The notes under the pieces are model-generated. The model was given only the letters and a program-made list of their open reading frames with translations. It was not told the DNA's origin and did no database searches. A stretch of DNA of 64,000 nucleotides from Chlorops oryzae. Lineage: Eukaryota; Arthropoda; Insecta; Diptera; Chloropidae. Of the stretch, positions 1-64,000 are shown one piece after another (the first letter of the stretch is position 1; each line of letters opens with the position of its first letter). The translations under genes and the position numbers were made by a program. Location of the stretch: contig CM035807.1 of NCBI GenBank assembly GCA_020466095.1, forward strand, positions 76,959,367 to 77,023,366. Reading direction: 5' to 3'.

Positions 1-754
1 GGCTTTTTTTTTTTTTAATCCTTACGATGATTTTTCTTCAATTTTCCAATCATTAAGACTCACTCACACACAAACACGCTCAACATGAGTAGACTATTAA
101 ATAACTGCACGACCAAAGAAAAACTGGCGGAAGAGAAAATCTTTTCTGAATTTTTAATAAAGTTCATTCCACAATTAACAGCGAAAAAAATTTGCATTTC
201 AGGTCTCTCTCAACCATACGAAATACTTATTTAACTTTCAAACCCAAAAGCAATTAACTTTTACGACGAAAAATTAACCGACACCACACTGTTGGCTGTG
301 GAGAATATTCTTCGTTATTAACCGCCGCCGCCGCCGCCGAGCTGTGAAAATTTCGTTTCATTTCAGAAATCCGTTGAAGCTCATAAAATTTGAATTTAGT
401 ACTTGCCATTTTAGGCTGATTTCCCGGTATACAGCACACGGCGGGCACACGGTGTGAAACGTGAAAACACTTTTCATAATCTACCCACGAACCCAACTAA
501 TTTTAGTTGCCTTTTCCTAAGTTGCTGCGAGGAGCCTCCATTTCGGTCTCGGTTTCGGCCCATTATGCTTACGATTTCATGCGCAGCCATTTTGATATTT
601 TATTTTATTTTTTAATTTTTCCATTTTTTCCTGAAACTTTTCTGTGGTTCCGTGGGCTTATTTATTATAGTTGAACGATTTGCTGCCCTTCTAGTATTTT
701 TTTATTTTTTTTTTTTTCCTAAATATAGCTATTTATAAATTCACTCTTTTCCAG
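1..754 (+). other. Intron sequence upstream of the first visible Bruno exon
   Basis: No gene is seen. The stretch ends in a polypyrimidine tract and a cttttccag acceptor immediately before the exon at 755. A short (CCG)n run sits near 321-340. Small ORFs here carry no recognisable domain and sit in AT-rich low-complexity DNA. It is assigned to an intron because the exon at 755 begins in mid-codon, so an upstream exon must exist outside the window. Confidence 0.7.
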
Positions 755-837
755 GTTGCTGCTTTGTGACTTTTTATACACGTCGAGCTGCCTTAAAAGC
801 CCAGGATGCCCTACACAATGTGAAAACGTTAAATGGG
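755..837 (+). CDS. aret: Bruno/CELF RNA-binding protein, exon for C-terminal half of RRM1
   Basis: This internal exon encodes 27 residues after two bases that complete a glycine codon begun upstream. The peptide contains [20 protein letters not shown], i.e. the RNP1 strand (CCFVTF) and second helix of RRM1 as found in CELF/Bruno proteins. The product binds UGU/GU-rich elements in RNA and acts in translational repression and splicing. A cttttccag acceptor precedes it, a GTAAGT donor follows, and it ends in phase 0 after TLNG. It joins in frame to the exon at 7161, which begins MYHPIQMKPADSENRN. Assignment to the CELF family is secure. The choice of aret/bru1 over the paralogue bru2 rests on remembered similarity of the linker and is less certain. 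No frameshift is seen. Confidence 0.9.
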
Positions 838-2595
838 GTAAGTTTAAAATGAAGAATGGCGACATTTTGTAAATTTTTCCTCCTACTTTTTGTTGTTTTG
901 AGTCGATCCTAGCGCGATTTCGCATGACCACACATGAAAGTGTGCTTGTGTGCCGGTGCGTGTGCGTTTGTGCTGCGTTAAGCTAAAGTAATGTGAAGCA
1001 ATTAACGAGCGTACCTACTTGAGAAGCTAGAATTATGGCTGCAACGATTTCGTCGGAATATTTCTGCCGTAGTTCTTCGACTTGCTTGACAGGCAAAGCG
1101 TTAGTAAATCACAGCGCCGAGCGAAGGCACAGCACAGCAAGTTGTGACGAAGGGAAAATATCAAGTGCACAAATTTAGTTGACGATTTTGTATGTTTATT
1201 TTTCGCTTTTTCTTTATTACTTCCTCTTCCTTAAAAGCAGCAAAAAAAAAAAACTTTAAAAAAAAATTACAAAGAAAAATACAGAATTTTTTTCAACCTT
1301 CCGTGCACTAAGCGGCGCCCTTCTAGTGCAACATGCAGCGACGGTCGAGTTCATTTTCTGTGTTAATCGCCTCTGATAAATGAAGCCAAAACACTCGGCG
1401 ATTAATTTTCGGCTTAAGCCAATTTTAGCCAGAGCAAAGTTGCCACGTCCAAAAAAAAAAAAGAAACTAAAAAAAAAAAACCAAAAACGAAAAAACTGAC
1501 TAAAAATCTTCTGAAGCCATAACACTGCAATAATGGATGCAGCCATAAAATACTCCCAAGTGAACAGAGCAGAAAGCGAAGGGAACAGAAAGACCATCCG
1601 AAGAGCAAGAACAAAAAAAGTGACCCAAAAAAAAGGGATCCCCTTAAAGGCAGGCACATCAACTTGAGGACGGCGCACATCATCAAATCTGAATTCCGTT
1701 AATTCCTCAAATTTTATGAAAAATTCTAAAACACGCACAAAATTTGTATCAATTTTGCCTCTTTTGCTCCCCCGCATTCCTCCTCGCTTCCCCCACTACA
1801 ACACAGACGCGCATACATTGTGTCCACTCCCTTCGTTTCGTTTCGTTGTGTAACACTTCGCGGCCCGCATTTTCAGTTCGGATTTAATGTTTTTTGTCGC
1901 ATTTTTAGCGTATCCTAATTAAAATGAGCTTAATGTCCACGTTAAATGAATGGTTCGAGCTTTTATGGCCCTTAATGTGCATTCGCGTTCGCTGGGAGTT
2001 TTTCCGTCTTTCGTTTTTTCCTTTTTTTCGTTCTTCCCTTCATGGATTCGGCTTGTGATTTATTAGCTTTGCTGTCCAGTGTACACTGGAAATACGGTTA
2101 CAAGTCACGCGTTACAATTAATTGGAAGACCACGGGCGTGTCAAATGCGAGCGTAAATAATAAATGTCGCTTTGTGCGGCGTATAACCACGTATTCGCTA
2201 CCAATTTGGACGAGAAATTATTTCTGATTCTGCGTTTTTTAGCAGGTCATTTGGATAATCCGCAGTATTTTGAATAGATTTTTTAATTAACTCGTTCTTT
2301 TTATATACGTTCGTATGTATGTATGTGTGTATGTATGTAGGAGCATGTTTCAGTGAGAGTAGGAGAAGGAGGGTCAACAGAAAGACATATTTGCTCATCC
2401 GTGGGCCAAAATAAACAGAAAATCAAAAAAGGATTCTAATTCACAGCTAAGTCACTTCAAGTCACGGGAAGAAAAAATTGACCAGAAACACAAAAAGGAG
2501 CCTTCACCAATAATATTCATGAATTATTTAGCCTGTTACTGAATATTCCCCGCAATTTTTCTCAGCGAACTTCGACTATCCTTAAAAATATGTGG
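838..2595 (+). other. Intron, no gene seen
   Basis: This is the first part of the intron between the two RRM1 exons. It is AT-rich with homopolymer runs (poly-A near 1441-1500) and a GTAT-type microsatellite at about 2313-2339. The minus-strand ORFs at 1256-1777 are low-complexity Phe/Leu-rich translations of A-runs and are not credible genes. Confidence 0.6.
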
Positions 2596-3240
2596 AGCTT
2601 AAGGGGGTTGTCTCATTGGCGAGGCTGTTTTTGGACCTTTTTTAAAAAATTCGTGACAGAAAACGAAACGAGCGGTTCAAAATGTTCTCGGCCGTCAAAG
2701 TGGCTGCTCAAAAAAAAAGGTATTGCTGGCTGCCACAATTCCAGGTCTCCAAGTTGTACGAAATTAAAAAGAAAGACTGGGCTTTAACCAGTATAGATGT
2801 CACTATGGAATGAACCTACAAAATAATGTTGGGATTTTTGTTTGACAAAATGGCCGCCATTGAAAAATGACCCCATCGATTTCGGGTATATTTTTGTAGT
2901 TCATTGTAAAAAAAAATAGCAAAATTTTTTAAAATTTTGATTGAGGTTCACGCCATAATGGTGACAATTTATGCACTTCGTTTCATTAAAATTGGTCCAG
3001 TTGAACTGGAGAAATCGTGGCAGCCAGTTCAAAAAAGTGGTTTTGACATAATTGCGTTTAAAGCAACGCAAAAATTACTCGTTTTAGCGCAGACCTTGCT
3101 CGACAAAAAAGGCTTTATCTTTTAAACTATTTCGGAATTCAAATAAGCCTTTTAGCACGATATTCTCAAAAATCCAAGCTATAAAAAAATGGCGAGAAAA
3201 AATGACAAATTTTTGTCCAATAAGACATCCCCCTTAAGCT
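2596..3240. mobile_element. Inverted-repeat element (MITE-like), AGCTTAAGGGGG ends
   Basis: The left end reads AGCTTAAGGGGGTTGTCTCA. The right end is its imperfect reverse complement (tgacatccc..cttaagct type), with similarity continuing inward for about 25 bp with a few mismatches. The element is about 645 bp with no transposase ORF. I could not define a convincing target-site duplication, so the superfamily is unassigned. Confidence 0.6.
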
Positions 3241-6200
3241 ACGATTCCATATTGTTACAGATATACATATATCTTTATTTTTACAAGGTAGCTTTGTGCC
3301 TATTTGAACTAGGTATACCAAGCCCGGGATCCCGGACAATTCGTAGTCGCGAAAATTCCGGGATTGCACTTCGTGGATGCCGGGACTTATTTGAATTTTT
3401 TTGAAAATATTGTACCATTTCTATTGACTCGAACTGTAAAGGTTCTAAGAAAAATATTTCAATTTTGAACAATATTTTGCATACTTAGACTTTAACTTTA
3501 AAAAAAAAACATTAGTGGTATGCAATATACCATGTTGTGTGGAAATATGTAAAGCCCAAGGCTGCACGTCAACCATTGCCATATAAAATTATTGAAATTA
3601 ACCACCTAAATATTTATAATTAAAGCTATAATGCTTTAAAATTAGCTAATAGCGCGCCTACTTTACACACCTTGCTAACAGGGTCGTTCATGCAAAAGTG
3701 GAAAGTTTGCCAGTGCAAAATTTGCACATTCGAAATTCCACAGCTGTTTGAACACCACTATCATCTGTTTTCCATGGATGCCACGATCACGTCATAATTA
3801 ATTAATTTAAAAAATAATGCTAAAGTTCTCTAGTATTGCATTATATTCCTCCAATGTTTAAATTAAAGTGCTTCAAATTTAATTTTTGCAAAAAAATCAA
3901 ATTTTAGAATGCTAATCGAAACGCAATAGAAACGTCTTGATCTTTTAAAAGCAAATGTAATGTTGTATGAAATGCCCTAATCTATACAAATTTTTAAAAA
4001 TGGACATTTAGTTTATAATAATATGAAATTTTATAGAAAGTTTTGATGTGCCACAGCTATTAAAAAGAATTCTTGACCAGTAGGGTCAGCCAAACGATAA
4101 ACCTGCTACGTCGTTACAAAATGTCGTTGCCTTCAAAATATCCAGCGTGGAGCTCAATGTATTTTATAAGCGATATGATGCTAGCAACGATGTCAATATA
4201 AATCGAATCTTTGAAAATCCATTACATGAGAATCGAGCTTTTGAAATTCGCCGCTTGATGCAATATTAATAGAACAATAAGAAATCAATAAGAAACCGCC
4301 TATGATAGGCCTTATGTTAAAAAATTTTTAATTAATACCTTTTTTGGCATTTTTTAGTTTTTGTTTTAAGCAATTATCAAATAAAAGTACAAAAAAGCGT
4401 TTTGTGAGTTAGTAACAAGTGTTTTATAACAAGGGCCTTATATGATACACTTACCTTATAATAAATTTTTGTCAAAGTCAGAATTTTTTACTTGTGCATT
4501 GGAACACAGACTTTTTGAACGTTCCTTCGCCACTGATTATTTTATTCCTGAGAAATGCCATTTTCAAAAGTTTGCCTTTTGAATTTTAATGTTGACTCTA
4601 GTCCTTCAGCTCGAAGACGTTCCTATCCGATTCTCGACTGCATTATTCGAACTGCTTGTTCAATGTTGATTTAATGTCACATTGGCAATTCACACTTTAA
4701 CGCCACGATAATAAATTCAGCATGCAAAGCACAACAAAATTGAAAAAAGCACAGAGGCAAGCCCAATGCCAGCGGTAAATGCAGTCAACATTTCAATAAA
4801 AAAAAAAAATCCAAAAAACCCCAAACCGAAACCAAAACCAAAATAATAAAGTCAAGCATCAGCTTTTGCCAGTGTCGATTTTTCCAGTTGTACTGCCGAT
4901 GGAAAAGCGGAAAGTGGAGGAAAAGAGGAGTAATAAAAATAAAACACTAAACAGAAGACAACAAAAACGGTGTACATGACAGCAGAATGCTTATGACATC
5001 ACGTCACACGAGGTGGAGTGACATAAAATTTGCATAGCCAACTGCACAAGTGCGCACCGTTCGAGAGTCGCGGCGGCAAGCGGCATGCAGCAGCAGCAGC
5101 AGCAACAGCAGCAACAGCAGCACCCGACGAAAGAGGGAATGTGTTGCATTTATTCATTCGTGCATGCACATTCGTATGAAGCAGGAAGCCTTCGTAGTTG
5201 TAGTTGTTATAGTTGTTGCTGTGTAGATTCTAGTTCCGTTTCACACTCGCACAAAAGCGTGAAGCACGTGAGAAGTCAAAATGCTGAAGAGCGAACACAG
5301 TGCAGTGTGCAACACGCCGCGCGATGCAGCAGTGCATCATCAATGAAGTAAACTGTGCTGCCGCTGCTTTTCGTCTTGTTCTATTCCTGTTGCTGGTGCT
5401 GCTACCATCGCCGCCGGCGCATGCCCTCTGCTCCGCTTTCCCCAGCAAAAGTCAATACATTCAGCGAGCGTGATGCCAGTCAGGATAATATGGCAGCTTG
5501 GCATGAAGAACGAACGCAAACGCTTTAAGTCTGTAAGCATTTCATACACGTATATGTGTCCGTGTGCTCCGTGCATGTGTGTTTGTATTTGACTTATGCG
5601 CTTTGCATTTGACGAGCAAGTCGCAAAGCCGACTTGACAGCAAGCATTTTACATACATTTTGAGAGACCGTGGCAAACGGTTGCCATATCCACAGAACGG
5701 GCTTATTTTTCGACTTATTCAGCGAAACAGGAAAATACGTTCAACACACACACACACGCACGATCACGCATATGCATATACATCGAAGTGTAGGAAATAT
5801 GCACCGATAGAAACAAAACACCAAAAAAGACATCCCGATGAAGTTGCTCCTCGTTTGAAATGTGACAGTGGAACACATTCATGCTCTAAAATGCTTTCCG
5901 AGCATGTTAAGCATTTTACCGCAAAACTCTCGTCGCTTCTCAAAATGCATGGTGCACTTCGTTTTTCGATTGCAGGGGGGCGGGTGACTTCGGGAAGCAG
6001 AGGAGATTGTTCTTGAATCGCTTAAGGCAATTGGGGAAGAGCGTGTTTAATTCAAATTGTATAATTTTGCTCTTTTTCAATTTGTGCATAACCCACACTT
6101 GTGGGCAGATAAATTCGTTGGCACGTTCCATCAGCAGGAAGGATGATGGCCTTCCCCACGACGGCGGTGGCGGCTTGCTATTAAATTGTCCGCAAGATTT

Positions 6201-7160
6201 TCAGTTCATAAGCCGTTTAAATGAGGAATATATGCGAAATCAATTAGTTTCATTAATAACACTTGTCTGCAACGATCCTAGAGTGATTCTATTAGATTTT
6301 TTTCTGTTGAAAAATTGAAAATTATCACAAAAAAACTCCATCACGTCAGAGTTTCGAGAAATTCGCGTTTGAGATTTTTCATAGCATTGCTTCATTTGAC
6401 TTCATTCTTCTCAAATATGGCTGAACGTTCAAAGTCGAAAAATTGAAAAATACATGTAAAGTTTTCATTTGTTTTGGACTTTGAATGGACGTAACTCGGC
6501 CATAACCAGTCTCCTTTTCAATTCTGATATTTTAAATTGTTCGCCAATCAATTCTGTGTACTTGTGTCAAATTTCAGAGCTGCAGCACATTAATAAATGT
6601 TAGTAATTGTATTCCATCTGCAGGCCTTTGATCATCGCTAAGTACAATTTCAATCACTGATAAGATTGACATGGGCTTGGGGGAAAAAAATCAATACAGT
6701 CAGCAGGTTTTTAGCATTTTAGTCGACTTATTCTTGGCAAGTCAACCGATGATATTGAAAATATGCCTTTAAAAAGCTTCTTCGAAAGTATCTTTGAGCG
6801 TCTGTTTTAAACAATAGGTAACACTTTCCAAAAATACCCTATAAGCGTAGCCAGATAAGGATTCTTGGTTCAATAATGTCAGCGACAGACCAAGTCACAG
6901 ATCGATTCAAAAGAACAAAAACTTCCTCTGTAATGGCCTTCATATACCCCATACATACCTACATAAAAGGTAATATCGCTCTTTGTTCCGGGCTGCTTAA
7001 GGCTAAGGGTGCCCATCACTCGTATAGATAGTATATAAAAAACACTTTCCTCTTTCACTTAATTTCCTCTTTTGGTCAAAATCAAATTATCATAAAAATT
7101 TTAGTAAAAAAAATATCTTTTGAAAAATAATTGTTTTAACAGTGAACTTTTATCTTCCAG
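3241..7160 (+). other. Intron, no gene seen
   Basis: This is the remainder of the intron before the 7161 exon. It holds a CAG/CAA trinucleotide repeat at 5088-5122, a (CA)n run near 5745-5758 and AT-rich unique-looking sequence. It ends at the acceptor tatcttccag. ORFs at 5085-5351 and 5564-6016 are repeat- or chance-derived and show no domain. Confidence 0.55.
5088..5122 (+). repeat. CAG/CAA microsatellite
   Basis: A run of CAG with interspersed CAA triplets. It would encode polyglutamine if translated, but nothing around it supports a coding exon, so it is treated as an intronic microsatellite. Confidence 0.8.
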
Positions 7161-7209
7161 ATGTATCACCCAATTCAGATGAAACCCGCTGATAGTGAAA
7201 ACCGTAATG
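7161..7209 (+). CDS. aret: Bruno/CELF RNA-binding protein, exon for end of RRM1 and RRM1-RRM2 hinge
   Basis: This 49-bp exon encodes MYHPIQMKPADSENRN plus the first base of the next codon. The peptide is the last beta strand of RRM1 and the conserved ADSE hinge that joins RRM1 to RRM2 in CELF proteins. It is bounded by a tatcttccag acceptor and a GTAAGT donor. Phase 0 at its start matches the exon ending at 837. Phase 1 at its end matches the exon starting at 50862, where G+AA makes the glutamate of NERKLFVGML. The following intron is about 43.6 kb. The exon is too short to be found by ORF length alone; it is recognised by the family motif and by splice-phase agreement on both sides. Confidence 0.9.
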
Positions 7210-7279
7210 GTAAGTTTTTCATTATTAATTCAATCTATTAAAACCCAGTACTATGAGAGCTGTAGTTCAAGTGAAATAA

Positions 7280-7925
7280 AACAAGTAAAGAAGTTTACAT
7301 CGGCTAAGCCGATTGCACACATACCTTTTCCTCAGCCTGAAATATGTTAAAACATTACCTTAACAAAAATTCCTGCCGTTTTCGTTGTTCTAGCTTGGAT
7401 ATCTATTTATACCTTATCTGTACTTCGATTTAGCTTCTAAGACTCGAGATTATTATTAAGCACAAAATTTTCGCGGATGGTGAGCATGGTCAAGTTTTAA
7501 CCGTTAGAGGACATTTTGTCTAGCAGCGAAATACTCAATTCAAAATAGTGAAAATCAAACTTTTGCGAATTTCGCGGATGGTGGTCTTGATCAAATTTTA
7601 ATCTTATGTGATAACTTTATTTGGTGGCAAAATACACAATCAGAAGAAGCAAAAAAAAAAAATCATTTTTGTATTCAGATATGAGAATAAGAGTGTTTTT
7701 TTCTAATGTGTAGGATGATGACCATAAATATAGCGATGTCGCAATTTTTTTCAGCGAAAGCTTAAGTCTACAGACAGACAGACAGACAGACAGACATGGC
7801 TAAATCGACTCCTCTTGTCACCCTGATCAAGAATATATATATATGTCTATATCTATCGCGACTCCTTTGGCATGTTACATACTCCGAGCCAAACTTAATA
7901 TACCCTTTCCTTCGGAAAAGGTATA
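7280..7925. repeat. Dispersed fly repeat ending in a palindrome, with (CAGA)n
   Basis: The right end is a palindrome-like hairpin, tataccc..ttcgg..ggtata. It is preceded by about 110 bp (7795-7925) that is nearly identical to 12260-12390. A (CAGA)n microsatellite at about 7770-7796 sits at the same relative place as in the 11.6-12.4 kb copy. The left boundary near 7280 (caagtaaagaagtttacatc) is approximate. No protein-coding capacity is seen. Similar elements are common in introns of higher flies; the superfamily is not assigned. Confidence 0.6.
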
Positions 7926-9686
7926 AAAACGGGGAACTCCGTCTCAATAAAAATAAGATGATTTCTAGTAAAAATAAGAGGGAATTTCTTTTCAATAAAA
8001 TTAAGATGACACCCCATAAAAACTAGAAGTTTTGCAACTGAATAATTTTACGATGATAATTGGTTAGAAACAAGCAGTTTTGCCTCTCATTTGCACTTTT
8101 TATGACATAAAAAAGAGAAGAAGAAGAGAGAATAAGAAGTTTCCCCCTTATTTTTACTAGATTTCCTTTTCAATAAAATTAAGATGATTTGTAAGCTAAA
8201 ATTAAGATGACTTTCTACTAAATATTTCTTCACTCTTTTCCCCTGTCACTCTCCTTGGTCGACATGCAATTTAAGATGGAAATCCTCTTAAATTTAGGGG
8301 ACATTTTTCGCTCTGTGCGTTTTTCTGCAATTTTGCGAATTGTCCTCATTTTTTATAAAAATTTTCATTGATACTCCTTTTTTTCCGCTTTTTTCCTAAA
8401 TTGTCCTCGTTTTTTACGAGAATACTCTTTGAAAAGTCCTCGTTGTTTCAGCATTTTCTCCAAATCTCCTCGAGGACAATTAATTTTTTCTTAAAAAACG
8501 CAGAATTTTTCGAGGACATTTGGCTTAGGTTGGAGCATTTGCCCCTACCTGCCCCCCTGGCTACGCCCATGCAACTGAAAAGGGTATTTTTCTAATCTAA
8601 ATGGCTTCGTATGGCAAATTCATTATGATATATCACTGTTAGTTTTCGAGATATAGGCCTGTAAAAATTGTTGAATTGAAAAATAAGCTTTTTTTCCATG
8701 CAATGTTTCGAATAAAAAAATTTTTTTTCAAAAAATAAATAGTAACGGTTTCTAAAGAAAATTTATTGAGCTATTCAAAAATGCAAAATATTCAAAAAAA
8801 ACAATTTTTTTTCAGTGTAGCACTGGTGGTGAAATGGTTAAAGCACAATTACAACAACTTGGACCTTTTTGATTTTTTTTTATTTTTTTCGAATTTTAGC
8901 TGCAAGTGTTAAGAACACATCATGTAAATTTGAAAATGGGATCTCTATTAGTTTAGGAGGTACAAAGCATTGAACATGCGTACCCAACAATCGTGTAACT
9001 TGAGATCAACGCAACAACCTCACTCCTTGCAACTTGGAGCACATTTTATTGGTCAGATCAAACGGAGAGTTTCATTATGAAGAGTAACAGCATCCCCTAT
9101 CGCAGTCATATTTCTTTCTTTTTATATGTTTTTTATCAACATATACAACAATAACAACAAATAAAAACAAATGAACAAAAATTCTTTCACGTTTCCTTGA
9201 CAATCGAAATTAGTGAGCAAAATTATTAACAAACGTTTCCGAAAAGTTCGCGGACTAAATAGTTCGTTTCGAGTTCCTGTGATTTGTTCTGAAGCTCAGT
9301 ACATTTCGTTTTCATTTTTCTTTGCGCTCACAAACACAAACGGAACGATATAAAAAAACTATTTCGTTCTTTTTGTTTTGGTTTCGTTTAAGTTTTACTC
9401 ACATCAATGAGCAAAGAGAAACAAAACGAAACGTTCTGTTTTGTTTGTTTTCGAACCCTGCTTGAGAGTTCAAGGAGAACAACAGGTAACTCAAAGTTAT
9501 TTAAAACTTAAAACTTAATAATTGCAAGTGAAAACATTTATAAATTCAACCTCTCTCAGCTACATATAAGAACAAAGAGTTCTTCCAAATTGAGTCGAAC
9601 TCAAACTCTCGCTATGATCGCAAACAGGTTCGAACTTCGAAGCATTGCATAGAGTCTTGCCTGAGTTGAGCCAAGCTCAAGCCTTC
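7926..9686 (+). other. Intron, no gene seen; local short repeats
   Basis: Just after the dispersed repeat, 7930-8220 contains several imperfect reiterations of a motif like ataaaattaagatga, including an inverted pair ctagtaaaaataag (about 7965) and cttatttttactag (about 8147). The rest is AT-rich without a recognisable coding region. Sequence at 9230-9460 is rich in gaacgaaac/gtttcgttc words in both orientations, possibly a degraded inverted repeat. Confidence 0.45.
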
Positions 9687-9889
9687 AGTCTCTTTTTGTG
9701 CGCGCGGCTGTTCGGTCGGGTTTTGGAAGTGTCGGGTCGCGGAGTTTAAAGTGTGAGTGTGATGCGCAAGTGAGTCCGTTCGTTTGAGAAAGTGTGCTGT
9801 TCGCTCTTTAAACTTTGTACTATTGATGCATTAGAAAGAAGTCGCTTGTTTTCCGTTGCGAGAGACATCCTTAGCAACATGCTCATTAG
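9687..9889 (+). promoter_or_regulatory. Candidate internal core promoter (Inr + DPE) and short first exon
   Basis: The hexamer TCAGTC (9685-9690) is a perfect match to the arthropod initiator TCAKTY, giving A+1 at 9687. GGTCG at 9714-9718 lies exactly at +28 to +32 and matches the downstream promoter element RGWYV. No TATA box is evident, as expected for a DPE promoter. The transcribed stretch ends at a strong donor (attag/GTGAGT, exon end 9889). It contains an ATG at 9879 opening ATG CTC ATT AG, phase 2 at the donor. The promoter lies in the intron between RRM1 and RRM2. A transcript from here could be an N-terminally truncated Bruno isoform, a nested gene or a non-coding RNA. Direct splicing of this ATG to the 50862 exon would be out of frame, so an additional exon or a later start would be needed. 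Confidence 0.45.
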
Positions 9890-10643
9890 GTGAGTGTTTT
9901 ATTTATTACTTACTTTTCCTTCACTCAAATGATTGCAATTGAATGTATTTTGATCCACGTTTATTTGTATTGCTCTTGTTCTATAAAGGTATGTTAACAT
10001 TAAAGTATACTAACTGCAAATCTCACAAAGCATGTCTGGAAAGCTGGGGCCTTACTATGTATTGCGATGCGATACGCAATTCGATGCGATTGCTTATTTC
10101 GAGATGCAATTGGAACGGTTTTCTATAGTTTTTGATTCGTAAAAATGAGGTAAAGAGGTTCGGAAAAGCATTTCCAACATACCAATTAAACTGAAAAAGG
10201 AAATAAGTGCAAGCGATCGTTCCAATTGCGAATCGAAATAAGCTATAGCACATTTTACATGGGTCCACAACTTGCACACCATGAATTCAATCCTTTTGAA
10301 TTTTCATAAGGCTCTCCAGAAGCTGAACAAAACCATTCCTTTAAGACTTTCTTTTTTACTTTTTATTTCTCTTGTCTTGAATATCTTTATCTTATCTTTT
10401 CCCTTTAAATACGTCCCGCATAATTCCATAATATTTATAAATAAATAAAGGGCAAATTTTAACAAGTTCCAGCTTTCCCCGTAAAAGTTTTCCACCCTTT
10501 GCGAGGTTTTTTGAAACTACTTCTTAAAAAAAAGTTACTTACTTAGTGGCAAATTACGGATAATATTATTAAAATAGACAAACGCTTGGATTATTTGTAT
10601 AAATCAACAACTGCTAAACAATTTGAAATCCACGATAAACAAT
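9890..10643 (+). other. Intron, no gene seen
   Basis: This is AT-rich sequence downstream of the candidate donor at 9890. No domain-bearing ORF is seen. A short inverted pair is visible: ttgcgatgcgatacgcaatt and related words near 10060-10110, then gttccaattgcgaatcgaaa near 10220. It may be a degraded mobile element. Confidence 0.4.
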
Positions 10644-11327
10644 CGGCCCTATTACGATAGTCTACAGTTGATAGATAGTATCGCTTGAAAATTTGTGAAC
10701 GACAGACATTTTTGAGAGGTGGAGGTTTCAATTTAATAAAATATAAGTGTCATATACATCTTAAAACATACATACTTGTATATAAACTTTATAATATAAA
10801 GTTTTGCTTAATAGAGAAATAGGGAAAAAATATTAGCAATAAGAACCAATTAAATAAATTGGTAGAGCTGATGAAAAAAACCCCAAAATCGAAGCATTTT
10901 TGAAATAAAACAGAATGAATTCTGGCTTGCTATATTCTCCATCTTCTGTGTTTTTTCCTTTTTCCTATTATTATCGACCGCACCTTCGAACAGTTAAAAG
11001 AAAACTTGAAGACAAATTTGTAATATATGTAAATAATTTACGTATTCGCATCCATTTCCAATAGATTGGAATGGTTTCGAATGCGCCTCCTGTCCCTCCT
11101 CATTTGGAGTAAAACTTTCCTATTTTCGGTATCCTCGGATTACAAGACATAGAGCACTGAGCTTACCAAAAGCATTTTGGCGTCAGTCTTTTGAACACAT
11201 GTGAAAGAAATGGGAACAGCTGATTGTGTTCTCCTGTCTATTGTTTTTCATAATACCAAACCGATAAACAAACGACTCTGTAGAAATTTGTCTACTCTAT
11301 TGGCAGTAGATGATCATAATAGGCCCG
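10644..11327. mobile_element. Probable inverted-repeat element (short TIRs)
   Basis: The left end CGGCCCTATTACGATAGTCT is matched by the reverse complement of the right end (ctcgggcctattatgatcat), with several mismatches. The span is about 680 bp with no ORF of note. No clear target duplication could be fixed. It is called from imperfect inverted ends only. Confidence 0.4.
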
Positions 11328-11568
11328 AGTTTTGAAAAAAAAACCTTGCTTTATAGGAGTCCATGCACAACACCGCTTCCTTTGCAGTCCGGTGGGGTAA
11401 TGATCGCGATTATATGATAGAATGGGTATTACGAAGTAAGTTAGTCTACAAATCAAACGAATATTCTTCTATTATGTTGATAAAAAATGTTTGTTACTTC
11501 TTACCCCTGTTACAACTGGCACACCGCTCCCCTAAAGAAGAAATATTTTAAAGGCTAAGGGACTTTTT

Positions 11569-12224
11569 TATACCCAGCGTAAGCAGGGTATATTAGTTTT
11601 GTGCGAATCTTGTAACAGCCAGAACTAAGCTCCGTAGATATTGACATATATATTATATATATTCTTGATCAGGATCAAAAACTGAATCGATTTAAACATG
11701 TCCGTACGTCTGTGGTCGGATCTCCTCCGAAACGGCTGGACCAACCAAGTAGAAATTTGATCCTAAGTAAAAATGGGAGACATCCGCCCACTTCCACGCC
11801 CACAAATGAATTTAATGTGTTTTCAGTAAAATGCTTGTAACTTGCGAACCACTCAACACATTTCATTGATATTTGGTGTACTGGTAAACTACAAAAAGGG
11901 ACATATCCTGAAAAAAATGGACGGCCTCCTTCTCCAACCACGCCCACAAATAAGGGTTTATCGTAACTTGTGAGGTAAAAGGCGTAGAAGCTTAACATTC
12001 CCAACATAGGTTGACCAAGGCGAATGAAAGGTGTAGGAAAAAAATCGTGATTTTTGAAACTTCTGAGCCACTTCCCACGACCCAAGAAGGGACTACGAAA
12101 ACAATTTTTATGCAGTTTTTCGGACATTTACCTGGTTCATGTCCATGCCGAATTTCAATATGATATCTTTCATGGCTTAGGAGTAAATTACGAAAAACTA
12201 AAGTGTGACCGACAGACAGACAGA

Positions 12225-12261
<37 letters not shown>

Positions 12262-12390
12262 TGGCTAGATCGATTCCTCTTGTCACCCTGATCAAGAATA
12301 TATATATATGTCTATATCTATCGCGACTCCTTTGGCATGTTACATACTCCGAGCCAAACTTAATATACCCTTTCCTTCGGAAAAGGTATA
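11569..12390. mobile_element. Dispersed fly repeat with palindromes at both ends (complete copy)
   Basis: The left end is the hairpin TATACCCagcgtaagcaGGGTATA. The right end is TATACCCtttcctt..aaaaGGTATA. Between them lie a (CAGA)n microsatellite at about 12209-12261 and clustered cgcccac words. The last 130 bp nearly match 7795-7925; the first about 140 bp match 63171-63310. At 822 bp without coding capacity it is a non-autonomous element. Terminal hairpins and the absence of obvious TIRs would suit a Helitron-like or foldback origin, but I cannot assign it. Confidence 0.6.
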
Positions 12391-13581
12391 ATAAGAGAAA
12401 AATCTCTGAAAATGCGCTGTGCAGAAAAAACCCCGAAATTTCTTATGTTAAGAATTTCTTCCAAAATAAACATAGGTATAAGTAAATACTTAATCCACCT
12501 GAATGCATTGTCAGGTCAAAGTAATTCCGGGCCTTAAAAATGTGTCAATCGAATATTTCAAATGTTCAAATTTAAAAACTCCTCGGAATGATTTCATTTT
12601 CCAGTCCCGTTCTTTTGGAACCATTCAACTTTCTATTCCTTTTTTTTACCTTCTGTTTTTTTATTACGTAAACGAGAACGCACTTAACTTTAAGCCACTG
12701 TGAAACCGACCGAAATTGTTTGGCCAACCGACCTGCTCACTAACCAAACAGCCAGCGATATACAATAACGTTCCCAGCTTCACATTCGCAAGCAGCACTT
12801 AAAATTTTGATGGAGGGTAAACATGCCAGTAACGCCTTGTGCTGCTGAAATACTGTATTGAAAGTTCTAAAGATCTATGATCCGGAAAAGCGTCAAAAAC
12901 ACACAACAACAACGATGAGGGCAACAAAACTGTCAGAGCTTGGTCGAAAGTTGTAGAAAAAACGGACGCCGAATTGTAAACTTGATTCCTACAGTACAAT
13001 GATGACCACGATAAAAAAAAAGTGAAGAAAAAAATGCTGAGAGAATCAGAAAACCGACTGGCGACGCATGCAGCGTAGGCGCCTGAAAGTATGCCACGTA
13101 TGTACAGTCAGTTATTGTGTCTTGGTATTTCGTTTCGATTCAGCCATTTTTTTTATAGATATTTATTCTCCTGCTGCAAGGGCGACAACTTCCTGACAAG
13201 TCACAAATATAATAGTTATATTTTGTTTCCATTAGTGCGGGAGTTTCTGGGCAACATTTTCTGCCATCAACCGAGCTTTTGATTGTAACTGTTTTCATAT
13301 GTTTGCATATGTTGAATATTTGCAGAGGTTTCCAGTACCTCTTTTATATATCTTTTGCACTTAGCTCTGAAAATAAATGCTCAAGCTTTCAACTAGTCCA
13401 AGAGTGATTAAACCTTTTCTCTTAAGCTAGAGATCAATTAACGCAGTTATTGTGAGGATGGGGGTAGGACTTACATCCCCGAGTATCCAACCTCCTAGTG
13501 AACTAGTTTATAGTTTCATTTTAATAAAATTCACACCCTCAATACTTCGAATGAATTCGTTCATATGCTATGGGGACGCCA
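12391..13581 (+). other. Intron, no gene seen
   Basis: No recognisable gene, RNA or well-bounded repeat is seen. The last part (from about 13440) has clustered words such as gggg and cgccac that resemble the dispersed elements nearby, but I could not define a boundary before the Transib-like element at 13582. Confidence 0.4.
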
Positions 13582-14801
13582 CACAGTGGGGCCGCTCCAT
13601 ATATTTCTTGGAAAAAAATAGGAGTGTTTGCAGAGCATTGAAATTTTGCAGAAACACTTCTGTGGGCTTAATTAAGATATTTTGAGGAAATCTTGGAAAT
13701 CCTCCCACTGCCACGCCCACCTCCTATATAAGTGCAGAAGTCAAAACTTTTGTTTTCGGACCTAGGGACTTGAAATTCGGGACACTTCTTAATTGAGTTC
13801 TCCTCAAAAAAAAAGCTAAAAATAATGCGGCTGCCACGCCTACTGTTGGTTTAACGCCCATCGGAAATTGCAGATTTTACATGTTTTTATTTCCTATCTA
13901 GCATTATATGGAATTTTCACATAAAATAAAGAATTTTAATTTTTTTCAAAAGCTTAAACATTAGTTGTCTGCATTCAAAAGAAGATTATACCCTCAACAG
14001 CCTTCCGCGAACGGATATTAGCCTTTGAAATCACCGAAAATATCTAACAAATACATTCGCTTTTCTAGTAAAGCAAGCCAAGTTAAAGTGTTTCATAGAA
14101 AGATATTGATGTTAAATATGTTTTTTTTTACATTGAAATGTTATTAAATTTCGTTACGCCTACATATTCGTAAACAAAAACAATGTTTCATTTATAAATC
14201 GTTCCATGTTTTAATTACGTAAGACCTAAAAGTATGCCCCTTTTTTTGTCTTATTGAGCATTTGTATGAAATATTGCTGTGACTTTAGAAATTCAAATCG
14301 ATGTTACTTACAGAAAAGGTATTAGAAGGTGATTTTTTTTGTTTAAATTGAAAGTATAGACTCGTACCTTTCATTTTTATATAGTTAGAGGGCTAAGCAA
14401 GGCAAAGCACATAAAGTTTTTTTCCAACAAAATATGAGAAGTTGATATTTTTTACTCTTATTTCTGGCAAATTATAATAATTATTCTACTTTTCTAATTT
14501 TAATAATTTTGTTTTTACATGAAAGAGTAATTGCTATATTTCCACCAAAAAATAAAACAAAGGCAAAAACTTTGGATTTTCACATGAAAAATGTTCTCTA
14601 TTTGGACTACAATTTTAATCTGAAATTTATTGAATAACATTCCCGTGACTTTTGTTAGTTTTTTTTAATAAAATTTTCAATTTTCATAAAAAAGAATGTT
14701 GAATTCCTCATATCCAAACATTTGTTTACAAAAGTGAATCATTAAAATTTTGAAATTCAAAAATTGAAAAATCCTATTTTTGCCACCGATGCCCCACTGT
14801 G
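13582..14801. mobile_element. Transib-like element with 23-RSS-like left and 12-RSS-like right ends
   Basis: The element is 1220 bp and flanked by a perfect 5-bp target duplication CGCCA (13577-13581 and 14802-14806). Each end starts with CACAGTG. At the left, a 23-bp spacer (13589-13611) separates the heptamer from AAAAAAATA. At the right, read inward on the minus strand, a 12-bp spacer (14794-14783) separates it from CAAAAATAG. Heptamer, nonamer, spacer asymmetry and GC-rich 5-bp duplication are hallmarks of Transib/RAG-type elements. No transposase ORF is present, so it is non-autonomous. Interior words such as gcaaagcacataaa are shared with the 19956-20976 copy. Confidence 0.8.
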
Positions 14802-15734
14802 CGCCAGTTAAACTGACGCACTTTTTGACATCCTGTGCGGAAGCACATTTCCTTTTTTATTTCTTATTTCTTATATTATGCTGCTAGCAAGTCGTCCCCG
14901 AGCTGAGTCAGTTATCAGCTTCCTAGATATCGTATTCTATTTAAAGTCATTAACGATGGAAAATGGAAAAATGAAAACTTTCGTAATTAAATTATTTGCA
15001 ATTTAAACACGACGCGTCGTTGGCTGCAGAGAAAGTTAACCCGAAAAATGCCCGCGGACAGCAATCTGGCTCGCAATTTACAGTCACAATATGCACGCTC
15101 CATGGAGGTGTAGCAATCACACGATCTGGTCCGAACTCCAAACTGCACGACAACGAGGAAGAATTAAGGAATAAAAATTGAAAAAAATGCAATTTCGTGT
15201 GTTCTTTTAATGAGTCACGCTCTGAGCTGATCGTCCCGCACCGCTCATCGCTCGCAGCTCATTGCCCGTTGCCCATTGCCCATTGGACTGCGTGCGTAAT
15301 TATGCATGAGGTTTTCATGTGGAAGAACTCCTCCACTGTGGCAACTCGAAGGGATGGCGGCAATAAAGAGTTTAAATGCCCTCAGCGGTCAAGCTGTATT
15401 GTAACCTGTTGCTTGGGGGGAAACTTTCATTGGAATGCTATTGCACGGAATCTAGAATTGGGGGCAGCCGAAACCGGTTTAAAACAAAATAGTTTAATCA
15501 TAATATTGGGAGTTGTTATGGGAATTTGATACTGATTGGGGTGGATATCTTCTAAAATTCAGCATTAACTCAATTCTTTTCCGATTTGCGCTCTCTATAC
15601 TATATAAACATTCAAAAATACGCGCAAAAGTTTACTGTTACTTTTGGAATGTAATTACTTCATAAATATTATTTTGACATCGGTATTTTTGCTTTTAACA
15701 CCAGAAATGCTTGTACTGGAGGCATTAATCGAAA
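14802..15734 (+). other. Intron, no gene seen
   Basis: No gene recognised. ORFs at 14992-15529 on both strands overlap each other in GC-richer sequence but carry no domain, and their codon use is unremarkable. Confidence 0.4.
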
Positions 15735-16245
15735 AGAAAACAAGGAAGGATGTTATAATCAGGCGATCCTCACAATACAATACCCCACACAGATATAAAA
15801 AAATGTTATAACACGCCGAAGACGACCACCTTTAAGACTTTTAAGACGAGGTATTCTAGAGATTTTTAAGGCCATCAGGGGTCCCATATGCCGACATTTG
15901 TTCCATTTCTTTATGAAAAGCGATCTTTTTCTACGCCCATTTTTCAAGATTTGTTGAAACTAATCGCTCAAAATACAAATTTCATTGAAATATATCGGAA
16001 AACTCTGATTTTGGAGCAGTTTTGGGGATTCTTTTGGCTTGATCTTACTCATGTCGCCGCCAATAGGCGTTACGGATAGCTAAATTCCTTCGATAAGATT
16101 CATATACAGACCAACCGACAGATCTCCTGGTGACGCTGATCATTTCTATATACATATATTTTGTCTATCTCGACTGGTTCTGGATGATAAACACATACGC
16201 ACAAATGCAATATACTCTAGACACAGACACGTGTCGGATATAACG
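15735..16245. repeat. Dispersed fly repeat, family 2
   Basis: It begins near aaggaaggatgttataatca and ends near cacgtgtcggatataacg. Its first 170 bp resemble 55411-55570 (ttttaaggccatcaggggtc-type words). Its tail (about 16130-16240, containing tggtgacgctgatcatt and tgtctatctcgactggttct) resembles 59385-59515. No coding capacity. Boundaries are approximate. Confidence 0.55.
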
Positions 16246-17915
16246 AGAAAATATATTTTTCTGCTCTATGGATATCCAAGAACTATGTATTCTTGTTTGC
16301 TTTCTACAGCCCTTAGATTTTTTTAATTAACAAACCTCTAAAAAAAAAATTACGAATTTCCATTCTATTTAATTTTTTTTTTAAACAATTCTTGTTAGTC
16401 AATCGGCATCTTATTGAAATGCAAATCGATTCAATATGCCATGCCAAATTGCGATGCGCCTAAAAATATGCTGTCGTATTTTTCCCTAGCAAACAAGGAA
16501 TTCCAATTTTTTGGATAAGGTCCAAGTTTCCAATAAAGCGGGCGTTGCGCCGATATGACAGTTTTAAGTGAGTGCTTTCGAGTTCTCTGCTGCATAATCG
16601 AGACTTGACAATTCAGTTAGAAAATCCCCAACGTTTGGTGGTGCGGCGCAAATATTTGTTTTGTAATTAAAATATCGATTTGAGCCCTTCACAACATGAA
16701 ATATGAAAATTTCTGTTCTTCAAGAAAACTTTCCTTTGAAAATTGGTAAACAAAATTGCTGGGGATTTTCGTGAAAACAAAAGAACAAAAACAAAAAACA
16801 AAAAAATTATAACCACTCGTGTCACCGGAACAATGTCGAAATAAGCGCAAAACAAAAGGACGAAAATAGAAAAGGACGCATATGTATACGGTTCGTGAAT
16901 AGAGATGGTTGGCGGAAGCGAAGAAGGGAAAACATCATCAGCAACAAAATGAAATAGAACGAAACAAAATGCGGAAACAATCGTAACGGAAGGTGGCAAT
17001 TTAATAAAATGCTCGAGTGAGTTTCAAGTATTTTGAGCAAGAAGACGTTGCATACTTTTTGGCGCAATAGCGTATTGTTGCCGCTACTCCGCTGGCATCG
17101 TCCTCCTCGTCGTCGTCGTCGAAGTCGTCGTCTTCGTTGTTGTCGCAGTTTGAATTCCTGACATACGTTGTATATGCTTTTATTGTTGTTTCCTGTAGTG
17201 TGTCGAGTTGTCGCAATGCTATTCTTCAACGTTACATCCGCAAACTCGTAACCCCTCCTTGCCATTGTTTTCTTCATCTACGTTTTCGTCACCGTCTCCA
17301 TCTCCACCGCCGTCTCTGGTTTGGTCTGCGTCATCAGCAGGACGATGATCATTGCAACTTTGCTGCAGCATTCAGCATTTGAAGATGAAATTGTGCTCAA
17401 TGATTTGGCGTCATGATGGGCAAACCGAGGAGGAAATCTCTCATGTCGCAGTGTTATGATGTGTGTCTATCGTCCTTAATACACTTAACTGGATTTATAT
17501 AATTTTTTGTTTTCTACATTTCATATTGTTTTTCCGACTTTTTCCAACTTTTTGCCCCCACATCTTTGTAAGTGATTTCGCTTGTTTATTTCTTTTTCGT
17601 TATTTGGATTTTAACAAGCGGATTTTCGAATGAAAAGAGTCGAAGAAAACCCTTCGCGACATCATCATTAAAATCGAAATTAAGCGCAAGAAACCTTGAT
17701 TATTTTTCGTTTAGTATTGTGAGAGGAATTTTAAGATTTTCCTGGGTGATCAAACTTATAAACACTCCGTAATTTCTCCCCTCTGTACTGCGCTGTGAGT
17801 GCGTCTTAGGACGCTTTTTAATTTGTTCGAGAACCACTCGAGGTTCGTCCGAAATAGAAAATATGTATGCTTAGAAACAAATATAGAAATATATAGTGCC
17901 ACCAGTACCTATATA
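16246..17915 (+). other. Intron, no gene seen; GTC-rich trinucleotide tract
   Basis: A cgtcgtcgtcgtcgaagtcg-type tract at about 17100-17150 produces an artefactual acidic ORF on the minus strand. The overlapping minus-strand ORFs at 16667-17277 are low-complexity. Nothing else could be supported. Confidence 0.45.
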
Positions 17916-19202
17916 TTAGGTGTAGTAAAAAGAAATCCATTATTTTTCCAATAGATGGCGTTATTTATCTGCATCTCGCGTTGTATAAGTCCGATCGTGT
18001 TCCGCTAGGGGGCATTAGAAAGATGACAGTTCCTACTAAAAAAGCTTTTTTGACACTTTTTTGATTGATTGATTCAGTTTTGTTTGAGAGCTTGTCAAAG
18101 ATGGACATCAGCAAAGAGAAAATTCGCTACATTTTACAGTTTTTCTTCGATAAGGGAGAAAACGCAAGCCAGGCGGCTGAAAATGTGAATAGCGTTTATG
18201 GACCTGATACTGTAACAGCCAATCATGCGCAATTTTGGTTTCGTCGATTCCGTTCCGGTAACTTCGATGTCAAGGATGCACCACGCACTGGAAGGCCAAT
18301 TGTCGAAAATGTCGATAAAATCATGGAAATTATCGAGTCCGACCGTCATGTTAGCACTGTTTCGATTGCAAAAGAGCTAAAGATTGCACAAAAAACCGTT
18401 TGGAACCATTTGAATAAGGCTGGATACACAAAGAAGCTCGATGTATGGGTGCCACACGAGTTAACGCAAAAAAACTTCATAGACCGAATTTCCATCTGCG
18501 AATCGCTGCTGAACCGCAACAAAATCGACCCATTTCTGAAGCGGTTGGTGACTGGTGATGAAAAGTGGGTCACTTACGACAACGTCAAGCGAAAACGGTC
18601 GTGGTCGAAACACGGTGAACCGGCGGAAACGGTGGCCAAGCCAGGATTGACGGCCAGGAAGGTTTTGCTGTGTGTTTGGTGGGATTGGCAGGGAATTATC
18701 TACTATGAGCTGCTCCCATACGGCAAAACTCTTAACTCGGAACTCTACTGTCAACAATTTGACCGTCTGAAGGAAGCAATCGCCCATAAGCGGCCAGCTT
18801 TGGCCAATAGGAGAGGAATTGTGTTCCATCAGGACAACGCCAGGCCACACACATCGATAGTGACTCGCCAGAAGCTCCGGAGTTTGGTTGGGAGGTTCTT
18901 CTGCATCCACCTTATAGTCCGGACCTGGCACCAAGTGATTACCATCTGTTCCTGTCCATGGCGAACAATTTTGCTGGTGAAACATTCGCTTCAAGAGAGG
19001 CTTCTGAAATTCGACTGTCTCAAGTTTTTGCTAATAGGAACGAGGGCTTCTATGAGAGAGGCATAATGAAATTACCTTTAAAATGGCAACAAGTTATCGA
19101 ACAAAACGGCGCATATTTGACCTAAATCGGGTCATTTTAACTATCTTAAATAAAGCCCTCAATTTAATGCAAAAATAATGGATTTCTTTTTACTATACCT
19201 AA
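17916..19202 (+). mobile_element. mariner-family DNA transposon, almost full length
   Basis: The element is 1287 bp, the usual mariner size. Terminal inverted repeats of about 32 bp (17916-17947 and 19171-19202) start TTAGGTGTAGTAAAAAGAAA on the left and match the right end with one early mismatch (G/A). TA dinucleotides flank both ends (17914-17915, 19203-19204), as expected for mariner targeting. It carries one transposase gene in the + orientation, broken by a single-base frameshift. High TIR identity suggests a fairly young insertion. Confidence 0.92.
18101..19125 (+). pseudogene. mariner transposase, single-frameshift pseudogene
   Basis: It would catalyse cut-and-paste transposition at TA sites. 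The chosen start MDISKEKIRY at 18101 fits the family better than the in-frame ATG at 18065. Visible features: an N-terminal helix-turn-helix region, the linker motif WVPHEL, the first catalytic Asp in TGDEKW and the second in HQDNARPH. After about 18885 the frame is lost by one base, a likely one-G deletion in ttggttggg. The conserved SPDLAPSDYH motif with the third Asp (34 residues after the second, the D,D34D signature) is read in the next frame and continues to a TAA at 19123. The total of about 341 codons matches family length. As sequenced it cannot give an active enzyme, but a sequencing indel is possible because other parts of this window show homopolymer errors. Confidence 0.9.
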
Positions 19203-19955
19203 TATAATCCAGCCCTTCTCCACCAGTGCATTTTCCCGCGCCTGACTCTCTGCTATTGTCATAAAATTCAATTGAATACTTTGAATTTCGAGACTATAAA
19301 CAATTAAGGGTGTATTTGAAGAGTTACACTTAGTATTTCTTCTGATTTCGAGAATAAATGATCAGTTTTGCAGTACCCAAACGCTGTCAAGGACTTCTCA
19401 AGTGCAGTCAGTATACTACAGAGTTCAAATTTGTTTTCTTTATTTTAATCAAATAAATTTTATGGTTGGAGAGCTTTGTGCTGAAAATAAGAGGAAAAAT
19501 TAAAAAAGTTTTTGCTATTTGTATCCACCAGACGCAGTTTATTCAGCCCTATTCTTAATGAATAATTCTCGGAAATTCTACAAATTTTTCTCCGCAGAAA
19601 AGGGAGGTGTTCCAAACGTCAATAATAGGGAGAATGTGATAGCCTTTGCTTAAAAATGTTCGAAATTCTCGCTCCCCTTGTATTCCCTTCCCAGGGAGAA
19701 TTTTGTTCAAATCCGGAGCGATGAATTGCTAAAGCTGGCATCCCGCTATCTGCGCAAATAGCACAATGTTCGCCAATTTTTATCGGTCCGTATCGGCACA
19801 AATTTCAACAATGTCCACAGACACTTTTGAGGCTCACATTGCCGTCGCATATTGTCAAAAAGATATCGGGGAACAATAAAATTGGGACAAAACTCGTCCA
19901 AGCCAATCACACTTGTCAGCATCAGAGTTCAAAAATTGCGTTCACACTATCGGCG
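19203..19955 (+). other. Intron; left part of an outer inverted-repeat element
   Basis: No gene. From about 19735 the sequence (catcccgctatctgcgcaaa, then cgccaattttt) is matched in inverted orientation by about 20985-21035 (aaaaattggcgcatt, then tgcgcagataatgggatccc). The Transib-like copy at 19956-20976 therefore appears to sit inside another inverted-repeat element of about 1.3 kb. Confidence 0.45.
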
Positions 19956-20976
19956 CACAGTGGGATTGCTCCATACATCGTGCGGCAAAAAATAGAAGGA
20001 ATAGTCCTATCACAATGAAAATTGGTATCCGGATGTAAATTGAGGTCATTAAGATATAAACTAAAATTTATCGAAATCGGTTCTCCCCTCCGGGTACCCC
20101 CATAGACCCCCACATGCAGTTTTCTATGGCAGCTACATCTAAAACTCAACCGATTTTAATGAAACTTTGTCAGAATGTTGTTTATACTCAAAAACGAATA
20201 TATACAAAAAAAGGTTCAAATCTGGAAGTCCCTAGGGGTACTTCCACTGGATAACTGCCTTTTCAGTATAAATGGCATCATAGTTTCGTATGTTCTCACA
20301 TTCGTAAACAAAATTTTTAATATAATGTTTTGTTTTTGTAATTTCTTAGTTAGTTCTTAATTTCTTATAAACATTGCCATCAGAAATTATAATAAAGCGT
20401 TAATGAATACTGATCATCCTTAACATATGCAATGATTTTTTCTTAATATCCAGACATTTTCGCGGTGATTTTTAACATAAAAATGGACTTTATCGAGACA
20501 ATCGTAAGTGGGCGGTAAATTTTTTTCATAGATCGTTAGAACAGACTCCAGACTTTTATTTTTTATCAACTAGAAGACAAAGCACGACAAAGCATATAAA
20601 CTTTTTGTCCATTGAAAAAAGGAAAAGCGAAATTTTCGAGGTAGAATTTTTGATAGCCCACTTCCTCTTCGTTATTCAATAAAATGCCGCAATTTTTAAT
20701 TCCTTTTAAAAATCAAACTCTTAATTTTAATAAAAAATCAACTTTATAGCAACAGTGGTAGATTTAATCCGAAAAAAATGAGAACCAATTTTTTCAATTT
20801 TTCGAAGAAAAAACTTTCTTATCTTTAGCTTAATTTTTTATATAAAAAAATTATGTTTTTTGAAAAAACAGATTTGAATTATTCTTATCTAGAGTTTTCT
20901 CAGTTAGATTAAATCGACAAATCATAAAATTAGGATGGTCAAAAAATCCTATTTTTGCCGCTGAAATCTCACTGTG
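19956..20976. mobile_element. Transib-like element with 23-RSS-like left and 12-RSS-like right ends
   Basis: The element is 1021 bp with a perfect 5-bp target duplication CGGCG (19951-19955 and 20977-20981). Left end: CACAGTG, 23-bp spacer (19963-19985), then CAAAAAATA. Right end inward: CACAGTG, 12-bp spacer (20969-20958), then CAAAAATAG. It has no transposase ORF. The interior shares words with the 13582-14801 copy (gacaaagcatataaactttt versus gcaaagcacataaagttttt). It is nested in an outer inverted repeat. Confidence 0.8.
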
Positions 20977-23900
20977 CGGCGCATTGATTGCGACAAAAAT
21001 TGGCGCATTGCGCAGATAATGGGATCCCGGCTTAAGGATTGGGCTGATTACTACATATTTTTTCTGCATGTTTAAGGCTAAAACTTTGTTGGCTACGTGA
21101 TATAGCCATAGGTAAGTGCGCAACCTAATTCTCGGCCACACTTCTTGAGATCGATTTAATTGTATTGACTTCTTGCCAATCTAGCAAAACCAAATAGAAG
21201 AATTTAGTATATTATGAAGTACTTTTAGGAACATCCTCCACGTTTACCATTTGCCTAATGGACTAAATGCATCAAGAAAAGAGTTCCATTAAACTGAATA
21301 GAGGGTTTTGAGGGTTCCTCAAATGTGATTTAAGACTCCTGCCCAGAATTTGGATTTTAAAATTTGCTATGTGATTATATCGCACATGTGCTTCAATAGT
21401 GTCACAACTCAAAATGCGCAATCTTTCAAAAGACGCAGTTAAACCGATGCAGTCTAGGCGCATCTGTATGAAGAAGAGAATGACATAAGTGCTCTTTGCT
21501 CTGATTTTCAATAACAAAAGCGCAACTCTGAGTGTGCGAAAGGTAGACAGGTGACCTGTGAACACATTTTACATTAACCCCTAACGGGCTGCACAAATAC
21601 ATTTAAAGCGACTTTCAAGACATTTGTTTAAATTCAAATAGATATATTTCTTTAACTTAATTGTTCAAACCAAGTAGAAATATGTCATAAATGCATCCCT
21701 CGGGAGTTATACGCGAATGAAAAAAATTTGCAGTTCCTTGCATTTTAGGAAAAAAATTTTAACGCAGTTCGACATAAAATTGTTTGGCCTTATACAATTT
21801 TTTTATACTTTTTTGCAGTTTTAAGGGCATTTTTTGCCATCAAATGAAAATTTGGAAGTTTAAAAAAAATGTTCGCCTCCGTCAATAAAAATTTCTTCAT
21901 TTGGTATTATATCTAGATTTTTCCAAATTTTTCGTCCTTATGGAAAAAAAATCGAAAGCTGCCTATGAGCACATGTTTAAATACGTAAAAACCAATATTT
22001 TTAGGCTCCATGAAAAAGGGGCCCAATGCAAAGGCCCCCAAAATTTTGTTTCGAAAACAACAGCACGAATTTTAGGGCGATTTTTCTTTTTTTTTTTGGG
22101 CCTTTTTCATTTTTTTGCCATTTAGTATTTTTCAAAATTTGTTACATTTGGGCCCTTTTTCATTTTTTGATTTGGGGTAATTTTTCAGGGAGCCTGAAAA
22201 AGGTCCTATTAACACATCCTCCTCATTTTGTCATACCATCGAAACCATCGAAAAAATTGAATTTAAAAATGAACAATTTTCAACATATTTTGAAATACAT
22301 ATCATCATGCAGTGGGGTGAAAGGACTTCGCTACAAAGACCGAAATGTATGGGACAAATTTTTTTTTTACTGATAAGAAATGGTCACAGTGTGTTGATCT
22401 TTTGTATTTCAACTGGCTTACTTATTTCGCTTTATTGTTATTTTATTACCTTATATTGCCAATTTTTTGATTCAAAGTGAAAAAATATATCCTTATCGAG
22501 ACGATGAACTAATTCGAATATCTACATACATATCTACATACATATATTTTTTTCATAGTTTGAACGTTCGGTGAATTTTTTTCATTTTGTTTTTTTCGGA
22601 AACTCGTTTGCTCCGTTCAAAGTTCGTTCTGTCTTTTTTAGTGAAATTTGCATTTCCATATCAAATGCAAAGAAGCTCTTCCAATCCGCAGCGTGGAAAG
22701 TAGGTAGAATAATTTCCTTTATGTGTTGATACTCTACATTTGACTTGGCCAAGATTTTTTCCCTTTTTTTTTTGTATTTTCGTTGCTTACACATTCAAGG
22801 GTTGTGCAAAAAATTATTGCAAATTAAGAAACACTTTCTCATGTACGTGAGGGCATGGAATTCATTTTGTTGCTACATACATATATACATACATACATGG
22901 ATTCTCGTACGTAAATCCATTGCGAGCGAGCATAGTCCCAGAAATGTTCTTGAAATGTGATCCGCAGTGTGAAGTGAGCAAACGCGTGAATATTCGTCTG
23001 TTGGTCGGTCGGTCCGTCGGTCGGTCCGTCGGTCGGTCGGACTGTCCGTCTGAGCTTGGCTTAGCATGAGCGTTGAAGGTAGTTAAGTAGTGGGGCCGAT
23101 AGACGAGCGCGAGCAGAGGGGTTTAGATGGTAAGAAGGTTGCATAGAAATCGCTGCGATTACATTTCGCGAATATGCAAATGACGTTTTCCACTCTTCGC
23201 ACTTGATTCCTCTCGACTCTAGACTCTCGACTTTATTACTTTCTACGGCAGTGGAAGGGCACACTCTTGAGTTATGAATGTTACCTTTTTGTGCGATGAT
23301 AACTCGCTGTTGCCGGTACTCTATGTGGAATTATTCAAGAATGTGCTTTTCCTCGCATCTTCCGCGAGTCTCCCATGTTGTGCCATCGAATGTATCTATA
23401 AAACCGTCGAGGTCAGGTCAGTGTAATAAAAATGAATTGCAACATTATTTTCGCAATGAAAGTTTCCTTTTTTCTATCGCTCACTCTGTCCCGCTGTCTC
23501 TCTCTCTCTCTCTCGCTATCTCTCTGTGTTATTGAGTTCTCCTTCGAAAAGGTATAGTTTTTGGCCGCGAAATTATTTAAAGCCAATTCTGCGCTATCGA
23601 TCGGGTCGTTCTAGAAGTATTAAGTGGCTTAGATAGTTTTTTCCCCCCTTTTTTCTTCGTTTTTGCTGGAGCAATTTTCGCTTTTCAATTTTCTTAATTC
23701 ATTTTCATTTGTGTGTTTGCCATGTTTCCATGGAAAATCACTTGGTAGAGACATGATAATGAAATTCGAGCAGTTTTTCAACGAGACCTCAACGTTGCTC
23801 AAGAAGCGTGAATTATTTTTATTGCGAAAACATTTGTACGAGCTGCCGGCGCATCTTGCTACAATCGGTCGGTCGGTCGGCGGTCGGCGGTCGGAGGGTC

Positions 23901-24630
23901 GGTCGGTTAGCCAGCGGTCGACGTTACGCTTACGTTGCGTCGCAGCATCAGTTGCACTTAAAACGTCAATCAGTCAGTCTCGCATTAATCCAATAATGAA
24001 AACGCGCGTGATTTAATTGCAATCCAATGTTCTTTGGATTGACAATCGCAAGAGATTGGAATTTTTGTGTGTGATTTAATTTTGGAAAAGTGCGTCTGCT
24101 GTATGAAAAGGGCCATCCGATCTTAGCGGCGAAAGAGAGAGAGAGAGAAAGAGAGCTTGGAAAAAGAGCCCTTCAAACTATTTCAAACCAAAACGCTTTT
24201 CCACTTGCTCTTTTGAACGGAGAAACTATGTAAGTTTTTTGTTTTTTTTTTTTTGAGGTAGAGGAATACAAAAAATTTATTCATTCGATTTTTTTGTACA
24301 ATGTCTTCAGGTGACATTGGAAATCAAAGAGTTAAACGATTGTTCACTTTGAGGACCGCCTTTAACAGATTTTCGGAAAATTCAAAATGCATTACATTCT
24401 TAATATAATGATATAAATTTTTATGAATTTTTTTATACATGTACATATTTAGAAAATTTGTAAAATTCGCCTTTTGCAAAACCGCCGGGTGCCGGGTGCA
24501 AAACAACATATACGTAAGGACTATCTAATTTGAAACACTAATTTCTTGATCAATTATTCGAAAAATATGATAAATAAAAGCAAGGCATTATTCTTTGGTG
24601 TATGTATTTTACAAAATTCAAAAAACATAT
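20977..24630 (+). other. Intron, no gene seen; GGTC microsatellites
   Basis: AT-rich sequence without recognisable genes. It contains (GGTC/CGGT)n tracts at about 22996-23040 and 23866-23910, a (CT)n run at about 23496-23520 and a GA-rich run at about 24132-24155. The ORF at 23663-24016 is partly made of the GGTC repeat and is not credible. A lone CACAGTG at 22385 lacks a correctly spaced nonamer. Confidence 0.5.
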
Positions 24631-24802
24631 TAGGGGTATTCGCAAAGGCGTCGGAAAATAGGAAAGTCGGAAAATCGGAAAATTTTAACTGCTTAAAAAC
24701 TTGTGCCAGATACAAAAAAAGTTTAAATTTTTTTTAAGAAGTCGCATTTTTAGCATTTTCCGACTTTCCAACGTTTTTAACACGCCTTTGTGAATACCCC
24801 TA
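24631..24802. mobile_element. Short MITE, TAGGGGTATTCGCAAAGGCG ends
   Basis: The left end TAGGGGTATTCGCAAAGGCG is matched by the reverse complement of the right end (cgcctttgtgaatacccct) with one mismatch. Second-order inverted words inside (tcggaaaat and cattttccga) extend the hairpin. The element is 172 bp and has no coding capacity. Confidence 0.65.
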
Positions 24803-25065
24803 TTGTAATATTTTATTAAAATGGACTCAAAAAGAGGGAATTCTAGAATCTTAGCTCTAGACCTTTTAAAAACACAGGGATTGAATAAAGCCTATAGCTT
24901 TATATTATTGGAATATTGTTATTGGAGCATTAGGGATATTAAACAAGTGTTTCCATGAGATCGTCAAACAACTTGGTATGTTACCAAAAATTATGACGCA
25001 TTTGACAATAATTAAAGAACTTTTTAAATAAAATTATCCAAGCAAACAAAAATTGGAAAATAATA

Positions 25066-25449
25066 TCGTCGGCTTAAAGTGTAAACCTGCTAAGTCCACT
25101 TTTAACCGATTCCGACTTTTCGATGTCATTCGAAAGAAAAAAGGACACTGCATCGTCAGGCAAAAAATCTTTTTTAATTTCAAATTCTAAATACGGAGAA
25201 ATTGGTGATGAGTAAAACTGCTAAGTCCAACTGTGGTCAAAGTTCACAGCTAACACCAACAAGTGACTCCAAGTAGACTTTGTGTGGTGCACAGAATCGA
25301 ATTTAGAAGAGAATTCATATAGGAACAAAATAAACCATCCATATTTTGGGTCTCCTTCCCTACTTTGAAGTCTTGAAAAAAAGTGTTTTTTGTTTACCCT
25401 GTAAAGTTTTGAAATTGTTAGTTAGCAGGTTTACACTTTAAGCCGACGA
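25066..25449. mobile_element. MITE with 28-bp TIRs and TA target duplication
   Basis: The left TIR begins TCGTCGGCTTAAAGTGTAAA and continues to cctgctaa. The right TIR (from about 25422) is its exact reverse complement. TA dinucleotides flank both ends (25064-25065, 25450-25451), which suits a Tc1/mariner-mobilised MITE. The element is 384 bp with no ORF. Confidence 0.75.
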
Positions 25450-27004
25450 TATGCATTCTCAAAAATTGAAGAATAATTTTGACTAGCTTAGGATCATGAG
25501 TCATGAGTCATGATTCATGACGTATACGTAACCATACCATATGTCCGATTTTTCGCTGGACAGTTCGTTTTTTCTAAGCCGATACAGCGGTCATGCGAAC
25601 ATATTTTAAATCATGATTTGTCATGCGATTGTACTTTTTTTAGAAATATTCCCACAGCCCATCATTTTTGAATTCAAATTTTTCAAGATCCGACAAACGA
25701 CGAGTACCATTGTGAGGGGTAGGTTCTCTACATCCACACCCTTCGTCTCCCCTATAATCCGAAACATTGCCGGCAATAGTTGCCCTAATGTAAAAGGGCA
25801 CATTGACAAGTTTGATTTAAATTGGCTTGTTGTGACGCTGAAGATTTTGGTGAAGAATAATTGTTTTTTATTCACTTAAAATCTGGTGATTTGCACTCTC
25901 AAAACTTAAATGGTTAGTTGTATTTGGAAATTTCACAATTGTTAGTTCTGAGACCGAAAAATTCAATTTGTTTGAACTGAAATAATGGATTTTTGTGTAA
26001 ATATATACTTAAAAGTTTGTCCGTTTTTTGTACATTTTTTTAAATTTAGCGTACAGCAAAATAAAGTTGTTTTTAACATTTGCCTGTTTTTTTTTTTTTT
26101 GCAGAAGCGAGATGGTAACTGTACGTATACGGTTTATTTTAAAATTAGGATTTATTAAGTACATTGTACTTCATAAATATTTAATTCGCGTTTTCAAAAA
26201 ATTACAATTTAAAGTCCTTGGTATCTTTTTGATGAGCTATTTTGTGGTCCCTATACTGGTCCCTATATGGTTGCAACAAATATATCGATATGTATGTATA
26301 TGTAAGAAATGCTGCAACACTTCTGTCAAATTTTGAAAAAACCAAAGTAAATAAACAGGCAATGCCACACGCAAACGAAAAATTCCCTACAAACTAAAAA
26401 AAATCCCCACAATTCTTTACGTTTTTCCCTACCACAAATATCGTTATATATTTGTTTTAATAATATGCCTCTTGCATACAAAATTGTATGAGTAGCCATT
26501 AATATGGTAGGCTAATATTTTTGAGAATCTTTCATGGTAGTCTGGAACTCCGAATCGTACTAAAGTCATATGAAATTTTTTTTTTTTTTTTCAAAAATGT
26601 TTCTTTTAAAAATTAAGTTTGTTTGTTGTGGTTCAAGTAAAAATGATTTCATTAAAAATATGAATAGGCATTATCTTGTAGCGGTAAATAAAACGGTTTT
26701 CAATTTATTCAAAAAAGCCTATACAAATACTATTTCAATTTTCAAATTTGTACACTATCGACACTTAAAGATAGCTTCGACCGAACTTTTTCACATAAAC
26801 ACAGGTTGGCATAGTTTTTATTTTGTCTTTTTAATTTTATGACAACCAAATTTATACAAAATTCATTAAATATTTTGGAATACATCACAAATTCCGTACA
26901 TTTGCCGATTTTAAGAAATCTGTACTTTTGTGCCTACAAGTCATTTTTTGTTTAAAAAATCCCTAAAAATGTTTAAGGAAATTTCCCTACAATTGGCAGC
27001 CTTA
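25450..27004 (+). other. Intron, no gene seen
   Basis: AT-rich sequence. Small Phe/Lys-rich ORFs (for example 26028-26336 and 26570-26842) have no domain and match the base composition. A tandem gagtcatgagtcatgattca motif lies near 25498-25520. Confidence 0.45.
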
Positions 27005-27400
27005 AGCCTGAAATCCACTATAGAGTTTTTTACGTAGAGAAATGTGTGTAGAGTGTAGAGAATGTACCTTTGTTGTATACACTGAAGACCGTCTCTACAA
27101 TTCTGCAGCTCCACATAGAGCTGCCGTCGACATATTTAGAGTAGAGCTCTTCCATGTGCTCCATGGCTATTTTAACCGCAAAAGAATGTTTTCTCTACAA
27201 CTCTACATTAGAGAAAATTACTTTGGCAGTGTATGTAGTCGTGGAGCACATACTACAGCTCTACTCGAAATATGTCGACGGCAGCCTTACGTAGAGCTTT
27301 AGAATTGCAGAGACGGTCTTCAGTGTATACAACAAAGGTACATTCTCTACACTCTACACACATTTCTCTACGTAAAAAACTCTATAGTGGATTTCAGGCT
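27005..27400. mobile_element. MITE with about 100-bp near-perfect inverted arms, TTA target duplication
   Basis: The left arm starts AGCCTGAAATCCACTATAGA and extends for about 100 bp to gtctctacaattct. The right arm is its almost exact reverse complement, ending at 27400. More distant inverted similarity continues towards the centre (tgccgtcgacatattt and aaatatgtcgacggca). TTA flanks both ends (27002-27004, 27401-27403), consistent with a PIF/Harbinger-type 3-bp target. It is non-coding. As intronic RNA it would fold into a long double-stranded hairpin. Confidence 0.8.
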
Positions 27401-27912
27401 TTAAAAACAGATGAGTGGCTGTCAAACCAAATCCTCTCAATTGCGATATTGTCGTGTGAACGCTTGGATTTCGATATGGATTTCACGAAATCCAAGTGCC
27501 GAAATCCCGGGATTTCGATGCTCGTCTGAATGGCATATTAGGGCTATCATCTACGGGAGATGGAAGTATTTTTGATGTAAACATATCGAGCCCTAACCGC
27601 CAAATTGACGTAAGTGACAAAAAACAAATTTTACAGGAGAGCGTTTTTTCGGAACTTGTTTGCATTGACTGGCAAATAAATTATAAAACTTATAGTGCAA
27701 TATCTCCGTTAATATTGAGCATATCGTCGTAATATTTTACTAGGTGATGAGTTTCAGGCTGAAGAACATATTTTCATCAAAAAGTCAATTTCGGAAAAAA
27801 TGTCACTTGCGTCAATTTGGCGGTTATGGCTCGATAATAACGGCGTTTCCGCGCTATAGTAGGCCTCATTTGCATTACCTTGTAAATGAAAGGCAAGAGT
27901 TTTTTGAGACTT

Positions 27913-28409
27913 ATATGGTTTTCAGACTATTGAATTTTACTGAATTTAGTACCTAAAGTAGCATCTAGTAGTGAGTTTAGTCTGAATTTAGGGTATTTTA
28001 ATTTAGAAATAAATTCATTTGTTGCTGCAACCCATAAGATTTGCTACTTTTTTCACAACAATGTAATCAACTGTTTGCTTCTTTTTTTGTCAAATTTTTA
28101 AAGGTGGGAATGGAGGGAAATATACGATTTTTTTTACAACTGAACTTCATTTGAAATTTGCGTTAGTCGTAATAACAAAAAAAAAATTTTATATTTTATC
28201 TCCCAATCAATGTGGCGCGCGGATTCGAACCTGAACCTTTTGGGTTAATAGGCGTACGCCATATCCTTTCGGTCAATCACAGCAATCTCATTAAGATCGA
28301 ACAGGCGCGTGAACTAGTAAATTCAGAATTTACAGTCTGAAAGGGTGTTTTCGAAATGCTACTTTAGGAGCTAAATTCAGATTTTAAACAGATAGTCTGA
28401 AAACCATAT
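27913..28409. mobile_element. Inverted-repeat element enclosing a tRNA-like sequence
   Basis: The left arm ATATGGTTTTCAGACTAT and onwards for about 52 bp, to cctaaagtagcat, is matched in inverted orientation by atgctactttagg...agtctgaaaaccatat at about 28357-28409, with small gaps. The element is about 497 bp. Its interior contains a perfect tRNA B box on the minus strand. Confidence 0.6.
28212..28284 (-). ncRNA. tRNA-like sequence (pseudo-tRNA or SINE-type head)
   Basis: Read on the minus strand from 28284, it contains a B box GGTTCGAATCC and an upstream A-box-like gattgaccgaaaggatatgg at roughly tRNA spacing. A possible anticodon loop is tattaac. The acceptor stem does not pair well, so it is not a convincing functional tRNA. 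It sits inside the inverted-repeat element at 27913-28409. Confidence 0.35.
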
Positions 28410-29505
28410 TAGGCCCGATTTCATGAAGCTATAGGTTTTGCTTTAAATAATAAATAAAAAAAAATTTGGGAGAATACGTCCAACGTCGAGAAAAACGCGT
28501 TTTCGAAACAAAATAACTTCCATAAAGAGTAAAGAGAGCTACCACCCCACTGGTATATTTAATTTCTAGCTTAGAAATTATCAGAAGAGATCTCTCAATC
28601 ACAAACTTCTGTTCTGTGGGGCTTGTAATGGTTTTCGAGAACAATTTTACTTTCAAGAAGTAGATCGTTTCCAAAGCAATTAAGAATGTTGCGACGATTT
28701 CAGCATTCTATCGAGCAAAATGTTGCAAGAATTCGGTTCCTTGCACAAAATAACCTATTTAAACGAGACATTTGACTTGGGCGCCATTTACTTTTTTACT
28801 TCATTCGATTGTGTTTTGGTGTGGTTTTCTCTCAAGCTGTCAACTTAATTGCGCCTCTAAGAAAATCGCGTCTAGAGATAGACGAGAGACGTATTTCTTT
28901 CTTTTCCCGAAGTCAATCAATGATATGTAAAAAACTATTTTTAGAGCGTAAATTCGCACTTTTTTGTTACGTTTGTCGTCTTTCTTTCGATTAAGTTAAT
29001 CGATCGCCGCTAAGAATCCAATTTAGCTCAAAAGTACAGTTTTCACTTCATTCACGTTTTGGCATTAACGTGAGGACGTTGCAATTACACATTGAAGCTT
29101 TCTTCAATTTTTGTGCAAATAGTTTTTTTTTTCTAATTGTTAATTGTGAGAGAGAAAAAATAGCAATGAAACATTTTTTGTTCTATGTTTTAAGTGTGAA
29201 TTTTCGTAGTAAAAAACATAATTCTAACGTGCTCCCGAAATTCACGTCTTTTTTGTCTAAATGAAACTTTATGTTGCTCGAAGTTTTTGACGCGTTTGGT
29301 GTGATTTAATCTGAAAATCCATCTCAATATCAAATTCCGTAAATTTAAATAATTAAATAAAAAAGTTTTTTTGTCGTTAACGTGTGTTTACATAACTCGG
29401 TGTACTTTTTTTTTTTTTTTTTGGTGTATCTCTGTCACTCGCCCGTTTGCCGGCGAATCATCGAATCGTTTAATATTTTTCTTATTTCATTGCAATGAAA
29501 TATAA
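28410..29505 (+). other. Intron, no gene seen
   Basis: AT-rich sequence with no domain-bearing ORF and no clear mobile-element ends. A poly-T run at about 29408-29425 precedes the low-complexity ORF block. Confidence 0.4.
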
Positions 29506-30132
29506 AATGGCCGATTCGATTGGCGGTGCTGCGGCATACACCAACAGCAGCAAAGGCGATTTATGCAACTACGGCAACAGAACAGCAACAACAATAGCAG
29601 CAGCAGCAACGCCGCGACAGCAGCAATATCATCGGCAAATGTTGGCAATGTAAACAGCAGCCAATTACCGTCAGTAATTGAGAATTCATCCAATAATAGG
29701 TGCAACAACGGTGGCAATTGCAATACTGGCAGTAGTTACTGCGACTACAATAACCACTCTACTGACGATTCATCGGCAACAACATCCGGCATACGTTCGG
29801 CTGTTGCTGCCGCAGCACACATAATATCAAGAGCGGAAAGGACGTCAACGCTAGCAACATTGCCATCATCATTTTCATTATTATCAACGAAATCATCATA
29901 CCCAACAGTAGCGGCGCCGGCACCGGCAGCGGGCTCAGTGGTGGAAGCTTCGGCATCGTCATTAGTGCCGTTCACTTCGTCAGCATTGTTTACAAATGTA
30001 CAAACGGCTCCGAAGCTCAAACGACAGAGAACGGCGGCAACTCGAATTCGTTTGTCAACGCTCAACAAAAGCTATCCATCGATAAGCCCGACGTATTGGA
30101 TGCCATCAACAATTCCAACACCATACCAGGTG
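29506..30132 (+). CDS. Candidate internal coding exon, Asn/Ser/Ala-rich, frame uncertain
   Basis: An unusually GC-rich, CAG/AAC-rich block. Three partly overlapping + frames look coding in turn. One starts at ATG 29506 in good context (aaaATGGCCG, MADSIGGAAAYTNSSKGD) but stops at about 29654. The second is open from ATG 29563 through the block (194 codons to a TAA just past the donor), rich in Asn, Ser and Ala. The third, open from about 29765 to 30137, reads NGGNSNSFVNAQQKLSIDKP near its end. A possible donor follows (gccag/GTAATA at 30133). The second frame would leave phase 1 there, matching the 50862 exon and giving a Bruno isoform without RRM1. The third would leave phase 2 and would not. 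This could be an alternative first exon, a nested gene or an old exon with frameshifts; indels in the assembly could explain the frame changes. Confidence 0.35.
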
Positions 30133-30985
30133 CCAGGTAATATGTAACATTGTGTACCTCCAACGTTGGCAGCTTTCCGCTGCTCGTCCATTACGATTTC
30201 ATTGAGTAGCCAGCCGCCGCCTCGTAGTCAGCTTCCTCGTTCGGTCGGTTCGTTCGTTCGTTCGTTCGTTCGTTCGTTGTTGTTTTCTTCTTTTGGCCTC
30301 CCATTTCTATCGGCGTTTACGTCTGTCCCTTGTCACTGTCAACTTCAACTTCAACATCACCCTCACCGTCAACGTCAACGTCGCCGCCATCACCGCCACC
30401 GACACCATCATCGTCGACGTGATCTACCGTAGTCTATTGTGGCGTTAAATTTGTCTCGTTTAATGGGCAATGATTGCATTTTTCGCTCTTCGCTGACTCT
30501 TTACTTTGTTTCGCCGTTGATGAGCAACTCCGGCGTGTGATGCATCTGAAGCACTCATTGATGTTGACGTGCCTCGGTAAATGAAAATGCCAAAATGTCG
30601 TTTTATTGTAAAGCCACAAAAAAAAAAAGAGACAAGAACCACCGAGACGCATGATAGCATGGCGACTCTGATATTATAGCTCTTCTCTCAAAACTTCCAT
30701 TCATTAAGAACGCACGGATTGAACTTTTGATTATTTAGTTCTTTGAAGTTTTTTTTCTTCTGTTTGAGTTCTAATTGATGAGCCAATTTTTGAGAAACAA
30801 TCTGTGATTCAAGTGGCTTTTATGGAATGTAATTTAGGTTTCAAAAATTGTTGCTCTTCTCCGATTGGGACGATGATCGAATTCACTTCGATTTTACGCT
30901 GCTGTTGTCAATCCAATCAGTCCAAATTTTTTCCTCCTTCTGTATCTGTATTACTGATGGTCGAAATGGAATGATTCCCAGGAAC
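30133..30985 (+). other. Intron, no gene seen; (GTTC)n microsatellite
   Basis: A (GTTC)n run lies at about 30242-30280, followed by caacgtcaacgtcgccgcca-type simple sequence to about 30420. ORFs here are repeat-derived. Confidence 0.5.
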
Positions 30986-31210
30986 TAGAGATGGGCGCGT
31001 GTCGTGTTTTTTGTCGTGACACGGAACACACACGGCTTTAAAACGGCTTGTTCGTGTAACAGAATCCGATTTTTCGTGTTTCGTGTCGAGACGTTCCTCT
31101 ATATGGATCGAACGAAACCGCATAAAATCAGATTCCGTTACACAAACACGCCGTTTTAAGGCCATGAGTGTTCGGGTCACGACAAAAAACACGACACGCG
31201 TCCATCTCTA
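30986..31210. mobile_element. Short non-autonomous element, hAT-like ends
   Basis: The left end TAGAGATGGGCGCGTGTCGT and the right end (acgacacgcgtccatctcta) are inverted repeats that continue inward with interruptions. The 8 bp outside each end are ccaggaac and caagaaac, a 6/8 match that would fit an aged hAT-type 8-bp target duplication. The element is 225 bp with no ORF of its own. Confidence 0.6.
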
Positions 31211-32749
31211 CAAGAAACTATATTCCAAATTCCTTTCTTGCAGTCCCAACTTTCCTCTTTTTCGTTTTGGAGCAGTTCAATCAAATTTGGAAAGTAATCA
31301 TCGAATATAAACGGTTTGGAATTTTTGGAATTTTCCTCGTGTTTTAATCACACGTTCTTCTCACGTCAGTTATGGACAAACGAACTACTGCCGCGTAAAC
31401 GTGTGAATGTAGGTATGTGCTGAAGCATCCATTCAATGCTTTCCGAAATATGTCGATGCCACAGGACTTTAATGTTTATTGAGAGCATTTTTACGGTTAT
31501 CGTATTCGTGTTTGGTATGTGAAATGAAAACTGACTGACGGTATGTTGCGATGCTGCTGCTATGCGATACTCACATACAGGCGACGGTACAATGTGTTAC
31601 GTTGCCAAGTGATATGAGATTCATGGACCCTATGAAGTCAGCGCTACCGCCATTGTGACCTAGAGTCACAATACAGTGTTGTAAACTTTGTTGCCATATC
31701 TGCGTATAAAGTTGCTAAAAAAAAAGTTATTCATTTCATATACATATATGCACACACAGACACATACGAATCAATGTACACAAACATCATCGTGATCATC
31801 TCCTCCGCGCTCTGCCTTCATAGGTATGTGAAATACTCTTAAGTGGGTGTTAAAATTCACACTTTCGAGCAACGTTGCCGGTGCCCTAGTCGTCTCTTTG
31901 GCTGTGAATGCTCATGAGAGTGTGTCTTTCAACAGCAGCACAACTGCGGATGATAAAACAGTGAAACTATTAAAAAACAACACAATGAGTGTAAAATTTT
32001 ACAATATTTAAGTTGAACAAAATCGACCGAACAACAGAACCAACAAGACCAACAGCAAAAACAAAAACACTCAATATTACGAAATTGTTAAGTGGACGTT
32101 GATGGTTGGCATGCCAAGTGAGAGTTGAGTGCCACAATGTTCTCAATGGCTAAAAGGTGCACGAAACCCATTAACCTGCCAGTTAAGTAATTCAGAAATA
32201 TATGGCAATTGATTTTAATATGGCTTAAGCGAAAAAAGTTGCGACCCGTGACTCAACTGCTTTGGAGTGCTTAGAGTTTCAACATTGAAACATTCAGCTA
32301 CCAATCTTTTTAACTTCTGAGAATTATATGCAAAAAGATCTGAAAGCTGAAGCTTGCAAAACGATTCCTACCTACGAACTGAGAAAATAGTTATTTTTTA
32401 ATCATTGCATTGAATAAATTCGAAGACGATCATTTCCAGATTAATGCCAACTGCAAAGCAACGTTGCTAAAATTAAAAAGAAAAAAGGTCCTTTATGGAT
32501 CGGTTACACTCCTCTTGGGTGGCAGTGGCACACGCCGCTAATTTCGATGCTATCCTTTGACAACTTATCGATTGAAAATATTATCGAAAATAAACAACAG
32601 GGGCAATCCGACGGTCTTAGACAAGTTCGAAAGATTGAAAGCGGTCCTGCGGCCTATTGTTAGAACCGAGTATTGTTTTGTTGTCAACACAGGATTCGAA
32701 AAAAGCTTACAACTTTTCAATTGAGATCAGGCGCGAAACATGCAGAAAA
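31211..32749 (+). other. Intron, no gene seen
   Basis: Unique-looking sequence. No domain-bearing ORF, RNA gene or bounded repeat was found. Confidence 0.4.
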
Positions 32750-32890
32750 CAGTGTATTCCCTTTTAAGCGGACACCTACGTGGCCGAAAAATGTGCCCGC
32801 TTAAGAGGGAACTATTTGAGAATCAGGACCACTAGAGCATTCCCAAAAAGTGCCCGCTTAAGAGGAGTGTCCGCAAAGAGAGTACACTGT
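32750..32890. mobile_element. pogo/Tigger-like MITE
   Basis: The ends read ACAGTGTATTCCC... and ...AGAGTACACTGT, each followed inward by cggacac/gtgtccg and by cgcttaagagg-type words. TA follows the right end. A related copy begins at 51239 with ACAGTGTACT and shares gcggacacctacg and agagcattcc. The element is about 141 bp and non-coding. Assignment rests on the ACAGTG-type ends and is tentative. Confidence 0.55.
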
Positions 32891-35800
32891 ATTTCGGAGG
32901 GGATTGTGTGTATATCATCTTGTGTTCGTCAGAGGGGATTTGAGCACCCATTAACCTCCCCTGTGTAGGCTCCTGACTAACATGCCGGAATTTTTCAATA
33001 ACAGGAAATAATTTATGGAAGAAAACTGCAGCTTTAGCGGCGCCCAGCATCAATGTTATTTACATTTTCATATCCGATCATGTCAATCCATCAATTCCCT
33101 GTTTAAATGAAGCTGCCAATAATCGAAATATCGAAAGTTTACCAATCTGTAAAACGAATCGTTTACACGTCATTTGCAGGTTTTTGTTCAATCTTCCATT
33201 TTTTATTCATTTAAAAAAAAAAATGTTTTTTCTTCATTTTCGAATTTTCAGCAACGACCGAAGTAGCATCGCTGCTGCAATGCGTTATAAAATATTTCCA
33301 CATACTTTGCATAATATTCGAACTTTTTCTCATTTTCATCAACGTGATTCGACATGAGAAAGAAAAGGGTTTAAAATAGCAAAACGATAAGGCAGGGAGC
33401 AAAAAAAAACGAAAAGTCAATAAATGAAGAGATAAAAAAGGGAATAAAACAACCATTATATTCATGCGTTTATTCCATGACAGCATTTATTGATATCGAT
33501 GGAAGGACCAAAGAGCAAAACCCCATCAACTTTGGCGACAGTGGAGCATTTTCACTTCCATAACTAACGATAACTGGCAGTTTATGCATATGTATGTTGT
33601 ATGTATATATGTATGTCGAGCACCGAAACAACGAAAACGGGGGAAATAAAAAATAAAGCCAGCCAACGCATTCACATTCTCATCAGCTTTTAATTCGGTT
33701 TCTGTTATGAGAAAAAAAGGTTCAGCAGCCTGAAACAAACGGACGAACCGAGCAGCCGGACAGCCGGACGGACACTCAAACGCACACGCAAACACACACT
33801 GTCACTATCATTTTCCTCCCCCCTGTCAGAGAAGTATTTCATTCAATTTTTGACATCAATTTCATTGTGGCTTATAACCCACATTTCGACATTTGAGCGA
33901 CTGGGTGGGTGGGTGAGAGAATGCCCGAATGGGAGAGATAGTTGGCGTTAGTGGCGTTGTCGCATGCCCTTAAAGTCCGTTCACACAACACAGGTTAATA
34001 AATCGATATGACTTTTGATCGTCGAAATTATCATTGCTTGCGCTCCTTCATGTTTCTACTACAATCTTGTGTGCGTGTGAGTGAGTGTGTGCACCATGCC
34101 TCCATGTTGTTTGCCATCCAGAGAGCCCTCCTTTACATTGAGAGCAATAATAGGAGCAATAACTACTAGCTCTCAACAATATCCAAGAACAAAAGTGTAT
34201 ATTTAAATTTATTTTTTTCATCATAAATTTTCATGTAAAAGCAATAAACTGCATACATACACACATAAACACAGGACGACGAGGGCGGATGTAGCATCCG
34301 AAGAGCGAAGAACGAAGCACGAAGAAGAGATAAAAGAGGGAGACAGACACACAACGCGTTGACCATTTTCTTTTAATAAAAAAATGCTATTTCGGACTAA
34401 CTGAAAACTAAAGGCAATTTTCACGGAACAAAGGCCTATGCGAGATTATTGCTTTCGTTCCATTGAAGGACACTACGACAGAGGTTGTTTGAAAAGTTTT
34501 TTTTTTTCCTTTTTCTCTTTTTTTTCAAATATTCACAACAGGATTTGAATGAAAGCCTCAAAAATTTTATAACAATGCCCAATTTTCTCGAGACAATATC
34601 TTATATTATGCTTCACCTTTTCGAAAAGGGATAAACTAGTAAAACCGATTTAAAGTTTTTTTCCCCGAACAAATGCAGGAGGGCCAATCGCTTTGAAAAG
34701 CTGTATCTTCGTATTCCCTAGCACGATTTCCTAGAAATTTTTACACAATACTCGTGAAATGTTGTACATTCAGGAAAAAATTATTTTAAAAAAGTGACCC
34801 AAAATTTTTTTAAATACCATCCTCCTAAGCCGATGGATGGATATCCTTCGGATGTTTAAATTCTTCGAATAATATGGGTCTATATAAGCAATAAAAAAAA
34901 ATGTTCAATTAAACGGAAAACTCATTTAAAGAATTTTTTTATATCTTTCACTAGCCATAAAAATATGACTTAGGCATGAACGGCTTCTTTCTAAAAGCCG
35001 AGAATTTTTCGAACAGCTCTGTGTGCGAACTATGTACCTTGTTCCCTTGAACATGAATATCTGGCTAAAGTGAAAAATGAAAACGCTTGTCCAAGGACTG
35101 GACATTGCCAACGCAATTCACGCAGTTCTAACTGTGATAATGGGTTTTTCTGTTGGGAACTTTTTCCTCGAATTTCTCTTAGAAATGTTTTTTTTTTATT
35201 GGGTTTTTTATTATGAGCAGGATATGATGACGATGATGCTCAATGTAATAATGATAATATGAAAGCAAAGAAGAAGAGGACAGTAAACTTGCTGTTTGTC
35301 GTAAAAAATAAGAAGGAGAAGAAAAAAAAGAAAATTATTGGAATTTCCCTAACGAAATGATAAAATCGAGTTTCGAAGCATATGAATAGGATAATGGACA
35401 AAAGTTCTTCAAAAGGTTTCATATCGAATGCATGTGTATGCGAGACCAAAACTACAGACAGAGCGGCACAAAATGAAAGAGAAATTTATGCAAATCATAA
35501 CGAAACGATGTCAATTGGATCGCAATGAACGACGGACCCGGGGGAGAAAACTCTCAAACGAGGAAAAGTTTTTTCGGTGATATAATCTGTTCAGTAATTT
35601 AATGTGTGGTTTTGAATAAGAGTATCACTGTGTGTATATGAAAATGGGTCATTTCTGTATTCGTTTATGGTTAAAATATTGTATAATACGTATACAGCAT
35701 AACGTGAAGGCAATCGATAGTACGCATAAATGGTTTGCGATTGAGTGAGATTGGGGGTGACCCCAGACATGTGCGTCCTTTTTTTTTTTGTCGTTGGTGA

Positions 35801-36482
35801 ATTTCGATGAGCAGCAGATGAAAGAAAGCATTTGGGCTTGTCACGACTTTGTTTGAATTGTCAGAAATCTATGCTATGAATGATACATATTTCCCATTGT
35901 ATTATGATTTATTGCAAATTTTCTTTTCATTTTCGTTTTCAATGTCATTTTCGGTTTGGTTTCCGCATTAGTTTTTCATGTTGATTTGACGCAATGAATT
36001 TAAATGATTGTCCTTGCATGGAGCTTCTGTGAATCGAAATGAGTTGCGGAAGACAGACTTGAAAGTTTCTTCTGCGGGCAATTGGATTTAATTACGTGCC
36101 AGGAGCCGGGCATTCGATTCAAGGAACTTTTATTCCAGTCACGTTTTGATACCCGTAAACTTAGTTCAATAAAATTTTCATTTCATTCAGTTGTTTTTTT
36201 TTTTCTTTAAATTATCCTTTGAAATTTGTCAACTTTCATGATGGGGGAGTATAACAAATTTCTTTTCCTTAAAAATACGAAGTATTTTTTATTTTAATTG
36301 TTCCCGAAACAGTCGTTTACCGGTATTTCTCGATCATATAGAAAGGTCCGAAATAATTTATTTTTATGTGCATGTGCAGTGAAATCCCTCATGAATGGGC
36401 CTTCCATTTGTACAAAACCATATTCTATAGTGTATTCACTCATTAGGGACACCACTGTATTAGATTCAGTGCACAAACCTTG
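32891..36482 (+). other. Intron, no gene seen
   Basis: AT-rich sequence with homopolymer runs and CA/GT-rich patches (33780-33800, 34070-34090). Minus-strand ORFs at 33211-33795 and 34166-34424 show no domain. No bounded repeat was identified. Confidence 0.4.
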
Positions 36483-37051
36483 CACAGTGTTTCGAATCCA
36501 TATGTTTTTTTGCCAAAAATAGGAGCTGCCCTAGAGCAATGAAATTTGGCATGGACTTTCAGAAGTTTTGAAAAAAATCGTAGAAATCGAATCACCCCAA
36601 ATTTCAAATTTACGACCACCTGACTCGAAATTCAGAAGAGAATTAATGTTGTGCTACAAAGTTGAAAAAAAGTAGCAAATATGCTGTCACGCCCACTCAA
36701 AGTTAGGAAATAAATCGTATGAAAACGTTTAAAACATTTATGAATGTTGAATTATTTTAAAAATTTAAAAAGTGTGTAATTAAAAAACAAAAATCTTTAA
36801 AAAACCATCCCAGCCTTGCCAAAAAAAAAAAAAAAAAAATTTTAGTGCTCAGACAATGAGAGTCGTAGTCTTCGACTCGGCTTAAGAGCTATATTTGAAT
36901 TTTTCAGGTGTAACATCCACAAAAAATTGTTTCTAGCTCTAATATTTTGGGTTTCTTCTAGTTAAGTAATTCCCTTTCCAGTGATAGCAAAATTTTAAAT
37001 ATTTCGTGACCATGAAAATTTTGATTTTTGTCTACTATACGAACCACTGTG
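36483..37051. mobile_element. Transib-like element, short copy
   Basis: The element is 569 bp. Left end: CACAGTG, 23-bp spacer (36490-36512), then CCAAAAATA. Right end inward: CACAGTG, 13-bp spacer, then ACAAAAATC, close to the RSS nonamer consensus. Spacers begin TTTCG and GTTCG at the two ends. The flanking 5-mers differ (ccttg and cgtcg, 3 of 5 match), so the target duplication has decayed or the ends come from different insertions. No transposase is present. Confidence 0.65.
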
Positions 37052-37521
37052 CGTCGTTTGAAATGAATTTTCAATTTCATTCGATATATCCCAGCGGCCA
37101 ACAGTGCCTGCCAATAACTTACAAATTATACGAGATTGCAGGCCAACTGCCCACCAATAGCATTCTTTATGTGGTGGTGGTAGGCGTTCACTTTACAAAA
37201 CGGCCACGCTCGAACAAAAGTATACTAGGATGGTATATGAGGTCGTATGAATTGCCGCCTACGGCCTACGAAATGGGTCACGGTTCATTACTTCTGTAGG
37301 CAGCATTTTAGCCGCAGGGATGGATACTACATACATACACAACTCACATTTTAATTATTTAGTTTTCTCATGCCCAATTCCACTAATTACTCCAGTCTTT
37401 CAACATTTTCTAGCGCAGTGCATACTGTTATTGTTGTTGCTGCCTGTTTTTCGCACACCATAACTCATATAACTTTCAATCTACATAATGCAATGTTCCG
37501 ATGTAAGTACTAGGTATGTAG
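37052..37521 (+). other. Intron, no gene seen
   Basis: A 97-codon ORF (37006-37299) overlaps the end of the Transib-like copy but has no recognisable domain. Nothing else was found. Confidence 0.35.
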
Positions 37522-37735
37522 ATTAGGGTGGGTTGATTTTTTTTTCGAAAAAGCGTATAGCAGAAACGTAAACTAGATGAAACCCAAAAGCAAGGTTGAT
37601 TTGAGCGAATAGGAAACTCAATTTAGACAGACCCTAGGTTTGCAGACAAAATTTTCTTCGAATTTCATCTAGTTTACGTTTCTGCTATACGCTTGTGTCC
37701 GATTTTTCGCTCCATACAAATCGACCCACCCTAAT
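37522..37735. mobile_element. MITE with ATTAGGGTGGGT ends
   Basis: The left end ATTAGGGTGGGTTGATTT is matched by the reverse complement of the right end (aaatcgacccaccctaat) with one mismatch. Inner arms aagcgtatagcagaaacgta and tacgtttctgctatacgctt (about 37549 and 37674) continue the inverted repeat. The element is 214 bp and non-coding. Confidence 0.7.
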
Positions 37736-40700
37736 TTACATATGTACATTGTACACGTGGTGATACTTTTACTTTCAAAAATTCATGCCAACGCTCTCGG
37801 TGGTGCCTGCTTCATTTGTGTGACTGCGTTCTCTATTTTCTATATCTCCAAGCAAAACTGTATGCTGCAGGCTCCCCGTGGTGCGCCCCAAAAACGGATC
37901 AGGCTCACACATTTTACCTAGAGTTATTTCATCCGGGCTTTTGACGGCTTTAAGCAAATGGCAATGATGCAATGACTTTTGCTTTTTGAGCCTGCAGAGT
38001 CGTCGTCTCCACCGAGTGTTACAGTTGGATTTGTACATAATTTCATGATCCTATTCTCTGAAGGGCTTAGAAATAGTTCATTATACATACATATGTATGG
38101 TGGTATGAAGCTGAATTGGAATTTAGGAGTTGAGGCCTTTTTGAACAGCATGCCTTAGCTCGTGGGGATAATTAAATAAAATTGCATTTAAGCGTTCGGT
38201 TGGCTTTAGGTTCTTTTAATACAACTTATTCGATACTAACTTAAAAGTAAGCTACTAGCTTGTTCAATCAAATATAAAATCACAATAATCACATTGAATT
38301 TTATTACTTTCTCGAAAGCAAAAGCTTGGGAATTTCCAATCGCAATATATCGAATGATATTACACGTTTAATGCTCCATCGTAAAGGAGCTGTAATCTGT
38401 TTTACCTCCAAAAACCCAAACACAAACACAAACGACTTGTGTCTCTTCGTCACACAGGATCATATTTATTATAACATGTTGTGGAAATTGTGAAATCGCC
38501 TCCCACATATGTGTATATACGTATGTATGTATATATATATAATGTACGTATGTATGTATATAAACCCTTTGAATGCGCTGCTCGAGCCGGTCGTGTGTTT
38601 CATTTTCCAATAAATGTTTCGTGTTCGTGGTAAAAGTTGTTGTGGTTTTTCCACACCAAAGCAGTGCAGTGCGGTTTGTGTGAGGTTCGGATAAGCACAC
38701 ACACAAACTTCTCTATGGAACATCATTCATATGACTCAAATATCATATTTAATCATCCCCACTAAAACTGTGTGTAAAATCCAATCAAAAAACCCGCGCG
38801 CTTCAGCTTTGTGCGTCCCAGAAATTGATACAAAGTGTGGATATGAAATAAGGTGGTGGTGGGTGTGCGACCCACTTCCAACCTCCCCCGTGCATGAGCG
38901 CTTTACTAAATTTCAATTCTTACGTTGCAATATGACGCAATGTCATCACGTTGGGGGTGATCCTATTTGTTGTACTTTCAGTGGAATTGAACTTTGAAAA
39001 TTTCGCTGCTGCAACGTGGAAAATTGCATTCATAGAAAATGTGAGGCCGATGCTATGCAGTCGTCCGTCCTATCCGTTTTAGCAGTAACGTTGCGTGAGT
39101 TATTTTATTTTCATTTTTTTCCAATTCTTTTTTCTGGAGGGGGGAGAGCGTATTAACTGAAAATGTAAATTTTTTCTGCTTTTCCTTTGCCTTGCAATCC
39201 GTGGCGTACGAGGAAAGGTAGTAGTGTGGCAACAAAGCACCCATGCAGCCAGCGAAATGGCTGCGCACCAAGAGAAGCGCCGGCACCGTCGTGAACACCA
39301 GCACCAGTTTTACCCGCATTCATTATTCAATTTCATTTGCCGAGTCGTGAAAATCGCGCGAAATTGTGTATAAATTTTAAATTTTAATGTTCAAATCGGC
39401 GAACAAAAAATTCGAGAATTCGAGAAAACAGTTCAGCAGTTCACTCTCGCTATCTCTCTCTCTCTCTCTCAAGCCAGTTACGTTGGAGCATTACTGGAAT
39501 ATCTTGAAGCTAATTCTCCTCCGGGCAAATCGCTTTTTTATTTCACGCAATGAAAGTTACGGAATCGTCGGAACGAAAGCAATGAATGAATTGAATATAA
39601 AGTTTAGTCGAAATTAAAGCATAAGAAAAATTTCGTCTTTCAGATTATTTTCTTTCCCTTCCTTTTTTCCTTAGGTGTGCACAAAAAAAAATGCATAAAT
39701 TGAATTTTTAAAGTTTTACATAAAAAAAATTTTTTTAAATGAATAGTATAGAATAGTAAGTATTTTATCATCACTGCACTGCATCGAAATTCACTTGAAT
39801 CGGAAAAAGAGCCAAAAATATGTGTTCGCCTTTATGTTGGCTGCATGCCGTTTTTAATGGAAATCTCTAAATTGAACAATAGAAAATCGACCGATCGAAT
39901 TATTTCGAACCTTTTTAGTTATGGCCCCTTAGCCGCTTTTAATTATTTTCCCCTTCGAGACCAAGCAACGCGCACTCATAATGCCACTTAATTTAATTCA
40001 CATTTAAGCTTTGATTTTCCACATGATTTCATTGCATATTATGCGAGCTAGAATTTGAATTTTTAATAACCGTAATGAGGGCTTAGATTTTTGAACGAAT
40101 GGAGCGAACGCTTGATGCTCCGGCCAATTATATAAGGGTATGAAATGATTTTTGTAATCGGAAAAATTGAATTGTGGCATTAAGTGCGAAGATCTTTTAT
40201 CAGGAAACTTAAATGCAGTGCTTTATTTTCATTCCCAGTGCTTAAAATTTCAAATTTAATTTTAATTTTATTTACTTTTAGTTTGAGAAGTTTATATTCT
40301 CAACGAAGGTACTCTTATGCGAGGAGTGCTTTTATACAAATTCAGCTCTCTAATTCTTAAAGGGTTACTCTTATCGCTTGTCGAAAGACAAGTGAGTTAG
40401 TACCTTTGGATTACCGAATTCACTTACCATTTATGATGAATTCAATTAATCTTACAAGAAATATTTTCAATTCAAATCGCAATTTCGCCTTAAATTCTCG
40501 CATTTGCAACATACCGAGGGTCTTTCTTTAAAGAATTCGCTTCGACCTTGCTAGAGACATGCTGAAAAGCTTAATTTAATTTAAGAAAATTTTGGGAAAA
40601 CATTATTTTAAGGCAAACCACAAATGGGGGAACTCGTGCCAAAAACTCCTTTTGTTGTGGAATTTTGTTAGTGCGCCTTTCATTGAATTTCAAAAATATT

Positions 40701-41010
40701 TGAAATTTTCGTCAATAACGCTAATTAGCGTTGAAATAATCTAAATTCATTTGAAAATTAGTCAGTGTAATTGATTGAAGAATTTGCTTGGAAACCGGCA
40801 CCACCTGCTTCTATTAGAAATAAAAATTCCTTGTGTTCAGGAATTTCAGTGCATACCCAGCGAGAAGTTATCTCCTGCATGACATAGTGACATAGGTGAC
40901 AGTATCATGCATGACACCTTGGGGGACATGTCATCGTAGAGGGGTGATGTTCAGGCGCGGCAACTATGGGGGGAAAGGCACATTTTTGCCCCTCCAAAAA
41001 TTTTATTGGA
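37736..41010 (+). other. Intron, no gene seen; microsatellites
   Basis: Contains (GTAT)/(TA) tracts at about 38515-38562 and a (CT)n run at about 39450-39472. ORFs at 38368-38726 reflect these repeats. Sequence at about 40947-41010 (ggcaactatggggggaaagg) resembles 44273-44320 (gtagcaaccataggggcaga), suggesting the edge of a repeat shared with the spacer between the duplicated blocks. Confidence 0.4.
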
Positions 41011-41399
41011 ACTTTTATTCTGAAATCCCCATAATTCATCTTAACTAATTTACTACAATTTTTAAGTTCCGGTATTTCGAATTTACCCGCCTGTGCCACC
41101 CTACTTAACACATTCGTGCAGAATTCTCCGAACACTGGTTCCAACCTCCTCCAACCAGAAATATCTGTCAAAGATTGTCTATAAGTATCGATAGCTTTCC
41201 CATTCCGAGAAGGGTTAGAACTTTATTCCAATTGCAGTAGATATACTGCACTTTTTCAATATTTGACATCTACTAAACATTGCGTATTGTTCCCTGCATA
41301 AAATTTTTTTTGGCCCCCCAATATTTTTGGAACTTGCCTCCCCTGGTGATGTTCATGTGCTTGAATCTCATTGGCTACTGAAATTTAAATAAGGTTTTA

Positions 41400-41488
41400 G
41401 CGTCAGTTGAGCGTTAGCATGAAGTGGCGTAGAAGACGAATGCTCGACTCAAAATCCGAAGATCGCGGGTTCGATCCCTGGCTGACGC
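41400..41488 (+). ncRNA. tRNA-like sequence, copy A
   Basis: The ends GCGTCAG and CTGACGC pair over all 7 bp like an acceptor stem. The B box GGTTCGATCCC is perfect, with TTCGATC as the T loop. Its T stem pairs only in part (4 of 5 counting G-U). ctcaaaa could be an anticodon loop (CAA, Leu), but the anticodon stem pairs poorly. The length is 89 nt. I read it as a tRNA pseudogene or the head of a SINE rather than a proven tRNA gene. The identical sequence recurs in copy B. Confidence 0.45.
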
Positions 41489-41764
41489 GAATTGTTAAAA
41501 ATTGGTTTTAAAAATTTTCCCATGTATTCAAAGAGAAGACAAAGAAGAGAGTTTCCAACTGACATTTAGAGATAAGAGAATTTGCTACCTAAAATTCCAA
41601 AAATTCCAAAAATTCTTAGAAGCAAACTCTGGTTTTCAGCAGCTACCTTGTAGCATGTGCAACTAAAGTATTTCTAGTATTTCACTTGTCAAAACGTCAA
41701 AAACAAATGAATCATTCTCATTTTTTGAAGGCATTGTCCCCGTTTAAACAGGGAGACAAAACGC

Positions 41765-41850
41765 GAGACACTGGAAGGAAACACATGAGAAAAACGGAGA
41801 TGGAATGCCTTTCGTCTCTGTCACTCTAATGTGTTTCCTTCCAGTGTCTC
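41765..41850. repeat. Perfect 22-bp hairpin, copy A
   Basis: The arms gagacactggaaggaaacac+at and at+gtgtttccttccagtgtctc are exact reverse complements separated by 42 nt. It is conserved in copy B at 45273-45358. The size would suit a small MITE remnant or a short-RNA precursor; there is no evidence of expression. Confidence 0.7.
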
Positions 41851-42308
41851 TCTTAATCTAAACACCGACATTTTAGCCTGATAAATAATAAATAAAATAA
41901 ATAAAAAAATCCTGTAGGACAAAATAAACATCCCCAACTGACTAGTATTACACTGGTACAAACTGCACTAGTGCTTTCCTATACATATTTTATGCTGATT
42001 TTCCATAGAATTTTATATGGACGGGAGTATAGAAAAGAACTAGTACTGGTGGCTTTTGCCCTAGTGAAGAACTTGTTGTAATTGGTGCAGGGATATATAC
42101 CAATGGCATTAACGTACAAATCTACCAAAATCGTATAAAAATAAATACTTTGAAGTAAATGACTTTATTTCCCTTTTTAATAACAAAAATCTACAAAAAA
42201 TATATAATGAATTTCACAAACATTTTTCAAAAAAAATATTTATTATTTCTTCGTCTAGTTTTACTGCAGCAACGCCTTTATACATAGCTAATGCTATGTT
42301 CATGCTTA

Positions 42309-42864
42309 AGCTGCAATCATTCATGGCATAAGACGGCATAACAGAACATAACATAACATAAAATAACATAAGCGCTTTTTGAGTAGTCAGTGAAGACATA
42401 AGAAAAACATAAGAGCACAGAAGAGGCAATGTTGTAATTTGCGCACATTGCGGAAAGGGGGTAAAAATTATTTCCACAATTTCTTAAGAAATAATTAACA
42501 AACGCTTGTAAATCAGTTCGAGACATGCTGAAAAGTAATAAAATATATTTTGCTTTCATAAAAAATTATATGCTTAATACTATTTTAATATATTACAACA
42601 TTAGTAATTGTGGCTTTTCGAGATTTTCATAAAAAGGGCAAATGTGGCAGCTTTGGGAAGGAGTTGGCAACACAAATTCAAATCAGCTGGCTCGAACTTA
42701 CATAAGACGGCATAAGAAAAATCTGTTTTCTACAGCTTCTTATTTTCTGTTATGTTATGTTATGCCATCACTGACCACTTGCATACAACATGTATTGAAT
42801 AGATAGAATCAGCTGATTATGCTATGTTATGTTATGCCGTCTTATGCCATGAATGATTGCAGCT
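42309..42864. mobile_element. MITE with TTA target duplication, present in copy A only
   Basis: The left end AGCTGCAATCATTCATGGCA continues to taagacggcataaca. The right end is its reverse complement, ending in gcagct. TTA flanks both sides (42306-42308, 42865-42867). Interior (cataa)n and (atgtt)n words extend the self-complementarity. The element is 556 bp and non-coding. Copy B has the uninterrupted sequence gttcaatgcttagcccc, an empty site for this insertion. Confidence 0.8.
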
Positions 42865-42872
42865 TTAGCCCC

Positions 42873-43049
42873 ATATAGAACTATAGCTGCAACTTCGGCC
42901 AAATTTTGGCGCGTTGTGGCATGATTTGGTGAAAAAGTTCAACTGTGGTGAACCACGCCATAAGCCGAGTATTGTGGTGAACCACGTAATAGTAAGTGTG
43001 GTGTACCACGTAATAGCTTTTGGCCGAAGTTGCAGCTATAGTTCTATAT
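42873..43049. mobile_element. Second small inverted-repeat element in copy A
   Basis: The arms atatagaactatagctgcaa(cttcggccaaa) and (tttggccgaag)ttgcagctatagttctatat are perfect inverses of about 31 bp. The interior has three similar gtggtg(a/t)accacg words. gcttagcccc-type sequence lies on both sides (the left copy is split by the 42309-42864 MITE), so this element probably inserted first. It is absent from copy B. Confidence 0.65.
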
Positions 43050-43889
43050 GCTTAGCCCCAAATAGCACTATAGGCATATAGTACTATAGGTCTAACTCTT
43101 CTTCTTCCTAATCCCTGCAATGTGTTAGAGCTACGCTGCTTTAACATAGGCATATAGCACGAGGAAAAGAAAAGCACGCTATGGCAGCGAAATATTTAGC
43201 TCTGCTGTGGTGAAATGCGTTGCCACTTTTTTTTATTAATTTTGGGAGATTTTCGAAAACATCACATATAAAATATCTACCAAACTCATAAAATGCTATT
43301 AAAAGCTTCAGAAACACAAAAATAATTAAGGAAACTCAATATAAGGGAACAATAGAAGTTGTTTTTTAGTCCTACCCTGCCCTAACAACTTTTTAATCAC
43401 ACTGTTTCAGTAAAAATACTACATTGTATGCACAATGAAATTCGTAGCCGTAGTTAAAAATGTATTTCAATTTATTACAAAACGAAAACATTCGTGCACA
43501 TTAAGCAACAACACATCGTTATACATTTAATAAAGCTGCACATATGAACTTTTAAAGCTATATAAAAAACCGAGCCGACGCCGTGTTTCTTTTATAATTT
43601 TCTTGCAAGTGGCATCATAGTGCCACTTTTTGTCTGCCCGTATTGTTGTTGGTAGCTTTCTGGTGAATTTCTCGAAAGAGTTGAGTTTCCTATCCCTGCC
43701 TAATGGGGAGTTTCTTATTAGCGGCAGAGGCTTTTCGACGTCGACAGTTAGACCTATAGCATATAGCACTACTCGCTCGAAGCTGATATGAACGCTTTGA
43801 GGTAAAGTATCGGGTTAAGAACTTAACCCCTATAGTGAGAACATTGCATTATGTTCACTTTACTTCTTCGATATCTCAGTATAGGCTCT

Positions 43890-44268
43890 AATAGCATGTC
43901 CTCACTATAGCCCAAATTAAGTAATTTCAGAGTTTTCGTAATTTCGCTTGAAATTACACAGAATTTGCGTCATTTCGCCATACTGGAACCTGTCAAATGA
44001 AATTACTCTACTGTCGTCATTTCACCGAAATTATTCATGAAATTAATATAAAACCGCATGCAGCCCTGATTTTGTAGTAGATTTTGCTTGAATCCTCTGT
44101 AAATGCATCCCTGGAACTTTGAATGAAATTTCGTTCATTTGAAATCTTGTAAACGGAAAGCAAATGAAATTACGATTACCGAAATTACGACTATGTGGAC
44201 GGGTTTGAGGTTGAAATTACGAAAACACCGAAATAACTTAATTTGGGCTATAGTGAGGACATGCTATA
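43890..44268. mobile_element. MITE with TAGCATGTCCTCACTATAGC arms, copy A
   Basis: The left arm TAGCATGTCCTCACTATAGC continues as ccaaattaagtaatttc. The right arm (gaaataacttaatttgggct, then atagtgaggacatgcta) is its reverse complement with one or two mismatches. Internal gaaattacg words occur in both orientations. A second copy lies at 47779-48151. Confidence 0.75.
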
Positions 44269-44270
44269 AC

Positions 44271-44515
44271 AGGCCCGTAGCAACCATAGGGGCAGAGGGG
44301 GCTTTGCCCCCCACGCATTTTTGTTTTTGCCCATGAAAAAAATTAAAAAAAGGAGAAAAATAAATGACAATCGAAAAATAATGATAATCAATCATATTTA
44401 ATATAATTGCACTTTGCGATTTTTTAGTTTATTGAATCTTAAAAGAATGGCCCCAATATTTCGGCAACTGAAAAAAATATTTTTAAATTTTTGTAAAGAT
44501 ATTCTAGAATATCAC
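44271..44515. other. Spacer between duplicated blocks
   Basis: A 245-bp unshared segment starting aggcccgtagcaaccatagg, followed by a run of Gs and Cs and AT-rich sequence. Its beginning resembles sequence just before copy A (about 40950). No gene. Confidence 0.5.
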
Positions 44516-44906
44516 ACTTTTTATTCTGAAATCCCCATAATTCATCTTAACTAATTTACTACAATTTTTAAGTTCCGGGTATTTCGAATTTACCCGCCTG
44601 TGCCACCCTACTTAAACACATTCGTGCAGAATTCTCCGAACACTGGTTCCAACCTCCTCCAACCAAAAATTCTGTCAAAGATTGTCTATAAGTATCGATA
44701 GCTTTCCCATTCCGAGAAGGGTTAGAACTTTTTCCAATTGCAGTAGATATACTGCACTTTTTCAATATTTGACATCTACTAAAACATTGCGTATTGTTCC
44801 CTGCATAAAAGTTTTTTTGGCCCCCCAATATTTTTTGGAACTTCCTCCCCTGGTGATGTTCATGTGCTTGAATCTCATTGGCTACTGAAATTTAAAAAGG
44901 TTTTTA

Positions 44907-44995
44907 GCGTCAGTTGAGCGTTAGCATGAAGTGGCGTAGAAGACGAATGCTCGACTCAAAATCCGAAGATCGCGGGTTCGATCCCTGGCTGACGC
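44907..44995 (+). ncRNA. tRNA-like sequence, copy B
   Basis: Identical to 41400-41488: acceptor-like ends GCGTCAG/CTGACGC and B box GGTTCGATCCC. It has the same caveats about weak anticodon and T-stem pairing. Confidence 0.45.
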
Positions 44996-45272
44996 GAATT
45001 GTTAAAAATTGGTTTTAAAAATTTTCCCATGTATTCAAAAGAAGACAAAGAAGAGAGTTTTCCAACTGACATTTAGAGATAAGAGAATTTTCTACCTAAA
45101 ATTCCAAAAATTCCAAAAATTCTTAAAGCAAACTCTGGTTTTCAGCAGCTACCTTGTAGCATTGCAACTAAAGTAATTTCTAGTATTTCACTTTGTCAAA
45201 AACGTCAAAAACAAATGAATCATTCTCATTTTTTGAAGGCATTGTCCCCGTTTAAACAGGGAGACAAAACGC

Positions 45273-45358
45273 GAGACACTGGAAGGAAACACATGAGAAA
45301 AACGGAGATGGAATGCCTTTCGTCTCTGTCACTCTAATGTGTTTCCTTCCAGTGTCTC
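45273..45358. repeat. Perfect 22-bp hairpin, copy B
   Basis: Same arms and loop as 41765-41850. Conservation only reflects the duplication and is not independent evidence of function. Confidence 0.7.
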
Positions 45359-46524
45359 TCTTAATCTACACCGACATTTTAGCCTGATAAATAATAAATA
45401 AAATAAATAAAAAAATCCTGTAGGACAAAATAAACATCCCCAACTGACTAGTATTTACACTGGTACAAACTGCACTATGCTTTCCTAAACATATTTTAAT
45501 GCTGATTTTCCATAGAATTTTAATATGGACGGGAGTATAGAAAAGAACTAGTACTGGTGGCTTTTGCCCTAGTGAAGAACTTGTTGTAAATTGGTGCAGG
45601 GATATATACCAATGGCATTAACGTACAAATCTACCAAAATCGTATAAAAAATAAAATACTTTGAAGTAAATGACTTTATTTCCCTTTTTAATAACAAAAA
45701 TCTACAAAAAAATATATAATGAATTTCAAAAACATTTTTAAAAAAAAATATTTATTATTTCTTCGTCTAGTTTTACTGCAGCAACGCCTTTATACATAGC
45801 TAATGCTATGTTCAATGCTTAGCCCCATATAGCACTATAGGCAAATAGTACTATAGGTCTAACTCTTCTTCTTCCTAATCCCTGCAATGTGTTAAGAGCT
45901 ACGCTGCTTTAACATAGGCATATAGCACGAGGAAAAGAAAAGCACGCTATGGGCAGCGAAATATTTAGCTCTGCTTGGTGAAATGCGTTGCCACTTTTTT
46001 TTATTAAATTTTGGAGTTTTTCGAAAACATCACAAATAAAATACTACCAAACTCATAAAATGCTATTAAAAGCTTCAGAAACCACAAAAATAATTAAGGA
46101 AACTCAATAAAAGGGAACAATAGAAGTTTTTTTTTTAGTCCTACCCTGCCCTAACAACTTTTTAATCACATTGTTTCAGTAAAAATACTACATTGTAATT
46201 GCACAATGAAATTCGTAGCCGTAGTTTAAAAATGTATTTCAATTTATTTACAAAATGAAAACTTCGTGCACATTAAGCAACAACACATCGTTTACATTTT
46301 AATAAAAGCTGCACATATGAACTTTTAAAGCTAAATAAAAAAACCGAGCCGACGCCGTGTTTCTTTTATAATTTTCTTGCAAGTGGCATCATAGTGCCAC
46401 TTTTTTGTCTGCCCGTATTGTTTGTTGGTAGCTTTCTGGTGAATTTCTCGAAAGAGTTGAGTTTCCTATCCCTGCCTAATGGGAGTTTCTTATTACGGCA
46501 GAGGCTTTTCGACGTCGACAGTTA

Positions 46525-47650
46525 AGGTAAAACACTATAGCAACTGCGCCGAAAGCCAACTGCCCAATAAGAAATCCCAAATAGGAAAGGATTGGGAAAC
46601 TCCAACACTTTCAGAAATTTACCAGGCTACAAACCAATACGTACAAAGCATGCAAAATTTGGCAGAAAAATGAAATTGTGCCATTGGGAAGAAAATTATT
46701 TAAAAACAAGGGTGGCCTTTTTTTTATTTATAAAATTTTTTTGCAATTAAAAATAAAATTTGTTTAAAGGAAAAATTTTTTTTTTTAAAAATTTAAATAA
46801 TTTTTTAATTGGTTTGATTTTTTGCAAAATTTTATATTTTTCGAAACCGGGAAAAAATTTTGGGCAGGTGGCTTCCAACTTTATTGCCCAATTTTTTTCC
46901 CATTTAAATTTTTTTCTGATTTTTACAATTTTAAAAGGGGAAATTTTTTTTATGTGGGATTTTTAAAATTTAATTTAATTAAAAAAATGAAACCATTTCC
47001 CACCTTTAAATATTTCCTCTAGGTTTTCTTTTCCTATATATGCCTTTTAAAGGCTTAACCTTTTAAAAAATTGAGGGATTAAAGGAAAGTTTTAGAATAA
47101 GTAAAAAAACTTCCCAAAAGGCTTTCGGTTTTGAAAGGTTTGAAGGTTTAAATTAGTGGATTAGAAAAAGGCTTTTCACACAACTTGCCGACTTAAAAAC
47201 CAATTCCGGTTTTTTTATAAAAAAAAAGAAAAATTCCAAAAATTCATTTTTATTAATTTCCAATATCCTGCAGTTAATTTAAACAAAAGAACAATTAAAC
47301 CTTTTTTGTCAAAAAAAAATTTCCAATTTTTTCAAGTTGTTTTAAAATTGGCAAAAATTGTTTGAAACAAAAAATTTATTTACAAAGGAAAACGTTTTCG
47401 TTCAAACAAACCAAGAAAACCCAAAAGCCGTGGGATTTTCCTAAACTTAAATAGGTTTAAAAAAGGAATTTTTTCAAGTTACAAAGGGGAAATTGGCCCA
47501 AAATCTACATTGAAAGGTGCTTTTCTTCAATAAGCTTTAATTTTGTTGCAAAAAGACATTTAAATTTTTAAAGGCCAAATGGCTAAAGGCTTTTAGGGCC
47601 AAGCATGGCCCCAAATTGGTAAAGGTTTTAAAACCTTTTATAATAAGCAT
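46525..47650. other. Probable assembly artefact: noisy reverse complement of adjacent sequence
   Basis: Between cgacgtcgacagtta (46510-46524) and cattactcgctcgaagctga (47657 on) the sequence is a poor, indel-rich reverse complement of the bases just before it. It carries aataagaaatcccaaatagg versus the reverse complement of cctgcctaatgggagtttct. It then follows the reverse complement through gaaaattat and later ttttcttttcct, tatatgcct and gggatta. The composition (long A, T and G runs) is unlike the flanks. ORFs in it are meaningless. Confidence 0.6.
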
Positions 47651-47778
47651 TAAAGCATTACTCGCTCGAAGCTGATATGAACGCTTTGAGGTAAAGTATC
47701 GGGTTAAAACTTAACCCCTATATGAGAACATTGCATTATGTTCACTTTACTTCTTCGATATCTCAGTATAGGCTCTAA

Positions 47779-48151
47779 TAGCATGTCCTCACTATAGCCC
47801 AAATTAAGTAATTTCAGAGTTTTTCGTAATTTCGCTTGAAATTACACAGAATTTCGTCATTTCGCCATACTGGAACCTGTCAAAGAAATTACTCTACTGT
47901 CGCATTTCACCGAAATTATTCATGAAATTAATATAAAACCGCATGCAGCCCTGATTTTGTAGTAGATTTTTGCTTGAATCCTCTGTAAAAGCATCCCGGA
48001 ACTTTGAATGAAATTTCGTTCATTTGAAATCTTGTAAACGGAAAGCAAATGAAATTACGATTACCGAAATTACGACTATGTGGACGGGTTTGAGGTTGAA
48101 ATTACGAAAACACCGAAATAACTTAATTTGGGCTATAGTGAGGACATGCTA
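47779..48151. mobile_element. MITE with TAGCATGTCCTCACTATAGC arms, copy B
   Basis: Second copy of the 43890-44268 element, carried within copy B of the tandem duplication. Inverted arms and interior match apart from small indels. Confidence 0.7.
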
Positions 48152-48154
48152 TAA

Positions 48155-49285
48155 CTAAAATTCAAATTCTTTAATTTCTACCAAAATTGGTAGAACTCTA
48201 CGAGGAGGGCAGCACTCATGATACAAAGAAAACTGGGCAACACTGATAACAAAAAGAAACGCAACCCTGCAATATTGTCAATGTGCCCGTTTACACGAAC
48301 GTCACATCGTTCAGCAAATTGGTGCTTGTCGGAGTGCGGAGAGCGGGGATTACACTCCCCACTATGTGTATGCCACGAAAATTGAATGTCGAGACATAGA
48401 GATTTTCATTAAGGCCTTGACTGAGGGTGTTTCATGATATTCACGCTTGAATAAAATTACTCAACCATCAAGAACATACACAAAAGATTTTTCAGCACGT
48501 CAAGATCGGATTTCTGCTTTTGATTCGTTTCTTCTTTTTTACAAAAGCATGTGACAATAAATTAAAACTAGAAATAGCCAAATCGTAACTATCGTATCAT
48601 GTACTGCGTTTATACAGCAGTTAATCGCGAGTAGCGAAGTCCCCGTTTATACGTCAATCCAGAAAATTAAAAAAATTTTTATGCCTCCAGACTGAAAATA
48701 AAATTAAGTGGAAGCATACACATACGAAAACAAATGATTGGAGTTTTTACAATCTTCCTTTGCACAGCGATAAAATGTCCGATTCGGATATGGTAATTCT
48801 CCTGTCAGAGAAATTAATGCAAAAGCGGAGGGATTTTCTTATGAAATGCGATTGTTTCCCTATGATTGAAATAAACACAGCTGCTGGGTCGTTACAAGCA
48901 CTACTCACTACTTACGAATTTTTATTTATTTTTGTGAGTTAGCTTATCACGAGTAAGATTTTTTTTCTCTCCGTTTATGCGGTACAATTCCGTACTCTCT
49001 AATCAAAAAAGGGTTAAGCTTAATAAATCCTCGTTCAGATTCTAAATATTTAAACAATGTAATAAAAATTCGTACTATTTCATTTACTGTAATTTTTAAT
49101 GCAACAATCGCGAAATCATATCATTATATTCAACATATTCCTTATAGGCACTCAAATTCAGTATTTAGCACGATGAATACAGAACTAAAAAATATACATA
49201 ATTTCAAAATTTCAGTCGTGTTGTGGATAGGGGTGTGGGTCCTTCATTGACATATTTTGAAATGGTCGCCTTATTATGAATGGAT
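48155..49285 (+). other. Intron, no gene seen
   Basis: AT-rich sequence without a recognised gene or bounded repeat. A 60-codon ORF at 48760 has no domain. Confidence 0.4.
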
Positions 49286-49832
49286 CAGTGCTGGGAACTT
49301 GTGGGAATTTTCCCTTTTTGTGGGATTTTTAGTCAAAAATTTTGATCAAGTGGGAAAAGGGAATTTTTACTTTCGCGTAGTGTAAAATGTGGGAATTGGG
49401 ATTTTCTACATTTTGTACGATGGTGAACACTGTTGACACCGCGGAAAACATATCGATCAAACAATAAATCGTTGAAATCGACTGTTTTTTTAACAAGTTT
49501 TGTTTTCAAAGAGATATCGATATTAAAAAGTACGTCGATGTTCGGTTAATCGATGTTGATTCGACTGTCGAATAAGATTTAAGCGCATATAACCTCAGAA
49601 TTTTGAGGAATTTATTTTTTTTTTGTTTTAAGAAGTTTCTTTTTATTTTTGTTCACACAATTTAATAAATTTGTAATAAATAATATTTCAAGTTCTTGTT
49701 CATTTTTCTGTAAAAATATGTTCATTTAACTAGTGGGAATTTTTGTGGGAATTTTGATGAGACTGAAGGGGAAAAAATGATAATTTTAGGAACTTTTGAG
49801 GGAATTCCACTCAAAAAAAGACCCCAGCACTG
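49286..49832. mobile_element. Non-autonomous hAT element with perfect 8-bp target duplication
   Basis: The ends CAGTGCTGGG and CCCAGCACTG are inverted repeats, with gtgggaatt words repeated just inside. The direct repeat GAATGGAT flanks both sides (49278-49285 and 49833-49840), the 8-bp duplication expected of hAT elements. The element is 547 bp with no transposase. Confidence 0.85.
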
Positions 49833-49896
49833 GAATGGATCCAAAAAAGCTTCATAAAGTAATTGTGATGCCAGAAGGAACATCATCAGAAGGCAC

Positions 49897-50297
49897 CAGT
49901 GCTGCCACCAAATCTTAGATAAAATATGCTAAAAATGTATCTTCGAAAAAAATTATACATATAATTTTTTGAATTTTACATAAAAGATACACAAGAGCAA
50001 ATAAACCATTTTACAAATGGCACAGCTAGACACATTAATTACTCCATCTCCCAAACTATTTTTGTGTCCATAACAAACTATACTCCAGCATGCTGGCTCA
50101 CCTAAAACGTATCGATATTTTGGTAACCTCACAGTGCGGTTTTATGTGCAGCATTTTTTTTTTAACAAAAAAGCAAATTTTTAAAAAAATGGTTTAATTA
50201 TACATAAATTGTTCGAAAAACAAATTATACATTGAAGATACAGAAGCAGGCGAAAAGATGCGGATTTCGTTTAATTATCCGCAAAGTGGCATCACTG
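49897..50297. mobile_element. Second non-autonomous hAT element, 7/8 target duplication
   Basis: The ends CAGTGCTGCCA and TGGCATCACTG are near-perfect inverses. Further in, gtatcttcgaaaaaaattat and ataaattgttcgaaaaacaa with ttgaagatac form inverted arms. The flanking 8-mers gaaggcac (49889-49896) and gaaggaac (50298-50305) differ at one base. The element is 401 bp and non-coding. It lies 64 bp from the preceding hAT element. Confidence 0.8.
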
Positions 50298-50861
50298 GAA
50301 GGAACACATATCAGCCAGCTGTTTGGGCTATATTGCCCAGAAAAAAATTTCATTTCGTACTTTTTTCGTCAGAGCTGCAGCGAGATTACTTATCATGAAT
50401 TCAGAATATATTCGGGGATCTTTGAGTGCTCGAAATGTACGGATGAATGCAGAATTTAGCTCTAAATGCAGATTTAGCTGCTAGTCTAAAAAGCCTATTA
50501 TGCAACTAAATTTAAAACGACATTACTGCTTCTAAAAAAGTACTTTCTTAAGGGACTTTTTTCGACTTGCAAGCTTCGTGTATGTGAAAAGTTCAATGCA
50601 ACACTTCCCAAAGTTCCAAAATTCTAATTTTTTATTTTATTGTCTGGCATTTGTATAATTTTTCGTGTTTCGTGTAAAAATTTAAAATCAAATATGGAAT
50701 CATTTTTCGACACTGGTATGGTCGTATTTTGCGATCTCATCACTGAATTCGTTCAGTCGCCGATTTGTTTTCCTTCTCTTCAACCGTTATTTTAAAGCCA
50801 ACTCTTTCATCTGTTTCCATCGAGTCGCAAGAAATTGAAAGTTTTCTTTTCTCTATTTCAG
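50298..50861 (+). other. Intron end before RRM2 exon
   Basis: No gene. It contains the polypyrimidine-rich acceptor region (ttttcttttctctatttcag) of the exon at 50862. Confidence 0.6.
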
Positions 50862-51040
50862 AACGAAAGCTTTTTGTTGGCATGCTTAATAAGAAATTGA
50901 ACGAACACGACGTGAGAAAATTATTCGAAGTTCACGGTGCCCTTGAGGAGTGTACGGTCCTACGCGATCAGAACGGGCAGAGCAAGGGCTGTGCTTTTGT
51001 AACGTTTGCAACAAAACACGCGGCGATTTCGGCTATCAAG
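50862..51040 (+). CDS. aret: Bruno/CELF RNA-binding protein, RRM2 exon
   Basis: Two bases complete the glutamate of NERKLF, followed by 59 codons that make up most of RRM2. RNP2 is KLFVGML at the start and RNP1 is KGCAFVTF near the end, both with the aromatic residues that stack on RNA. The hallmark Bruno/CELF stretches ECTVLRDQNGQSKGCAFVTF and FATKHAAISAIK are present. The acceptor is ctctatttcag and the donor GTAAGG. The exon leaves phase 0 and joins the 51569 exon in frame. It follows the intron of about 43.6 kb that separates RRM1 from RRM2. RRM1 and RRM2 together bind GU-rich elements in target mRNAs. Paralogue bru2 is the main alternative to aret; CELF identity itself is certain. Confidence 0.95.
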
Positions 51041-51568
51041 GTAAGGAAATTTGAATTTTTGATGGTTGGTGGTATAATAGTTATAGGGGAATATATCTGG
51101 TTTAGTGTTAGACAACACTGAGTCATGAAAAGCTGGGAAACTTTGGTCTCGCATCCAACTGAATCGATCTATTTTTCAATAAACTTTTGAGATTAGAAAT
51201 GGGCCTCTTAACCTAAGCTAAACTTCTTCAGTCCATTTACAGTGTACTCTCTCTCTTAAGCGGACACCTACGAGACGCCAAGAGGAATCTTTTTGAGAAG
51301 CAGGAATAATAGAGCATTCCTAAAAGTGCCCGTTTAAGAGAAGTGTTTAAGAGGGGCATTTATGAAGGGACACAGCGGATTGCAAAAATTGTGGGACTTT
51401 GCAAAACTTCGCTTTCCAGATCAGAACTTAGGTGTTAGGTCGCCTAACCTTTGAACCTCAAAATGAATGAAGTAATAGCCAATTTGAAAATCCTTAAAGC
51501 AGACGAAATTCAAAGCCTCGGAGCGTTATTTCATCGATTGCTCAACTTGTTTTTTTTTATCGTTACAG
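51041..51568 (+). other. Intron with pogo-like MITE remnant
   Basis: A 528-bp intron between RRM2 exons, GTAAGG to cgttacag. It contains a related copy of the 32750 element, starting ACAGTGTACT at 51239 and including aagcggacacctacg and agagcattcc to about 51380. The right end of that copy is degraded. Confidence 0.7.
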
Positions 51569-51860
51569 ACTCTCAATCAAAACAAAACCATGGAGGGCTG
51601 CACTTCGCCGCTGGTGGTTAAGTTCGCCGACACACAGAAGGAAAAAGAGCAAAAGAAAATTCAGCAAATTCAAGCCAATTTATGGAATCTAGCGACAAAT
51701 ATAAACATACCATTAGGACAAACCGCCACCACCGTTTCGACACCAATTCTGCCCAATCCGCCGCAGCAGGCGAGTCCAGTGTTAGGTGCCGACGCATCGG
51801 CGTCGTTGCAGTTGTTGCAACAATTGCAAACAGTCGGCTTGCAGCAACAACTGCTTCAAG
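51569..51860 (+). CDS. aret: Bruno/CELF RNA-binding protein, end of RRM2 and start of linker
   Basis: It begins TLNQNKTMEGCTSPLVVKFA, the last helix/strand of RRM2 with the CELF-typical MEGC(T/S)SP(L/M)VVKFADTQKEKEQ. It continues into the divergent linker: NLWNLATNINIPLGQTATTV, then PILPNPPQQASPVLGADA, then the glutamine-rich LQLLQQLQTVGLQQQLLQ. It is 97 codons plus one base, with acceptor cgttacag and donor GTAAGG, leaving phase 1. The linker of Bruno proteins mediates repression and protein contacts. The LWNLA..NI.LGQTA segment is what I associate with aret/bru1 rather than bru3. No stop or frameshift. Confidence 0.92.
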
Positions 51861-51942
51861 GTAAGGAGGTTCCACGATTTCGAACATCATCCAAGCCTTG
51901 AAACAATCAAATACACTTGATTTTTTTTCTTTCCATTTGCAG

Positions 51943-52125
51943 GTTTGAGTGCACAATCGAATGGCGCTGATTCAGCAGCAGCTACGGCTGCTGCAGCCGC
52001 CGCCGGACTCTTACCTCCAATAACTGTACAAAATTTGGCCGCAATCGCGGCGATGGCGCAGCCAACATTGACCAACGCAACCAATCCTGGCACAGCACAA
52101 CTGACAAATACCGCCGCATTATTAT
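51943..52125 (+). CDS. aret: Bruno/CELF RNA-binding protein, alanine-rich linker exon
   Basis: GT completes a glycine codon, then LSAQSNGADSAAATAAAAAA, an alanine run, GLLPPITVQNLAAIAAMAQP, and finally QLTNTAALL with one base of the next codon. The VQNLAAIAAM and TNTAALL(W) motifs are typical of the Bruno/CELF1-2 linker. The acceptor is atttgcag and the donor GTAAGT. The intron before it is only 82 bp. The next exon should start with GG to complete tryptophan. The following linker and RRM3 exons are not found in the remaining 11.9 kb. Confidence 0.92.
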
Positions 52126-55100
52126 GTAAGTACCTGACGGACGTTCAAAATTGTTCTAAATTGTCTGACAAGCCGAATGTAATTTATTTTGGTGTTGTGT
52201 GTATGTCGTCCACCCAATTTTATCTATTATTATACAGCTCTCCATTCGATTTGATTGGATTCCAGTATAACTGTCATATCCTATTCATATTGTTGATCCT
52301 TTCGCAGCTTAATGAGAAATAAAGCAAAATCAACAAAAGCTCGCGCACAGGAGTATTTGACACGGTAGTTGACGAGGTTTCAGGTTATAATTAGAAATAT
52401 TTTCGAAAGGATTAAATTTCCGCCGCCACCGCCGCAACGCACGTCAATATACGACCAATGATTCGGTATCTTCCTGCTTGCTTTTATATGTCCTTCAAGC
52501 GGCCTCAGTCGTCGCAGTCTATCGCTCATAGTTATCGATTCCTTCCGTTTCGCTGTAAATTAATAAAAGCTTGAAAAAGAATGAAGAACATTGAAAGGCA
52601 AGGGAGCGCACGTAACAGTCATGACTGCCTAAATTAATAAAGCAAGAAACCTCCAACCGGCTCATACTTCGAGCTTCCAGTGACTACTAAAGTCCTTTGC
52701 CTTGCTTCACCGTATCATGGCTTGCCAAGCCAATCGATTTTATTGGAAGTTATTGCGCTATATCCGAGTCGTAGTCTCCCTCGTCTCTTCTCATGTCCTT
52801 TCCCTTTTTTCTTCCTCCTTTTTTTTTGACGCTTTTCTGCTTGGCATTAGCTCTTAACCTCGCCTAGACCAACTTGTGTTTTATTCACTACCAAAACGTT
52901 AACTCTTGGTGTAATCATCTAATTTCCTTCTTCCGGCTCTCTTGAGGTGCTGTTGTTGTTGTCGTTGTGTGGTCCGGATATATTGTTGATGGTAGTCCGA
53001 CACTTTAGTACGTTGTATTTTGTTTTTATTAAGCTCAATTTTGCTTTTTTTTTTCTTCCTTTCTTTCCCTCTGTCGCTGTCTCTGTCTCTTCCTGTCTTC
53101 GGGATGGTCTTGTTTTGTCGCAGTTTGAGAAGTCTACTGATTAGGGGTTGATTTGGAGGGAATTTCTCTTGGTTTTTTTTCTTTCGTTGGCCTTTTTGTA
53201 AATGAGCTGTTTAACAAGCGTTTCAATGTTGTTTATCGATTTCTAATTATTTTGTCGGTCATCATCATCATTATTATTATTATTATTAGTGGAAACGACT
53301 TGATGACTGCGCGACTGAGAGTTTTTATGGTGAAACAACAAAATATAGACGTCGCGTGCGCGCGCTCCCGTTATTGGCTTTTTTTTTATTATGGCTATAA
53401 TTTGAATAGTGGATTGCGTATTATTTATAAGTAGTTAGGGAATTTAGCAGGCGAATGGAAAATCTTCCAGCGAATAGACTATTCATGATTGAGTTTGAAT
53501 GAGACAAAATTGCCACCCTTTTTTTCTATACCTACCTGGATTTAAAAAAATTTAAGATTTCATTTGAACTTATGCTTCTTTGCAGTTCTGAGAAGTTGGT
53601 TTATTGAATCCTTCGCTTCAATTCCTTACGTTGAAATCGACGAGAGTTTACAAAAGGTCATGTATGACTTTCACGATTTGAAAGCAATTAAAGGTACATT
53701 AAGTGTTCATCGATGGCTTTTTGTTGACATTTTTTTTTTTTTAATTATTTTTGAATAGCAAAAAATTTTGTGTTTCAGCTGTTGTTATCCCTTTTGGAAA
53801 GCGTTTAATTGTTTGTCTGATCAGTTTGTGTATTTAGTTTTTATTTTTATTTTTTTCATATTTCCTGAAAATATTTCTAATAATTTTCATTTTTCTTTTC
53901 TGCTCCTCGGAACTTCGTTTGTCTTTTCCTATCTTTGAAACAAAACCCATATGATAATCTTCGGGAGCAGGTCTCTTAGGAAAATCGTCGAATTCAGGTG
54001 AGCAAAAAACAAAAAAAAAAAAAAACCGTTAAACCATTTTTGTTAACGTGTTTTCGTGTTGAGTTTAGTTTTCTTTTGTTTTTTTGTTTTATGGACCTCA
54101 CGTAGCTTTCAATGTGCGAGTTTGTTGCCAAGCAAGTTTAGCTTTAATTCTTGTAAATATGCGTGAGCTTCAATTTTGTGGCGAATTAATTGTGTGAATT
54201 GTGTGCGACCTTTCAGTTTAAATTGTTTCTGTCGTGTTTTTTGTTCTTTCCTTGTTGTAAGTATATTTTTTCTTTAATTTTATGACGTAAAGTGCATGTT
54301 AAAGAAGCTTGTTGTAAGGCAAAGTGTAAGTCCTTAGTGAGCAGCTTTCGGTTCGCTCACCATAAAAACAAACGAACCGCAACAAAGGCAATAATATCCT
54401 TCGAAATAGCACTGGAACAAATGTAGAGCGCGAAGCGAAGGAAACGAAACGAAACGAAAAAAAAAAACAATATTAAAAAATAAAGCTTAACAATTTTTCC
54501 TAGCTGCAACTAACATTGTGCGCGCGCAAGCGCAACATGCTCACTTTCCGTCACGTTACGTTGTGTTACACACGACATCGTAAAGCAGACCAACACCAAA
54601 TGCTATGCTCCCTACTGGCGACGATGACGACGACACCCTGCGTGCGCTAATTCCACGCCACTTGAATGAAGGGCGAAAAAAAATTTTTTTTTTTAAAGAA
54701 AATTACAACTAGAGCGAGCTTTTGTGGAATTAACAGCATGGAACTTATTGCTGACACCGCCACCAGTACGAACATTACGTTAGCACTAGCAAGCGGCAAC
54801 AAGACCAACATCAAGTAGGTTGCACATCAAATTACGCCTCGATGATTGTTGCAATACGTCTTGAAAAAGACGGTGTGCGTTCAATAGCGTTGTATGAGGG
54901 AGGAAAAAGGAAAGAAATGAAATAAGTTAAAAATCCTTGAAGTAGTAAAGTGCAGAGTGTGTGTTGCTGTTGCTGTTGCTGCCGATGTTGGTGGAAAATT
55001 CTTCAATGCCTGCTCTATGTGGAAATGGGATTTACAAGAAAATATTAGGTTAACAGCTTCGCTATGGCACAGCTGCTTGGTGCTTGGCTATTTTATTAGT

Positions 55101-55410
55101 TCTGTCTTACACAGATTCTTGAACATGATAAACGATGAGCGGCAAATACACATAGATAGATATTGCATTTTACTCGGGCAAATATGCTTTTAAAGTTTAG
55201 ATGTGGTGTTGTTTTGTTCTACATGAGTAGCCATGGTCGAATCGTGTTCATAGGGCTGTTGGCTTTTAATGAATTTCAAACGGAGTTGTCCTCGTTTTTA
55301 TGCTTAAATTCAAATTTTCATTAACAAAATGGAGTGTTCTCTTGTTAGTGCCGACTCCTTATTATTATAGGAATTTTTAATCAAAATCTCTCCTTTGAGC
55401 ATTACAAAAC
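52126..55410 (+). other. Intron downstream of the last visible Bruno exon
   Basis: T-rich sequence with an ATT trinucleotide run at about 53261-53289. Two weak exon-like segments occur: 53586-53692 (good acceptor, modest donor) and 53972-53998 (microexon-like, donor GTGAGC). Neither encodes a known Bruno segment. No RRM3 coding sequence was found. Confidence 0.5.
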
Positions 55411-56010
55411 AAGTAAGGGTGTTATAGTCAGATGAGCCTGACAATAAAATACCAGACACAGCCACACATGTTTAAATAACTTATAAATTGCGTCCAAAAA
55501 ACAGGACCATTAAGAAAGAATATTCTATAGATTTTTAAGGCCATAAGGGGCCCCAAATACCGACTTGTTAAATTTTTTTTATGAACACTGCCCCTTTTCC
55601 ACGCCCACTTTCCCAAATTTTTTTAATTATAATCATAGCCTTACATATACGCTCAAATTCTAAATTTCATTGAAATATTTCGAAAAAGTCCGATTTTGGA
55701 GCTGTTTTGGGATTTTTGTAATAGGCCCTAGTACTGCAGGTACCCTTAATAATGGTCCGATCAAGAATTTTTTTAAGAAGATGTTTATCGCCATAGAGGA
55801 AGCACACATGCCAACTTTCATTCAAGTCGTAGGGTGTAGGAGACAATTTTCGAAAAACGCCCTTCTGCCACGCCCACTTTTCCAATTTTCAGAAATAACA
55901 TTACCTTTAAATAAGTTAACGTCAAATTTTATCGAAATATCTTGAAAAAATACGATTTTAGAGCAATTTTTGTGAAATTCATAACAGACCCTAGTACTGG
56001 ACTAATCTAG
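55411..56010. repeat. Dispersed fly repeat, family 2
   Basis: It starts near caagtaagggtgttatagtc and resembles the beginning of 15735-16245 (shared tagatttttaaggccat). cacgcccactttcc words occur twice at about 55600 and 55870, suggesting an internal duplication. The ORFs 55428-55885 on the minus strand are chance products. Boundaries are approximate. Confidence 0.55.
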
Positions 56011-56316
56011 ACGTGGGCGAGATGAATTAGCGAGGCCCTATAAAATTTTTTATAAGTAAATACTTACGGAATATGCCTGTATCCTTCAATCTTATGCTCG
56101 CTTACATCGGAGTCTGATTTATGCTTAAATATGCGGCTTAAGTTTAATTTACGGGCGTTTCTGGGATTTCGCCCATATTTTGTACATAGGCGTAGAATGG
56201 CCTACTAATTTCAAATCTGTAATCAGAATTGGCGTGTGGGTTGCATCTAGCTTAGAAGTTATAAACATTCAAATTTTGTATGGCAAATGTATACAAACTC
56301 ACTTTCAGCTACTGCG
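56011..56316 (+). other. Intron segment, no gene seen
   Basis: No feature beyond the ctgcg target site (56312-56316) of the adjacent Transib-like element. Confidence 0.5.
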
Positions 56317-58026
56317 CACAGTGTTTCGTCTCCATACATTCTCTGGCCAAAAATAGAAGGAGGGGAGTGGTCGTAGAGCAATGAAATTTGGTGGAAGTGT
56401 TAATATACCCCATATTAAGAAATTTTGAATAAATCGTAGAAATCCGCTAACTGCCACGCCCCCGCCCATATAAAGTGAGTTTCTAATTTCCACCGTTTTA
56501 ATGTTACAATGATGAATCTTGGTACATATGTTATTTGGGATAAAAAAAAATGCAGATCCCACTTTTTTTTTTAGGTGCCACGACCCCTTTACAAGGTACG
56601 CCCTTTCAAAGTCACAGTTTTCTAATTAAAATATGTGTATAATGCACACAACATTTTTTTACCTAATTCAAAATTTAACAATTTATTTTTGGTTTTCGAA
56701 ACAAAAAATATAAATATATCAAATTTATAAAAAGTTAAGATCAAACCCTCGGCCTACAAAAATTGAAAATTCGTGAAAAATCAATAACAAAAATTGTATA
56801 ACTTTCGCCCGTACGCTCCTTAAATAATCACTGCTGTTCGAAAATAATGCATTTTTAAATGGCAATTTTTCGTTCTTTTGTTTAAAAATATATACATTTT
56901 TAAATTGTAAGATTTATTTTTCATCCACACAAGAAAAATTATATAATAACAAAAACTACCAAATAATATATGTTTATAAAAAAATATAATAACAAAAATT
57001 GCAAAAAATAACAACAAAATATCACTCAAATGGACTATACTTCACTCCCGGAGCTTTCACTCTCTGAATCGTCTAATAGGAAAGCCTCGATTTCTATATC
57101 CATTGAACTTATGCTATCGGCGATATCATCGGCCAAAACATAATCTTCAATGTTCTTGCATAAATTTTGGTTTTTTGTACACAATGTTCTATATTTATGT
57201 ATTTTTGGCTCTGGCGACAGCAATAAGTGTTTAAAAATATCAATATTATTTTTGTATTTAATTTAATCCAAATTTAATTTAATTTAATCGAAATTAAACA
57301 TTTTATTTTTCACTTTTCAAAAGACGAACTGAGCCATTCAGAGTATCTTTTAAGAAAACGTTGTTTGTTGCGATTGTAAATAGTCCACTTGCTCCTCGAA
57401 AATGAAAGTTCCAAAAAACGTATATTTTTTTTATTACAGCTTTTTCTGTCATATTTTCCTTTTACATTATTTTCAAAGTATTCAAGCATTGCGTTTTTTC
57501 GCTCAGCACAGCCTTTACCAGATTTCGCTAGCCAAACATTGAATAAATAAGACTTTTTTACGTCAATTATTATCGCAGGCGGATGCATCTGAATTTTTGA
57601 TATCATATTGGACTTATTTTCAGAAAAAAAATTTAAGGTATGCTTTTTGACGTTTTTTTTAAACCTTTTCAAAAATTATTTTAACGTTTTTTTCTCTTTT
57701 TTTGATTTGCTTACGTTTCGGCAACAATTTAAAACATATGTTCAATATTAAAACAACAAAAACAAATTTATTTTAAAATTTAAACATAAAGGTCGAAACA
57801 CAATTGGAGCAACTGCAATTTTTCTTTCTTTTCTTTATTTTCAAAACTGTTATAGGAGCCACGTCAACTTTGACGGCCCGCAGTAACGAAACCGCTATAA
57901 CAATATTTAGACATATTTGGATTTCACTATACCAACATATTCCCAATAGAAACCCAACAAAATCCTTTAAAAATTCAGACATAGACGTAGATATTTTGTA
58001 TTTTTGGTCGCTCACGAAACACTGTG
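56317..58026. mobile_element. Transib-like element, longest copy (1.7 kb), perfect 12/23 ends
   Basis: Flanked by the perfect 5-bp duplication CTGCG (56312-56316 and 58027-58031). Left: CACAGTG, exactly 23 bp (56324-56346), CCAAAAATA. Right inward: CACAGTG, exactly 12 bp (58019-58008), CCAAAAATA. The two nonamers are identical, and both spacers start TTTCGT. The interior has minus-strand open stretches (57310-57672, 57773-58015, 57035-57223) of unknown function, in two frames. It has no full-length RAG1/Transib transposase (expected at roughly 600-700 residues), so it is a non-autonomous or decayed copy. Confidence 0.85.
57035..57672 (-). pseudogene. Unknown protein remnant inside the Transib-like element
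   Basis: A 120-codon open stretch (57672 to 57310) is Lys/Arg/Ser-rich and includes VWLAKSGKGCAERKNAMLEY and FSRSKWTIYNRNKQRFLKRY. A 62-codon stretch downstream (57223 to 57035) ends in an acidic tail, DDSESESSGSEV. The two are in different frames. I do not recognise the protein; the basic body and acidic tail could be remnants of a transposon-encoded DNA-binding protein. It could equally be chance ORFs in AT-rich DNA. Confidence 0.3.
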
Positions 58027-58031
58027 CTGCG

Positions 58032-59340
58032 TAGCGTTGCCAGTCAATGCCTTTTCTAAATCAAGGAAGGCCATATGAAGTGGTACTTGTTTTTCCCTGT
58101 GTTTTTCCATTAAAAGTCGAGCGGCATGAATTGCATCGGTGGTGCCACAGTTTTTAACGAACCAGTCTGAGGGAACTCTCTTTTCCGTTACTATTCGGTT
58201 AAATAATTCCAGTAACCAAGAGTTGAAGTATCTATGGTTGGTATAGGTGGGTGTGGGAATTCTTCTATGGATATTTTTTCAAAATAGTTTCGCCAGCGTT
58301 CACGACAATCCTTGCGATCTAAAATTAGATAGCCATTTTCATCGTTGACTCCGTAAAACTTTTCAATGTCCTCAGTGGATCGTGCAGCTCTGGTGCATGC
58401 CACTGCTCTTTTACATGCCTTTCTTGCATCGACGTACTTTTGCCAGTTTTCGCATGTTCTATTCCGTATAAACAGATGATAGAGTTTCTCCTTATCTATC
58501 TGTTTTCTGTCTGGTTTTGTTTTTCCCAATACAGTACGTTCAACGCTTTGGATGTGTTTTATACCTATATTCCAAGATTCCTCAACAGATGTGATGGGAG
58601 GTAGAGAAATCTTTGATCTAATTTCATCTTGCCATTCTCCAAATTTCCACCATTTGATTCTCTCAGGACCATTTTCAAGATGTCTATTTTTTCTTGGTGG
58701 ATCAACACGAATGTCACATACAACAGGGCGGTGTTGTGAAGCAATAGTCTCAGATGGTACTGCTTTTATGTCAAGTAGCGTACTTAGATCTCGACGGCGA
58801 ATAATCATGAAATCTATCTGAGACTTTGTGGTGCCACTGTAGTACGTTAAAATATGTGAAACGCGTTTCTTACGCCAAGTATTGCAGACAACAAGATAAT
58901 GAGAGTCAGCGAATGCAAGGATTCGATCGTCATCATTGTTATTAGTTCCGTAGCCCTGTCCTCCATGGCAAGAGTGACCCTCTGTGGTGCTTCCGACATG
59001 GCCATTAAGATCACCAGCAATAATCAAGAAATCCTCCTGTGGGACATCAAGGATAGCTTCATCAAGGAGCTCCCAAAAAGAATCCTTATGTTGTCCCGGA
59101 CAACCAGGCTGTGGAGCGTAAGCACTGCATAAGTGAATTTTCCTTCCGTTCGAAATAAGTAGAATTTTTATCAGGTGATCATCTAGTCTTTTAACTTCAA
59201 CTACCGTATCGCGAAATCTGTCAGAGATTACAATACCATCACCGTAACGAGTTTTCGTGACACCATAATAAAATAACTTATAACCTTCACCAATGTTACG
59301 TGCTTGTGCTCCAAATCGATCAGATATCTCAACTCCTTCG
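58032..59340 (-). mobile_element. RTE-type LINE fragment (endonuclease plus damaged RT)
   Basis: The minus-strand sequence encodes an apurinic-type endonuclease domain and the start of a reverse transcriptase of the RTE/BovB kind. It is truncated at both ends. The endonuclease start is missing at about 59340, where dispersed-repeat sequence begins. The RT stops at about 58032, next to the Transib-like element's target duplication. No 3' tail of the LINE is present. Confidence 0.8.
58191..59340 (-). pseudogene. RTE LINE ORF2, endonuclease domain and connector
   Basis: In a functional LINE it nicks the target DNA for reverse transcription. Visible motifs: RYGDGIVIS (substrate-binding strand), SAYAPQPGCPGQHKDSFWEL, IIAGDLNGHVG (catalytic GD-N), SQIDFMIIRRRDL, and SQHRPVVCDIRV, where the catalytic SDH-type triad has Q in place of D. 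A basic connector follows, with YFEKISIEEFPHPPIPTID typical of the region before the RT. The frame ends at 58191. From 58196 down to 58032, in another frame, come LFNRIVTEKRVPSDW fused to CGTTDAIHAARLLMEKHREK and MAFLDLEKA (RT palm motif A region). The fingers of the RT between these are deleted. The open frame extends to 59378, but the first residues come from flanking repeat. Confidence 0.8.
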
Positions 59341-59515
59341 ATAAAAAACTGTATACAAATAGACAGACGGACAGACATACTATGGCTAAATCGAATCTCC
59401 TGGTAACGCTGATCATTTTTATATATATTTTGTATGGTCTATCTCGATTGGTTCTAAACACAATCACACGAACGCAATTTACCCTCGACACAGAGTGTGT
59501 CGGGTACAATGAATG
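59341..59515. repeat. Dispersed fly repeat, family 2, tail only
   Basis: Contains gacagacggacagacatact and ctcctggtaacgctgatcat, then atctcgattggttctaaaca, matching the tail of 15735-16245. It abuts the truncated LINE endonuclease. Confidence 0.55.
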
Positions 59516-62500
59516 CATGTCCCGCAGAAATTCCGATGAATTCTTTACTGTACCACTTCAAGTCTTCTTCTTCTTCTTGCGATTTCAAGTTTCCCGGCCT
59601 ATCCCGGGAATTTACTGTACCACTTAAAATGAAATCCATATGTTAAACTCCTACGACAAAAAACCGTATTGAAACGCAGGAGCTTTTCGCTTCAAATTCT
59701 GTGTTCGTAATATTCCTTGGACAATTTTCTCCCAAACTTTAAATTTTCACGCAGACTGACGCTTTAATTTTACTAAATCTTTTGGCCAAAATGAAAATTT
59801 TACTGCGAACTTGTTTTATCCCCCTGCATAATTTTTTTTTTCATTTTTTCTTGTTTTTTCCTTCAATGCAACCACGGCGGACAGCCATTGTTTCAAGCTG
59901 AAAATGCTATAAATTCTTTAATCTCATAAAAAACTTATGTTGCTTGGCATGGTTGGCCACATAAAGTGAAAGTTTTTTCTTTTGCATTTTTCTAGACAAA
60001 AATTATTACTTCCGCACACTCACACACACACATGGACACACGCATAGACGAAATTCTTTCGCCTACTATCATTCTGTTTGAGTCTCAAAAGCGCAAGCGC
60101 GCTTCTCTCCACTGAATTCGCACAAACTGAAGTTTTTATGCCAAAAAATTGACGTCAGCTGGGCACAAAATTGCAATGCTCTTCTTTTTTCTTATATTTC
60201 TCAATTTTCTTCTTATTTTTTTTTTTTGGCAAAAGAGACAGTTCTGCTCGTCGTTGCTGTTGCTGTTGTTGCTGCTGCCGCTGCAAGATTATTAGAGTCT
60301 TAACAGTTGAAACTTTGGCCGTGGGCGGTTTTGGGTGATCATGGGACGAAAAGTTTTTGCGGTGCAAATGGAAATACACCCAATCCAAGTAGCCTTAAAA
60401 TGAGCAATACTTTTAAGTTCTGCTGAAAAAGTTATATTCCTTGCATTTATTTGTAGCCTTTCCCAATTGAAATTGATTTGTAGCAGTTGGTTTTTAGTTT
60501 GTGAACTCCTGCTGCAGCTGCAGCTTCAGCGTCGGCTTTCAGCTTCAGCGTCTGCTTTTTTATTGGATTGTCGAGAAACATGTTGCTGCCAAGTTGGGGG
60601 CGAGCTGATTGAGTGCGATTGTCAGATTGCTTTTAATAGGAGGAGTATAAGACCGAAGGAGATTTTTTATGAATGACACAAATCGATATTGCTTTTCATT
60701 ATAAATCTCTTTTTTTACACTTTCAGTTAAATTTTAAAAAAGTTAATGGCACATTTCCTTGCTTCACTGACTGATTGATTGACTACTGCTGCTACTCCTG
60801 CTTGGCTTACTTACTAACTAACTAACCAACCAACCAATCAACTGAATGACTGCAACATCAACTCCCATCGAGTGAAATGAGTAACGTCGAAGAACGTCTT
60901 TCGCTATTTTTCTACAACATTTTTGATTTTGATTTGCTTTTCCTCCTTACTACTCGCGAGACCTCCAAAATGACGAAACCATAACAAAGCATAAGCGGAA
61001 AGAAAATCTTCTAAGAGCATCTAAAAGTGTAGCAGCTGCAAAGCACACAGCACAGTTTGTGAAAGTTAATTTGCTAAGAAATTCTTGAAAAACAAAAGAA
61101 TAGAAAGAAAAAAAATTTTAAATCCTTGCAAAGTAGAAGACGAAAGTTCACTAAAATCCTACTAGACTCGACTCGAATCGACTCGACATTTCATGCGTAG
61201 CCTATAAAGATACATAAGTAGATAAACTTACAATGTCTATGGTTCAATCGCATGCACGCTAGACTGAAGCACTTAATTTAATGAAATATTAAAAATTCCT
61301 GAGCTATCAGAAACATGCACACAACAGACACAAAATGGAACACCGAAAGAATAAAGCAGAAGTAGCGGCGGCGGCAGCAGCATCAGCAATAACAAAAAAT
61401 AAAGCTGGGAAGGAGAGGAATTGCCAAAAACGGGAAATTCTTAAAAGTTCGAACAACATCGGCGGCAACAGTTTCGTTCGTTCTGTGTCCTTCGAACTCG
61501 GTTTCTTCGTATACGTATACGTATTCGTATTTTCATTTTTATTTTCTTATACTTCAACTTTAAGCTTGAATCATGCCATTTTCAATTGCAAGTTAAAAGT
61601 TTCGGCGCTTCAGCTTCTGTGTCTGTTTTTGTGTCTGTGAGAGATCTAGAGATGTAGAATTCTAGAAATGTAGAGTTAAAGAGAGAAAGGACACACGTAT
61701 CCTTGCGTCTGACTTCATGAGAAAGTCGTCTTCTTTTCTTATCTATCGTTTTGCAATACTTAGCCAACAAAGCCGCCAAGAAGTTTTGAACACACACTCA
61801 TATATTAGAGGTTAAGTAGTTGAATTTAGTTTGAATTTTGGAAGGAGTTGGCATCTTGTTGGTGGGAGGGTTTAATGGTGGTTTGTTGTTTTGAAGTAGT
61901 TCGTTCTCTTGGATAAGCAATATGACATGGAGAAAGGGTAAGAAAACGCATTTCAGTTCAATAAAAGAATACGAAAAATATGTATCGGATTTCTTTCTTC
62001 TTTTTTTTTTTTTTTTTAGAAGGAGGAAGGGTTGTGTGAAATCTAACTGGGAATTTAATCGGAAAAATTCTATCGAAAAATTGGAAAATATTTTCCTTCA
62101 AAGTTATGATGCCATTTTTATTGTTGTGGAAAGCTAGAAGAAGGAAAAATGATGCATATTTGGTAACATAAAAAATCTCGGATATGCTCCTTGAAATTGA
62201 AGGGGGGTATTTTATGATGAAATGGAATTCAAGTAGCGAAAGAGGAAAGATATGGGGGAAAAATTTTTCTGAAATGAATTTTGTACATATTTCATTGAAT
62301 TCTGAGCCAGTAAAAATGTTAAAAATAAAATTTCTCCAAACCGTTCCCAGAATATTTCGTGGTAACGAAGAATGTTTGCTGTTCCGATAAAAGGTGCTCT
62401 CGAGTTTTGCCATTGAATTTCAAAAAAAAAGAATAATTTTTTGAATAGCTTTCTGGGGGAAAATTGTAGCGCCAGCTTTCTAAAAGTTTTTACATGCATG

Positions 62501-63170
62501 CATGTTGTTTCCCAAAGTCAGGAATTAAAATCAATAACTCCAAAATGGAAGCGTAATTTAATGGTATATTATCTTTTTGTTAAATTTCTGTTTATTTTTT
62601 ATTGTAGGTATTTTCTTTGTAATTTTGTGAATTTGAAAATTTTCAATTTGATTGCTCTGCTGGGCTTTCAAGAGCCCCTTGGAAGTTTTAAGTTGCAAAG
62701 AGTTGAGCTTTCGTGTTACTTTAAAATTTGTTTTTCCTTTGTTTGATTTATTTTTTTTTTTTTTTAACGATTTTTGTTCCTTTGTTCGTAGATATAAATT
62801 ACCACATTCTCCAAATCGTTACTGGACTTGGGGAATAATCTGAAGAAAACTAAAATAAACTCCTATAGAAATCCTTAGTCCTTTATCCTTGAGCATCGCA
62901 CATATGGAAAATATTTTCACTAACGAAAAACTTTTGCTTTTAATCTGTAAAATCTTTCAGCACTCAAAACATCCACTTGGTCGGATGACTTTCTGCCCCA
63001 TATTATTCCGATATGCTTGTAGGACTATGTGTCGGCGGTTGTTTGTGTAGATGTGTGTGCATCTGTGTGTGTGAGTTTTTGTGGGGGGCGAACGATGTCT
63101 GTTGTTTATGTTGAGTGTGTAATTTTGCTGAACGAAAAAGTTTTCATTGTACAGTCGACGGTTTTTTTTT
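59516..63170 (+). other. Intron, no gene seen
   Basis: A CTG/GCTGTT-type trinucleotide patch at about 60255-60285, (act)/(aac) runs at about 60808-60845 and poly-T runs. No domain-bearing ORF, RNA gene or element ends were identified. Confidence 0.45.
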
Positions 63171-63600
63171 TATACCCAGCGTTAGCAGGGTATATTAGTT
63201 CTGTGCCAATCTTGCAACAGCTAGATTAAGGTTCCATAGATATAAACAAATATATATGTATATACTCTTGATCAGGGTCGAAAGCTGAATCGATTTAGAT
63301 GTGTTGGTCCGTCTGTCCGTTCGCATGCCCGTCTGTGGTCGGATCACTTTCCACACGTCAAAATTCGACACACTGGTGGTATATCGGACTCCGAGTATGA
63401 TCCTGATATGCTTTCCAGACGTACAACGAAATCTCGAGATTTCAGACAATTTTAGAACAAATTTGAAATTTGAAATCCAGGCGATTTCAATTTTGTTCTG
63501 AAATCTCGAGATTTCGTTGAACGTCTGAAAAGCATACAAGTGAAAATGGGCGACATCCGCCCACTGCTCTACCCCCAAAAATAGAGATTTTTTTTTAGCT
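63171..63600. repeat. Dispersed fly repeat with palindromic left end, interrupted by a hairpin element
   Basis: It begins TATACCCagcgttagcaGGGTATA, like 11569, and follows that copy through cttgatcagg and gaatcgattta. It resumes after the hairpin with gggcgacatccgcccac. The right end is not found; the copy is truncated or diverged by about 63600. Confidence 0.55.
63407..63536. mobile_element. Hairpin element inserted in the dispersed repeat
   Basis: The arms tatgctttccagacgtacaa(cgaaatctcgagatttcag) and the reverse complement ending aaagcata match with two or three mismatches over about 40 bp. Each arm contains the palindrome gaaatctcgagatttc, so the element is palindromic at two scales. It is 130 bp and non-coding. 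Confidence 0.6.
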
Positions 63601-64000
63601 TCCGAACGCAAAACAGTGCGTCAAAATTGTCGGGATGCGCTGTGTATTTCAAAGTCGGGCTTGACCGAATTTAGCTTTCTTCTTATTTGGTTTTGGTTTG
63701 TAGTTCTGTTTCATTTTGTTTTGTTTCCTCGTGTATTTCGTTTTTTTTTTTTTTTTTTTTTGTTTTTCATTCGAATCTGCTATCTGAAAACCCGATCGCT
63801 CGTTCGTTCATTCTTTTTTGAAACGGTAGAAGCATTTTCCTTGCTAATTTTGAGTTTCTTAATTTTTGTTTTTTTTTTCTGTTTCTGTTTTTGTTTAAGT
63901 TCTCCTTCTCTTGTTTTTTATTAAAACTTTCTTCGTTGCAATTATCTTCTTGTAAAAAGCAAATCTATGCCTACATTTACTGTAAACATTTCTCATATCG
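63601..64000 (+). other. Intron, no gene seen
   Basis: T-rich homopolymer sequence to the window end. The 102-codon Phe-rich ORF at 63616 is a translation of T-runs. Confidence 0.5.

Follow-up and report, generated by a model that had tools for sequence, protein, structure and literature searches.

Transib transposons are relatives of the enzyme that cuts antibody genes, and their termini start with CACWRTG. For the recombination signal sequences (RSSs) of vertebrates, PMC8289069 gives the consensus heptamer CACAGTG and the nonamer ACAAAAACC. Transibs with 12/23-asymmetric ends have been described before, namely Transib5 of Drosophila melanogaster and Transib2, N1, N2 and N3 of Anopheles gambiae (Kapitonov and Jurka 2005, as related in PMC8355894), with spacers of 12 or 23 bp, plus or minus one (PMC8355894). 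Since such elements are already published there, the asymmetric-end pattern is not new, and the initial annotation of the DNA discussed below had mentioned this asymmetry for some Transibs. HzTransib of Helicoverpa zea (PDB 6PQN and related entries) moves by cut-and-paste with a hairpin on the flank (PMC6941560), and its ends are symmetric (PMC8289069). How the 12/23 rule arose is an open question: some Transibs are asymmetric, yet the one studied structurally is not. Amphioxus ProtoRAG, with an asymmetry of 27/31 bp (PMC8355894), and other RAGL transposons share the heptamer, a 5-bp target site duplication (TSD) and a RAG1-like enzyme with the elements reported here, but carry a RAG2L gene in addition.

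Four elements with one long and one short end

The window is a stretch of 64,000 nucleotides from the genome of the fly Chlorops oryzae. It contains the heptamer CACAGTG 14 times, and eight of these occurrences form all eight ends of four elements, E1 to E4. With a probability of about 0.95, all four are DNA transposons that belong to the Transib superfamily and move by cut-and-paste, each with a 23-bp spacer at the long end and an 11- to 13-bp spacer at the short end. All four read in the plus orientation, with the 23-type end on the plus strand at the left and the 12-type end on the minus strand at the right. E1 (13582..14801, 1220 bp) is non-autonomous, with the ends CACAGTG-N23-AAAAAAATA (13582..13620) and CACAGTG-N11-GCAAAAATA (14775..14801) and the TSD CGCCA. 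E2 (19956..20976, 1021 bp), likewise non-autonomous, has CACAGTG-N23-CAAAAAATA (19956..19994), CACAGTG-N11-GCAAAAATA (20950..20976) and the TSD CGGCG. E3 (36483..37051, 569 bp), non-autonomous and recognised as a Transib solely from its termini, has CACAGTG-N23-CCAAAAATA (36483..36521) and CACAGTG-N13-ACAAAAATC (37023..37051). E4 (56317..58026, 1710 bp) is a degenerate copy with CACAGTG-N23-CCAAAAATA (56317..56355), CACAGTG-N12-CCAAAAATA (57999..58026), the TSD CTGCG and a coding remnant on the minus strand.

On re-reading, the element coordinates and terminal heptamers of the initial annotation were exact, and its 23-bp left spacer with an A-rich nonamer was found in all four elements, although a left-end A-run of at least six A allows the spacer to be read as 22 or 23. 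The short right end also stood, but not all of its spacer values, given as 12 bp in three copies and 13 bp in the remaining one: these came from mixed registers (CAAAAATAG for E1 and E2, ACAAAAATC and CCAAAAATA for E3 and E4), slid by one for two elements, and in the single register of NCAAAAATN the values for E1 to E4 are 11, 11, 13 and 12. The perfect, GC-rich 5-bp TSDs reported for three copies were confirmed, while E3 lacks a clean one because its flanks, CCTTG and CGTCG, agree at only three of five bases, which we take as decay. The four copies had been regarded as one family. However, they fall into four separate clusters, and the similarity among them is largely confined to the ends plus a subterminal block of about 60–160 bp at the left, so that the end architecture is what all of them have in common.

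Genome-wide survey of the ends

A search of the whole genome (442 Mb), as the initial annotation had proposed, returned 1164 exact matches to the 23-type end pattern, compared to 5 for the reversed pattern. This count bears on the reading that the window ends are chance matches to a 7-mer, for which the 14 occurrences of CACAGTG in the window might speak. In a control that paired inverted heptamers at most one base off, 200–5000 bp apart and flanked by an exact 5-bp TSD, the window gave three pairs, each with two exact heptamers, compared to 0, 0, 1, 0 and 0 pairs in five shuffles of the window. Together with the genome-wide count, this control refutes a chance origin, the probability of which is negligible.

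A TSD-matched partner was found for 40 of 52 examined 23-type ends, and in 39 of these 40 pairs the partner spacer measured 10–13 bp; the fortieth partner is probably false. No partner was found for the remaining 12 long ends, four of which had only 239–1539 bases searchable on the partner side. The consistent pairing of one 12-type with one 23-type end, put forward from the four window copies, therefore extends to 39 of the 40 matched pairs in the sample, and elements with one long and one short end are common in the Chlorops oryzae genome. The 5-bp TSD was exact in 36 of the 39 accepted pairs, with the consensus CGNCG. As the long ends were picked by an exact 23-bp pattern, the constancy of the long spacer within this sample is a selection effect. 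The short spacer is fixed within clusters, at 11 or 13 bp, or at 12 bp in smaller groups, and the largest cluster (11 of 40 elements) contains E2. Spacers lie in narrow bands and do not vary freely. In collections of viral and prokaryotic contigs, the long-end pattern had no match and no contig was found to encode Transib.

Transposase remnants and an element with an open frame

Three of the window elements, E1 to E3, are without detectable coding sequence and are placed in Transib on account of their ends, whereas E4 holds a decayed transposase. A profile HMM built from 57 Transib N-termini was run on 1323 window reading frames of at least 30 amino acids. The sole frame with E<0.1 was a remnant of the Transib transposase N-terminal exon in E4 (57313..57675, minus strand; E=1.3e-6, and 4e-5 with a full-length HMM), and no remnant was detected in E1 to E3 among these frames. 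Next to it, a second stretch of E4 (57038..57262, minus strand) has an insignificant score (E=0.096) and a likeness to the C-terminal motif by eye, which is only suggestive of a transposase C-terminus. When the E4 read-through was compared to a protein collection, none of 1130 candidates reached E<=1, the fragment being too decayed. Furthermore, single-sequence searches of the PDB with fragments from E4 and L017 returned no Transib or RAG1 chain, and the matches that did appear were taken for chance. HMM searches revealed transposase remnants in six further 23/12 elements of the genome sample as well. The coding strand runs from the short, 12-type end towards the long, 23-type end.

A parent of the kind sought by the initial annotation is represented by L062, an element of 3049 bp with the TSD CGTCG, spacers of 11 and 23 bp and an open transposase frame, which matches HzTransib with E=1.1e-116 over the catalytic core and contains the motifs DGSSGH, TMLDGK and EEAEEARNKD. 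This copy is apparently intact. Several near-identical copies are present in the genome and are therefore probably recent. In addition, a homologue shows a fold match with the HzTransib catalytic core. Along with the remnants in E4 and the six sample elements, L062 bears out the proposed Transib membership. By their description, Transib5, Transib2 and N1–N3 are like the elements here in superfamily and in an RSS-like heptamer and nonamer. In Chlorops oryzae, this architecture recurs in several clusters, each cluster tends to keep one short-spacer length, and near-identical open-frame copies exist.

A different superfamily with CAC-type ends, Chapaev or CACTA, shares with the elements such short termini and nothing more, and would be expected to leave TSDs of 4 or 3 bp. 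The 5-bp TSDs, exact in 36 cases, and the Transib transposase rule this identity out, leaving it a very slight probability. A RAG-like transposon with a RAG2-like gene would agree with the heptamer and the 5-bp TSD, which are common to RAGL transposons (PMC7204232). However, the L062 transposase is far nearer to HzTransib than to RAG1 (E=0.0036) or RAG1L (E=0.0044), and the only L062 frames of more than 100 amino acids are two transposase exons, so that no RAG2-like gene is seen in its 3049 bp by frame length. A RAG-like mover is thereby largely refuted and is highly improbable.

Reading of the two ends

The Transib elements resemble the vertebrate RAG1/RAG2 system in a heptamer identical to the RSS consensus, a nonamer resembling its counterpart, the combination of one 12-type with one 23-type end, and a RAG1-like catalytic core. 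They differ from it in that no RAG2-like gene was seen in L062, the short spacer is 11–13 bp depending on the cluster, the long spacer sequence is conserved, and the signals flank mobile elements instead of receptor loci. By analogy with HzTransib and RAG1, a transposase dimer would grip both ends and nick beside the heptamer, leaving the flank closed as a hairpin and the transposon with a blunt end, before insertion with a 5-bp stagger. Less certainly, the N-terminal part of the transposase, preceding the catalytic core, may read both nonamers. Since the two spacers differ in length by roughly one helical turn, both nonamers might face the same side of the helix within an asymmetric complex like that of V(D)J recombination. 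In the HzTransib chains of the PDB, the alignment begins at model residue 144 (entry residue 21), so that these chains lack the exon-1 domain and the GRP region, and the fold-search matches as listed leave most of residues 1–142 uncovered. A GRP-region profile retrieved no RAG1 chain from the PDB at E<=10, and so displays no detectable sequence relation to the RAG1 nonamer-binding domain.

The pairing of long and short ends in the genome is compatible with a 12/23 cleavage rule, and also with simple inheritance of both ends. That an L062-type transposase reads heptamer and nonamer at both ends and is efficient only on a 12-type plus 23-type pair, without RAG2, is a tentative and rather doubtful proposition. 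A competing explanation accepts Transib but no 12/23 device: the long end would be a bigger subterminal binding block with an A-rich stretch incidentally at 23 bp, and the short end a shorter site. This agrees with the long-end spacer itself being conserved across clusters (CATA[CT]AT at positions 17–23 in nearly all of 40 ends), with long-end similarity reaching about 60–160 bp, with the cluster-dependent short spacer (11, 12 or 13) and with some long spacers of 24 bp. However, the short ends have a NCAAAAATN-like motif and no such block, at a constant distance in all four clusters with at least six members, and in one symmetric Transib of Chlorops oryzae, motifs resembling the nonamer lie at 22 bp on both ends without a CATACAT block. 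We consider this explanation somewhat unlikely.

Symmetric Transibs and other end types

Two further Transibs in the Chlorops oryzae genome have equal, 22/22 ends, and one of them, L049, has an open transposase frame. For two other loci, L050 and L052, an end pair was not found in the pieces of 1.1 and 0.6 kb, with L052 showing the 3' end alone. The occurrence of asymmetric 11/23 and symmetric 22/22 open-frame Transibs in one genome makes the origin of the 12/23 rule testable: each enzyme with its own pair of ends, L062 compared to L049, could show whether unlike ends are needed without RAG2. Should the L062-type enzyme have such a preference, the rule would be a property of insect Transibs that either predates the vertebrate rule or converged with it. 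The symmetric Transibs alongside would then show how it was gained or lost within one enzyme lineage.

An open search for long ends gave spacers of 24 bp in 9 of 100 and 22 bp in 2 of 100, with a separate type at 14 bp in 14 of 100; among the matches listed, the 24- and 14-spacer ends had no facing partner. The tag of the 24-spacer family had 67 matches, almost all with the long-end length. GTC-tagged ends, with 131 matches compared to none for the reversed pattern, occur with additional spacers of 16, 20, 22 and 28 bp.

Architecture of the four element ends

Each of the four elements in the window (13582-14801, 19956-20976, 36483-37051 and 56317-58026) is headed and closed by the heptamer CACAGTG, exactly at the positions proposed in the initial annotation. 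The perfect 5-bp target site duplications (TSDs) that it had described are present in three of them (CGCCA, CGGCG and CTGCG), and the third element (36483-37051) has no recognisable TSD. The window contains three pairs of inverted heptamers flanked by an exact TSD, compared to 0, 0, 1, 0 and 0 in five shuffles. The long end, consisting of the heptamer, a spacer and an A-rich nonamer, indeed has a 23-bp spacer in all four elements, with the register of long ends containing at least six A being uncertain by one base (spacer 22 or 23). The short-end spacers, previously given as 12, 12, 13 and 12 bp, become 11, 11, 13 and 12 bp when read in a single register. The four elements had also been regarded as a single family, but they are mostly dissimilar beyond their ends and a left subterminal block, and belong to four different clusters in a sample of 40 elements. 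What they have in common is the end architecture.

Long and short ends in the genome

In the 442-Mb Chlorops oryzae genome, the long-end pattern CACAGTG-N23-[AC][AC]AAAAATA has 1164 exact matches compared to 5 for the reversed pattern, while an open-spacer version yields 1639 compared to 50. The 100 open-spacer matches listed, from the first 30 Mb of contig C1, have spacers of 23 (43), 24 (9), 22 (2), 14 (14), 11 (12), 12 (8), 13 (1) and other lengths (11). Ends with a 14-bp spacer are numerous (14/100; for example C1:9104823-9104852, + strand); by eye they resemble the long end minus the middle of its spacer, and no facing partner occurs among the matches listed. A family of long ends with a 24-bp spacer carries the tag CACAGTGGTCTC (67 matches; for example C1:17007745-17007784, + strand), for which the opposite end was not found.

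Pairing was studied for 52 long ends (48 of the first 54 genome matches to the N23 pattern, plus the window), accepting as partner an inverted heptamer of any spacer with a matching 5-bp TSD and at most one mismatch in total. The proposed pairing of one long with one short end extends to this genome sample: 40/52 long ends are partnered, with partner spacers of 11 (24), 12 (7), 13 (7), 10 (1) and 28 (1). The 28-bp partner, at locus L030, is probably false: its heptamer reads CACAGAG and it lacks a nonamer. The likelier partner is an 11-spacer end that faces the long end from 1025 bp away, although it failed the TSD test. No partner was found for 12/52 long ends, including L001, L004, L007 and L046, which were searched over just 239-1539 bases on the partner side. 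Among the 39 accepted pairs, 36 have an exact TSD, with CGNCG as the consensus, and the long spacer exceeds the short one by 10-12 bp in 38 and by 13 bp in L019. The RSSs of V(D)J recombination have the same spacer difference, about one helical turn. By coordinates alone, 13 of the 12-type ends listed (21 in all) have a 23-type end facing them within 4 kb and none has a facing 12-type end; in both cases where two 23-type ends face each other, each of the two has a 12-type end nearer in.

Transposase-encoding relatives

The 23/12 architecture comes from a Transib parent, as had been anticipated. Locus L062 is a 3049-bp element (TSD CGTCG) with a short 5' end (spacer 11, GCAGAAATT) and a long 3' end (spacer 23, CAAAAAATA), and contains a 551-aa open frame plus an upstream exon (HzTransib E=1.1e-116), with a predicted GT-AG intron of ~50 bp, read by eye, between the exons. 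Searching with its protein gave 83 matches in the genome, with 79 of 1473 first-look candidates scored and some matches being fragments of one copy. Four copies are open with 100% identity across 550-551 residues, one further copy is 100% identical with a stop and one is 99% identical and open; many other lineages also have open frames. Since the L062 copies are near-identical in sequence, this parent was probably active recently.

The genome contains 27 matches to PF12940 (RAG1), 5 of them above the curated cut-off, compared to none in 14 control genomes. Locus L049, a 3057-bp element with TSD CGACG, has equal 22/22 ends and an open frame of 654 aa, which matches HzTransib at E=8.3e-106 and the RAG1 Pfam family at 4.4e-7. 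At L053 the ends likewise appear by eye to be 22/22; the TSD is CGTCG, one of the heptamers reads CACATTG, and the transposase frame is interrupted by an internal stop.

Transposase remnants are present in six 23/12 sample elements, L031, L038, L042, L009, L012 (C-terminus) and L017 (N-terminus), and in the fourth window element, all with E 4e-5 or better against HMMs of 57 homologues. The latter remnant (57313-57675, - strand; E=1.3e-6) is the sole significant frame among 1323 window frames, and another piece of this element (E=0.096) is only suggestive of the transposase C-terminus. Remnants are coded from short to long end, matching L062. The HMM scan of the same 1323 frames revealed no coding remnant in the first three elements, which are assigned to Transib from their ends alone.

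Relation to known Transibs and mechanism

Excerpts of the literature describe 12/23 asymmetry for Transib5 of D. melanogaster and Transib2, N1, N2 and N3 of An. gambiae (PMC8355894), and symmetric ends in most Transib families (PMC8289069). The 12/23 type is therefore already known to this extent, and the present elements are further examples of it. Added here are the scale, the consistent pairing and one genome with both asymmetric and symmetric open-frame Transibs, for which no precedent was found in literature coverage that excludes most subscription journals.

HzTransib, as excerpted, employs a cut-and-paste mechanism in which the flanking DNA ends in a hairpin and the transposon itself in a blunt end (PMC6941560); the four elements would have been moved by a Transib transposase in this manner. 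In these transposases, as modelled for P0013, an ordered domain (residues 1 to ~88) is followed by a low-confidence linker with a GRP motif and then the core. HzTransib structures align from residue 144, leaving outside them the N-terminal part, a candidate reader of the nonamers. The symmetric L049 also carries this part, which would therefore account for nonamer use and not for asymmetry as such. No sequence relation of the GRP region to the RAG1 NBD was found.

Other features

A mariner element in the window (TIRs 17912-17968 and 19150-19206) encodes a 333-aa Mos1-type transposase frame at 18065-19066 (+) (Pfam Transposase_1 1.5e-26, HTH_48). Immediately adjoining the fourth element is a weak endonuclease/reverse-transcriptase frame (58191-59438, - strand; PF14529 1.7e-4, under cut-off) that is non-LTR retrotransposon-like. 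An RRM exon presumably belongs to a CELF gene. In the window, repeat blocks recur every 2.8-3.9 kb at 41275-48155 (identity mostly 84-100%), and a fold-back repeat lies at 27004-27401 (arms 188 nt, complementarity 88%, loop 22 nt). Two 84% copies of one repeat, starting with TTTTTTATACCCAGCGT, are located at 11564-11653 and 63166-63255, close to repeats also found in the left part of the first and fourth elements (family D6).
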